Source of the DNA: Bacteroidia bacterium
GTDB taxonomy: Bacteria > Bacteroidota > Bacteroidia > Bacteroidales > Azobacteroidaceae
DNA: 39,903 bases
Reading direction: 5' to 3'
Assembly: GCA_025996895.1 (NCBI GenBank)
Contig: BNTW01000019.1
Coordinates: 1-39,903 of the forward strand
The notes under the pieces are model-generated. The model had not been told where the DNA came from, ran no database searches, and saw only the letters and a list, made by a program, of their open reading frames with translations. Shown here one piece after another: positions 1-39,903 of this stretch. Every line of letters begins with the position of its first letter. Position 1 is the first letter of the stretch. The translations under genes were made by a program, and so were the position numbers.

Positions 1-100
1 ATAAAATTAGCAGTTTTACCACTAATTTACGAATTTTCAAATCAAATCGAAAAATCAAAGAACGCCTGTATGTAATTGTATATCAATTAATTACAATGAA

Positions 101-1024
101 ATGTTAAAAGTTAACGCAAAACTACTAGATGAGATACATAAATATCCCGAATGGTCGCGCACTTTGAAAAACATGTACGACAATTATCCTGATTTGAAAG
201 TGGTTTTTACAGGTTCTTCGGTATTGGATATTTTAAAAGGCAGCTCCGATTTGAGCCGGAGGGCTTTACTTTGTCATCTGCAAGGCTTGTCGTTTCGGGA
301 ATACTTACAGTTGTTTCATGGAATTACCGTTCCTGTTTTGTCTTTGAAAGAAATTCTTTCGCATAAAAGCCGCGAGTTGAAACCCATTATCGGCTATCCT
401 GTTAAGTTCTTCAAAGAATATTTGCAGAAAGGCTATTATCCGTTTGGTAATGATAAAGATTATATGCCTCATTTGAAACAGATTATAATGCAAACAATGG
501 AAAGCGATATTCCGGTATATGCAAATATGAACGTTGCCACAGGCAGAAAATTATTGAAACTCTTGACCATCATTGCCGGCAGTGTTCCGTTCAAGCCTAA
601 TTTTTTAGGTCTTGCCAAATTGATAGAGGCAAGCAAAAATAATATAGCCGACTATTTTTATTATATTGAAAAAGCGGGAATGATCGCCCAATTACGCGAA
701 AAAACCGAAAGTTTTTTAGTGCTCGGGAAAGTCGAAAAGGTTTATTTGGACAATCCCAATCTTGCATTCTGTTTATCCGAAAAAGAGCCTGATGTCGGGA
801 ATTTGCGCGAAACGGTATTTTTCAACCAAATGCGGGTCAATAATAAGGTATACCGCTCCGATAAAGGCGATTTCAATATCAATAATATGACTTTTGAAGT
901 GGGCGGAAAAAGCAAAACTCAAAAGCAGATTGAGGGACTGAAAAACGCTTATATTGTCAAAGACGATATTGAGTACGGTTATCAAAATGTCCTTCCGCTT
1001 TGGGCATTTGGATTAAATTATTAA
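101..1024 (+). pseudogene. 5'-truncated AAA/DUF4143-type ATPase remnant
   Basis: The protein resembles the C-terminal two thirds of the AAA_14/DUF4143 ATPases common in Bacteroidota. The Walker B-like stretch LLDEIHKYPEW lies at residues 8-18 and is followed by FTGSS, the sensor-like segment. The later part matches the DUF4143 region, ending in an EVGGKSKTQKQI-like segment typical of the nuclease-like tail. Full-length members have about 90 more residues before Walker B, including the P-loop, and no such sequence is present here. The frame is open only back to a stop at 23-25, and that upstream stretch does not look like the missing domain. I therefore call it a remnant that cannot bind ATP by itself. 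It could also be read as a truncated ORF still translated from ATG 101. Identification of the family is fairly good; loss of function is inference. Confidence 0.7.
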
Positions 1025-1057
1025 TCGGCAGGCCTAAATTTATTTTTTTTAAAAATA

Positions 1058-1088
1058 TTTGTTGGAAGACAAAAAATGCTTATCTTTG
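1058..1088 (+). promoter_or_regulatory. Bacteroidota-type promoter of rho
   Basis: TTTG at 1058-1061 is followed after 19 bases by TATCTTTG at 1081-1088. This matches the -33/-7 consensus of the Bacteroidota primary sigma factor. It lies 95 bases before the rho start codon, leaving an AT-rich leader of about 90 bases. Confidence 0.75.
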
Positions 1089-1183
1089 TGCCGTGAAACT
1101 TCATTACCTAATTGTTATGGCAAATCATTGTTAAACAATTAATCCACACTTTTAATTAATATAAAAAAACATATAATTATTTT

Positions 1184-3232
1184 ATGCAGAAGTATAATAT
1201 TTTGCAACTCAAAGAGATGGATCAAGACAAATTAATTGCTTTGGCCAAAGAACTCGATTTAAAGAAAGTTGAAAAATTGGGAAAAGACGATTTGATTTAT
1301 CAAATTTTGGATCAACAAGCAATTGTGGGCGCAGCCATGCAGGCAGCAGTCATGAAAGAAAACGAAGGTCGAAAACAAAAACAGAAACATGGTTTTCCAA
1401 AAGAGAAAAAGAAAGAGGTAAAAAACACTCAGAATGCACAGGTAAAAGAAGAAAAGCCGGTGCAAGAGGAAAAGCCGGCGGAAAATGTTGAGCTTGTAGT
1501 TGCAGAAAAACCGGCAGAAGAGAAAACAAAAAAACGAGTGAGTAAAAATCAACGGAAGGAGAAAAAAATCCCAGTGGAAAATAACGAGCAGCCTGCAGAA
1601 GAAACTCCTGTAAATGAAACGGTTGTCGTTGAAAATCCGGTGAAAGTACAACGAAAAAAGAGAGAAAGGATTTCAGTTTCGTTGAAAGTTACTCCGGAAA
1701 ATCCAAATCCAAATCCGATGTTGGAATTGCTTGCATCGACCGCTACGCCTTCCGCGTTTGTTCCTGCCCCATTTCCGGAACCGGTGAAAGAAGTGGAACC
1801 CGAAATCATTCCCGACGAACCGGAAACAGAAGAATTATCACAAGAAGAATCAGCTAATCTGGGAAGATTGGTTTTCCGGCACAAGGATGCGAATAATAGC
1901 ATGCTGGGCGAGTTGTTTTCTTCAAAAAAAGAACCTCAAAAACCGAATGTCGTACAAGGACAACCGAATAATTATAAGAATAATCCGAACAACAATAATA
2001 ATAATTCTAATAATTCGAATAACAATAATAATAATCCGAATCGGATTAAAAATCAAAATCCCAATCAAAATGCAACCCAAAATCAGACGCCGAGTTTCGA
2101 TTTTGACGGCATTTTGACCGGTACGGGCATTTTGGAGATTATTCAGGAAGGTTACGGATTTTTGCGATCGTCGGACTACAATTATTTGTCTTCAGCTGAC
2201 GATATTTATGTTTCTCAATCGCAGATTAAATTGTTCGGACTGAAAACCGGCGATGTGGTGGAAGGGCCTATTCGTCCGCCGAAAGAAGGAGAAAAATTCT
2301 TTCCGTTGGTAAAAGTGGATTTGATTAATGGCTTGCGTCCCGAAGAAGTGCGCGACCGTGTTCCTTTCGACCATTTGACGCCTCTGTTTCCCGATGAGAA
2401 ATTCAATCTGACAGGAAGCATGAGTCCCAAAGTGATGGATAAGTTAGCTCCCCGTGTAGTCGATTTGTTTTCACCGATCGGAAAAGGACAGCGCGGATTG
2501 ATTGTTGCCCAGCCAAAAACCGGTAAAACGGTGTTACTGAAAGATATAGCCAATTCGATTGCTTGGAATCATCCCGAAGTGTATATGATTATTCTCTTGA
2601 TTGACGAACGTCCGGAAGAAGTAACCGACATGCAGCGAAGTGTCGATGCCGAAGTGATTGCTTCGACTTTTGACGAGCCGGCGGAACGCCATGTGAAAAT
2701 CGCCGATATTGTTTTGAACAAAGCGAAGCGAATGGTGGAATGCGGACACGATGTTGTGATTTTGCTGGATTCGATAACTCGTTTAGCCAGAGCGTATAAC
2801 ACTGTTCAGCCGGCATCAGGGAAAGTGCTTTCGGGTGGAGTAGATGCCAACGCTTTGCAAAAGCCCAAACGCTTTTTTGGGGCGGCCAGAAACATCGAAA
2901 ACGGCGGATCGCTGACGATTATCGCTACGGCTCTGACGGAAACCGGATCGAAAATGGACGATGTGATTTTTGAAGAATTTAAGGGTACGGGAAATATGGA
3001 ATTGCAACTCGACCGCAAATTGTCGAACAAGCGGATTTATCCGGCGGTGGATATTGTGGCTTCCAGCACGCGTCGTGACGATTTGTTGCAAGACCGCGAT
3101 ACCATCAACCGCATGTGGATTTTGCGCAAATATCTGTCAGACATGAACAGTTTGGAAGCGATGGATTTTGTAAAAGACCGCATGGAAAAGACTTATAGCA
3201 ATGAGGAATTTTTGATTTCCATGAACGGCTAA
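1184..3232 (+). CDS. rho: Transcription termination factor Rho with long disordered insertion
   Basis: Rho is the hexameric RNA-dependent ATPase that ends transcription at Rho-dependent sites. Residues 3-45 form the Rho N-terminal helical domain ([18 protein letters not shown]). Residues of about 60-305 are a Lys/Glu/Pro-rich insertion ending in an Asn-rich tract (about 258-304). The RNA-binding cold-shock-like domain starts near residue 314 ([13 protein letters not shown]). The P-loop AQPKTGKT is at 442-449, Walker B (DVVILLD) near 522-528, and the [20 protein letters not shown] and [11 protein letters not shown] segments follow. At 682 residues it is much longer than E. coli Rho (419), entirely because of the insertion, which is known for Bacteroidota Rho. 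The ATG at 1184 begins directly at the N-terminal domain. It has its own promoter and stands apart from its neighbours. Confidence 0.97.
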
Positions 3233-3258
3233 TCAAGTAAAATTAAAGTAATATCAGC

Positions 3259-3780
3259 ATGAAAAAAGGTATCATTATTTTGTTTTTGACATTCTGTGCG
3301 TTGCAATCCTACGCGCAAGCCGGTGATTTATTTGTCGGAGTACAAGGCGGTTACGCCACCTATTACAAAGCACCGTTATATGGTTTGAATGTGTCGTACG
3401 ATTTGTCCGACCCGATACAAATCAGCCTTACAGGATTGTTGAATCCAAGTATAACGCGGAAAGCAGAATATTCGTTTGACACCGACGAGAAATTAAAATT
3501 TTATGCTGCCGGTTTGGACGTAAAACTGCTGTTGTTGAATATGGGCGTTTGGGCTACGGGGCCTACTATCGGGGCAGAATATATGTCAGTCAAATACAAA
3601 GACAATTCGCTGAAGGATTTTAACACAGTTGGTTTTGTGGCGGGATGGCATCTTCGCGCCAACATTACGGACAATTTGCGTATAACTGCCGGTTGGCGAT
3701 ATACCAACACGAAAGAAGAAATCAGTGCCAGCCACCATTTGTTTTATGTGGGATTTGGCTATGCGTTCAATTTATTCTAA
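3259..3780 (+). CDS. Small outer-membrane beta-barrel-like protein
   Basis: The 173-residue protein has a clear signal peptide (MKKGIIILFLTFCALQSYAQA, cleavage after the Ala before GDL). The mature part is made of alternating hydrophobic/polar strands and ends in FGYAFNLF, with a terminal aromatic residue as in many outer-membrane beta-barrels. The length suits an eight-stranded barrel. It follows rho by 26 bases with no visible promoter, so it may be co-transcribed. Its 3' end overlaps the convergent glycosyltransferase gene by 9 bases. I do not recognise a named family; the function is unknown, and barrel membership is inferred from the strand pattern. Confidence 0.7.
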   Translation: MKKGIIILFLTFCALQSYAQAGDLFVGVQGGYATYYKAPLYGLNVSYDLSDPIQISLTGLLNPSITRKAEYSFDTDEKLKFYAAGLDVKLLLLNMGVWATGPTIGAEYMSVKYKDNSLKDFNTVGFVAGWHLRANITDNLRITAGWRYTNTKEEISASHHLFYVGFGYAFNLF

Positions 3781-4722
3781 CTCTTCGGAAATTTTGTAGT
3801 GATTTCGTTCCGGTGAATTGCGTGTGATAAGTTCGCCGATAAATCCTGCCAAAAATAACTGCGTGCCGATAATCATACCGGTTATCGCAATGTAGAAATA
3901 GGGCATATTGGTGATTAAAGGAGCCGATATGCCTTTCTGCAATGCGTATAATTTAATTCCGCCGACAGCCAGCAGGGCGAAAAAGCTAATCAAAAACATC
4001 AAAGTTCCGACTAAACCGAAAAAGTGCATGGGTTTTTTGCCGAACTTGGATAAAAACCATAGCGTAAAAAGGTCTAAATAGCCGTTGAAAAAACGGTCGA
4101 TACCGAACTTGCTCGCACCGTATTTCCGCGCCTGATGTTGAACTTCCTTTTCACCGATTTTTTTGAAACCGGCGTTTTTCACCAAAAAAGGAATCCAGCG
4201 GTGCATATCGTTGTAAATTTCGATGTGCTTCGTAACATTTTTTTGATAGGCTTTCAATCCGCAGTTGAAATCGTGCAACGGAATACCCGAAAAAGCCCGC
4301 GCCGTTGCGTTAAACAGTTTGGTTGGAAGGGTTTTTGTCAGCGGATCGTATCGTTTCTTCTTCCAGCCGGAAACAAGTTGATAGTTGTCTTCCTTAATCA
4401 TGCGGTAGAGTTCGGGGATTTCGTCCGGATTATCCTGCAAATCGGCGTCCATTGTGATAACCACCTCTCCCTTAGTCTTTTGGAAAGCCGATTGCAACGC
4501 CGGCGATTTTCCGTAATTTCGTTGAAAACGGATTGCTTTGATTTCGGGATGCTCGTTGTGAAGTGTAGTAATGACTTCCCACGAATTGTCGGTACTTCCG
4601 TCATCAACAAAAATAATTTCGTAAGAAAAACCCTCTTTGCGCATCACGCGGTCAATCCATTCGTATAATTCGGGAAGCGATTCCGCCTCGTTGAACAACG
4701 GCACTACTACTGAAATATCCAC
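3772..4722 (-). CDS. GT2 glycosyltransferase with C-terminal membrane segments
   Basis: This is a DPM1/GtrB-type family 2 glycosyltransferase, which normally moves a sugar onto a polyprenyl phosphate at the cytoplasmic face of the inner membrane. The GT-A start DISVVVPLFNEAESLPEL is followed by IIFVDDGSTDNSW near residues 38-50 and the DXD-like TMDADLQDNPDEI near 91-103. Two hydrophobic segments follow near 232-255 and 275-300 (MHFFGLVGTLMFLISFFALL and YFYIAITGMIIGTQLFLAGF). The start is GTG, chosen because the family motif begins at once and no ATG lies in a better position. The sugar and acceptor cannot be told from sequence. It is transcribed divergently from rpsO. Confidence 0.9.
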   Translation of the reverse strand: MDISVVVPLFNEAESLPELYEWIDRVMRKEGFSYEIIFVDDGSTDNSWEVITTLHNEHPEIKAIRFQRNYGKSPALQSAFQKTKGEVVITMDADLQDNPDEIPELYRMIKEDNYQLVSGWKKKRYDPLTKTLPTKLFNATARAFSGIPLHDFNCGLKAYQKNVTKHIEIYNDMHRWIPFLVKNAGFKKIGEKEVQHQARKYGASKFGIDRFFNGYLDLFTLWFLSKFGKKPMHFFGLVGTLMFLISFFALLAVGGIKLYALQKGISAPLITNMPYFYIAITGMIIGTQLFLAGFIGELITRNSPERNHYKISEELE

Positions 4723-4753
4723 TGCTTATTGAGTTATAAATTATGAGTTATGA

Positions 4754-4785
4754 GTTGCAAAGATAAAAATATTTTTTTACCTTTG
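4754..4785 (+). promoter_or_regulatory. Promoter of rpsO
   Basis: A -7 box TACCTTTG lies at 4778-4785, 31 bases before the rpsO ATG. GTTG at 4754-4757, with a 20-base spacer, is a near match to the TTTG -33 box. The upstream part overlaps a short repeat of TTATGAGTTATGAGTT type (4741-4756). Confidence 0.7.
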
Positions 4786-4816
4786 TCCCGCAATTTTTAA
4801 TAAATAACAAAATATT

Positions 4817-5086
4817 ATGTATTTAGATTCTGAAAAGAAGAAAGAAATCTTCGCAAAGTACGGAAAGTCTAACACTGATACCGGCTCGTCGGAAGGGCAG
4901 ATAGCATTGTTTTCCTACCGTATTTCGCATTTAACTGAGCATCTCAAGTTAAATAAGAAGGATTATAGCACTGAGCGTTCCCTGAAAATGTTGGTAGGTA
5001 AGCGTCGCCGTTTGCTGGATTATTTGAAAGACCGCGACATCGAACGCTATCGTTCAATTGTTAAAGAGTTGGGAATCCGGAAGTAA
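4817..5086 (+). CDS. rpsO: 30S ribosomal protein S15
   Basis: S15 binds 16S rRNA early in assembly of the small subunit platform. The 89-residue protein has the full family length and motifs: [22 protein letters not shown] near residues 23-44 and the [26 protein letters not shown] tail. It is a single-gene unit with its own promoter, followed by a hairpin terminator. Confidence 0.98.
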
Positions 5087-5105
5087 GAACAATTTTTGAA
5101 AATTT

Positions 5106-5153
5106 GAAAAGCGAAGTAAAAAGGTGGTTGCCGGATTGCTTCGCTTCTTTTTT
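5106..5153 (+). terminator. Hairpin terminator after rpsO
   Basis: AAGCGAAG (5109-5116) pairs with CTTCGCTT (5139-5146) across a 22-base loop. It is followed by CTTTTTT (5147-5153). On the other strand the stem is followed by an AT-rich run, so it may also serve the convergent phosphopantetheinyl transferase gene. Confidence 0.75.
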
Positions 5154-5158
5154 GTAGC

Positions 5159-5791
5159 TTATTCAATCGCCGTTAAAACATAGTTACCGGTTATTTTATA
5201 ACGAATGGTAAAATGTTGTTGTTCGGCGGTTTGTGTTTCGTGCGCCGTAAATTCTGCCCAGTTGTTTTGTTCCGGCTCAAAGAAGTGAATATGTAATTGA
5301 GTTTGAAAATTGATATGCGGCTCATTCAACCATTTGTAAAGCGTTTCCTTGGCCGACCAATGCAAAAGCAAATGCAGCAACGGATTTTTTTTTGAAAGAT
5401 TTTTTTCTTCCGTTTCGTTCATAAACCGGTTTCGGATTCGTTCGACGCGAGGCGCAATTTGTTCAATATCAATGGCTACCTGTTTATTTTTATTCAGAAT
5501 GACGGCGGCAAATCCCTTCGTATGGCTAATACTGATGTGATAAGAATGGTCGGCCAAGTAGGGTTTTCCGAAACCGGTGTAGTGGATTTCTTTTTCCTCA
5601 CATAACATTTCTTTCAATAGCACCCGCACCGACAGCCATTCCCGCTTACGATGTTCTGCCGGTTTTTCCATAAACGATGAATATAATTCTTTGTTTTCCA
5701 ACCGGTTAAGCAGTTCTTCGGAAGAATCCGTTAGCGTTGCGATGCCAATGATCGAGCCTGTGCTATTATTTTCAGAAATATGAAATTCCAT
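5159..5791 (-). CDS. 4'-phosphopantetheinyl transferase (Sfp-like)
   Basis: Members attach the phosphopantetheine arm of CoA to carrier proteins of fatty acid, polyketide or peptide synthesis. Key motifs are present: ISISHTKGFAAV near residues 90-101, VAIDIEQIAPRV near 109-120 with the metal-binding Asp, and WSAKETLYKWL near 144-154 with the catalytic-site Glu and Lys. The length of 210 residues suits the two-lobed Sfp/AcpT group rather than the shorter trimeric AcpS type. The gene stands alone between two convergent or divergent neighbours. The carrier protein target is not visible here. Confidence 0.9.
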   Translation of the reverse strand: MEFHISENNSTGSIIGIATLTDSSEELLNRLENKELYSSFMEKPAEHRKREWLSVRVLLKEMLCEEKEIHYTGFGKPYLADHSYHISISHTKGFAAVILNKNKQVAIDIEQIAPRVERIRNRFMNETEEKNLSKKNPLLHLLLHWSAKETLYKWLNEPHINFQTQLHIHFFEPEQNNWAEFTAHETQTAEQQHFTIRYKITGNYVLTAIE

Positions 5792-5815
5792 AACGCGAAG
5801 ATAGTCAAAAATTAC

Positions 5816-5823
5816 TAACTTTG
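5816..5823 (+). promoter_or_regulatory. -7 box of NlpC/P60 gene; decides the start codon
   Basis: TAACTTTG at 5816-5823 fits the Bacteroidota -7 box. It ends one base before an in-frame ATG at 5825, so that ATG would lie upstream of or at the transcript start. The ATG at 5861 is thus the better start. No clear -33 TTTG is visible. Confidence 0.55.
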
Positions 5824-5860
5824 TATGTCTAAATTTTTTATGACCGATAAAGATAAAAAT

Positions 5861-6325
5861 ATGAAAACATACAAACTCCTTTATCTTTTGCTCTTGCTTC
5901 CGTTATTAGCCTCTTGTAGTGCTTCCAGAAATACAACGCAGGCGGTGGATAAGCGGATTCAGTATGCTTACCGCTTTATCGGAACGCCTTATCGTACAGG
6001 TGGAACTACCCCGCAAGGATTTGACTGTTCGGGATTTATGCAATATGTGTTCCGGAATTTTGATTGTAACTTGCCTCGTTCTACCGCCGATCAAGTGAGG
6101 GTAGGAAAAGAGATTAAGCGAAAAAAACTGATGCCGGGCGATTTGGTGTTTTTCGCCGGCCGAAGCGGAAAATCGGTCGGACATGTGGGAATGGTCGTGC
6201 AAACCTATCCCGACAAAACGTTCAAATTTATTCATGTTGCCACACAGCGAGGTGTTACCGAAGATTACAGCCACGCGGCTTATTGGCGGCGGCGGTATCT
6301 TATCGCCCGGAGAGTTTTTTTCTAA
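5861..6325 (+). CDS. NlpC/P60 family lipoprotein (cell-wall peptidase)
   Basis: NlpC/P60 proteins cleave peptide links of peptidoglycan with a Cys-His catalytic pair. From ATG 5861 the protein begins with a lipoprotein signal (MKTYKLLYLLLLLPLLASC, lipobox LASC), which places it in the periplasm on a membrane. The catalytic Cys lies in FDCSGFMQYVF and the His residues in GHVGMVVQ and FIHVAT. The domain fills nearly the whole mature protein, as in the Spr/MepS group. An upstream ATG at 5825 would add 12 residues before the signal peptide and conflicts with the promoter position. The 3' end overlaps the convergent anti-sigma-like gene by 26 bases. Confidence 0.9.
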   Translation: MKTYKLLYLLLLLPLLASCSASRNTTQAVDKRIQYAYRFIGTPYRTGGTTPQGFDCSGFMQYVFRNFDCNLPRSTADQVRVGKEIKRKKLMPGDLVFFAGRSGKSVGHVGMVVQTYPDKTFKFIHVATQRGVTEDYSHAAYWRRRYLIARRVFF

Positions 6326-6620
6326 ATAAACTGTCTGCAATCAGCAGCAGCAACACTGAAAAACCGACAGTCAAGAGTAGCGGATCGAACGTGAATATCT
6401 TTTTCAGCAACGGCAGGGAAATGTAGGAACACAAATAAAGCACAATGCAAGGCGTGAGCAAAATGCCGATAATACCTGCCGCCATTTCGACGAAAGTCAA
6501 CCATTGTTTTTTGCGCCGTTCTTTTCTGACTTCCTTTTCGAGCCGAAACATCAGTTTTTCCATGAAATCGGGTGTAGGCTCTTCCTGTTTTATTTCTTTA
6601 AAAAAATCTTCTATCTTCAT
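6300..6620 (-). CDS. Small membrane protein coupled to ECF sigma gene (possible anti-sigma)
   Basis: A cytoplasmic charged N-terminus (MKIEDFFKEIKQEEPTPDFMEKL, then a Lys/Arg-rich stretch) is followed by two hydrophobic segments, near residues 42-68 and 78-97. The ATG at 6620 is preferred; a TTG two codons upstream is the only alternative. The gene overlaps the 3' end of the sigma factor gene by 23 bases and so is translationally coupled to it. Position and topology fit an anti-sigma or sigma-associated membrane protein, but no zinc-binding anti-sigma motif is present and I do not recognise a family. The role is inference. Confidence 0.65.
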   Translation of the reverse strand: MKIEDFFKEIKQEEPTPDFMEKLMFRLEKEVRKERRKKQWLTFVEMAAGIIGILLTPCIVLYLCSYISLPLLKKIFTFDPLLLTVGFSVLLLLIADSLFRKKLSGR

Positions 6621-7167
6621 TTTCAATCCGTTTATTAATTTCCAAAGCCAATTTTTTCCGTATGCGGTGCAGTTTCACTTTTACGTTGGAAACCGTCAGC
6701 TGGCTTATCTGGCTAATGGCTTCAATCGGTTGTTCCTCTAAATAATAGAGCGTAATCAGGAAAATTTCGTCCGGCGGAAGTTGCTTTAAAGCAGTGTCTA
6801 AATAGTGCAGTTTCTTTTCGGTATCCACCGCTTCCAAATCGTCGCTAACTGTTTCGTTTTCAATCGGAAACACTTCGTCGATGGATACGAATGAAAGTTT
6901 GCGTTTCCGCAATTCGCTGAGCGTGGTGTTGTAGGCAATACGGTACAACCACGTGGAAAATTCGGCTTCTTCCCTGAACTGCGCCAGCGATTTAAACACC
7001 TTGATAAAAACTTCCTGTGCAATATCTTCGGCGTCTTCACGGCTCTCAACCATTTTTCGTATAATTGCCAAAACCATTGGCTGATAAGTTTGCACAATTC
7101 CCGAAAAAGCCCGGAAATTGCCCGTTTTTACCTGCCGGATATAAAAATGGTCATTGACGTTTCTCAT
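6598..7167 (-). CDS. ECF-type RNA polymerase sigma factor
   Basis: A sigma-70 family protein of the extracytoplasmic function group, 189 residues. Region 2 covers about residues 20-95 (FSGIVQTYQPMVLAIIRKMV, EDAEDIAQEVFIKVFKSL, STWLYRIAYNTTLSELRKRK). Region 4 covers about 128-180 (LKQLPPDEIFLITLYYLEEQ, VSNVKVKLHRIRKKL). It redirects RNA polymerase to a set of stress or envelope promoters. A TATATTTG box and a 9-base inverted repeat lie just upstream, and its gene overlaps that of a small membrane protein which may control it. The target genes are unknown. Confidence 0.93.
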   Translation of the reverse strand: MRNVNDHFYIRQVKTGNFRAFSGIVQTYQPMVLAIIRKMVESREDAEDIAQEVFIKVFKSLAQFREEAEFSTWLYRIAYNTTLSELRKRKLSFVSIDEVFPIENETVSDDLEAVDTEKKLHYLDTALKQLPPDEIFLITLYYLEEQPIEAISQISQLTVSNVKVKLHRIRKKLALEINKRIENEDRRFF

Positions 7168-7195
7168 ATTTCATTAGACGCTCGACCGGCGTTTC

Positions 7196-7230
7196 GGTTA
7201 CAAATATACGAAAAAACAAAGTTTGTAACC
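7196..7230. promoter_or_regulatory. Inverted repeat with -7 box upstream of sigma gene
   Basis: GGTTACAAA (7196-7204) and TTTGTAACC (7222-7230) are perfect inverted arms, 17 bases apart. On the minus strand a TATATTTG box (7208-7201) overlaps one arm and lies about 34 bases before the sigma gene start. The other flank faces the divergent membrane protein gene. This looks like an operator or a paired promoter element. Confidence 0.5.
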
Positions 7231-7297
7231 ATTCGCGCAAGTCTGCGTCAAAGAGTTGTAAAGAAAATTATTTATTCACTTTTAAATATGTAAAATT

Positions 7298-7723
7298 ATG
7301 AATTTAACAGCGGTTTTTATTATTGGATTTATTGTGTTGGGTATTTACAAACTTTTTGAGTTATTTGTGAGAAAAAGCGAGCGAATGGCATTGATTGAAA
7401 AATTAACGTTTTCCGGAGAAAATAAAGAAATACATCTGCCTTCTATTTACTTCGGGAAACGCGATTTTGGGTCTTGGCCCTTGAGGTTTGCCTTATTATT
7501 TATGGGTATCGGATTAGGTTGCATTATTGCTTTCTACATGCAATACTATTATTTCAATTCTTTTATGAATGTTAATTTGGATAATTGGTCTGTTCGCGAT
7601 GCAGTTCATCAAACACAATTTGTATTGTATTTCTCCTTTATTACGCTTTTTGGTGGTTTGGGTTTGTTTATCGCTTACATCATCGAATCTAAAAAGTCGA
7701 AAAAAGAAGAAAGCGATTTCTAA
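7298..7723 (+). CDS. Small multi-pass membrane protein, function unknown
   Basis: The 141-residue protein has hydrophobic segments near residues 2-22 (AVFIIGFIVLGIYKLFEL), 64-85 (FALLFMGIGLGCIIAFYMQYY) and 105-128 (FVLYFSFITLFGGLGLFIAYII), and a charged C-terminus (ESKKSKKEESDF). Similar small membrane proteins (DUF6249-like) are often found beside ECF sigma genes in Bacteroidota; I make that match from memory of the pattern, not a search. It is divergent from the sigma gene and shares its upstream region with the inverted repeat at 7196-7230. Confidence 0.6.
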   Translation: MNLTAVFIIGFIVLGIYKLFELFVRKSERMALIEKLTFSGENKEIHLPSIYFGKRDFGSWPLRFALLFMGIGLGCIIAFYMQYYYFNSFMNVNLDNWSVRDAVHQTQFVLYFSFITLFGGLGLFIAYIIESKKSKKEESDF

Positions 7724-7745
7724 AATATATTAAATTGACATCTTT

Positions 7746-7812
7746 CATTTTACTCAATAAATAAAATTCAAAAGAAAGCAGTATCTTTGTGGGTTATTTA
7801 TTGAGTAAAATG
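7746..7812. repeat. Perfect 19-bp inverted repeat around the PBP promoter
   Basis: CATTTTACTCAATAAATAA (7746-7764) has its exact reverse complement at 7794-7812, with 29 bases between. With one T-G wobble the pairing extends to 22 bases (7743-7764 with 7794-7815) and reaches the A of the start codon of the penicillin-binding protein gene. A TATCTTTG box (7782-7789) sits in the loop. Confidence 0.85.
7782..7789 (+). promoter_or_regulatory. -7 box of the penicillin-binding protein gene
   Basis: TATCTTTG lies 25 bases before the ATG at 7815, between the arms of the 19-bp inverted repeat. No TTTG at the expected -33 position is visible. Transcription from here would begin at or inside the right arm of the repeat. 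Confidence 0.6.
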
Positions 7813-7814
7813 GA

Positions 7815-10169
7815 ATGATAAAAAAGAAAACTACTATTCCGGCAGAGAAAAATATCCGGCGTTTCTGGATAGCGTTTGCATCCCTTATTGTATTTGTTTT
7901 TCTGTTTTTTGTATTGATTGCCAACGGTGTAATCGGTTATATGCCTCCGGTAGAGGATTTGGAAAATCCGATCAGCAAATATGCCTCGCAAGTGATTTCC
8001 GTCGATTTGAAAACGATGGGAACGTTTGCACAAAGTAAAGAAAATCGTATCTACGTCAATTATAACGAGTTATCACCGGCGTTAATTCAGGCATTGATTG
8101 CTACGGAAGATGCTCGTTTCAAAGACCATTCGGGAATTGATACTTACGCGCTTTTGCGGGCATTCGTGAAACGGGGTTTGTTGTTTCAAAAGAGTGGGGG
8201 AGGCGGGAGTACGATTACCCAGCAGTTGGCTAAACAGTTGTATTCCGAACATGCCCAAAGTGTGCTCGAACGTCTTTTTCAGAAACCGATTGAATGGGTA
8301 ATTGCTGTTCAATTAGAACGTTACTACACAAAAGAAGAAATTATCAATATGTATCTCAACAAGTTTGATTTCCTGTATAATGCGGTGGGAATTCAATTAG
8401 CTTGCTGGGTATATTTTGGAAAATTGCCGAAAGAGGTTACAGTTGAAGAAGCAGCGACTTTGATAGGCATGTGCAAAAATCCGTCTTATTATAATCCGAT
8501 ACGGAAAGCGGAACGCACCGTTGGCCGGCGAAATGTCGTTTTGGATTTGATGCAGGCCAATCATTACATTTCCAAAGCCGAATGTGATTCGCTCAAAGCG
8601 TTGCCTTTGGTTACGCATTTCAACAAAATCGACCATAAAGAAGGAATTGCGCCCTATTTCCGCGAATATCTGCGTCTGGTGATGACGGCCAAAAAGCCCA
8701 ATCGAAGCGATTATCCCGAATATAATAAATATAAATACCTGGAAGATTCGTTATCTTGGGCGAATAATCCGCTGTATGGCTGGTGCAATAAAAACAAAAA
8801 ATCGGACGGTTCGAACTACAATGTTTATACCGACGGCTTGAAGATATATACAACCATCGATTCGCGCATGCAAATCTATGCAGAAGAAGCGGTTAGGGAA
8901 CATTTGGGCGGTTTTTTGCAACCGGCGTTTTTTAAGGAAAAAGCCAAAAGTCCGACCGCGCCGTTTTCACGTTCCGTCAGTCAGAAAGATGTGGATATGA
9001 TTTTGGAACGCGCTATGAAACAGACAGATAGATACCGTCAGTTGAAAAAAGACGGTAATTCCGACGGGCAAATTCAACGTGTATTTGCTACACCGGTCGA
9101 AATGCAGGTTTTTTCGTGGGAAGGTGTGAAAGATACGATTATGAGTCCGATGGATTCCATTCGTTATATGAAATCGTTTCTGCGTACCGGTTTTATGGCG
9201 ATGGATACGCATTCGGGTGCGGTGAAGGCTTACGTAGGTGGTATCAATTACCAATATTTTCAATACGATATGGTGAATTTGGGCAAGCGGCAAATCGGCT
9301 CGACCATTAAACCGTATCTTTATTCACTGGCGATGGAAAGCGGTTTTACGCCCTGCGACGAAGTTTTGCATGTTGAACAACAGTTGGTTACGGAAACCGG
9401 ACAAGTTTGGTCGCCTCGCAATGCAAACAGTGCGCGGATAGGAGAAATGGTCAGCATTCGTTGGGGATTGCAAAATTCCGACAACTGGGTAACGGCTTAT
9501 CTGATGAAGCAATTAACACCTTACGCACTCAAACGTCTGTTGCTTTCGTATGGTTTGTCTGAGCCGATTGATGCGGTGGTTTCGTTGTGTTTAGGCCCCT
9601 GCGATGTTTCGGTGGGCGAGATGGTTTCGGGCTATTCTACTTTTCCAAACGGCGGTATTCGCGTTGAGCCGGTATATGTTACGCGCATTGAAGACCGGAA
9701 CGGTAATGTTTTAGACAGTTTTTTACCCCAAATGCGCGAAGTAATCAGCGAGGAAGCTAACGCCAAGACGTTGAGCATGTTGCGTAGTGTGATGGACGGC
9801 GGGACAGGCTCCGGCATGCGCGGTCGTCAGGGAATTTCCGCACCGATGGGCGGTAAGACCGGAACGACACAAAACAATTCCGACTGTTGGTTTATGGGAT
9901 TTACGCCTTCGTTGGTTGGCGGTTGTTGGGTAGGCGGTGAAGACCGTTCCATCCACTTCAACACGATGAACGAAGGACAGGGCGCGCGCGCCGCTTTGCC
10001 GGTAATGGGTATTTTTCTGAAAAAAGTGTTTGCCGACACGAGTTTGGGTTATTCTCCTACCGAGTCGTTTGAAGTTCCGGGACAATATGCCGACCCATGC
10101 CGATCCAGTCGTTCATCCGAAGAGGAGTTGAATATCTCGCAGGGCGTCATGGACGATTTGTTTAATTGA
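7815..10169 (+). CDS. Class A penicillin-binding protein (PBP1A family)
   Basis: A bifunctional enzyme that polymerises glycan strands (GT51 domain) and cross-links peptides (transpeptidase domain) outside the inner membrane. A membrane anchor lies at residues 16-42 (FWIAFASLIVFVFLFFVLIA). The transglycosylase domain shows ATEDARFKDHSGID near 93-106 with the catalytic Glu, and GGGSTITQQLAKQLYSE near 127-143. The transpeptidase domain has SxxK in GSTIKPYLYSL near 496-506, SDN near 554-556, and KTGTTQNN near 681-688. Length (784) is normal. It is a single-gene unit with a promoter held between arms of a long inverted repeat. The next gene is tRNA-Gly. Confidence 0.94.
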   Translation: MIKKKTTIPAEKNIRRFWIAFASLIVFVFLFFVLIANGVIGYMPPVEDLENPISKYASQVISVDLKTMGTFAQSKENRIYVNYNELSPALIQALIATEDARFKDHSGIDTYALLRAFVKRGLLFQKSGGGGSTITQQLAKQLYSEHAQSVLERLFQKPIEWVIAVQLERYYTKEEIINMYLNKFDFLYNAVGIQLACWVYFGKLPKEVTVEEAATLIGMCKNPSYYNPIRKAERTVGRRNVVLDLMQANHYISKAECDSLKALPLVTHFNKIDHKEGIAPYFREYLRLVMTAKKPNRSDYPEYNKYKYLEDSLSWANNPLYGWCNKNKKSDGSNYNVYTDGLKIYTTIDSRMQIYAEEAVREHLGGFLQPAFFKEKAKSPTAPFSRSVSQKDVDMILERAMKQTDRYRQLKKDGNSDGQIQRVFATPVEMQVFSWEGVKDTIMSPMDSIRYMKSFLRTGFMAMDTHSGAVKAYVGGINYQYFQYDMVNLGKRQIGSTIKPYLYSLAMESGFTPCDEVLHVEQQLVTETGQVWSPRNANSARIGEMVSIRWGLQNSDNWVTAYLMKQLTPYALKRLLLSYGLSEPIDAVVSLCLGPCDVSVGEMVSGYSTFPNGGIRVEPVYVTRIEDRNGNVLDSFLPQMREVISEEANAKTLSMLRSVMDGGTGSGMRGRQGISAPMGGKTGTTQNNSDCWFMGFTPSLVGGCWVGGEDRSIHFNTMNEGQGARAALPVMGIFLKKVFADTSLGYSPTESFEVPGQYADPCRSSRSSEEELNISQGVMDDLFN

Positions 10170-10171
10170 AA

Positions 10172-10207
10172 TTTTTCCGGTATTTTTTTTGTAAAATACC
10201 GGAAAAA
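10172..10207. repeat. 15-bp perfect hairpin between PBP gene and tRNA-Gly
   Basis: TTTTTCCGGTATTTT (10172-10186) pairs with AAAATACCGGAAAAA (10193-10207) across a 6-base loop. It begins three bases after the PBP stop codon. The right arm is not followed by a T-run on the + strand, so it is not a canonical intrinsic terminator, though it may act as an RNA 3'-end stabiliser or terminator. The TTTG -33 element of the tRNA promoter lies at the loop. Confidence 0.8.
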
Positions 10208-10219
10208 CCATTATCTTTG
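10188..10219 (+). promoter_or_regulatory. Promoter of tRNA-Gly
   Basis: TTTG (10188-10191), a 20-base spacer, and TATCTTTG (10212-10219) make a full -33/-7 match. It ends 12 bases before the tRNA. Confidence 0.75.
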
Positions 10220-10231
10220 CACTCGCAAAAC

Positions 10232-10304
<73 letters not shown>

Positions 10305-10397
10305 CTCTTCATTGGAAAATATGAAAAAACACACCTTATCACGAAAAAAGACTGATTATAAGGAACAATTATTATGCAATTCTATTTTTATTTATGA

Positions 10398-10405
10398 TAT
10401 CTTTG
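10398..10405 (+). promoter_or_regulatory. -7 box before the kinase/regulator genes
   Basis: TATCTTTG lies 22 bases before the ATG at 10428. No clear TTTG is present at -33. No further promoter box is visible before the first beta-propeller gene, so this may drive the kinase, regulator and following genes. Confidence 0.5.
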
Positions 10406-10427
10406 TACGATAATTGTTAAAAGTTTG

Positions 10428-11459
10428 ATGCTGCCTTTTTTCGATAAAAATATATCGAACAAAACATTGATAATTGCGAGTCTGATATTGAGCGCATTTA
10501 TCATTTATCCCAAGATTATTGAATTACCTTGGGAATTATCGCGTATTACAAACCAGAGTGAGAAAACCGAACACATACTCTTTTTTATTTACCGGTATTC
10601 CTTTTTTTGTTTGTTTACCTGGATACTTTTAACAACCAATATCCGCAAACACAATACCTTGATTTTCACTAAACGATTAGTAACAACTTTTTTAATTACC
10701 CTCGTCGCCTATCTTATCTATTTGCTTATCTCTCTGGTTATCAGCAAACATGCTGATTGTTTTACCGGATTGCTGCTTTTCCAGTTTGTGGTGGCTTGTC
10801 TGCTTTGTGCGCTTACGGGACATGTTTTTGCAATGTATTTGGAACAGCGAAAGCGGGAGATGGAAATTGAAAAACTAAAAACGGAAAACCTGCAAAGCCG
10901 TTGCGAAGCGCTTGCCAATCAAATAAATCCGCATTTCTTTTTTAATTCACTGAACGGATTGACGGCGCTAGTCCGTAGCGACAAAAAAAGCCAGACACTG
11001 AAATATATTAATGAACTTTCCTCTGTATTCCGGTACATCCTTCAAAGTGATAAAAAAGGACTTGTGCCGTTGAGTGAAGAGTTGAAATTCTTGGAATCGT
11101 TCCGTTATTTGCAGGAAATCCGTTATGCGGACAAATTCCGGTTTACCATTAACGTACCCGAAGAAAAGAAAAGCAAATGGATACCGGTATTGTCGCTGCT
11201 TCCTCTGATTGAGAATATTGTAAAGCACAACATGATTGACAGCGAAAATCAGATGGATGTAGCGGTGTTTATGAACGAACAGGATGAATTGGTCGTATCC
11301 AATCCCATTCATGAAAAATTAGATAAGGCTGATAAAAACGGCATTGGACTCGCCAATTTGTCAGACCGTTTCACGCTATTGCTCAACAAAAAAATCAGGA
11401 TAGAAAACAAAAACGGATTTTTTCAGGTGTATTTACCCTTAAATGATTATATCGTATGA
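10428..11459 (+). CDS. LytS/YpdA-type sensor histidine kinase
   Basis: A membrane kinase of the His_kinase (PF06580) group. Four hydrophobic segments fall near residues 10-28, 45-65, 82-106 and 113-138. A short coiled linker (QRKREMEIEKLKTENLQSRC) leads to the phosphoacceptor motif ANQINPHFFFNSLNGL near 167-182. The ATP-binding part has LLPLIENIVKHN (N box) near 255-266 and NGIGLANLSDRF near 303-314. A TTG codon directly before ATG 10428 is not needed. No extracytoplasmic sensor domain is present, so the signal is probably sensed by the membrane part. The stop overlaps the regulator start (ATGA), which fits translational coupling of a kinase-regulator pair. Confidence 0.92.
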   Translation: MLPFFDKNISNKTLIIASLILSAFIIYPKIIELPWELSRITNQSEKTEHILFFIYRYSFFCLFTWILLTTNIRKHNTLIFTKRLVTTFLITLVAYLIYLLISLVISKHADCFTGLLLFQFVVACLLCALTGHVFAMYLEQRKREMEIEKLKTENLQSRCEALANQINPHFFFNSLNGLTALVRSDKKSQTLKYINELSSVFRYILQSDKKGLVPLSEELKFLESFRYLQEIRYADKFRFTINVPEEKKSKWIPVLSLLPLIENIVKHNMIDSENQMDVAVFMNEQDELVVSNPIHEKLDKADKNGIGLANLSDRFTLLLNKKIRIENKNGFFQVYLPLNDYIV

Positions 11460-12208
11460 AAGTGTTGATTGTAGAAGATGAAACGGCCGCTTACGAAAAT
11501 CTGAAAAGCATTATTTCGGAGATTGATTCTTTCATTGAATGTTTGGGACATACGGAAAGTGTGGTTCAAACCGTTCGATGGCTGGGCAACCATCCGGCGC
11601 CCGATTTGATTTTTATGGATATTCATCTTTCCGATGGTTCGGCATTCAATATTTTTTCGTTGGTAAACATTGAAACACCTATTGTATTTACAACCGCTTA
11701 CGATGAATATGCCATTGAGGCTTTTAAAGTCAACAGCATTGATTACCTGCTGAAACCGATAGAATTGGATGCCGTGGCCTACGCCTTGGAAAAATTCCGC
11801 AAGTTCAGTAACCGGGATATTGTCAGCTATTTAAGCAGGTTGCCGCAATTGGCGCCTGTGGAAAAGTATCCCGAAAAAATACTGATTCCGGTCAATAATG
11901 AGTTGATTCCGGTGGATGTCAATCAGATATCCTATTTTTATACAACGGCTAATTGCACACGAATGGTATTGCGGGATAACACTAATGTCAATTATATGAG
12001 GCCCTTAGATAGTATTTACACATCGCTTGACCCTGCTCTTTTTTTCCGGGCGAATAAGCAGTTTGTCATAGCCAAGAACAGTGTTAAAAAAATAACGGTC
12101 TGGTTCGACAGCCGGTTATTGATTACACTGGAAACCGATGTTCCCGAACGGGCTTATATCAGTAAGAACAAGGCCGCTCAATTTAAAAAATGGTTTACAG
12201 AAGGATAA
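11456..12208 (+). CDS. LytTR-family response regulator
   Basis: An N-terminal receiver domain (residues 1-120) has the acidic pair near 7-8 (VEDE), the phosphoacceptor Asp in LIFMDIHLSD near residue 54, the Thr of FTTAYDEYA near 80, and the Lys of YLLKPIEL near 100. The C-terminal LytTR DNA-binding domain covers about 143-245 (ILIPVNNELIPVDVNQISYF, MRPLDSIYTSLDPALFFRANKQFVI). It starts inside the stop codon of the kinase gene and ends 25 bases before the first beta-propeller gene. Its position suggests control of the redox locus that follows; this is inference, as no binding sites could be assigned. Confidence 0.93.
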   Translation: MKVLIVEDETAAYENLKSIISEIDSFIECLGHTESVVQTVRWLGNHPAPDLIFMDIHLSDGSAFNIFSLVNIETPIVFTTAYDEYAIEAFKVNSIDYLLKPIELDAVAYALEKFRKFSNRDIVSYLSRLPQLAPVEKYPEKILIPVNNELIPVDVNQISYFYTTANCTRMVLRDNTNVNYMRPLDSIYTSLDPALFFRANKQFVIAKNSVKKITVWFDSRLLITLETDVPERAYISKNKAAQFKKWFTEG

Positions 12209-12233
12209 AAACAAATAATTAATAAATAACAAC

Positions 12234-13448
12234 ATGAAAAAGACATTTTTTTTAAGTTTAGGCCTGTTAGCCGCTATTGCATTACCGGCACAGGAAAACA
12301 TTCAATGGAGAGGAGACCGGACAGGTATTTACAAAGAAACCGGCTTGCAAAAATCGTGGGCGGAAGAAGGTCCGGCATTGCTTTGGAATTACGATGGATT
12401 GGGAGAAGGCCATTCGTCGGTTGCCATAGCTTCCGGCAAAATCTACGTAACCGGTCTGACAGAAGGGAAAGGATACCTCTATGTATTGGATTTGGAAGGT
12501 AAACTATTGAATAAAAAGGAATATGGCAGTGAATGGGACAAAAGCTACAACGGCACCAGAGGAACGGTTACCGTTGATGCCGGTAAAGTATATCTGATTT
12601 CCGGCATGGGCGATGTGGTTTGTTTCGACGAAAAAAACCTGGATGTTGTCTGGCAGAAGAACTTGCTGACGGAATTTGAAGCAGATAATATCACTTGGGG
12701 TATTTGCGAATCCCCGCTTGTTGTCGGCGAAAAACTGATCGTATCCCCCGGTGGACAAAAACACGGTATCGTTGCATTGAATAAAAATACAGGAGCGGTT
12801 ATTTGGAGCAGTCCGGGCGACGGCGATCTTTCCGCTTATTGTTCCCCGATCTATGTGAGCGACCAACAAGTGCCTCAGATAGTGACCATGATGGCCAAAC
12901 ATATTGTAGGAGTGGATGTTGCCACCGGAAAAAAATTGTGGTCGTATGAAAATATAAACAAAACCAATGTACATCCGAATGTGCCTGTCTATAGCGATAA
13001 TATGCTTTTATGTACCAGCGGTTACGGCAAAGGGTCTGTGATGTTGAGGTTGATTGACGGTGGTCGCAATGTAGAAAAAGTGTGGGAATCGTCCGAATTG
13101 GATTCACGCTTGGGCGCTATGGTAAAAATTGGCGATTATGCCTACGGATCGGGTGACAACAACCGGTTTTGGTTTTGCGTGGATTGGAAAACCGGTGAAC
13201 AAAAATACAAAGACAATCAATTCGGTATCGGCAACGTGATTGCCAACGTGACTGCCGATGACGCCATGCTCTATTGTTATTCGGACCGGGGCGATTTGGC
13301 TTTAGCGAAAGCAAGTCCTGAAAAATTTGATATTACCGGCAAATTCAAAATTACACTGGGAACAGACCAACATTGGGCGCATCCGGTAATCCACAAAGGA
13401 GCGCTTTATGTAAGACACGGAAATACATTAATGGCATACAAAATATGA
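12234..13448 (+). CDS. Secreted PQQ-like beta-propeller protein, tandem copy 1
   Basis: A signal peptide (MKKTFFLSLGLLAAIALPAQ) is followed by a beta-propeller of PQQ/BamB-like repeats. Blade motifs such as GKIYVTGL, GKVYLISG, ALNKNTGAVIW and VDVATGKKLW are visible. The mature protein starts with IQWRGDRTGIYKETGLQKSW, a WRG signature shared with the next gene and with the gene at the right edge of the window. Quinoprotein dehydrogenases use similar blades, but no specific PQQ or metal ligands could be assigned, so catalytic activity is not claimed. The gene follows the LytTR regulator with no visible promoter, and its stop overlaps the next ATG (ATGA). Confidence 0.85.
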   Translation: MKKTFFLSLGLLAAIALPAQENIQWRGDRTGIYKETGLQKSWAEEGPALLWNYDGLGEGHSSVAIASGKIYVTGLTEGKGYLYVLDLEGKLLNKKEYGSEWDKSYNGTRGTVTVDAGKVYLISGMGDVVCFDEKNLDVVWQKNLLTEFEADNITWGICESPLVVGEKLIVSPGGQKHGIVALNKNTGAVIWSSPGDGDLSAYCSPIYVSDQQVPQIVTMMAKHIVGVDVATGKKLWSYENINKTNVHPNVPVYSDNMLLCTSGYGKGSVMLRLIDGGRNVEKVWESSELDSRLGAMVKIGDYAYGSGDNNRFWFCVDWKTGEQKYKDNQFGIGNVIANVTADDAMLYCYSDRGDLALAKASPEKFDITGKFKITLGTDQHWAHPVIHKGALYVRHGNTLMAYKI

Positions 13449-14659
13449 AAAAGTTAATAGTTTTATTTTTATTTGCAAGTGTAGCAACAGGATTGTTTGC
13501 ACAGGAAAATTCTCAATGGCGCGGAAAAAATCGCGATGGTATCTATCATGAAACCGGTTTGCTGAAACAGTGGCCGGAAACAGGTCCTCAACTTCTTTGG
13601 AGTTTCGATGGCTTGGGCGAAGGACATACTTCCGTGGCAGCCGCCAATGATAAAATCTATATTACGGGAATGACCGATAGTATTGGCACGTTGTACGTGT
13701 TTGATGTACAAGGTAAATTATTGAATAAAAAGGCTTATGGCTTGGAATGGAATACGAATTGGAACGGTACGCGTTCTACCGTCAATGTGAATGACGGAAA
13801 ATTGTATATTTTTAGCGGACGAGGCGTATTGTCGTGCCTGGATGAAAAAACATTGAATGTGGTGTGGTCGAAAGATGTATTAAACGATTTTGACGGACGC
13901 AATATTATGTTTGGCTTGACTGAATCGCCGTTGATAGTGGATGATGTCATTTATATCACACCCGGCGGGGAAACTTATAATATGGTAGCTTTGAATAAAA
14001 ATACTGGCGAATTAATTTGGTCGTCCAAGGGCATCGGTAAACCTTCTACGTATTGTTCTCCTTTGTATATCAGCGGATTAGATATTCCTGTCGTTGTCAA
14101 TGCCATAGATAGTTGTTTGGTGGCGTTCAATGCCAAAACAGGCGAAAAGCTTTGGGATGTGGAACAGAAAAATCCGCATGGACACAGTCCGAATACGCCG
14201 TATTTTGAAAAAGGCTTGTTGTTCACCTCCAGTGGCGGCGGACTCGGATCCATGCAACTTCGCTTGACTCCTTGCGGTCACAATTTTGAGAAAGTTTGGA
14301 CAAATGAATTGGACAACAAAATGGGCGGTTTTGTCAAGATTGGCGATTATGTTTACAGTTCCGGAGAAAAAAACCGCTACTGGTATTGTGTGGACTGGAA
14401 AACCGGTGAAACCAAATACAAAGACAATCAACTCGGTGTCGGCAATGTGATTGCGAATGTGACCGGCAACGATGCCATGCTCTATTGCTATTCCGACAAA
14501 GGCGATTTGGCTTTGGTGAAAGCCACTCCGGAAAAATTCGATATTATCAGCAAATTCAAGATTACGCTGGGCACCGACCAACATTGGGCGCATCCGGTGA
14601 TATACAAAGGAGTACTATATGTTAGGCATGGAAATACTTTGATGGCGTACAAGATTTAG
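13445..14659 (+). CDS. Secreted PQQ-like beta-propeller protein, tandem copy 2
   Basis: A paralogue of the preceding gene. It has the same order: signal peptide (MKKLIVLFLFASVATGLFAQ), WRGKNRDGIYHETGLLKQW, and propeller blades with ALNKNTGELIW and FNAKTGEKLW. The last part (KFKITLGTDQHWAHPV to RHGNTLMAYKI) is almost identical to copy 1. The ATG at 13445 is chosen because it overlaps the previous stop and starts a clean signal peptide; the frame is open 24 codons further up but that part lies within copy 1. The pair is a tandem duplication. Role is unknown but it is likely periplasmic or surface-located. Confidence 0.87.
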   Translation: MKKLIVLFLFASVATGLFAQENSQWRGKNRDGIYHETGLLKQWPETGPQLLWSFDGLGEGHTSVAAANDKIYITGMTDSIGTLYVFDVQGKLLNKKAYGLEWNTNWNGTRSTVNVNDGKLYIFSGRGVLSCLDEKTLNVVWSKDVLNDFDGRNIMFGLTESPLIVDDVIYITPGGETYNMVALNKNTGELIWSSKGIGKPSTYCSPLYISGLDIPVVVNAIDSCLVAFNAKTGEKLWDVEQKNPHGHSPNTPYFEKGLLFTSSGGGLGSMQLRLTPCGHNFEKVWTNELDNKMGGFVKIGDYVYSSGEKNRYWYCVDWKTGETKYKDNQLGVGNVIANVTGNDAMLYCYSDKGDLALVKATPEKFDIISKFKITLGTDQHWAHPVIYKGVLYVRHGNTLMAYKI

Positions 14660-14764
14660 TTTCAAGTTTAAGGTTTAAGGTTTCGAGTTTAAGGTTTCAA
14701 GTTTCGGATTGCTCAACCTTAAACTCGAAACTTAAAACTCGAAACTTGAAACTCGAAACATCAA
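14660..14764. repeat. Heptamer hairpin repeat, copy A (full)
   Basis: The left arm is built of GTTTCAA/GTTTAAG/GTTTCGA units. The centre is GGATTGCTCAACC, and the right arm consists of reverse-complement units (CTCGAAA, CTTGAAA). It fills the whole spacer between the stop at 14659 and the next ATG at 14767. Confidence 0.85.
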
Positions 14765-14766
14765 AC

Positions 14767-16182
14767 ATGAAACAGAAAACAACCATAGTAACGATATTCG
14801 TAGCGCTTCTCTATCTGAGCGTTATCGTCTGGTGGCATATTTATTCGCCACGGAAAGATTTCAGCGTACAGGCGCCCGGTGCGGATAATCGCCCGGAAGG
14901 TTTGGCGCGGAAAGCCAACGAAGTACTTATTGGTGAATATTTTATGCGATATGATGAAACGACTTCTTCCCTGACCGGGAAATGGAGTTCTTTCAGAGGA
15001 GCATCTTCTTCCAATATCGTCAAAACTTCCGACCCCATCCGAACAAGTGCGGAAGAATATCCTGTGCTTTGGAGCGTGGAAACCGGTGAAGGTCATGCCG
15101 CGCCGGTCATTTACAACGGACTGGTTTATTTCCTGGATTACGATGAATCGCTCAGTTCGGATGCCTTGCGCTGTTTCTCGTTGGAAAGCGGAAAAGAATT
15201 GTGGCGCCGTTGGTATCGCGTACCGATGAAGCGCAATCACGGATTTTCGCGGACAGCGCCCACGGTATCGGACGATTATGTGATTACCATTGGCCCGCAA
15301 GGTCATGTGATGTGTTGCGACCCGCTTTCGGGCAATTTGAAATGGTCGCTTGATATGCAGCAGACGTTTAAAACCGAAGTTCCGTTTTGGTACGCCGGAC
15401 AATGTCCTTATGTGGACGGAAATACGTTGGTTGTGGCTCCCGCCGGAGAAGAAGTTTTGTTGGCGGGGATTGATTGCACGACAGGAGAAATCGCCTGGCA
15501 AACGCCCAACACGCCCGCTTACAAGATGTCCCATTCTTCCGTCATGCAGATGACTTTGAACGGCAAAAAGACCTACGTCTATATAGGTGTCGGCGGCGTA
15601 TGCGGTATTTCTGCGGAAAAAGAAGATGCAGGAACTTTGTTGTGGGATGTTTCAAAATGGCAACCTTCCGTCATAGCGCCTTCGCCATTGCAATTGTCGG
15701 CAAACAGTATTTTCTTGGTGGCCGGATACGGTGCCGGCGGCGCCCTGTTGCGGGTGGACAAAGCCGGTGCAAAATGGACGGCATCTATAACCGACCAGTA
15801 CAAAGCGAACGAAGGTTTATCCAGCGAACAGCAAACGCCGATTCTTTACAACAATATGATTATTACGATCATACCCAAAGACGGCGGCAGTTTGCGCGGA
15901 AAAGTGGTTTGTTATTCTCCTTCGGATTTGCATAATCCGGTTTGGTCGTCCGGTGCAGACGAGCGGTTTGGCTTGGGACCTTACATGGTCATCAACGATT
16001 ATTTGTTTGCTTTCAAGGAAGATGGCGAACTCTATGTATATGGTATCAAGGCAAAAAGCATGGATTTGCTGAAACAACAGCGCATCATGGACGGCGAGGA
16101 TGCTTGGGGCCCGATGGCTTATGCCGACGGACGACTGATTGTCCGCGATGCGCATCACGTTGTTTGTTTGAAGATTGATTGA
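14767..16182 (+). CDS. Membrane-anchored PQQ-like beta-propeller protein
   Basis: The N-terminal hydrophobic segment (residues 5-24, TTIVTIFVALLYLSVIVWWH) is an uncleaved anchor or signal. It is followed by a linker and a beta-propeller starting at GKWSSFRGASSSN near residue 77. Blades contain CFSLESGKELWRRWY, CCDPLSGNLKW and IDCTTGEIAWQ. The ATG at 14767 is used; a TTG seven codons upstream lies inside the repeat and is unlikely. Several Cys residues (for example VMCCDP and GIDC) occur, but no CxxCH haem motif. It sits between hairpin repeats A and B within the redox locus. Function unknown; likely an extracytoplasmic partner of the Fe-S proteins nearby (inference). Confidence 0.82.
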   Translation: MKQKTTIVTIFVALLYLSVIVWWHIYSPRKDFSVQAPGADNRPEGLARKANEVLIGEYFMRYDETTSSLTGKWSSFRGASSSNIVKTSDPIRTSAEEYPVLWSVETGEGHAAPVIYNGLVYFLDYDESLSSDALRCFSLESGKELWRRWYRVPMKRNHGFSRTAPTVSDDYVITIGPQGHVMCCDPLSGNLKWSLDMQQTFKTEVPFWYAGQCPYVDGNTLVVAPAGEEVLLAGIDCTTGEIAWQTPNTPAYKMSHSSVMQMTLNGKKTYVYIGVGGVCGISAEKEDAGTLLWDVSKWQPSVIAPSPLQLSANSIFLVAGYGAGGALLRVDKAGAKWTASITDQYKANEGLSSEQQTPILYNNMIITIIPKDGGSLRGKVVCYSPSDLHNPVWSSGADERFGLGPYMVINDYLFAFKEDGELYVYGIKAKSMDLLKQQRIMDGEDAWGPMAYADGRLIVRDAHHVVCLKID

Positions 16183-16245
16183 AGTTTCGAGTTTCGGGTT
16201 TCGAGTTGAGGAACCCGAAACCTTAAACCCGAAACATAAAACATA
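16183..16245. repeat. Heptamer hairpin repeat, copy B (full)
   Basis: Left arm AGTTTCGAGTTTCGGGTTTC, centre GTTGAGGAACCC, right arm of CCGAAAC/CTTAAAC units. It occupies the spacer from the stop codon at 16182 to a few bases before ATG 16252. Confidence 0.85.
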
Positions 16246-16251
16246 AAAAAA

Positions 16252-17241
16252 ATGGATATATCAAGAAAAAAGTTTTTACGCACTTGCGGCTCTATCCTTG
16301 CCGGAGGTACGGTAGTAGGCGTATCCGGTGTATTGTTAAATAAGTCGCATTCGGAAGGTGCAGGCATTTCGTCAGGTGACCTTCGTCCGGCGGAAAATGG
16401 TGCGTTTGCTTCTCCTTACCGGCAAATTGCTTCGTTTGCTACGCCCGGCATTGTGGAAGGTTTTGAATTGCACAACGACCAATTGTATGTCGTGGCATCG
16501 AATCTTGTTTCGGTATTCGACCACGCCGGCAAATTGCTTCACCGCTTTTCGTCCGGCGAAACCATCCGGGATATTGCCGTCAATGACAACGGTATTTACA
16601 TTCTTTACACAACAAAAATCAAAGTGTTTTCCCACGAAGGCGAATTGCAAAGAGAGTGGGAGGCATGCAGCGAACTTTCCGGCTATTGCTCGATGGTTTT
16701 GGCGGAAGATTATGTATTTGTAACCGATGTAGTAAATAAAAATATCTGCAAATATACGAAAGACGGCGATTTTGTTCAATTTATCAACAGTCCGAACGAT
16801 TTTATTATTCCGAGTTATACCTTTGCCATTGAGTATGTTAATGGTGTTTTGTATTGTTCCAATTCTGGCAGGCATCAGGTAGAAAGTTATACTTTGGACG
16901 GAGAATATCTCGGTACTTTCGGCAAAGCAGGAGGCGCTCCCGGCTTGTTTACCGGTTGCTGTAATCCAGTTTATCTGACTTATACGGACAATGGCGAAAT
17001 CATTACCTCCGAAAAAGGCGACCCGCGAATCAGCTGTTACGGAAGCGACGGACAATTCAGAAACATATTGCTCGACAGTAAATCGCTGGGAGGAGGAAAT
17101 TCCGCGTATGATGTGAAAGTACAAAAAGACAAGATTTTCATCGCCGGAAAAAACAAAGTTTCCGTTTTCCGTTACGACGAATCGTTGGCGGCAAATGCCG
17201 CTTGTTCGACCTGCGGAATCAGTTGTCCGTTGAAAGTTTAA
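16252..17241 (+). CDS. Exported NHL-like beta-propeller with Cys-rich tail
   Basis: The N-terminus MDISRKKFLRTCGSILAGG resembles a Tat-type signal (S-R-K-K-F-L with a hydrophobic core after it), almost the same as in the next gene. The body, about residues 60-315, has six-bladed NHL/6-bladed propeller features (LVSVFDHAGKLLHRF, KIKVFSHEGELQREW, QVESYTLDGEYLGTFGKAG). The tail AACSTCGISCPLKV carries three Cys (C-x2-C-x3-C), which might bind a metal or join a cluster. The final LKV and stop are made by the start of hairpin repeat C. It probably works with the polyferredoxin encoded next. A DNA- or sugar-binding role seems less likely given the context. Confidence 0.75.
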   Translation: MDISRKKFLRTCGSILAGGTVVGVSGVLLNKSHSEGAGISSGDLRPAENGAFASPYRQIASFATPGIVEGFELHNDQLYVVASNLVSVFDHAGKLLHRFSSGETIRDIAVNDNGIYILYTTKIKVFSHEGELQREWEACSELSGYCSMVLAEDYVFVTDVVNKNICKYTKDGDFVQFINSPNDFIIPSYTFAIEYVNGVLYCSNSGRHQVESYTLDGEYLGTFGKAGGAPGLFTGCCNPVYLTYTDNGEIITSEKGDPRISCYGSDGQFRNILLDSKSLGGGNSAYDVKVQKDKIFIAGKNKVSVFRYDESLAANAACSTCGISCPLKV

Positions 17242-17337
17242 AGTTTCAAGTTTCGAGTTTCGAGTTTCAAGTTTAAGGTTGAGTAACCCAAACCTGAAAC
17301 TTGAAACCTGAAACCTAAAACATAAAACTTGAAACAT
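17234..17337. repeat. Heptamer hairpin repeat, copy C (full)
   Basis: Left arm of AGTTTCA/AGTTTCG/AGTTTAA units, centre GGTTGAGTAACCC, right arm of ACCTGAA/ACTTGAA units. The first unit overlaps the end of the propeller gene and provides its last codons and stop. Confidence 0.85.
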
Positions 17338-17348
17338 AAAAAAAGATT

Positions 17349-17915
17349 ATGAACGAAAATAAAAATAATCCGATTACGCGCAAGAAATTTCTGCGAATGT
17401 GCGGCTCCATAGTGGCGGGGGCGGCTGTCGTATCCGTATCGGGCGTGATGGCGAAGAAAGCGTTTTCGGGACAAGCAAGTTACTTTTGGCAGATAGACCC
17501 CAGCAAATGTACTTTTTGCGGTCGCTGTGAAACGGATTGCGTACTTCCTGTTTCGGCGGTAAAATGTATCCATGCCAACCGGGTTTGCGGCTATTGCGAT
17601 TTGTGCGGCGGATACTATCGCGCCAATGTGAAAGACTTGAATACAGCTGCCGAAAATCTGCGGTGTCCCACCGGCGCCATTGCCCGTAAATTTGTAGAAG
17701 ACCCTTATTTTGAATATACAATAAGCGAAGATTTGTGCAACGGATGCGGAAAATGCGCAAAAGGATGTAATTCTTTCGGCAACGGCTCGCTCTATTTGCA
17801 AGTCAAACAGGAATTGTGCAAAGGCTGTAACGAATGTAAAATAGCGAAAGTTTGTCCTTCAGGAGCAATACAGCGCGTTCCGATGGAGAAAGCGTATATG
17901 CTGAAAGATGCATGA
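17349..17915 (+). CDS. Exported 4Fe-4S polyferredoxin (NapG/MauM-like)
   Basis: The N-terminal ITRKKFLRMCGSIVAGA is a Tat-like signal near-identical to that of the preceding gene, pointing to export of a folded cofactor protein. Cys clusters for three to four 4Fe-4S centres are visible: CTFCGRCETDC near residues 56-66, CGYCDLC near 82-88 with a later CPTGAI, CNGCGKCAKGC near 130-140, and CKGCNECKIAKVCPSGAI near 158-175. It likely carries electrons outside the inner membrane between the membrane Fe-S protein (18779-20095) and the propeller proteins. Direct partners are inferred from gene order only. Confidence 0.85.
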   Translation: MNENKNNPITRKKFLRMCGSIVAGAAVVSVSGVMAKKAFSGQASYFWQIDPSKCTFCGRCETDCVLPVSAVKCIHANRVCGYCDLCGGYYRANVKDLNTAAENLRCPTGAIARKFVEDPYFEYTISEDLCNGCGKCAKGCNSFGNGSLYLQVKQELCKGCNECKIAKVCPSGAIQRVPMEKAYMLKDA

Positions 17916-17948
17916 TTTTATATATTGAATATAATATAATAAAATAAT

Positions 17949-18551
17949 ATGAAAGCAAGAGAAGAATTTCGTTTGGAAGATTACCGGCAAGAAAGATTAA
18001 CAATTGACATCGTTTGGGCTAATATCTTTGGCGTTTTAATATTAATTCCCATTGCATTCATTTTTGGATTGCCCTATTATCTAATATGGAAGGATACTTT
18101 TAGTCTCGATGCTTTTGACGAATTTGTTTCAAAACATATAGGTTTTTCATTTCCTTTAATTGCATTTGCTGTCCTTGTTTTAGGAATTATTGCTCATGAA
18201 TTAATTCATGGAATCTTTTGGGCGCAATACGCAAAAAATGGTTTTAAGTCTATCAAATTCGGCATTTTATTAAAAATGTTAACTCCCTATTGTCATTGCA
18301 AAGAAGCGCTAAAAGTGAAACACTACATTATCGGAGCAGTTATGCCAGCAATAATCTTAGGAATTATTCCGTCAATAATCGCTATTTGTATTGGTAACAT
18401 AGGATTATTGGCTTTTGGAATCATTTTCACAATGGCTGCTGCTGGAGACTTTCTGATAATAAATCTTCTACGAAAGGAAAATAAAGAAGACTGGGTACAA
18501 GACCATCCGTCGGAAGCCGGTTGTTATATTTATAGAAAAAATAACGAATAA
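17949..18551 (+). CDS. DUF3267-type putative membrane zinc metalloprotease
   Basis: Membrane protein of 200 residues with hydrophobic segments near 22-48, 63-85, 125-147 and 150-172. The motif AHELIHGIFWAQY near 80-92 contains HExxH, as in DUF3267 putative zincins. The codon use is visibly more AT-rich than in the flanking redox genes, and no hairpin repeat separates it from its neighbours. It may be a later insertion in the locus together with the small gene that follows. Substrate unknown. Confidence 0.75.
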   Translation: MKAREEFRLEDYRQERLTIDIVWANIFGVLILIPIAFIFGLPYYLIWKDTFSLDAFDEFVSKHIGFSFPLIAFAVLVLGIIAHELIHGIFWAQYAKNGFKSIKFGILLKMLTPYCHCKEALKVKHYIIGAVMPAIILGIIPSIIAICIGNIGLLAFGIIFTMAAAGDFLIINLLRKENKEDWVQDHPSEAGCYIYRKNNE

Positions 18552-18552
18552 T

Positions 18553-18777
18553 ATGTTAGAAAAAGAAGAACACTTGAACGAAGTTCCGCAGGAATTGCAG
18601 GAATTGTTTGAAAAAGAAGCGGAAGCAAAAGATTTCTTCGAAACGCTATCCAAGTCATACAAACGGGGATATTGCGATTGGGTGGGCGCTGCCAAGCAAG
18701 AAGCCACGAGGAAAACAAGAGCTGAGAAAGCTATTTTAATGCTTAAAAATAAACAGAAAACACTTAAAACGGTATAG
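18553..18777 (+). CDS. YdeI/OmdA-family small protein
   Basis: A 74-residue, highly charged helical protein. The segment ELFEKEAEAKDFFETLSKSYKRGYCDW and the Lys/Arg-rich tail (KQEATRKTRAEKAILMLKNK) match the YdeI/OmpD-associated (OmdA) pattern. It starts one base after the preceding stop and ends one base before the next start, so the three genes are tightly packed. Family recognition is moderate; function is poorly known. Confidence 0.7.
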   Translation: MLEKEEHLNEVPQELQELFEKEAEAKDFFETLSKSYKRGYCDWVGAAKQEATRKTRAEKAILMLKNKQKTLKTV

Positions 18778-18778
18778 T

Positions 18779-20095
18779 ATGCAGAAAGTTTTTTCCATAC
18801 TAAGCCTGTTACTCCTTTCGGTAACCGCTCAGGCGCAACGGTTTCCCAAGCCTGATTTTGAATCGGGTTATCAGTATCCTCAATTGCAATATGCCCTTCC
18901 GAACGAAATGCTTTGGGTGATAGTCGATTTGATTTTGTTGGTCGTTATGATGAGTATTGTGGCTTATGCCGTTATCCGAAAAAAAACGCGCAAACCGGTC
19001 TTTTGGGTTTCCATTATTTCGGTGGCTTATTTCGGCTTTTTCCGCAGCGGATGCGTATGCAGTATCGGCTCTATTCAGAATGTCGCTTTGGCATTGGTCG
19101 ATAATTCCTACACCATTCCTTTGGTGGTGTTGCTCTTTTTTCTCCTGCCTATCATTTTTACGCTATTGTTTGGAAGAGTGTTTTGCGCAGGCGTATGTCC
19201 CTTGGGCGCCTTGCAGGAAATAGTCAATATCAAAAGTTACCGGATATCCCGGTCGGTAGCCGCCGTTCTGGGTATGATTCCTTGGATATATTTGATTTTC
19301 GCCATATTATACGCCGTTACACGAAGCAGTTTCCTTATTTGCCGTTTCGACCCGTTTGTCGGAATATTCCGTTTGGGAGGCGACATCGGACTGATTTCAT
19401 TTGGCGTGTTGTTGCTCATCGCTTCAATTTTTACCGGACGACCGTTCTGTCGTTTCATTTGTCCTTATGGCGCTTTGCTAAGCCTTTTTTCCCGCGTATC
19501 CATTTGGAAAATAAAAATGACCCCCACTTGCATCAATTGTGAATTGTGTCACAACGCCTGTCCGGTCGATGCCATTCTGCCCGTGTATGAAAACAAGGTA
19601 AAAGAAACGCGCTTGCAAGGCGTAAAAAGAATCTTACTGTATTTGATTGTGTTGCCGGTAATGTGTATCACAGGCGCATTGATATTGCGGACGATAAGCG
19701 ATTCGCTCAGTACCGCCCACAAAGACGTGCGATTATACGAACAAGTGATGCAAAACGAAAAAGACCCGCAAAACGTTTTATCCCCTGATTTGGAAGCTTT
19801 TTACGGACAAGGAGGCGTTGTCGAAGAAATAAAAGAACGAGCCGATAAAATTCAATCGGAATTTAAAATTTATTCAACCATTGCCGGCGGATTGATTGGC
19901 TTGGTTATCGGTTTTACGTTGATTGGTTTATCGGTAAAACGTTCCCGGAAAACGTATGAAATCGACGATGCCAAATGTGTGAATTGTGCGAAATGTTTTA
20001 GTTATTGTCCACAGAATAAAAATAGTTTCGAGTTTAAGGTTTCGAGTTTAAAGGTTGAAAAACCGGAACCTGAAACCTTAAACCCGAAACCTTAA
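18779..20095 (+). CDS. NapH/NosR-like membrane-bound 4Fe-4S protein
   Basis: A polytopic Fe-S protein that in related systems (NapH, NosR, RsxB-like) passes electrons across or along the inner membrane. An N-terminal signal (ILSLLLLSVTAQAQ) is followed by about five to six membrane helices. The two CxxxCP motifs typical of the family are present: FCAGVCPLGALQE near 137-149 and FCRFICPYGALLS near 222-234. A 4Fe-4S motif CINCELCHNACPVDAI lies near 252-267. After another helix near 280-300 and 370-390 comes CVNCAKCFSYCPQ near 400-412. The last 22 or so residues (from NSFEFKV) are encoded by hairpin repeat D and are probably not native to the fold. Confidence 0.88.
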   Translation: MQKVFSILSLLLLSVTAQAQRFPKPDFESGYQYPQLQYALPNEMLWVIVDLILLVVMMSIVAYAVIRKKTRKPVFWVSIISVAYFGFFRSGCVCSIGSIQNVALALVDNSYTIPLVVLLFFLLPIIFTLLFGRVFCAGVCPLGALQEIVNIKSYRISRSVAAVLGMIPWIYLIFAILYAVTRSSFLICRFDPFVGIFRLGGDIGLISFGVLLLIASIFTGRPFCRFICPYGALLSLFSRVSIWKIKMTPTCINCELCHNACPVDAILPVYENKVKETRLQGVKRILLYLIVLPVMCITGALILRTISDSLSTAHKDVRLYEQVMQNEKDPQNVLSPDLEAFYGQGGVVEEIKERADKIQSEFKIYSTIAGGLIGLVIGFTLIGLSVKRSRKTYEIDDAKCVNCAKCFSYCPQNKNSFEFKVSSLKVEKPEPETLNPKP

Positions 20096-20097
20096 AC
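20024..20097. repeat. Heptamer hairpin repeat, copy D (in 3' end of CDS)
   Basis: Left arm AGTTTCGAGTTTAAGGTTTC, centre GGTTGAAAAACCGG, right arm of ACCTGAA/ACCTTAA/ACCCGAA units. It encodes the C-terminal extension of the NapH-like protein, including the stop codon. Confidence 0.85.
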
Positions 20098-20104
20098 TTT
20101 TTTT

Positions 20105-21865
20105 ATGAATAAAAAAATTATAAGAAACATTGCGATTGTATCGGCCATCTTCATTGTCGCTTTTTCAATCATGCTGATAACGAATTATTTTCAGGTAAAA
20201 GGCGTCAATCCGCTGCAAACGGAAGTGATTGAAACTTTGAAACAAATTAACGACGAAAATGCCAACAACACCGAATTGCAGGAACAAATCCGCCAATTAG
20301 ACCTGCTGGCCCGCCGGGCTTATTTTGTACGCATGGACCATTTAATGACAGGCGTTTACATCCTTGTGGCCATGCTGGCTGTGTTTTTGGTATCATTGCA
20401 TCTTTATTATGCCGACAGTAAACAGATCCCCGATAAAAAAATCGACCCGATAGACGATTGGGTAATCAAGACCAATGCCCGCAGGTATATTGGCTGGGTG
20501 GCCGGTGTGTTGGTGGTGGCAGCACTCGTTTTTGTGGGGCTATCTTCTCCTTATTTTAAGGACCTTAAGAATCTTAAGGGGCTTAAGGAACTTAAGGAAG
20601 AAACTCTTGTAGAAAGCGAAGCCATTGAGCCGGAAGAAGCGCCAATCGCAGAGCCTCAAGAAGAACCACTCACCGCCGCAGTAGATACCATCGCCGTAGA
20701 AACCGAAGAAATTTCCAAAGTCACATCCAATGGTTTTCGTGGAAACAATTCGAATGCTCTATCTACGGCCAAAAGCGTACCTACCAAGTGGAATTTGAGT
20801 ACCGGCGAGAATATCGCTTGGAAAAGCAAGATTCCCCGGCAAGGTTTCAATTCTCCTGTAATAAACGGCAATAAAGTATTTATCAGCGGTGCAGATAATG
20901 AAGCCCGCGAGTTGTATTGCTACCATCTGAATACCGGCGAACAACTCTGGAAATTGGCAGCCGACAATATTCCCGGTTCGCCTGCACAAATGCCGAAAAC
21001 CACCAATGATACCGGTCTTGCCGCATCAACCGTTGCCACCAACGGCAAACAGGTTTGCGCCATTTTTGCCTCCGGCGATTTGATTTGCGCCGATATGGAC
21101 GGCAAACAGCTTTGGGCGAAAAACATTGGCGTACCGTCTAACCATTACGGATATGCCTCTTCCTTGCTGACATTCGGCAATTCGCTTATCGTACAATACG
21201 ATAACAGCAACGGACCTAAAGTCGTAGCCTTGGATATGGCGACCGGCAAAGAACGCTGGAGCAAAAGCCGGACAGATAAAATCACCTGGAGTTCGCCTAT
21301 CATCGCTTATGTGGACAAAAAACCGCAATTGGTGTTAATGGGAAATCCGGGCATCACGGCTTACAATCCGGGCAATGGGGAACAATATTGGCGAGTAGAA
21401 GGATTTAGCGGCGAGGTTGCTTCCAGTCCGTGCAGTTCCGCCAACATTGTGTTCGGAGCCAGTGAATATGCCGCATTGATTGCCGTGGATGCCATCACCG
21501 GCGAAAAACTGTGGGAAGCCAGTGATTACCTGCCGGAAGTATCGTCACCGGTTGCTACAAAAGATAATGTCTATCTTGCCACAAGTTATGGCGTTTTGGC
21601 TTGTTACGATGCCAAAACCGGAACATTGAAACAATCCCACGAATTGAATACCGAATTTTATTCTTCGCCGGTCATTGTCGAAGGCAAATTATTCGTTTTC
21701 AGCAACGAAGGCAAAATGTTTATTTATACCGCCAACAACGATTTCAAGCAGATAACTTCGTTTGAAACCGGCGAAAAAACATTTGCCACCCCGGCATTTA
21801 CGGATGGTAAAATCGTGGTTCGCACAGAGAATACTCTCTATTGCGTAGCATCAAAAAAATCGTAA
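20105..21865 (+). CDS. Membrane protein with three helices and PQQ-like beta-propeller
   Basis: Hydrophobic segments lie near residues 8-27, 78-100 and 127-148. A short Lys/Leu tract follows (FKDLKNLKGLKELKEE, encoded by a CTTAAG repeat), then an acidic Pro-rich linker. The propeller begins at NGFRGNNSNALS near 210, with blades such as CYHLNTGEQLWKLA, ALDMATGKERWSK, AVDAITGEKLWEA and CYDAKTGTLKQ. The C-terminal domain thus hangs on a membrane base. It lies between the NapH-like gene and the NuoE/F fusion, one base from the latter, and may connect the membrane and extracytoplasmic parts of the system (inference). Confidence 0.83.
   Translation: MNKKIIRNIAIVSAIFIVAFSIMLITNYFQVKGVNPLQTEVIETLKQINDENANNTELQEQIRQLDLLARRAYFVRMDHLMTGVYILVAMLAVFLVSLHLYYADSKQIPDKKIDPIDDWVIKTNARRYIGWVAGVLVVAALVFVGLSSPYFKDLKNLKGLKELKEETLVESEAIEPEEAPIAEPQEEPLTAAVDTIAVETEEISKVTSNGFRGNNSNALSTAKSVPTKWNLSTGENIAWKSKIPRQGFNSPVINGNKVFISGADNEARELYCYHLNTGEQLWKLAADNIPGSPAQMPKTTNDTGLAASTVATNGKQVCAIFASGDLICADMDGKQLWAKNIGVPSNHYGYASSLLTFGNSLIVQYDNSNGPKVVALDMATGKERWSKSRTDKITWSSPIIAYVDKKPQLVLMGNPGITAYNPGNGEQYWRVEGFSGEVASSPCSSANIVFGASEYAALIAVDAITGEKLWEASDYLPEVSSPVATKDNVYLATSYGVLACYDAKTGTLKQSHELNTEFYSSPVIVEGKLFVFSNEGKMFIYTANNDFKQITSFETGEKTFATPAFTDGKIVVRTENTLYCVASKKS
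20555..20596 (+). repeat. CTTAAG repeat, five units with 9-base period (copy 1)
   Basis: T/CTTAAG hexamers start at 20555 (TTTAAG), 20564, 20573, 20582 and 20591, an exact 9-base period. They encode the LKxLKxLK stretch directly after the third membrane helix. Confidence 0.85.
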
Positions 21866-21866
21866 T

Positions 21867-24254
21867 ATGGCATGTAATTGTGAAAATAATCCGGCAGAAA
21901 CCGCTCAATTCCTGATTGAGCAAACAGATGCCATCATTGACAGGATAGGGAAGGAGCGTTCGACTATTATCCCTCTGTTGCAGGCATTGCAGGCGGAATT
22001 CAACTATCTGCCCTACGATGCCATCGAACGAGTGTATGAACGCACCGAAATCGACCGCGCACAATTGATTAGCGTTTCCACATTTTATTCCCAGTTCAGG
22101 CATATTCCATTGGGAAAACACCTGATAAAAGTCTGTACCGGAACGGCTTGCCATGTGAAAGGTGCGAGCAATGTGTATGATGCTTTTATCCGCCAATTGG
22201 AAATAGAAGAAGGTGGTACCACTACCAAAGACAAACTGTTTTCGGTGGAAAAAATCGCCTGTCTGGGCTGTTGCACCTTGGCGCCTGTGGTGCAGGTAGA
22301 TGAAAAGATTTACGGTCATGTCATGCCGGGGCGGGTGAATGAAGTGATTGACGATTTTCTGGAACTGCAACAAGGCAAAGAAAAGGAAGAAACAGCCGGT
22401 GCGAAAAAACAGATTTCCGGAGAAGTCCGTCTGGGAATGGGTTCGTGCTGTATGGCAAGCGGTTCGTCGGATATCTACCAGGAGCTAAAAAATTCATCGG
22501 CGCAGTTAGGCATTGAAGTCACGATCAAATCGGTGGGTTGCGTAGGCGTTTGTAACAAGGTACCCTTGATTGATGTGATGGGCGCTGACGGTGAAATCAC
22601 TCGTTATCCCAATGTGAAAGCAATTGAGATAAAAGAAATACTTCACCACCATTTCAAACCTGCCGGTTATTTGAAACGCTTGAAAAATACCATTTTAGGT
22701 AATATCGACACTTTTCATACCGACATTACCTGGGATAATGTGGTTTGGAAATCCGAAAATGAACGTACCGGCATCATTAACAGCTTTTTATACAATCAGA
22801 AACATATATCAACCGAAGGTTGTGGAATATTAACTCCCTTAAATATAGACGAATACTGTACGCATGGCGGTTTTGATGCACTCAAGAAAGTCCTTGCCGG
22901 AACACGCGAACAGGTAGTAAAAACGGTGTTGCAAAGCGGCTTGCGTGGACGGGGCGGCGGCGGATTCCTTACCGGAAAGAAATGGGAAATTGTCGCATCA
23001 TCCGAAAGCAATCGTAAATATGTGATTTGCAACGGCGATGAGGGCGACCCCGGTGCATTTATGGACAGGATGATGCTCGAATCGTATCCTTTCCGCATCA
23101 TCGAAGGGATGTTGATTGCCGCGTATGCCGTAGGAGCGGATAAAGGAATCTTTTACATCCGTGCCGAATATCCTTTGGCGGTTATACGCATCAAAAAGGC
23201 GATAGAAATATGCCAGGAACGAGGATGGATTGGTCAACAGATAGCTCATAGTGATTTTTCGTTGGATGTTAGCGTGTTTGAGGGCGCCGGCGCTTTTGTC
23301 TGCGGAGAAGAAACCGCCCTCATCGCCTCCATTGAAGGTGACCGCGGATTTCCCAAGCAACGTCCGCCGTATCCCGCCGTGCGGGGATTGAATGGTTTGC
23401 CTACCTTGGTAAATAATGTGGAAACGCTCAGTCAGGTTTCTTTCATTGTGCGTCATGGAGCGGAAAATTACAGCAGTGTGGGAACGGAAAACAGCAAGGG
23501 AACCAAGGTTTTTGCTCTGGCCGGAAAAATCAATCACGGCGGATTGATAGAAGTACCGATGGGCATCACGCTCAATCAGATTATCAACGACATAGGCGGC
23601 GGTGTGGAAGGCGGTCAGAAACTCAAAGCCGTCCAAATCGGCGGACCTTCGGGCGGATGTATTCCGGCGGAACTCTGCGATATGCCGGTCGATTTCGATG
23701 CACTGAGTCATATCGGCGCCATGATGGGTTCGGGCGGATTGGTAGTGTTGAGCGAAAGTGATTGCATGGTCGATGTAGCCCGTTATTTTTTAAGTTTTAC
23801 CTGCGACCAGTCCTGCGGAAAATGCACGTTTTGCCGGGTAGGTACGCGGCGGATGCTTGATTTACTGAATAAAATATGCAGTGGAAAAGCATCGATGGCA
23901 GACATCGACTTGTTGGAAGAATTAGCATTGAACATCAAAAATTCTTCTTTGTGCGCCTTAGGAAAAACGGCGCCGAATCCGGTACTAACCACCCTGAAAT
24001 ATTTCCGGCACGAATACGAAGAACATGTGAATGGCATCTGCAAGACAGGCACTTGCAAGGACATGGTAAAATATGAGATAAGCGACGACTGTATCGGTTG
24101 CACAAAATGCGCCAAAGCCTGTCCGGTGGATGCCATACCCTACACGCCGTATCAGGTGCATACCATTGATGTGGATAAATGCGTGTTGTGCGGGCTTTGT
24201 ATTGAGGAATGTAGTTATGAGGCGATAAGGAAGGTGCGGAAGTTTCAAGTTTAA
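21867..24254 (+). CDS. NuoE-2Fe-2S-NuoF fusion: NAD(H)-linked diaphorase subunit (HndA/HndC-like)
   Basis: A 795-residue cytoplasmic flavo-iron-sulfur protein that would oxidise or reduce NAD(P)(H). Residues 1-165 are NuoE/HndA-like with Cys in VCTGTACHVKGA near 88-99 and CLGCC near 132-136. Residues 186-265 are a thioredoxin-like 2Fe-2S domain (MGSCCMASGSSDIYQEL; SVGCVGVCNKVPL). The NuoF part has GLRGRGGGGFLTGKKW (FMN) near 358, CNGDEGDPGAF (NADH) near 388, CGEETAL near 479 and SCGKCTFCRVGT (4Fe-4S) near 650. Two 4Fe-4S sites follow: CIGCTKCAKACP near 742 and CVLCGLCIEEC near 772. In many organisms these are three genes. The last residues, FQV plus stop, come from a repeat unit; the duplicated tail at 25143 reads FGEK, perhaps the older ending. 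Confidence 0.93.
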   Translation: MACNCENNPAETAQFLIEQTDAIIDRIGKERSTIIPLLQALQAEFNYLPYDAIERVYERTEIDRAQLISVSTFYSQFRHIPLGKHLIKVCTGTACHVKGASNVYDAFIRQLEIEEGGTTTKDKLFSVEKIACLGCCTLAPVVQVDEKIYGHVMPGRVNEVIDDFLELQQGKEKEETAGAKKQISGEVRLGMGSCCMASGSSDIYQELKNSSAQLGIEVTIKSVGCVGVCNKVPLIDVMGADGEITRYPNVKAIEIKEILHHHFKPAGYLKRLKNTILGNIDTFHTDITWDNVVWKSENERTGIINSFLYNQKHISTEGCGILTPLNIDEYCTHGGFDALKKVLAGTREQVVKTVLQSGLRGRGGGGFLTGKKWEIVASSESNRKYVICNGDEGDPGAFMDRMMLESYPFRIIEGMLIAAYAVGADKGIFYIRAEYPLAVIRIKKAIEICQERGWIGQQIAHSDFSLDVSVFEGAGAFVCGEETALIASIEGDRGFPKQRPPYPAVRGLNGLPTLVNNVETLSQVSFIVRHGAENYSSVGTENSKGTKVFALAGKINHGGLIEVPMGITLNQIINDIGGGVEGGQKLKAVQIGGPSGGCIPAELCDMPVDFDALSHIGAMMGSGGLVVLSESDCMVDVARYFLSFTCDQSCGKCTFCRVGTRRMLDLLNKICSGKASMADIDLLEELALNIKNSSLCALGKTAPNPVLTTLKYFRHEYEEHVNGICKTGTCKDMVKYEISDDCIGCTKCAKACPVDAIPYTPYQVHTIDVDKCVLCGLCIEECSYEAIRKVRKFQV
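24201..24228 (+). repeat. 28-bp direct repeat, copy 1 (3' end of NuoF-like gene)
   Basis: A 28-base stretch encoding IEECSYEAI of the last ferredoxin motif recurs exactly at 25143-25170. Weaker similarity extends on both sides. The two copies flank the KilA-N gene. Confidence 0.9.
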
Positions 24255-24285
24255 TGTTTTGTAATTGTATAAAATATATGGTTTT

Positions 24286-25092
24286 ATGGCAAAAATAAAT
24301 GTAAAAGGCACAGATATTGTGCTGATAAATAGAGAAAAAGAAGATTTTATTTCTTTAACGGATATTGCAAAAGTGAGAGATAGTCGTAGCGAGGTAGTCA
24401 TTCAAAATTGGATGCGCACTCGTATGACCATTGAATTACTTGGACTTTGGGAAACGCTATATAATCCAAATTTTAAACACATCGAATTCGATGTGTTTAA
24501 AAATCAAGCAGGGTTAAATGCTTTTGTCCTTTCGCCAAAACAGTGGATTGAAAAGACAAATGCTATTGGACTTGTGGCAAAATCAGGACGTTATGGTGGT
24601 ACGTTTGCTCATCGAGATATTGCCTTTGAATTTGCCTCGTGGATTTCAGTTGAATTTAAGTTATATTTAGTCAAAGAATTTCAACGTCTCAAAGAAGAAG
24701 AGCAGAAACAAATTGGTTGGACGGCTAAGCGCGAATTGGCGAAAATCAATTATCATATTCATACGGATGCTATAAAGCAAAATCTTATTCCAAAGGAACT
24801 TACGACTTTGCAAATTTCATACGTCTATGCCAATGAAGCCGATGTGTTGAATATGGCTTTATTTGGAATGACGGCAAAAGAATGGCGCGACAAAAATCCT
24901 GAATTGAAAGGCAATATCCGCGATTATGCCACAATTAACGAACTGATTTGTCTCTCGAATATGGAAAATTTGAACGCCGTTTTTATTAACGAAAATATTC
25001 CGCAACGCGAACGATTACAGAAACTCAACAAGATAGCAATTCAACAAATGACTGTTTTGCAGGAAGTTGAAAATAGGAAAATATTAAAATGA
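24286..25092 (+). CDS. KilA-N domain protein
   Basis: KilA-N proteins are DNA-binding proteins of phages and mobile regions. From ATG 24286 the protein begins MAKINVKGTDIVLINREKED followed by FISLTDIAKVRD, and has LGLWETLYNPNFKHIEFD and a GRYGGTFAHRDIAFEFASWIS core near residues 105-125, all typical of the family. The C-terminal half is helical and Lys/Glu-rich. A TTG seven codons upstream is possible but is less like family starts. It is AT-rich and lies between two copies of the NuoF-like 3' tail, so it looks like an inserted cassette. Its stop overlaps the ATG of the tail fragment. Confidence 0.88.
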   Translation: MAKINVKGTDIVLINREKEDFISLTDIAKVRDSRSEVVIQNWMRTRMTIELLGLWETLYNPNFKHIEFDVFKNQAGLNAFVLSPKQWIEKTNAIGLVAKSGRYGGTFAHRDIAFEFASWISVEFKLYLVKEFQRLKEEEQKQIGWTAKRELAKINYHIHTDAIKQNLIPKELTTLQISYVYANEADVLNMALFGMTAKEWRDKNPELKGNIRDYATINELICLSNMENLNAVFINENIPQRERLQKLNKIAIQQMTVLQEVENRKILK

Positions 25093-25199
25093 GGTATAAG
25101 GTTGAGATAGAGAGGTTAAATAATTGGCTGAGTGGGCTGTGCATTGAGGAATGTAGTTATGAGGCGATAAAGCGGGTAAGGAAGTTTGGGGAAAAATAA
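25089..25199 (+). pseudogene. Duplicated 3' tail of the NuoF-like gene (ferredoxin fragment)
   Basis: The 36-residue frame MRYKVEIERLNNWLSGLCIE continues as ECSYEAIKRVRKFGEK. From residue 16 on it matches the end of the NuoF-like protein (GLCIEECSYEAIRKVRKF). Only two of the four cluster Cys remain, so it is not a working ferredoxin. It is best seen as the remnant of the original or a second gene end, cut off by the KilA-N cassette. Whether its ATG, which overlaps the KilA-N stop, is used is unknown. Confidence 0.8.
25143..25170 (+). repeat. 28-bp direct repeat, copy 2
   Basis: Identical over 28 bases to 24201-24228. The flanks differ (AAGCGGGTAAGGAAGTTT here, AAGGAAGGTGCGGAAGTTT there), so this is an older duplication rather than a fresh target-site duplication. 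Confidence 0.9.
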
Positions 25200-25236
25200 T
25201 TTTTTCTGCAAAAGAGCATATATTCATTTTATTGTA

Positions 25237-25244
25237 TATCTTTG
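25237..25244 (+). promoter_or_regulatory. -7 box before the HTH gene
   Basis: TATCTTTG at 25237-25244 lies 77 bases before the ATG at 25321 in an AT-rich spacer that otherwise shows nothing I can assign. No good -33 TTTG is present. Confidence 0.5.
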
Positions 25245-25320
25245 CAGTGCATAAAAATTTATTTTTCCGCACACTTAAACTATTTATAATAAGTGAATTA
25301 AATACAAATTATTCCAATTT

Positions 25321-25860
25321 ATGAAACGTGAAATAACAAAAAGGAATAAACACAATGGAATGCGCCCGCAAGATATTGTTGTGTTGCTAAAAATAATTTG
25401 TTTGAAAGACAAATCGTGGAACTATATTGAATTGTCAAATGCGTTGTCGTTGAGTGTTGGTGAAATAAGTAACTCATTGGAGCGTAACGCTATGGCAAGT
25501 TTGATTAATTCCGAAAAAACGCAGGTCAATCGTTTGGCGTTGCGAGATTTCTTGATTTATGGCTTGAAATATGTTTTTCCGCCACAGATTGGGGCTTCCA
25601 CACGCGGCATTCCTACGGCTCATTCTGCCTCGCCTGTCAAGGAAAAAATTGCCGAAAACACAGAAAATTTTGTGTGGAAATACTACAAAGGCACACGGCG
25701 TGGCAATGCTATTCTGCCTTTGTATGCCAAAATTCCGCAATTTATCGAAAATGACCGCGAACTCTACGAACTGCTCGCCATTGTTGATACGTTGCGCATT
25801 GGAAAGAGCCGTGAAAGAGAAATTGCAATCGAAGAATTGAACAAAAGATTGAATACATAA
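25321..25860 (+). CDS. Putative winged-helix/HTH regulator, family not recognised
   Basis: The N-terminal half (about residues 14-80) looks like a winged HTH: MRPQDIVVLLKIICLKDKSWNY, then IELSNALSLSVGEISNSLERN as the recognition helix region, and a wing with LINSEK. The C-terminal half (about 85-179) has GLKYVFPPQIGASTRGIPTAHSA, a segment that resembles uncharacterised regulators near toxin or defence genes. No catalytic motif is seen. The stop codon overlaps a 34-codon frame (TAATG). It is the first gene after the KilA-N cassette and may regulate the accessory genes that follow; that is inference. Confidence 0.6.
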   Translation: MKREITKRNKHNGMRPQDIVVLLKIICLKDKSWNYIELSNALSLSVGEISNSLERNAMASLINSEKTQVNRLALRDFLIYGLKYVFPPQIGASTRGIPTAHSASPVKEKIAENTENFVWKYYKGTRRGNAILPLYAKIPQFIENDRELYELLAIVDTLRIGKSREREIAIEELNKRLNT

Positions 25861-25964
25861 TGGCAGGTAATATACGAGAGATAGTCGAATCGGCTTTACC
25901 CTACAATTCGGAAGCTGAATTGATTGATAAAATTTTGGAGATAATGAAACAAATAATTCAATGA
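25860..25964 (+). CDS. Small coupled ORF, 34 residues
   Basis: The ATG overlaps the stop of the HTH gene (TAATG). The product MAGNIREIVESALPYNSEAE continues LIDKILEIMKQIIQ, predicted helical and mildly amphipathic. It could be a small partner protein or the N-terminal remnant of a larger gene lost by deletion, since coding-like sequence stops abruptly before the next promoter. No known family. Confidence 0.4.
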   Translation: MAGNIREIVESALPYNSEAELIDKILEIMKQIIQ

Positions 25965-25989
25965 AAGAGTGTATGTAAATTTAATTTTG

Positions 25990-26041
25990 TATTTTTGCAC
26001 AATGACACAGATTGATGTCATTATGCAAAATAAATGTCATT
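25990..26041 (+). promoter_or_regulatory. Promoter and TGTCATT operator of the AbiE-like pair
   Basis: TATTTTTG (25990-25997) is a -7 box. Directly after it come AATGACA (26001-26007), TGTCATT (26016-26022) and TGTCATT (26035-26041). The first two form a 7-base inverted repeat with an 8-base spacer, and the last two are direct repeats 19 bases apart. The start codon follows at 26051. The layout fits repression by a DNA-binding antitoxin. Confidence 0.6.
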
Positions 26042-26050
26042 ATATTATAA

Positions 26051-27007
26051 ATGAACAAATTAGAAAAATATATTAGCGAAATAATTGGAACGGAAATAAG
26101 CATTTATCCTTTGGACAAACGCTTATTTCAGGCGTTGCCGTTGTATATTACAAGCGTTTTTGATATTTTTGAAACAAATATTTTTGAAAAACGCCTTTGT
26201 TTATTGCTTGTAAAAACGGATAATAATATAACACCCGACAATCTTGCCAAACAAAAAACACTGATTGAAGGAAAAATAGGAATGATTGCAGTTTTTGTGT
26301 TTGATAAAATATTGTCTTACAATATAAAACGCCTCATTCAAAAACGAATAAATTTTATTATTCCCAATAAGCAAATGTTTGTGCCTGCGTTGATGTTGGA
26401 TTTGCGGAAAATGCCCGAACAACCGCCTCTTAAAGTGGAAAAACTATCGTCAAACGCACAATTTTTGTTGCTTTTTCATTTGCAAAAAGAGTTGTTGAAT
26501 GGTTTGACTACGCAGCAATTAGCAGAAAAGTTTAATCAAAATTACCGCACAATGAGCCGTGCCGTTAATTGCCTGAAAGATTTGAATCTGATTGAACTTG
26601 TTGGCGGAAAAGAAAAGCAAATCTTTTTTACCGAAAAAGGTAAAAATCTGTGGCAAAAAGCGCAGCCGTTTTGCAAAAATCCTGTAGAAAGAACGCTTTT
26701 TACTGATGAAATTTTAGACTATCCGAAAAGCAATATCAATGCTTTGGCAAATTACACAATGCTGAATGACGAACAAAAACAGTTTTATGCTATTGATAAA
26801 CAAGAAGTTAAAAATTTAACTATCGAAACTAACAAGCATTATGGCGACAATGAAATAGAAATTTGGCGTTACAATCCCGCTTGGTTGGCTGAAAACGGTT
26901 TTGTAGATAAATTATCGTTGTTTTTATTATTGAAAAATGCTGATAATGAGCGAGTTGATATAGAATTGGAAACTTTGATAAATGAAATGCAATGGTTAGA
27001 GGAATAG
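26051..27007 (+). CDS. Winged-helix protein, AbiEi-like antitoxin candidate
   Basis: The 318-residue protein has an N-terminal domain of mixed alpha/beta type (about 1-130). A winged helix follows at about 135-200 (FLLLFHLQKELLNGLTTQQL, AEKFNQNYRTMSRAVNCLKD, LNLIELVGGKEKQIFFTEKG). A C-terminal domain follows the pattern of AbiEi-like partners. It overlaps the nucleotidyltransferase gene by 16 bases. Known AbiE systems pair a winged-helix antitoxin that represses its own promoter with an AbiEii nucleotidyltransferase toxin; the repeats before this gene fit that. Here the HTH is central rather than N-terminal, so it may be a divergent relative. Confidence 0.65.
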   Translation: MNKLEKYISEIIGTEISIYPLDKRLFQALPLYITSVFDIFETNIFEKRLCLLLVKTDNNITPDNLAKQKTLIEGKIGMIAVFVFDKILSYNIKRLIQKRINFIIPNKQMFVPALMLDLRKMPEQPPLKVEKLSSNAQFLLLFHLQKELLNGLTTQQLAEKFNQNYRTMSRAVNCLKDLNLIELVGGKEKQIFFTEKGKNLWQKAQPFCKNPVERTLFTDEILDYPKSNINALANYTMLNDEQKQFYAIDKQEVKNLTIETNKHYGDNEIEIWRYNPAWLAENGFVDKLSLFLLLKNADNERVDIELETLINEMQWLEE

Positions 27008-27741
27008 AGAAATTCAGAGAATATTTTGCGGATTATGCTGATAATTATATTGTTATCGGTGGAACGGCTTGCGATATTTTGCAGGAAAATGCAGGTTTGC
27101 AGCCACGAGCCACCAAAGATATTGACATAATTTTGATTGTTGAAGCATTGACGACAGATTTTGTACAACAATTTTGGAATTTTATCAAAGCGGGCAATTA
27201 TAAAACTCGTCAGCGTGGAAATGCTAAAAGTGAATTTTTCAGGTTTCTAAACCCTGAAAATGCAGATTTTCCTTTGCAAATCGAACTATTTGCACGAAAA
27301 CTCGATAATCTGATTATTCCTGATAATTTTTGTATAGAGCCAATTCCGGCAGACGAAGATTTATCAAGTTTATCTGCAATTTTGATGAATGATGATTACT
27401 ATCATTTTACATTGGAACACAGTACGATAGAAGAGAATCTACGTCTTGCCAATATCGAAAGTTTAATTATTCTCAAAGCCAAAGCATTTTTTGATTTAAG
27501 CGAGCGAAAAGTCGCAGGCGAAGCGATTGACGAAAAAAATATCCGCAAGCACAAAAACGATATTTTCCGTTTGACAATAATGCTAACAGAAAGTGATAAT
27601 TACGTTTTACCTACTGATATTCAAAGTGATATGAATGAATTTTGCTATCAAATCTCGGATAATTTGCCGCAATTGGATTTGGCTGTTTCGAGTGAAAAGA
27701 TTTTTGAAATTTTGTGCAAGGCGTTTAATGTAAAACTATAA
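26992..27741 (+). CDS. AbiEii-like nucleotidyltransferase (toxin candidate)
   Basis: Nucleotidyltransferase fold of the AbiEii/MenA type. YIVIGGTACDILQENAG near residues 19-35 is the GGxA nucleotide-binding motif and RATKDIDIILIVE near 38-50 carries the metal-binding D-x-D. IEN- and LIILKAKAF-like segments (NIESLIILKAKAFFDLSERK near 155-174) match the conserved Lys/Ala helix of this family. Such enzymes can add nucleotides to tRNA and stop growth until phage infection is over. The gene start overlaps the end of the upstream winged-helix gene. Assignment to the fold is good; toxicity is inferred. Confidence 0.8.
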   Translation: MVRGIEKFREYFADYADNYIVIGGTACDILQENAGLQPRATKDIDIILIVEALTTDFVQQFWNFIKAGNYKTRQRGNAKSEFFRFLNPENADFPLQIELFARKLDNLIIPDNFCIEPIPADEDLSSLSAILMNDDYYHFTLEHSTIEENLRLANIESLIILKAKAFFDLSERKVAGEAIDEKNIRKHKNDIFRLTIMLTESDNYVLPTDIQSDMNEFCYQISDNLPQLDLAVSSEKIFEILCKAFNVKL

Positions 27742-27782
27742 AAATATGGCAGAAAATAAATACTTAAAATAAAGGAATTAAT

Positions 27783-30700
27783 ATGATACAAAAGGAAGAA
27801 TTGCAGGAACGGCGACAAGAACTTGCTGAAATTAGACACGCCGAAAGTGTGTATCGGGATATTCTCGCCAGAGAAAATGAACGAGGTAAGTATGAAAAGC
27901 GATGGTTTTGGGAATTACTCCAAAACGCAAAAGATTCTGTAAGTATTAATGAAAAAGTAAAAGTTAAAATTGAAATTTCTGAAAATCAAGTTGCTTTTTC
28001 TCATACAGGAAATCCTTTTGAATTAGATGATATTTTAAGTTTGATAATTCAAGGTTCTTCCAAAAATACCGATGAAGGAAAAACAGGAAGATTTGGAACA
28101 GGTTTTCTAACAACTTATTTGCTTTCAAGAAAAGTACAAATTTCAGGCAAACTAACAAAAAAGCAAGGTTGTTTTCAGTTTGTACTTAATCGAGATGCAA
28201 CAGACAAGGAAGAATTTTCTAAATTGCAACAAAAATCAAATGAAGAATTTGAGGATTCATTCAGGGAAAACAGTTATATTGAAGATTATGAATTTCAAAC
28301 CAAATTCACATATTTTCTGGATGATAAAGGAAAGCGAACAACAGCAATAGGATTGAAATGCCTTGATGAATTAATACCCATTACTCAATTGTTTAATGAC
28401 CAAATAGATTCTGTGACTGTAATAGAAAACGAGAAAATAAAGACTTTTTCAAAATCTCTAATTGAAAGTCCCATTAAGGAAATAAAGGAGTGGGAAGTAA
28501 ATACTATTGTCGATAATATTTCTCAAAAGCAGTTAAGGGCATACATATATAACGATGAAGAATATGATTCTTGCATTGTTACCCATTTTGTGGATAACGT
28601 AGAAACAGTTTTCCCTTTATCAAAAAACTATCCGCGTTTATTTTTTACATTTCCTCTCGTTGGAACTGAAGAAATTGGAATCCCAATAATAATAAATTCT
28701 ATAAATTTTACCACAAGAACAGAACGAGATGGAATATATTTAAAATCTGACACCGAAGATGTATCTAATAACAAGAATTTAGTAAGTGAGGCATTGATAA
28801 AATGTTTGCCTGCATTTGCAGAATTATTTAAAACAAAACATATCAATGATATTTCGGAGTTATTTGCTTTTCAAGTTTCAAACAACCTTGATTGGATTGA
28901 CTCTGATTGGTTTATCAAAATAAAAAATGATGTAATTAAAGAACTTGCGAACAAGTCGATTATTAAAATTTTTAGTTCAGATGAAAAGTATGAATGCTTG
29001 AATAATATAAAAATACCATACGCAAAAGATAATGAGGATATTAAATCATTATGGGATTTATTGTCAGAGATAAAAGACATAGCAGTCCCCACAAGTGAAG
29101 ACCTTTTCAATTGGATTGCAGTTATTAAAAATATTGCAAATTTGAACAATAAGGACCCATACGAATTAAGCTATGTTTGGGCAATTAAAGAATTAATAAA
29201 GCAGATTGAACAAAAAAACACATTAGATGAATTAAAAGAAGCATTAAACTCCGATATTTTCCAATGGTTAAATGATGTTTATTCATTAATAGACAAAATT
29301 TCTGAGGCTTTCCCTTTGGAAAAGCAAATTATAATAAATCAAAAGAATAAAATACGAAAAGCAGAAGGAATGTATTGGGATGCGTGTAATGATGATGCAT
29401 TAGTTGATATCTCTAATCTTGCTAACTTGAACTTTTCAGAAAAATTAATAGCAAAAAAAATTACAAAATTCCCAATTGTAGGAGTTGAAGAATTTACTAA
29501 AACTGATGCTATTGGTGAACTAAAAACTAAACTAAATGGATTTTCCGAAACAGATTTGCAAGAAGAAAAAACAATTGAAGGCAATGCTAAATTTTTGCAA
29601 TGGTTAATTATCAATGATAACAAAGAGGTTATCAAAGATTTGAAGATATTAAGAAACGATGAAGAAGATGGTTATGACTATTTTCCAAAAACTGGACATT
29701 TACCACTTTCTCCAAAATCTTTCTTTGAAAACAACTTCCCTTTGTTTTCAAATTTAATTAGAGATAAAGATTGTTTGAATAATAGATACAATAGCTATTT
29801 GAGCAATTCCGATTATAAATATTTATCTGACAATTGTTTTATTTATGGCTCGCCTCTTGTTACAAAAAAAGAAACAGCCACCCTTAAAACCTTAGAATTA
29901 TTAGGAATAGCGGAAGAAGATTTGAAACAATTGAAAGATGAAGATGGACAGTTAAAAGACAAAATTGAAATAACAATAACCTATTCAGATTTTGCATACT
30001 TAACTGCAACTGATGGTCATATTTATGATAGAAATAAAACCCAGAAATCAAGTTTAGAGAGGTTTAAATTTTTATTTCAAGAAGCAGTAAATAAAGACCC
30101 ATTTTTTGAGGTAGATAATCAAGAAATTGCAGTTGAAGGAATTGACAAACCAATCGTTTTAAAGCAGTGCATTTGGGCATATCGCGCAAAGCGATTAAAT
30201 TGGATTAACATTAAGTCTGATAGCGAAAATACAGAAAATGATTATATTAGGGAAACTCCAAATTCTAAAAATTTATCAGACTTACTTAAAGGAGAAGAAA
30301 CATTAATAAAGGATATACGCGGGGCAAAACAACAAACACTATTGAATAAAATGGGTGTTGGGGTATCTGATTTGATAAGAAACACACTACCAACGGATGA
30401 ATTGAGATTAAGTTGGGACAAAGCAATTACTAAAATGATTGCGAGTGATATAAATCCAGAACTTGTTCAAGAAATATTTAATGACCCAAGCATACAACAA
30501 GAATACCAAAAAAGGTTAAATACTAAAAAAATAATAAGTCGTAATCAACAAATTGGCTATCAAATAGAAAGTTTATTTAAAGAATACATTGAAGAATTAA
30601 AAAATGATGGTTATAATGTAAAGATTGAAAGGAAACCATTTGGAAGTGATTATTTAATTACAGACGAATCTTCGGACTTTGTTAATCAAAATAATGAAAG

Positions 30701-31106
30701 AGAAGGCTTTAAGATTAATAATTGGCTTATTGAATTAAAGGCAACAGGGAAAGATTATGCAGCAATGACACCATTACAGGCTGAAACAGCCAAGAAGCAA
30801 AAAGGTAATTATGCACTTATTGTTGTTCCATTAGACGGAAGTGAACCAGACATTGAATATGTTAGGCAGAATGCTAAAGTTATTCACAATATTGGAGATA
30901 AAATCGAAAAAGTATATCCTGAATTTGAAGATATAGAATCTAAAAAATTGGAACTTAATGATGGAAAAGATGGCATTTCGATAAATATAGAAGACGAAAA
31001 TGTCAGATTCAGAGTAAGTTCAACGATTTGGAATACAGATGAAATAATGAATATAGAGACATTTATTAAAAACAAATTTGATAAACCGGATTTTTTTTTG
31101 AAATAA
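27783..31106 (+). CDS. Hsp90/sacsin-like GHKL ATPase with C-terminal nuclease-like domain
   Basis: The N-terminal GHKL ATPase fold has the N box WFWELLQNAKDS (E44, N48, D51), HTGNPF (74-79) in place of DxGxG, and GRFGTGF (102-108). This is the sacsin/Hsp90-like pattern. The middle (about 200-900) is long, mostly helical and not recognised. The C-terminal part (about 920-1045) includes GSDYLI (D956) and NNWLIELKAT (E984, K986), followed by TPLQAETA, which fits a D-x(n)-E-x-K restriction-endonuclease-like site, similar to DUF3883-type tails. The gene is strongly AT-rich. Related large ATPase-nuclease proteins occur in defence islands; a role in phage or DNA defence is inference. The next gene starts 7 bases after its end. 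Confidence 0.75.
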   Translation: MIQKEELQERRQELAEIRHAESVYRDILARENERGKYEKRWFWELLQNAKDSVSINEKVKVKIEISENQVAFSHTGNPFELDDILSLIIQGSSKNTDEGKTGRFGTGFLTTYLLSRKVQISGKLTKKQGCFQFVLNRDATDKEEFSKLQQKSNEEFEDSFRENSYIEDYEFQTKFTYFLDDKGKRTTAIGLKCLDELIPITQLFNDQIDSVTVIENEKIKTFSKSLIESPIKEIKEWEVNTIVDNISQKQLRAYIYNDEEYDSCIVTHFVDNVETVFPLSKNYPRLFFTFPLVGTEEIGIPIIINSINFTTRTERDGIYLKSDTEDVSNNKNLVSEALIKCLPAFAELFKTKHINDISELFAFQVSNNLDWIDSDWFIKIKNDVIKELANKSIIKIFSSDEKYECLNNIKIPYAKDNEDIKSLWDLLSEIKDIAVPTSEDLFNWIAVIKNIANLNNKDPYELSYVWAIKELIKQIEQKNTLDELKEALNSDIFQWLNDVYSLIDKISEAFPLEKQIIINQKNKIRKAEGMYWDACNDDALVDISNLANLNFSEKLIAKKITKFPIVGVEEFTKTDAIGELKTKLNGFSETDLQEEKTIEGNAKFLQWLIINDNKEVIKDLKILRNDEEDGYDYFPKTGHLPLSPKSFFENNFPLFSNLIRDKDCLNNRYNSYLSNSDYKYLSDNCFIYGSPLVTKKETATLKTLELLGIAEEDLKQLKDEDGQLKDKIEITITYSDFAYLTATDGHIYDRNKTQKSSLERFKFLFQEAVNKDPFFEVDNQEIAVEGIDKPIVLKQCIWAYRAKRLNWINIKSDSENTENDYIRETPNSKNLSDLLKGEETLIKDIRGAKQQTLLNKMGVGVSDLIRNTLPTDELRLSWDKAITKMIASDINPELVQEIFNDPSIQQEYQKRLNTKKIISRNQQIGYQIESLFKEYIEELKNDGYNVKIERKPFGSDYLITDESSDFVNQNNEREGFKINNWLIELKATGKDYAAMTPLQAETAKKQKGNYALIVVPLDGSEPDIEYVRQNAKVIHNIGDKIEKVYPEFEDIESKKLELNDGKDGISINIEDENVRFRVSSTIWNTDEIMNIETFIKNKFDKPDFFLK

Positions 31107-31113
31107 TAACACA

Positions 31114-31887
31114 ATGACAATCCAATACGCCTCCGACCTCCATTTGGAATTTCCCGAAAACAGGAAATTTCTAAAAGAAAACCCGCTCAAACCTGAGGGC
31201 GATGTGCTTGTGTTGGCAGGCGACATTGGCTATTTGGCAGAATACGCACTGTATGCCGATTTTTGGGATTATGTGTCGGCAAATTTCCGCGAAACAATCG
31301 TTGCAATCGGCAACCACGAACTTTATACTTATTTCGATTTGTCGGAAATTTCCGATGGTTTGGTTATGACAATCCGCCACAATGTAAAAGTGTATTACAA
31401 CTCTGTTGTTCAGATAGATAATGTTGATTTTATAGTTTCAACGCTTTGGTCGAAAATTCCGATTACCGATGCCTATTTAACTGAAAAAGGTGTAAATGAT
31501 TTTTACAGAATAATGTACAAAGGCAAGCGATTGAGTTACAATGTTTTCAACGAAGAACACGAGCGTTGTTTTGATTTTATCCGTAGGGGCGTTGCGTGCA
31601 ACGCCCAAAACACAGAACGAAAAACAGTTGTAGTAACACACCACGTTCCCTCGTTTGCGCTATCTTCGCCCGATTTTGCAGGCAGCCGCATTAACGGCGC
31701 ATTTACCACAGAACTTGGCAATTACATTGCCGACAGCCCGATTGATATTTGGATTTACGGACATTCGCACAGAAACATTGACAAAACAATCGGAAATACA
31801 AAATGCGTAAGTAACCAATTAGGATATGTTTCACACAATGAACATATTGATTTTGATAGTGGTAAAGTGATTACAATTGACAAATAG
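31114..31887 (+). CDS. Calcineurin-like metallophosphoesterase
   Basis: All metal-binding motifs of the family are present: ASDLHLEF near residue 6-13, LAGDIG near 34-39, GNHELY near 66-71, VTHHVPSFA near 173-181 and GHSHRN near 216-221. The protein has 257 residues, a normal length for this group. A palindromic repeat inserted in frame encodes RRGVACNAQN near 153-162. The gene starts 7 bases after the Hsp90-like gene, so the two are likely co-transcribed, and it could act on nucleotides or nucleic acid ends in the same pathway. It could equally be a general phosphoesterase. Confidence 0.88.
   Translation: MTIQYASDLHLEFPENRKFLKENPLKPEGDVLVLAGDIGYLAEYALYADFWDYVSANFRETIVAIGNHELYTYFDLSEISDGLVMTIRHNVKVYYNSVVQIDNVDFIVSTLWSKIPITDAYLTEKGVNDFYRIMYKGKRLSYNVFNEEHERCFDFIRRGVACNAQNTERKTVVVTHHVPSFALSSPDFAGSRINGAFTTELGNYIADSPIDIWIYGHSHRNIDKTIGNTKCVSNQLGYVSHNEHIDFDSGKVITIDK
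31587..31606. repeat. REP-like palindrome inside metallophosphoesterase gene
   Basis: GGGCGTTGC (31587-31595) and GCAACGCCC (31598-31606) pair perfectly around GT. It is preceded by GTAG, giving the GTAGGGGCG... form that resembles short dispersed palindromes of many genomes. It is GC-rich in an AT-rich gene and keeps the reading frame. Confidence 0.7.
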
Positions 31888-31904
31888 TAAATGGTTTAGA
31901 AAAT

Positions 31905-32876
31905 ATGAATATGAAAATAAAAATAAACAACAAAGAAGTAGAAACCCTCCCCGGCGAAACCCTGATTGAAGTTGCCCGGCACGAAGGATTTTCCATTCCG
32001 TCGCTGTGTTACGCCAAGGAAGCGAAGCACAAATCTTCCTGTATGGTTTGCGCCGTCAAAAATTGTGCAACCGGACAAATCATACCTTCCTGTACCACCT
32101 TGCCTGTGGAAGGCATGCAGATTGACAGCGAAAGTCCCGAAGTGAAACTGACCCGCACCCTCTCGCTTGAACTGCTGCTGAGCGACCACCGCGCCGACTG
32201 CGAAGCGCCGTGTTCGATGCTTTGTCCGAAAGGATTGGATGTGGAATTGATGTTGAAATACTATGATACGGAATGTTACGGCGAGGCAAAATCCCTGTTG
32301 GCAAGCGTATTTCCGCATCCCGAAACCGGTTGCGACGACTGCAAAGCGCCTTGCGAAAAAGCCTGTCGCCGGGGCACCCTCGACAAATCCGTCTCCATTC
32401 GCGCCATCATAAAGAAAATCGCCACTGCGGAAACTTTAGCAAATTCGGAAAAACCCGAAACCCGAAACCCGAAACCCGAAACCCAATTCCAATCCAAGTT
32501 GGGACGTTTCACACTCCCGGAAAAAGAGCAGCTAAAAGCAACGACCACGACTCGTTCACGTTGTCTGCACTGTGCCTGCTCCGGTCAGCACGACTGCAAA
32601 CTGCGCCTTTACGCTTCGGAATACGGCATCAAGCGTTCGCGATATACTGCCTCGTCGGATTTGCCGCTCGAAAAGATACATATAAACGACAATCTCTATT
32701 TTGAACCTGCGAAGTGTATCCGCTGCGGTTTGTGCGTGTATAACAGCGACAACGGCTTTACGTTCAAAAATCGTGGATTTGTGATGCAAGTGGTATTGCC
32801 GGAAGAAAATAAAAACAACGTAAAAGCGGAATTGGCGGAATTATGTCCGACAGGAGCAATATATCAAAAAGTTTAA
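31905..32876 (+). CDS. NuoG-N/GltD-N-like 2Fe-2S and 4Fe-4S protein
   Basis: Residues 1-75 are a 2Fe-2S ferredoxin domain as in NuoG/HoxU, with C35-x10-C46-x2-C49-x13-C63. Residues of about 100-175 match the N-terminal Fe-S domain of GltD/PreT proteins (CEAPCSMLCPKGLDVELMLK; CKAPCEKACRRGTLDKSVSI). Near 220-320 more Cys groups follow (CLHCACSGQHDC; CIRCGLCV; CPTGAI). It would carry electrons to or from the NuoE/F fusion, whose gene was probably its direct upstream neighbour before the accessory island entered. A heptamer repeat adds KPETRNPKPETQ in the middle, and another supplies the final KV and stop. A second ATG two codons downstream is equally possible. Confidence 0.88.
   Translation: MNMKIKINNKEVETLPGETLIEVARHEGFSIPSLCYAKEAKHKSSCMVCAVKNCATGQIIPSCTTLPVEGMQIDSESPEVKLTRTLSLELLLSDHRADCEAPCSMLCPKGLDVELMLKYYDTECYGEAKSLLASVFPHPETGCDDCKAPCEKACRRGTLDKSVSIRAIIKKIATAETLANSEKPETRNPKPETQFQSKLGRFTLPEKEQLKATTTTRSRCLHCACSGQHDCKLRLYASEYGIKRSRYTASSDLPLEKIHINDNLYFEPAKCIRCGLCVYNSDNGFTFKNRGFVMQVVLPEENKNNVKAELAELCPTGAIYQKV
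32454..32484 (+). repeat. Heptamer repeat, half copy E (in frame)
   Basis: Four to five CCGAAAC units in tandem encode PETRNPKPETQ within the Fe-S protein, between the GltD-N-like part and the last Cys clusters. No left arm is present. Confidence 0.85.
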
Positions 32877-32936
32877 AGTTTAAAGTTTTATGTTTAAAGT
32901 TTCAGATTTCAGGTTTCAGGTTTTAAGTTTTAAGTT
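32870..32936 (+). repeat. Heptamer repeat, half copy F (stop and start codons)
   Basis: AAGTTTA/AGTTTCA/GGTTTCA units run from the stop codon of the Fe-S gene through the ATG at 32890 into the first 15 codons of the lipoprotein gene. No right arm is present. Confidence 0.85.
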
Positions 32937-34062
32937 GTTATTGCTTTGCTCTTTTATCTTTGTGGGGTGTAGCAACAGTCTGCAATCTTCCAAAGAAAGC
33001 GCTGAGCAAAGTTGGCCTTTGTTTCGTGGCGATGCTCAGTTTAGCGGATACACCGACATCAAACTCGCCAAAAATCCGGTTTTGTTGTGGACATATAAAA
33101 CGGATGCAAGAGTGGCCGGCTCGCCGGTGGTATATAATCAAACCGCTTATTGGTGCGATAAACGCGGACAGATTTACGGCGTGGACATCAACGGCAACCG
33201 GTGTTTCAATTACGATTTTCAGACAGCCGTGGAAGCTACGCCGATGATTGACGATTCCATCCTTTACATCGGGCGAATAGACGGATTTATGAGCGCCGTT
33301 TCTTTGGCAAGTCAGGATACGGTTTGGAATTTTGAGACTTTCGGGCAAATATCCGCCTCGCCCAATATCGGAACATTCAAAGATAAACAGGCTGTCATTT
33401 TCGGCAGTTACGACAATTACCTTTATTGTTTGGATAAAAAAACAGGCGAAGAAATCAACCGTTTTGAATCGGGATATTACATCAACGGAGCGGTGGCGCT
33501 TTGGAAAGACTGCTTTATTTCGGGCGGTTGCGATGCCTGGTTGCGAATCATCAACGGTACTACAGGCATTTCATCCGATTCCCTGCAATTGGATACTTAT
33601 ATTCCGGCATCGCCCGCCATCAACGGCGATTATTGTTACATTGCCGACCATTCGGGAAATGTGTACGAAATCGTCATCCAAAACGACAAAATCAGTCAAT
33701 CGAAAAAAATCGTGGAAGCAACGGACGATAGCGGAACCTTTGTGTCGGTTCCCGCGCTATCTTCTAACACGCTTTACATCCTTTCGGACGACCGGAATTT
33801 GTACGCCATTAATCGCAAAGACGGCAGTGTCCGGTGGAAATATTTGCAAAAAGGCGATTCCGGTGAAAGTTCGCCGGTGGTGTGTAACGACAAAGTTATT
33901 TCCTGTTCCAAAAACGGATTTATTTCCCTGTTGGATGCGTCCAATGGCGAATTGTTGTGGGAATATGATACCGGCGAGCAAATCACGGCAAGCCCGGCGG
34001 TCATCAAAGGGTATTTTTATTTATTGACGGCGAAAGGAACATTATTTTGTTTCAAAGTTTAA
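32890..34062 (+). CDS. PQQ-like beta-propeller lipoprotein
   Basis: A lipoprotein signal with lipobox FVGC (Cys at residue 27) leads to a propeller starting at SWPLFRGDAQFSGY. Blades include YGVDINGNRCFNY, YCLDKKTGEEINRF, YAINRKDGSVRWKY and SLLDASNGELLWEY. It resembles BamB-type and other PQQ-like propellers. Residues 1-15 (MFKVSDFRFQVLSFK) are encoded by heptamer repeat, so the N-region of the signal peptide is derived from the repeat. No other start codon before the hydrophobic core is better. The last residues FKV and stop again come from a repeat unit. Probably attached to a membrane on the periplasmic side as a partner of the redox proteins (inference). Confidence 0.85.
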   Translation: MFKVSDFRFQVLSFKLLLLCSFIFVGCSNSLQSSKESAEQSWPLFRGDAQFSGYTDIKLAKNPVLLWTYKTDARVAGSPVVYNQTAYWCDKRGQIYGVDINGNRCFNYDFQTAVEATPMIDDSILYIGRIDGFMSAVSLASQDTVWNFETFGQISASPNIGTFKDKQAVIFGSYDNYLYCLDKKTGEEINRFESGYYINGAVALWKDCFISGGCDAWLRIINGTTGISSDSLQLDTYIPASPAINGDYCYIADHSGNVYEIVIQNDKISQSKKIVEATDDSGTFVSVPALSSNTLYILSDDRNLYAINRKDGSVRWKYLQKGDSGESSPVVCNDKVISCSKNGFISLLDASNGELLWEYDTGEQITASPAVIKGYFYLLTAKGTLFCFKV

Positions 34063-34079
34063 GATTTAAGATTTAAGAT
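34054..34079 (+). repeat. Heptamer repeat, half copy G
   Basis: AAGTTTAAGATTTAAGATTT units start in the last codons of the lipoprotein gene and run to the ATG of the four-helix-bundle gene. Confidence 0.75.
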
Positions 34080-34080
34080 T

Positions 34081-34470
34081 ATGGCAACAATAAATTGTTT
34101 TGAAGATTTAGAAATCTGGAAAATGGCTCGTGAATTTTGTAACGATGTGTTTAGAATTACAAACTACGAGAATTTTTCAAGAGATTTTCGTATGAAAGAT
34201 CAAATAAAAGCCTCGTCAGGTTCAATTATGGATAATATTGCGGAGGGGTTTGAACGAAATGGAAATAAGGAGTTTGTACAATTTCTTTATTTTTCAAAAG
34301 GCTCATGTGGAGAATCGAGGTCACAATTATATCGAGCCTTAGATTTCAAATACATTACAGAAGATGAGTTTATTGTGTTGAAAAATAAAACATTACAAAT
34401 ATCCCAAGCAATTGGTGGTTTTATTAAATATCTTAACAACTCAGAAATAAAAGGTACAAAATATAAATAG
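34081..34470 (+). CDS. Four-helix-bundle protein (S23 / 23S rRNA intervening-sequence family)
   Basis: The 129-residue protein matches the small helical family first seen in intervening sequences of 23S rRNA genes: CFEDLEIWKMAREFCNDVF, then MKDQIKASSGSIMDNIAEGF, KEFVQFLYFSKGSCGESRSQ and a final helix QISQAIGGFIKYLNN. Relatives include Avd of diversity-generating retroelements; no reverse transcriptase is present here. It is AT-rich, unlike its neighbours, and lies between two stretches of heptamer repeat, so it appears to have entered the locus as a cassette. Function unknown. Confidence 0.88.
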   Translation: MATINCFEDLEIWKMAREFCNDVFRITNYENFSRDFRMKDQIKASSGSIMDNIAEGFERNGNKEFVQFLYFSKGSCGESRSQLYRALDFKYITEDEFIVLKNKTLQISQAIGGFIKYLNNSEIKGTKYK

Positions 34471-34535
34471 GGTTTAAGATTTAATATTTAAGATTTAATA
34501 TTGGGCAACTCGAAATCTTAAATCTTAAACCCGAA
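34471..34535. repeat. Heptamer hairpin repeat, copy H (degenerate)
   Basis: Left arm GGTTTAAGATTTAATATTTA, centre TTGGGCAACTCG, right arm AAATCTTAAATCTTAAACCC. It fills the spacer before the ABC ATPase gene. Confidence 0.8.
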
Positions 34536-34549
34536 ATTTTCAAACTCTT

Positions 34550-35215
34550 ATGATTCGATTATCAGGTATTACAAAAACGTTTCCCGATGGGGAAAACAAG
34601 CAGAACACCGTTTTGCGTGGCGTGGAAATGGTGGTTTCCAAAGGCGATTTTGTTGCCATTGAAGGCGCTTCCGGTTCCGGAAAGACCACTTTACTTTCCA
34701 TTTTGGGCACACTCGTGCCACCCGATACAGGGAGTTATCTGTTGGACGGCAAAGAAATGTTGACTGCGGGCGTTGACCATTCGCTTGTCCGCAACCGGCA
34801 CATCGGCTTTGTATTTCAAGACCACCGTCTGATGCCGCAACTCTGCGTATTGGACAATATCTTGTTGCCCACTCTGGCATACAGTTCCAAAGCCAGTATT
34901 TCGCAAACGGAATATGCCCGTCAATTGATGGATATGACAGGGATTGCCTCGCTTGCTTATCAATATCCGCAAACCTTATCCGGTGGAGAAGCCAGTCGTA
35001 CCGCTCTATGTCGCGCGCTCATCATGAAACCGTTATTGCTTCTGGCAGACGAACCTACCGGACAATTGGATGCGGAAAATGCCAAAAATATTGCTTCTTT
35101 ATTGACAAAAATCAATCAAGAACTCGGAACAACAATCGTCATGGTTACACATTCAAAAGAAACGGCAGCAGTGGCGAAAAGAATCCTGACACTTAAAAAT
35201 GGTTTGATAGTTTAA
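34550..35215 (+). CDS. ABC transporter ATPase (LolD/MacB-type)
   Basis: A cytoplasmic ATPase of 221 residues. Walker A GASGSGKTT is near 39-47, the Q-loop FVFQDHRLMPQ near 88-98, the signature LSGGEASRTALCRAL near 144-158, and Walker B LLLADEPTGQLDAEN near 164-178, with a switch His in VMVTHSKET. The type drives mechanotransmission permeases such as LolCDE and MacB rather than importers. The permease gene starts 5 bases later, so the two form one transporter. Confidence 0.92.
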   Translation: MIRLSGITKTFPDGENKQNTVLRGVEMVVSKGDFVAIEGASGSGKTTLLSILGTLVPPDTGSYLLDGKEMLTAGVDHSLVRNRHIGFVFQDHRLMPQLCVLDNILLPTLAYSSKASISQTEYARQLMDMTGIASLAYQYPQTLSGGEASRTALCRALIMKPLLLLADEPTGQLDAENAKNIASLLTKINQELGTTIVMVTHSKETAAVAKRILTLKNGLIV

Positions 35216-35220
35216 ACAGA

Positions 35221-38200
35221 ATGAATTTAATAAAATCAAATATCACTTTTTACTTCCGCTATTATAAGCTGATAGCCCTCGCCGCCGGGATAATGGTTGC
35301 CGTTATTGTGGGAAGCCTTGTGGTAGGCGAATCCGTCCGTTCCACTTTGGTGCAGCGCGTTTACGAACGATTGGGAAATACGGAAACCATCCTGTTTTCC
35401 AAAAATTCTTTTTTGGAAAGTTCGGTTGTCGATAATCCGTTATTTGAAGGACAAGCCCAAGGCATTTTGTTAAGCAACGGATTCATTTCCGATGCCGGTC
35501 GATTAATTCCGGTAATGGTTTGGGGCGTGAACGACAAAAATATTCCGAAAGGCGGTGCAAAAATTAATCCTGCATTGGTGGAAAATATCACCCAAGGAAG
35601 TGAAATCGTTTTGCGTTTACCCGCCACCGGATTAGTTCCTTCCGGTTCTTTATTCGTAACCGACAATTACACAACCAGCGCACGACTGTCATTATCCGGA
35701 ATCCTTGATGCGGAAAACGGCGGAAACATGAATTTAAAAAACGAACAAATCATCCCATACAATATTTTCGTCAATCGGGAAGAATTGGCTGCTATATTGG
35801 ATATTGAAGGAAAAATCAATTTAATTTTATGCGAAAAACCGGTTTCATACGCTGATTTTTCTGAAATTTGGCAACCGTCATTATCGGGATTAAATGAAAA
35901 AAAATACGACGAATTTACCGAAATTACCTCCGACCGGGTTTTTATTCAGGGAGATGCCGTACAAATGCTGTATGAAAATCATCCCAATGCCAACCGGCTG
36001 TTTTCTTATTTGGTTAATTCCATTGATGCCAATAATCAATCCATTCCCTATTCATTTATCACCGCTGCCGACCAATACAAAGGGCGCAGATTACAGGACG
36101 ATGAATTCATTCTTTCGGATTACACCGCCAAACGCATCGGAGCAAAGTTAAACGACTCTATTCGTTTAACTTATTATGTTTCAAAAGATTTGAAAACCTT
36201 GTCGGTAGATACGCTTTACGGTCGAGTAGGACAAATCGTTCCCTTGAGCGAATTATTCGCTGATAAAACCCTGAGCGCGAACTTTCCCGGACTTTCGGAT
36301 GTGGAAAAATGTACCGATTGGGACAGCGACCTTCCCATCGACATGAGTCTGATTACCAAGGAAGATGAAGACTATTGGGCATTATACAGAACAACACCCA
36401 AAATCCTGATTCCGTACAGCGCCGTTTATGAAAAATGGGGCAACGCCTACGGCAATGCAACCGCCATACGGATTAATAATGACCAACCCGAAACTCGAAA
36501 CCCGAAACCTGAAACCCAAAACTTAAAACCCGCCATGTTCGGCATCGAAATCATTCAACCTAAAGAAGCCGGATTAAACGCCGCCCGCAATGGCGTCGAT
36601 TTTTCTTCCCTTTTCCTGTCTTTAGGATTTTTCATCATTTTATCAGCTATATTGTTAATGCTTGTTCCCCTCTCAGAAATGATTTACGTGCGGCGCAAGG
36701 AAATAGAGCTTTATTCGGCCTTAGGCTATACAAAAAAACGCATTGTCGGCATGCTTTGGTGCGAATCGGCTCCGGTTGTATTCGTCGCATCCTTGATAGG
36801 AATTGTCGTGGGTTTGCTATATACTTGGCTGATACTGATTTTGTTGGGAAGCCTTTGGAAAGGCGCAACTCATACCGGCGGTTTTGTGCTTTTTCCCAGC
36901 GCCGGGACTGTTTTTTTTGGTTTTATTGTTGGTGTCGCTATTGCTTTGATTTTGCTTTGGATTAGTTTAAAGTTTCAGGTTTCAGGTTTAAAACTTAAGA
37001 GGCTTAAGAAATTTAAGGGACTTAAGGAGCTTAAGAAATCATTGGTGATTGCTCTGATTTTCACCTTAGCAACGCTGATTTTCATCTTTTGGGCTACTGC
37101 TAATGCGACCGGCCTTTTTGTTGTTGCCGGATTTTTATTAATCGTAACGGCTGCTTGTTGGGGCGATTATCTTATTGTGTGGCAGGGAGCGGCAACAAAA
37201 CCTTTTGACACTTCCAAATTGATTTGGGCCAATCTCTACGCCAATCGAAAACGGACGCTTTTGTCCTTTTTCTCCCTGACTGCAGGCGTGTTTATCGTCT
37301 TTTCCGTAGGATTGAACCGCAGGGGATTTGTTGACAATGCGCAGTTGGCGAGCGGGACAGGCGGTTATTCGTTGTGGTGCGAGAGTAGCGTTCCCATTTA
37401 TCACAATATGTCCACGCCGGAAGGACGAAAAAAGCTGGCTTTAAGCGATTTGCCGGAAGATACGCGCATCATCCAGATGACTCGTTACAGTGCTGATGAT
37501 GCCAGTTGCCTGAATTTGAATAAAGTATCGCAACCAACCGTATTGGGAGTAGATATGGATTTGCTGAAAACGACTGATTTTGAGATTGAAAAACATATTT
37601 ATCCAGAAGAGAAATCGATCTTTGAAATTTTGAAAAAGTTTCAAGTTTCAAGTTTCAAGTTTCAAGTGGAGGAACCCGAAACTCGAAACCCGAAACTCGA
37701 AACCCAAAACCCAAAAGTTTATCCGGTACTGATTGACGAAACCGTGCTGATGTGGAGTCTGATGTTGAATTTGGGCGATACCATTTCGTACGAAAGCGGG
37801 ACAGGGAAACGAATTTATCTGCAATTGGCGGGTACGCTGAAAAACTCCATTTTTCAAGGGAATGTGCTGATGGATAAGCAATTGTTTTCCGAAATATGGG
37901 GAGAAATTACCGGTAGCGAAATTGCATTAATAAAAGTCAATGAGACGGAAACGGAGGAAACCCGAAAACTTTTATCGCAGGCTTTGAACGAATACGGTGT
38001 GCGAGTGACGACCACCGCCCAACGGCTGAAAGAATTTAACAGTGTCACGGATGCCTATCTGAATATCTTCCTGACCTTGGGAGGATTGGGTTTGTTGCTG
38101 GGAATCATGAGTTTCATCATTGTCATACGGAAAGACCTCCTTTCGCGGAAAGAACAAATATCCATCTACCGCTCGTTGGGATTTACGGATAAAAAAATAG

Positions 38201-38424
38201 AACAAATGCTTGTCGGAGAAAACCGGATTGTTCCCTTGTACGCCATTGCCATCGGCGTGTTGGGTTCATTAACCGGTGCGGTTTCCGGCTTATCGAACAT
38301 CAGCATTTGGATTTGGCTTACAACAATCGTATTAACAATTTTACTAACTTTGTCGGTGATTATTTTTATTTATGAAAATATTATTTATTGTACCCGGTTC
38401 GGGCGACCCGTTTTATTGCGGTAA
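35221..38424 (+). CDS. FtsX-type ABC permease, large, with repeat-derived inserts
   Basis: The 1067-residue permease has a first membrane helix near 15-40, a large extracytoplasmic domain to about 450, a helix bundle from about 460 to 660 (FSSLFLSLGFFIILSAILLM), a second helix-in/large-domain unit, and three helices at the C-terminus (IFLTLGGLGLLLGIMSFIIV). It thus looks like two FtsX/MacB halves in one chain. Three repeat-derived inserts are present: PETRNPKPETQ near 423-436, KFQVSGLKLKRLKKFKGLKE near 582-602, and a full hairpin copy near 806-832. They lie in loops, so the protein may still fold. It may move lipoproteins or peptides; substrate unknown. Its end overlaps the next gene by 53 bases. 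Confidence 0.88.
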   Translation: MNLIKSNITFYFRYYKLIALAAGIMVAVIVGSLVVGESVRSTLVQRVYERLGNTETILFSKNSFLESSVVDNPLFEGQAQGILLSNGFISDAGRLIPVMVWGVNDKNIPKGGAKINPALVENITQGSEIVLRLPATGLVPSGSLFVTDNYTTSARLSLSGILDAENGGNMNLKNEQIIPYNIFVNREELAAILDIEGKINLILCEKPVSYADFSEIWQPSLSGLNEKKYDEFTEITSDRVFIQGDAVQMLYENHPNANRLFSYLVNSIDANNQSIPYSFITAADQYKGRRLQDDEFILSDYTAKRIGAKLNDSIRLTYYVSKDLKTLSVDTLYGRVGQIVPLSELFADKTLSANFPGLSDVEKCTDWDSDLPIDMSLITKEDEDYWALYRTTPKILIPYSAVYEKWGNAYGNATAIRINNDQPETRNPKPETQNLKPAMFGIEIIQPKEAGLNAARNGVDFSSLFLSLGFFIILSAILLMLVPLSEMIYVRRKEIELYSALGYTKKRIVGMLWCESAPVVFVASLIGIVVGLLYTWLILILLGSLWKGATHTGGFVLFPSAGTVFFGFIVGVAIALILLWISLKFQVSGLKLKRLKKFKGLKELKKSLVIALIFTLATLIFIFWATANATGLFVVAGFLLIVTAACWGDYLIVWQGAATKPFDTSKLIWANLYANRKRTLLSFFSLTAGVFIVFSVGLNRRGFVDNAQLASGTGGYSLWCESSVPIYHNMSTPEGRKKLALSDLPEDTRIIQMTRYSADDASCLNLNKVSQPTVLGVDMDLLKTTDFEIEKHIYPEEKSIFEILKKFQVSSFKFQVEEPETRNPKLETQNPKVYPVLIDETVLMWSLMLNLGDTISYESGTGKRIYLQLAGTLKNSIFQGNVLMDKQLFSEIWGEITGSEIALIKVNETETEETRKLLSQALNEYGVRVTTTAQRLKEFNSVTDAYLNIFLTLGGLGLLLGIMSFIIVIRKDLLSRKEQISIYRSLGFTDKKIEQMLVGENRIVPLYAIAIGVLGSLTGAVSGLSNISIWIWLTTIVLTILLTLSVIIFIYENIIYCTRFGRPVLLR
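36486..36532 (+). repeat. Heptamer repeat, half copy I (in frame)
   Basis: CCGAAAC/CTGAAAC-type units encode QPETRNPKPETQNLKP within the first extracytoplasmic domain of the permease, close to the second membrane helix. Confidence 0.85.
36966..37035 (+). repeat. Heptamer units plus CTTAAG repeat (copy 2) in permease
   Basis: AGTTTCAGGTTTCAGG units are followed by C/TTTAAG hexamers at 36994, 37003, 37012, 37021 and 37030, an exact 9-base period with five units, as at 20555-20596. They encode the basic LKxLKxLK loop between two membrane helices. Confidence 0.85.
37638..37716. repeat. Heptamer hairpin repeat, copy K (full, in frame)
   Basis: Four GTTTCAA units (37638 onward), centre GTGGAGGAACCC, then CCGAAAC/TCGAAAC units. 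It encodes KFQVSSFKFQVEEPETRNPK and the following LETQNPK within the permease, with no frame break. Confidence 0.88.
38345..38352 (+). promoter_or_regulatory. Possible internal -7 box before the GT4 gene
   Basis: TAACTTTG lies inside the 3' end of the permease gene, 20 bases before ATG 38372. No -33 TTTG is found at the right distance, so this is weak. Confidence 0.35.
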
Positions 38425-39637
38425 TTGCTTTCGCGATAACCTGCAGGCCAATGCTTTGCGCAAGGCAGGACATGATGTGGTGATCATGCCGCTCTATTTG
38501 CCGTTGAAAAACAACTCCTTTTTGGCGGATACGCCTTTGTTTTTTCCGGCCACTTCACTCTATCTGTCGCAGAAATACTTCCGCAACAAGTCCATGCCCC
38601 GTTGGATGGAAAAGATACTCAATTCGGATTTTTCGCTTAGTATGGCGGCTTCATTTTCGGGAACGACTTCGGCGGAGGGCTTGGAAGACATGACTCTCTC
38701 CATGATAAAAGGCGATGATGATGTTTTTCTCCGGCAAGTGCATACCCTTATCCACTGGATAAAAGAACATGAGCATCCGGACATTATCCACCTTTCGAGC
38801 AATCTGCTCATTGGGATTGCCAAAGCCATCAAACAAGAAATTGATATCCCTGTCGTTTGTTCCCTTCAGGACGAAGAAATTTGGATAGATACCCTGCGAA
38901 AGGAAGATGCCGATGCCGCGTGGAAGGGAATTAGTGAAAACACCGGCTATATCGACCATTTTGTCACGACAAGCCGGTTTTACAAACAGATTATAACGCG
39001 CAAGTTTCCGCAGATAACCCATATAGATGTCATTTATCCCGGTTTGAAAACGGAGAAATATGCTTCGGAACAGTATCCAACAGAACCTGTTATCGGTTTC
39101 TTTTATCGCATGAACGAAATCAACGGCTTGCATCTGTTGGTAGAAGCTTTTGTTAAACTAAAGAAAGAGAATCGAGTAAATGGCCTCAAACTGAGGATAG
39201 GCGGTGGATATACCTCGGCTGATAAAAAATTTCTGAAGAAAATGTACCGTATGCTTGCACCTTACGGAAAAGATGTACATTGGTGCGAAACGTACAAACT
39301 GAAAGACCATGCGGCTTTTTACAAGGAAATAACCGCCATTTGTGTTCCGGTAACTTTTCCCGAAAGTGTAGGACTCTATCTTTGCGAAGCTTTTGCGGCA
39401 GGGCGTCCCGCTATTGAACCGGCTACCGGTTCCTTTCCCGAAATAGTGGGTGATGCGGGAGTACTGTATTCACCCAATTCCCCGGATGCACTGGCTGATG
39501 CTATTGAAAAGTTGCTGACTACCGACGGACTGTGGGAAGAATGTCGCAAGAACGCTTTGCATTTGTCGCACACTCGCTACAATGAAACCATACAAGCTTC
39601 CGAATTATACAATGTATATAAACCTCTAATAAAATAA
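38372..39637 (+). CDS. GT4 family glycosyltransferase
   Basis: A GT-B fold glycosyltransferase of 421 residues. The N-terminal part starts MKILFIVPGSGDPFYCGNCF with a glycine-rich loop, and the C-terminal part shows IGFFYRMNEINGLHLLVEAF near 224-243, LRIGGGYTSADKKF near 263-276 and VPVTFPESVGLYLCEAFAAGRPAI near 327-350 (the E-x7-E motif that binds the sugar nucleotide), then PATGSFPEIVGDAGVL. The GDPFYCGNCFRDNL start is characteristic of a Bacteroidota subgroup. It overlaps the permease by 53 bases and is 4 bases from the next propeller gene, so it belongs to the same unit. The acceptor is unknown; glycosylation of a secreted partner is one possibility. Confidence 0.9.
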   Translation: MKILFIVPGSGDPFYCGNCFRDNLQANALRKAGHDVVIMPLYLPLKNNSFLADTPLFFPATSLYLSQKYFRNKSMPRWMEKILNSDFSLSMAASFSGTTSAEGLEDMTLSMIKGDDDVFLRQVHTLIHWIKEHEHPDIIHLSSNLLIGIAKAIKQEIDIPVVCSLQDEEIWIDTLRKEDADAAWKGISENTGYIDHFVTTSRFYKQIITRKFPQITHIDVIYPGLKTEKYASEQYPTEPVIGFFYRMNEINGLHLLVEAFVKLKKENRVNGLKLRIGGGYTSADKKFLKKMYRMLAPYGKDVHWCETYKLKDHAAFYKEITAICVPVTFPESVGLYLCEAFAAGRPAIEPATGSFPEIVGDAGVLYSPNSPDALADAIEKLLTTDGLWEECRKNALHLSHTRYNETIQASELYNVYKPLIK

Positions 39638-39641
39638 TACG

Positions 39642-39903
39642 ATGAACATAATGAAAAGACTCGGGTTGACAGGCATATATGCTATTGCTCTGTGTTTATA
39701 TTCCCACTTGGCCATGGCACAAACTCCATTCGGTTGGAGAGGCGCTGCTCGCGACGGCATTTATCATGAAACCGGATTGCTGAAATCCTGGCCCGAAGGC
39801 GGTCCTCAATTGTTATGGGAAAATACGGATGTAGGAAAAGGCTTTTCGAGTCCCATGGCAACGAATGGAAAGGTTTACATCAACGGTTTGGACAAAGACG
39901 GTG
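39642..39903 (+). CDS. PQQ-like beta-propeller protein, 5' part (cut by window end)
   Basis: Only the first 87 codons are in the window. The signal peptide (LGLTGIYAIALCLYSHLAMA) is followed by FGWRGAARDGIYHETGLLKS and WPEGGPQLLW, closely matching the tandem propeller pair at 12234-14659 (WRGKNRDGIYHETGLLKQWP). The first blade starts with NGKVYINGL. The ATG at 39651 is an alternative start three codons on. It shows that the propeller family brackets the whole redox locus. Confidence 0.87.
   Translation, partial: MNIMKRLGLTGIYAIALCLYSHLAMAQTPFGWRGAARDGIYHETGLLKSWPEGGPQLLWENTDVGKGFSSPMATNGKVYINGLDKDG

Follow-up and report, generated by a model that had tools for sequence, protein, structure and literature searches.

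The closest described systems to the locus analyzed here are the Bfu family of electron-bifurcating enzymes and, for its membrane part, NapGH and NosR. Non-bifurcating homologues lack clusters B2–B5, and the B2 histidine is missing from non-bifurcating HydB homologues; 17 BfuB clades stand without an assigned function, and NapH, NosR, and PQQ are absent from the paper's main text (PMC9304861). The metal at the B2 site may be disputed, because the authors of the Stn study reported zinc in the B2 linker (PMC10482914). Labilibaculum manganireducens reduces oxides of Fe(III) and Mn(IV) while fermenting glucose; its authors left the reduction genes open, suggesting that an NrfHA-like cytochrome or a ferric reductase might be responsible (PMC5760507).

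We analyzed a window of 39,903 nt, contig BNTW01000019.1 (GCA_025996895.1; Bacteroidia bacterium, Azobacteroidaceae; genome G000). It carries roughly a dozen genes that form a conserved block in anaerobic Bacteroidales, in the order PQQ1(n)–PQQ3–NHL–polyferredoxin–NapH–PQQ4–NuoEF–NuoG–PQQ5–(GT4)–ABC–FtsX, of which searches of an open-access library gave no description. The block appears to link the NADH/ferredoxin pool to propellers and Fe–S proteins that lie beyond the inner membrane. An earlier note on this DNA had proposed an undescribed redox system here; its genes lie where it placed them, all on the + strand, and Pfam/NCBIfam scans confirmed the families that it had named: His_kinase/LytTR, PQQ_2/BamB-type propellers, a Fer4 polyferredoxin, a NapH/NosR-like Fer4_5 protein, a NuoE-2Fe2S-NuoF-2x4Fe4S fusion, a Fer2_4/GltD-N-like Fe–S protein, an ABC ATPase, an FtsX permease, and a GT4 enzyme. 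The features are as follows:

10425..11459, + strand: LytS-type histidine kinase, accessory (PF06580, 4.1e-23; 4/59 loci)
11456..12208, + strand: LytTR response regulator, accessory (PF04397, PF00072; 4/59 loci)
12234..13448, + strand: PQQ1, exported PQQ_2-type propeller (PF13360, 7.4e-24)
13445..14659, + strand: PQQ2, tandem duplicate of PQQ1 (PF13360, 4.5e-20)
14767..16182, + strand: PQQ3, N-terminally anchored propeller (predicted model, pLDDT 88.7)
16252..17241, + strand: NHL, NHL-type propeller with a Tat-like leader (predicted model, fold matches)
17349..17915, + strand: PFd, putatively exported polyferredoxin with 17 conserved Cys (Fer4 matches)
17949..18551, + strand: DUF3267 putative zincin, inserted, not core (PF11667; 0/59 loci)
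18779..20095, + strand: NapH, NapH/NosR-like membrane Fe–S protein (PF12801, PF00037)
20105..21865, + strand: PQQ4, propeller with three N-terminal hydrophobic segments (PF13360, 6.4e-32)
21867..24254, + strand: NuoEF, BfuC-BfuB fusion (PF01257, PF01512, PF10589, Fer4)
24265..31887, + strand: inserted defence-type island (7.6 kb), outside the redox block (domain matches)
31905..32876, + strand: NuoG, BfuA/StnC-type Fe–S subunit without the FAD/NADP(H) domain (alignment to 9bov_A)
32890..34062, + strand: PQQ5, lipoprotein-like propeller (PF13360/PF13570)
34081..34470, + strand: 23S_rRNA_IVP four-helix protein, not core (PF05635; 1/59 loci, also L077)
34550..35215, + strand: ABC ATPase (PF00005; 25/35 loci with room)
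35221..38424, + strand: FtsX-type permease, two FtsX stretches (PF02687; 25/35 loci with room)
38372..39637, + strand: GT4 glycosyltransferase (PF00534)
39642..39902, + strand: PQQ6, first part of another PQQ1-like propeller, truncated where the contig stops

The block itself was borne out, but the LytTR pair that the earlier note had listed is not core: It adjoins the block in 4/59 loci. DUF3267, the 23S_rRNA_IVP protein, and the defence-type island do not belong to the conserved block either. The small spacers that the note described break down at this island, which splits nuoEF from nuoG; these two genes lie at most 99 nt apart in 35 of 43 measured loci. The island contains KilA-N/PDC-S22, PDC-M21A-like, TmtA, and metallophosphatase genes, two genes judged AbiEi/AbiEii-like by eye only, and a 59-nt copy of the nuoEF 3′ end (25129–25187). 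The note's count of six PQQ-like propellers comprises five complete genes and a sixth cut at 39902.

PQQ3 served as the block marker, with presence set at E ≤ 1e-60 in the order and phylum samples. It was found in 69 of 393 genomes sampled within the order, under 38 family labels, and in a phylum-wide draw of 296 genomes only in the window's own. Block gene order is conserved in two clades, near and far, and is kept in most divergent genomes fetched (41–50% identity); since genomes under many family labels share this order, the block is more than chance. The co-conservation across Bacteroidales genomes on which the earlier note had staked its proposal was thus found. The propellers can nevertheless stand apart: One genome (G049, locus L069) has PQQ3 with none of the other block genes adjoining, and another (G492, L099–L100) has PQQ1–PQQ3–NHL with no Fe–S genes adjoining. 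PQQ4 is present in 48 of 53 loci with room, PQQ1-type genes in 34 of 48, and PQQ5 in 28 of 38. The divergence of five block genes is correlated, a pattern for which the species tree alone could account, the comparison holding no control gene.

The NuoE-2Fe-2S-NuoF fusion of the earlier note was confirmed, but its statement that the locus matches no named system was not supported as written. NuoEF reads as NuoE, an N-terminal 2Fe-2S domain, NuoF with an FMN site, and a C-terminal 2×[4Fe–4S] domain, and its best PDB matches are 9n5u_B, 9bov_B, 7q4v_B, and 8oh5_B, HydB chains among them; 8oh5, with its 1172-aa StnC, we take to be the Stn complex of Sporomusa. The C1 [2Fe–2S] ligands of the NuoE-like BfuC part (C90, C95, C132, C136) are kept in 36/36 near and 11/11 far sequences, and those of BfuB clusters B1, B3, B4, and B5 in 36/36 near and 10 or 11 of 11 far, the far exceptions being one gapped sequence and one Gly at 656. 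The B2 ligands C633, H720, C725, and C730 are likewise kept in all 36 near and 10–11 of 11 far sequences, with the histidine aligned to that of 7q4v_B and 9n5u_B; a fifth B2 position is Cys in 32 and Thr in 4 near sequences, and Cys in 4, Thr in 4, Arg in 2, and Ser in 1 of the far. Because NuoEF/NuoG thus has the Fe–S ligand set of the bifurcating Bfu core (HydBC/StnAB-type), a simple diaphorase is probably too little, and coupling to ferredoxin would be expected.

NuoG residues 3–178 align with 4–179, and 204–320 with 551–672, of the StnC-like chain 9bov_A; residues ~180–550 of that chain, the FAD/NADP(H) domain, are absent from the window's protein. The far-clade L101 has a NuoG that retains the FAD domain and skips ~290–424, presumably the NADP(H) subdomain.

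The polyferredoxin described by the earlier note as Tat-like and exported has a Tat-like leader, which in the window's own copy reads RK rather than RR; among 56 distinct polyferredoxins, 43 have RR and 13 RK. TatC is encoded in the window's genome, in 23/23 PQQ3-positive genomes, and in 16/20 PQQ3-negative genomes. The polyferredoxin cysteines are conserved in near sequences and in three to four of four far ones. NapH carries two Fer4 motifs, two CxxxCP motifs, and nine hydrophobic windows, some overlapping; 15 of its cysteines are retained in 4/4 far sequences. In one genome (G671), PFd and NapH are joined in a single 637-aa ORF, a fusion seen in this one MAG and posing a topology puzzle.

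Our best reading is that the NapH-like membrane protein and the Tat-type exported polyferredoxin form the third partner of a Bfu-family complex. The locus as a whole is best explained as encoding a Bfu-type (HydBC/StnAB) complex that transfers electrons, is linked to the membrane, and has this new partner, an explanation to which we give an even chance. In the cytoplasm, NuoEF would use a single FMN to trade electrons with both NAD(H) and ferredoxin; NuoG, a BfuA without the NADP(H) domain, would hand them to NapH, and NapH would pass them across the inner membrane to the polyferredoxin. The propellers, PQQ3 foremost, would then be the periplasmic site of acceptor reduction. In strict anaerobes, the likely role would be to dispose of electrons from NADH together with reduced ferredoxin (confurcation). 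Support at the level of sequence is the conserved block, the Bfu ligands, the absent FAD/NADP(H) domain, a leader of Tat type in a genome that encodes TatC, and the one PFd–NapH fusion ORF. The route through NapH and polyferredoxin fits the electron flow that the earlier note had drawn between NAD(H) and the outside; bifurcation, the outward direction, PQQ3 as the reaction site, and the acceptor are what we infer.

PQQ3 is the best candidate for the periplasmic reaction site. Its 37 sequences share 74 invariant columns, among them R149, R157-N158-H159, R163, H257, E355-Q356-Q357, D373, and R378 (numbered from codon 14764). No terminal reductase or cofactor site was recognizable. PQQ1 and PQQ2 share a 300-nt repeat at 82%, PQQ6 has a 70-nt repeat in common with both, and PQQ1 copy number differs among genomes, with several copies in L087 and L101–L102. 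PQQ5 carries an FVGC motif that we take to be a lipobox. Against the BamB model TIGR03300, PQQ1, PQQ4, and PQQ5 score 49.8–91.3, below the cut-off of 285.2. The NHL-like propeller of the earlier note has no Pfam match, but its predicted model (pLDDT 88.9) matches NHL propellers, and its Cys tail is present: A C-terminal CxxCxxxC ends the window's gene and is found in 43 of 65. NHL also has GCCNP and SEKG motifs, and H208, C236-C237, E254-K255, and R259 are conserved in near sequences and 4/4 far.

Counting against the electron-transfer complex are the lack of a recognizable terminal reductase or cofactor site, the propellers that stand apart, a block distribution that follows neither hydrogenase nor Rnf (below), and the presence of GT4 and ABC/FtsX, for which a plain electron chain offers no use. 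GT4 and ABC/FtsX might synthesize or transport some surface lipid or carrier on which the chain depends. An unlikely yet possible alternative makes such chemistry the purpose: On the outer side of the inner membrane, the chain would feed electrons to the modification of a glycolipid or a cyclized terpenoid, GT4 would glycosylate the product, and ABC/FtsX would move it. GT4 and ABC/FtsX belong to the block, with GT4 placed after PQQ5 and before ABC in several divergent genomes and present in L070, L072, L075, L078, L084, L085, L088, L089, L093, L098, and L101 (the room-based count gives 0 of 10 loci judged, its query set and 10-kb stretches mostly stopping short of GT4). Many near relatives add, directly upstream, a module of a 4Fe-4S protein, a radical SAM protein, a DUF116-polyprenyl synthase, an alpha/alpha protein, and a squalene-cyclase-like protein with a DADD motif; the cyclase is so placed in 28/41 near loci with room and in one far genome (L091). 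It occurs in 8/30 PQQ3-positive against 0/23 negative genomes (0.0066 under the assumption of independent genomes, an association inflated by kinship); of those eight, G049 and G492 have no Fe–S genes beside PQQ3. Since 22 of the 30, including the window's genome, gave no cyclase match, a cyclase-linked role cannot be the general purpose.

A reversed chain also seems to us unlikely. PQQ3 or NHL would oxidize a periplasmic donor, and electrons would enter via polyferredoxin and NapH, to be divided by the Bfu core between NAD+ and ferredoxin. Reversibility has been described for Bfu enzymes (PMC9304861), and quinoprotein dehydrogenase structures occur among the PQQ3 fold matches, lower down (ranks 30, 34, and 46) than generic propellers such as BamB, YxaL, and tetrathionate hydrolase. 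PQQ3, however, scores 19.8 against Pfam PQQ (cut-off 26.7), and PQQ1, PQQ4, and PQQ5 reach 33.9–58.2 against the PQQ-dependent dehydrogenase model TIGR03075 (cut-off 480). A PqqC search matched 0/21 genomes but carries no weight, as its control matched nowhere.

NosR and NosDFY are the maturation apparatus of nitrous oxide reductase, and by analogy the NapH-like protein and ABC transporter might equip a periplasmic propeller with a metal or sulfur centre, or restore one there. The transporter and propellers are both in the block, and the conserved His/Cys of PQQ3 or the Cys pair of NHL could hold such a centre. NapH matches the NapH and NosR models, but far under their cut-offs (TIGR02163, 63.5 vs. 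213; NF046105, 57.3 vs. 1000), the permease is of FtsX type, and the Pfam/NCBIfam scan matched no FMN-binding domain of the NosR kind in NapH; we hold this reading very doubtful.

The distribution of the block follows neither hydrogenase nor Rnf: [FeFe]-hydrogenase occurs in 13/13 far but 1/8 near PQQ3-positive genomes and in none of 25 genomes tested of genus g1, where a strong RnfC match appears in 1/5 PQQ3-positive and 7/20 negative genomes. The absence of hydrogenase stated in the earlier note extends, for the [FeFe] type, to the window's genome, in which PF02906 (H-cluster domain) and RnfC_N found no match (T. maritima control matched for the former, controls matched for the latter). An ordinary Hnd, Rnf, or complex I operon with the propellers as chance neighbors has a negligible claim: It can point to homologues of NuoE, NuoF, and NuoG, but the genes scanned (10425–39637) include no domain of hydrogenase, of Rnf, or of the membrane part of Nuo, no [FeFe]-hydrogenase domain was found in this genome, and the same propellers, NapH, and polyferredoxin adjoin NuoEF across family labels.

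Read as a Bfu-type complex, the block would show in concrete terms how a new third partner could be built, as an exported Fe–S chain. If so, fermenting Bacteroidales could move electrons from NADH/ferredoxin over the inner membrane with neither cytochromes nor hydrogenase. A PQQ3 relative (P0177) is recorded in L. manganireducens, and the enzyme-like conservation of PQQ3 makes it a defined protein to purify and assay.

Compared with known systems, the block shares with StnABC and Nfn-Bfu (8oh5; 9n5u, named NfnA/NfnB) the BfuB and BfuC domains with their Fe–S ligands and a NuoG that aligns to both Fe–S parts of 9bov_A; it differs in fusing BfuC to BfuB, in a BfuA without the FAD/NADP(H) domain, and in joining the core to NapH, polyferredoxin, and propellers. 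With the HydABC [FeFe]-hydrogenases (7q4v, 7p5h, 8a6t) it shares a HydB-type subunit with the B2 histidine, a NuoE-type partner, and the 2Fe-2S N terminus of HydA, whereas its NuoG has no H-cluster domain. PQQ3 shows 10–18% identity to its BamB-, YxaL-, and tetrathionate hydrolase-type matches and has its own invariant residues and membrane anchor. Like NapGH/NosR, the block pairs a membrane protein bearing CxxxCP and Fer4 motifs with a putatively Tat-exported Fer4 protein; unlike them, its NapH falls well outside the family models and adds a C-terminal Fer4, and no NapC, NosZ, or FMN domain was seen in the block.

The genome assembly (3.1 Mb, 258 contigs, 97.7% complete) carries the window as one entire contig, C19, of 39,903 bases, and the genes of interest all lie on the + strand from 10425 onward. 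The earlier note had read them as β-propellers, an exported polyferredoxin, a NapH/NosR-like membrane Fe–S protein, and NuoEF- and NuoG-like proteins, and family scans bore out this naming in essence. Close named NapH relatives come from Bacteroidia metagenome-assembled genomes, among them MS502-39 (96% identity) and PG1894_26 (91%); NapH of Viscerimonas tarda is 88% identical to the window's. Foreign to the block are the following window features:

17949-18551, DUF3267 gene
24265-31887, defence-type island (KilA-N, assigned to PDC-S22; PDC-M21A-like; TmtA; metallophosphatase)
34081-34470, gene for a 23S_rRNA_IVP protein

The TmtA match in the island reaches 2.6e-257; two further island genes look AbiEi/AbiEii-like by eye, and a family search gave no match supporting this.

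Conservation was summarized over 59 loci, found by scanning species genomes with exact peptide patterns of the window NapH, which favours near relatives. NapH co-occurs with PFd (the polyferredoxin) in 55 loci, PQQ4 in 50, NHL in 49, PQQ3 in 44, NuoEF in 39, PQQ1 in 35, NuoG in 32, PQQ5 in 28, ABC in 27, and FtsX in 26, some absences arising because contigs end. The LytTR pair, listed in the earlier note with the redox genes, occurs in four of the 59 and is rejected as core. Under score floors and a crude 3.5-kb rule for room, + strand only, the fractions are PFd 52/57, NHL 48/53, PQQ4 48/53, PQQ3 43/50, NuoEF 37/46, NuoG 31/42, PQQ5 28/38, ABC 25/35, FtsX 25/35, and PQQ1 34/48. Across 42 loci, the correlations between pairwise distances of PQQ3, PFd, NapH, PQQ4, and NuoEF are 0.93-0.97, and within 32 near loci 0.77-0.92; with no control gene in the comparison, they may simply mirror the species tree. 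The distance from nuoEF to nuoG is ≤99 nt in 35 of 43 measured loci; ORFs were started at the first M/V/L, so that measured gaps may be negative. Both sets contain a few duplicates, since L010/L076-078, L011/L079-080, and L035/L074-075, whose contigs are equally long, are apparently identical records. The L089 polyferredoxin is absent from the ORF calls but visible in translation.

The propeller PQQ3, which has 74 invariant columns, served as marker gene. At E ≤ 0.001 the marker hits 12 of 58 relatives, of which G050 matches weakly (49 bits) and through another propeller, leaving 11 that hold PQQ3. Within the order, 69 of the 393 genomes sampled carry it (38 family labels; E ≤ 1e-60), and across the phylum 1 of 296 does, the window's own; "PQQ3-positive" denotes a match to this marker alone. 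Near-clade matches are 65-98% identical and far-clade ones 41-50%. Searching for homologues with a divergent PQQ3 gave 6242 matches, and the named ones among the best 120 are Bacteroidetes. The block also occurs in cultured relatives such as Mangrovibacterium marinum and Carboxylicivirga linearis (L019, L067).

The block is best tested in the far clade. With wide flanks, the complete order PQQ1-PQQ3-NHL-PFd-NapH-PQQ4-NuoEF-NuoG-PQQ5-GT4-ABC-FtsX is present in six of nine far genomes (G434, G399, G445, G592, G671, and G621). Two small ORFs separate PQQ4 from NuoEF in G445; a sensor-like gene, PAS-type by eye, does so in G671 (L097:18981-19901 plus L098:7-1791), where PFd is also fused to NapH; and PFd of G592, missed by ORF calling, is visible in translation. 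GT4 is absent from the locus of G581 and ABC/FtsX from that of G547, and G492 has just PQQ1-PQQ3-NHL together. Three of five earlier far loci carry the block from PQQ1 up to the contig or stretch end; G047 has it from PQQ3 onward, a different gene standing where PQQ1 would be, and G049 has PQQ3 alone.

Judged by its residues, the cytoplasmic end of the block is a Bfu (electron-bifurcating family) core. The best solved relatives of NuoEF are 9n5u_B (NfnB), 9bov_B, 7q4v_B (HydB), and 8oh5_B. As defined by Schut et al. (PMC9304861), the family has six clusters in BfuB plus BfuC, of which B2-B5 are missing in non-bifurcating homologues; the B2 His is also defining, and non-bifurcating HydB lacks it. 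The 57 published BfuB clades include some with no assigned function. We compared NuoEF ORFs of >700 aa and >850 bits, identical ones removed, with the near/far boundary at 1050 bits. All 36 near proteins keep C90/C95/C132/C136, C194/C195/C225/C229, C650/C653/C656/C696, C633/H720/C725/C730, and C742/C745/C748/C752/C772/C775/C778/C782. Each Fe–S ligand is kept in 10 or 11 of the 11 far proteins, the exceptions being one gapped row and one Gly at 656. Residue 671, the fifth ligand position of B2, is Cys in 32 and Thr in 4 near proteins, and Cys in 4, Thr in 4, Arg in 2, and Ser in 1 far protein. The paper on the Stn structure (PMC10482914) likewise places bifurcation in this StnAB module and reports zinc in the linker, a site that we infer to be B2.

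The BfuA-type subunit, NuoG, is the telling part of the block. The window protein aligns to 9bov_A residues 4-179 and 551-672, and the stretch in between is gone. The 9bov_A chain is laid out like StnC, whose residues 102-565 are described as a GltD-like FAD/NADPH fold (PMC10482914). Far-clade NuoG retains more: the proteins of L101 (526 aa) and L092 carry Fer4_20 and Pyr_redox_2. The L101 alignment skips from about 289 to 425 of 9bov_A, which we take, from the fold, to be the NADP(H)-binding part; its loss alone would fit this alignment. With the whole FAD/NADP(H) stretch missing from the window's NuoG and the NADP(H) part alone apparently lost in L101, NADP(H) is unlikely to be the third substrate by the Stn route. 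The neighbours standing in for the NADP(H) part are NapH and the polyferredoxin, predicted to be exported.

We give an even chance to the reading of the block as a Bfu-type complex with an exported Fe–S chain, for which we infer bifurcation, direction, and acceptor. In such a complex, NapH and PFd would link NAD(H) and ferredoxin with an acceptor in the periplasm, where PQQ3 is the likely reaction site; H111, H159, H181, H257, and R157 are its candidate residues. Fold searches with PQQ3 and NHL returned generic propellers only and no cofactor clue; the PQQ3 fold matches include tetrathionate hydrolase, whose catalytic residue is given as Asp325 (PMC10859504). Against solved structures, PQQ3 matched solely a designed protein (1e-5), NapH PsaC-like pieces only, and NHL only animal or related NHL domains. 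A PqqC search found no match, nor did its control, so it says nothing on PQQ use. Labilibaculum manganireducens, among the named PQQ3 relatives (best 120 of 6242 matches), is described as reducing oxides of Fe(III) and Mn(IV) while it ferments glucose, the genes being left open (PMC5760507). This metal-oxide reduction is a possible lead for the acceptor; the organism also encodes cytochromes.

A lipid-modifying role together with GT4 and ABC/FtsX is unlikely, and reversed flow, with electrons passing inward instead of outward, slightly more so; a Nos-like maturation role is improbable. Hnd, Rnf, or complex I is rejected as the whole explanation. The [FeFe]-hydrogenase domain was not found in the window's genome (Thermotoga maritima control positive). 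It is present in 13/13 far and 1/8 near PQQ3-positive genomes and absent from 25/25 tested genomes of the window's genus, with or without PQQ3, so the block is no simple hydrogenase replacement; substitution for a lost hydrogenase or Rnf shows no pattern across genomes.

Many near loci carry, upstream of PQQ1, genes for a 4Fe-4S protein, a radical SAM protein, a DUF116-polyprenyl synthase, an alpha/alpha protein, and a squalene-hopene-cyclase-like protein. Of 41 loci with room, 28 have the cyclase upstream, as does one far genome. Among 53 genomes it occurs in 8/30 PQQ3-positive vs 0/23 negative ones, on a different contig from PQQ3 in five of the eight; a search of the window's genome found none. 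Terpenoid synthesis is rejected as the block's general purpose because 22/30 PQQ3-positive genomes have no cyclase match; it is tied to the block in some lineages. In L032:1486-3042 and relatives, the polyprenyl synthase has an N-terminal DUF116 and adjoins the radical SAM gene and a DADD-motif squalene-cyclase-like gene; this set is a Bacteroidales terpenoid cluster. In far genome G581, the cyclase module and PQQ1 are separated by a CobW-type GTPase gene (L091:7554-8774).

Ten loci encode, in or beside the block, a metallo-beta-lactamase-fold protein whose start is signal-like. Its gene directly precedes nuoG in L013, L015, L016, L017, L022, L031, L034, and L062; in seven of these eight it separates nuoG from nuoEF. 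It lies beside the block, with a TonB-dependent receptor near, at:

L078:9932-10795
L082:19-1023

A related receptor adjoins the block in L065.

The nuoEF–nuoG gap is an insertion hot spot within the redox operon. It holds different defence-type sets: 24265-31887 in the window (TmtA, KilA-N) vs L077:630-14948 in G004, with two metallophosphatases and a 1230-aa protein weakly matching JetC. A 59-nt repeat (85%) at the nuoEF 3' end, 24187-24245, recurs past the KilA-N gene at 25129-25187 and looks like an insertion mark, as if the KilA-N insertion had carried its own gene end along. Repeat units of 7/14 nt (AACCCGAAACTCG...) occur in both orientations, intergenically and in frame within nuoG, FtsX, and the NapH tail, where they encode peptides such as PETRNPKPETQ. 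Their window positions are:

14645-14780
16181-16255
17229-17348
20011-20103
32438-32495
32857-32936
34038-34080
34460-34543
36471-36542
36953-36995
37624-37730

Searches of an open-access library found no description of the block. The parts of the block are of known kinds. What appears to be new is the way they are combined, with an exported Fe–S chain and propellers joined to a Bfu core.
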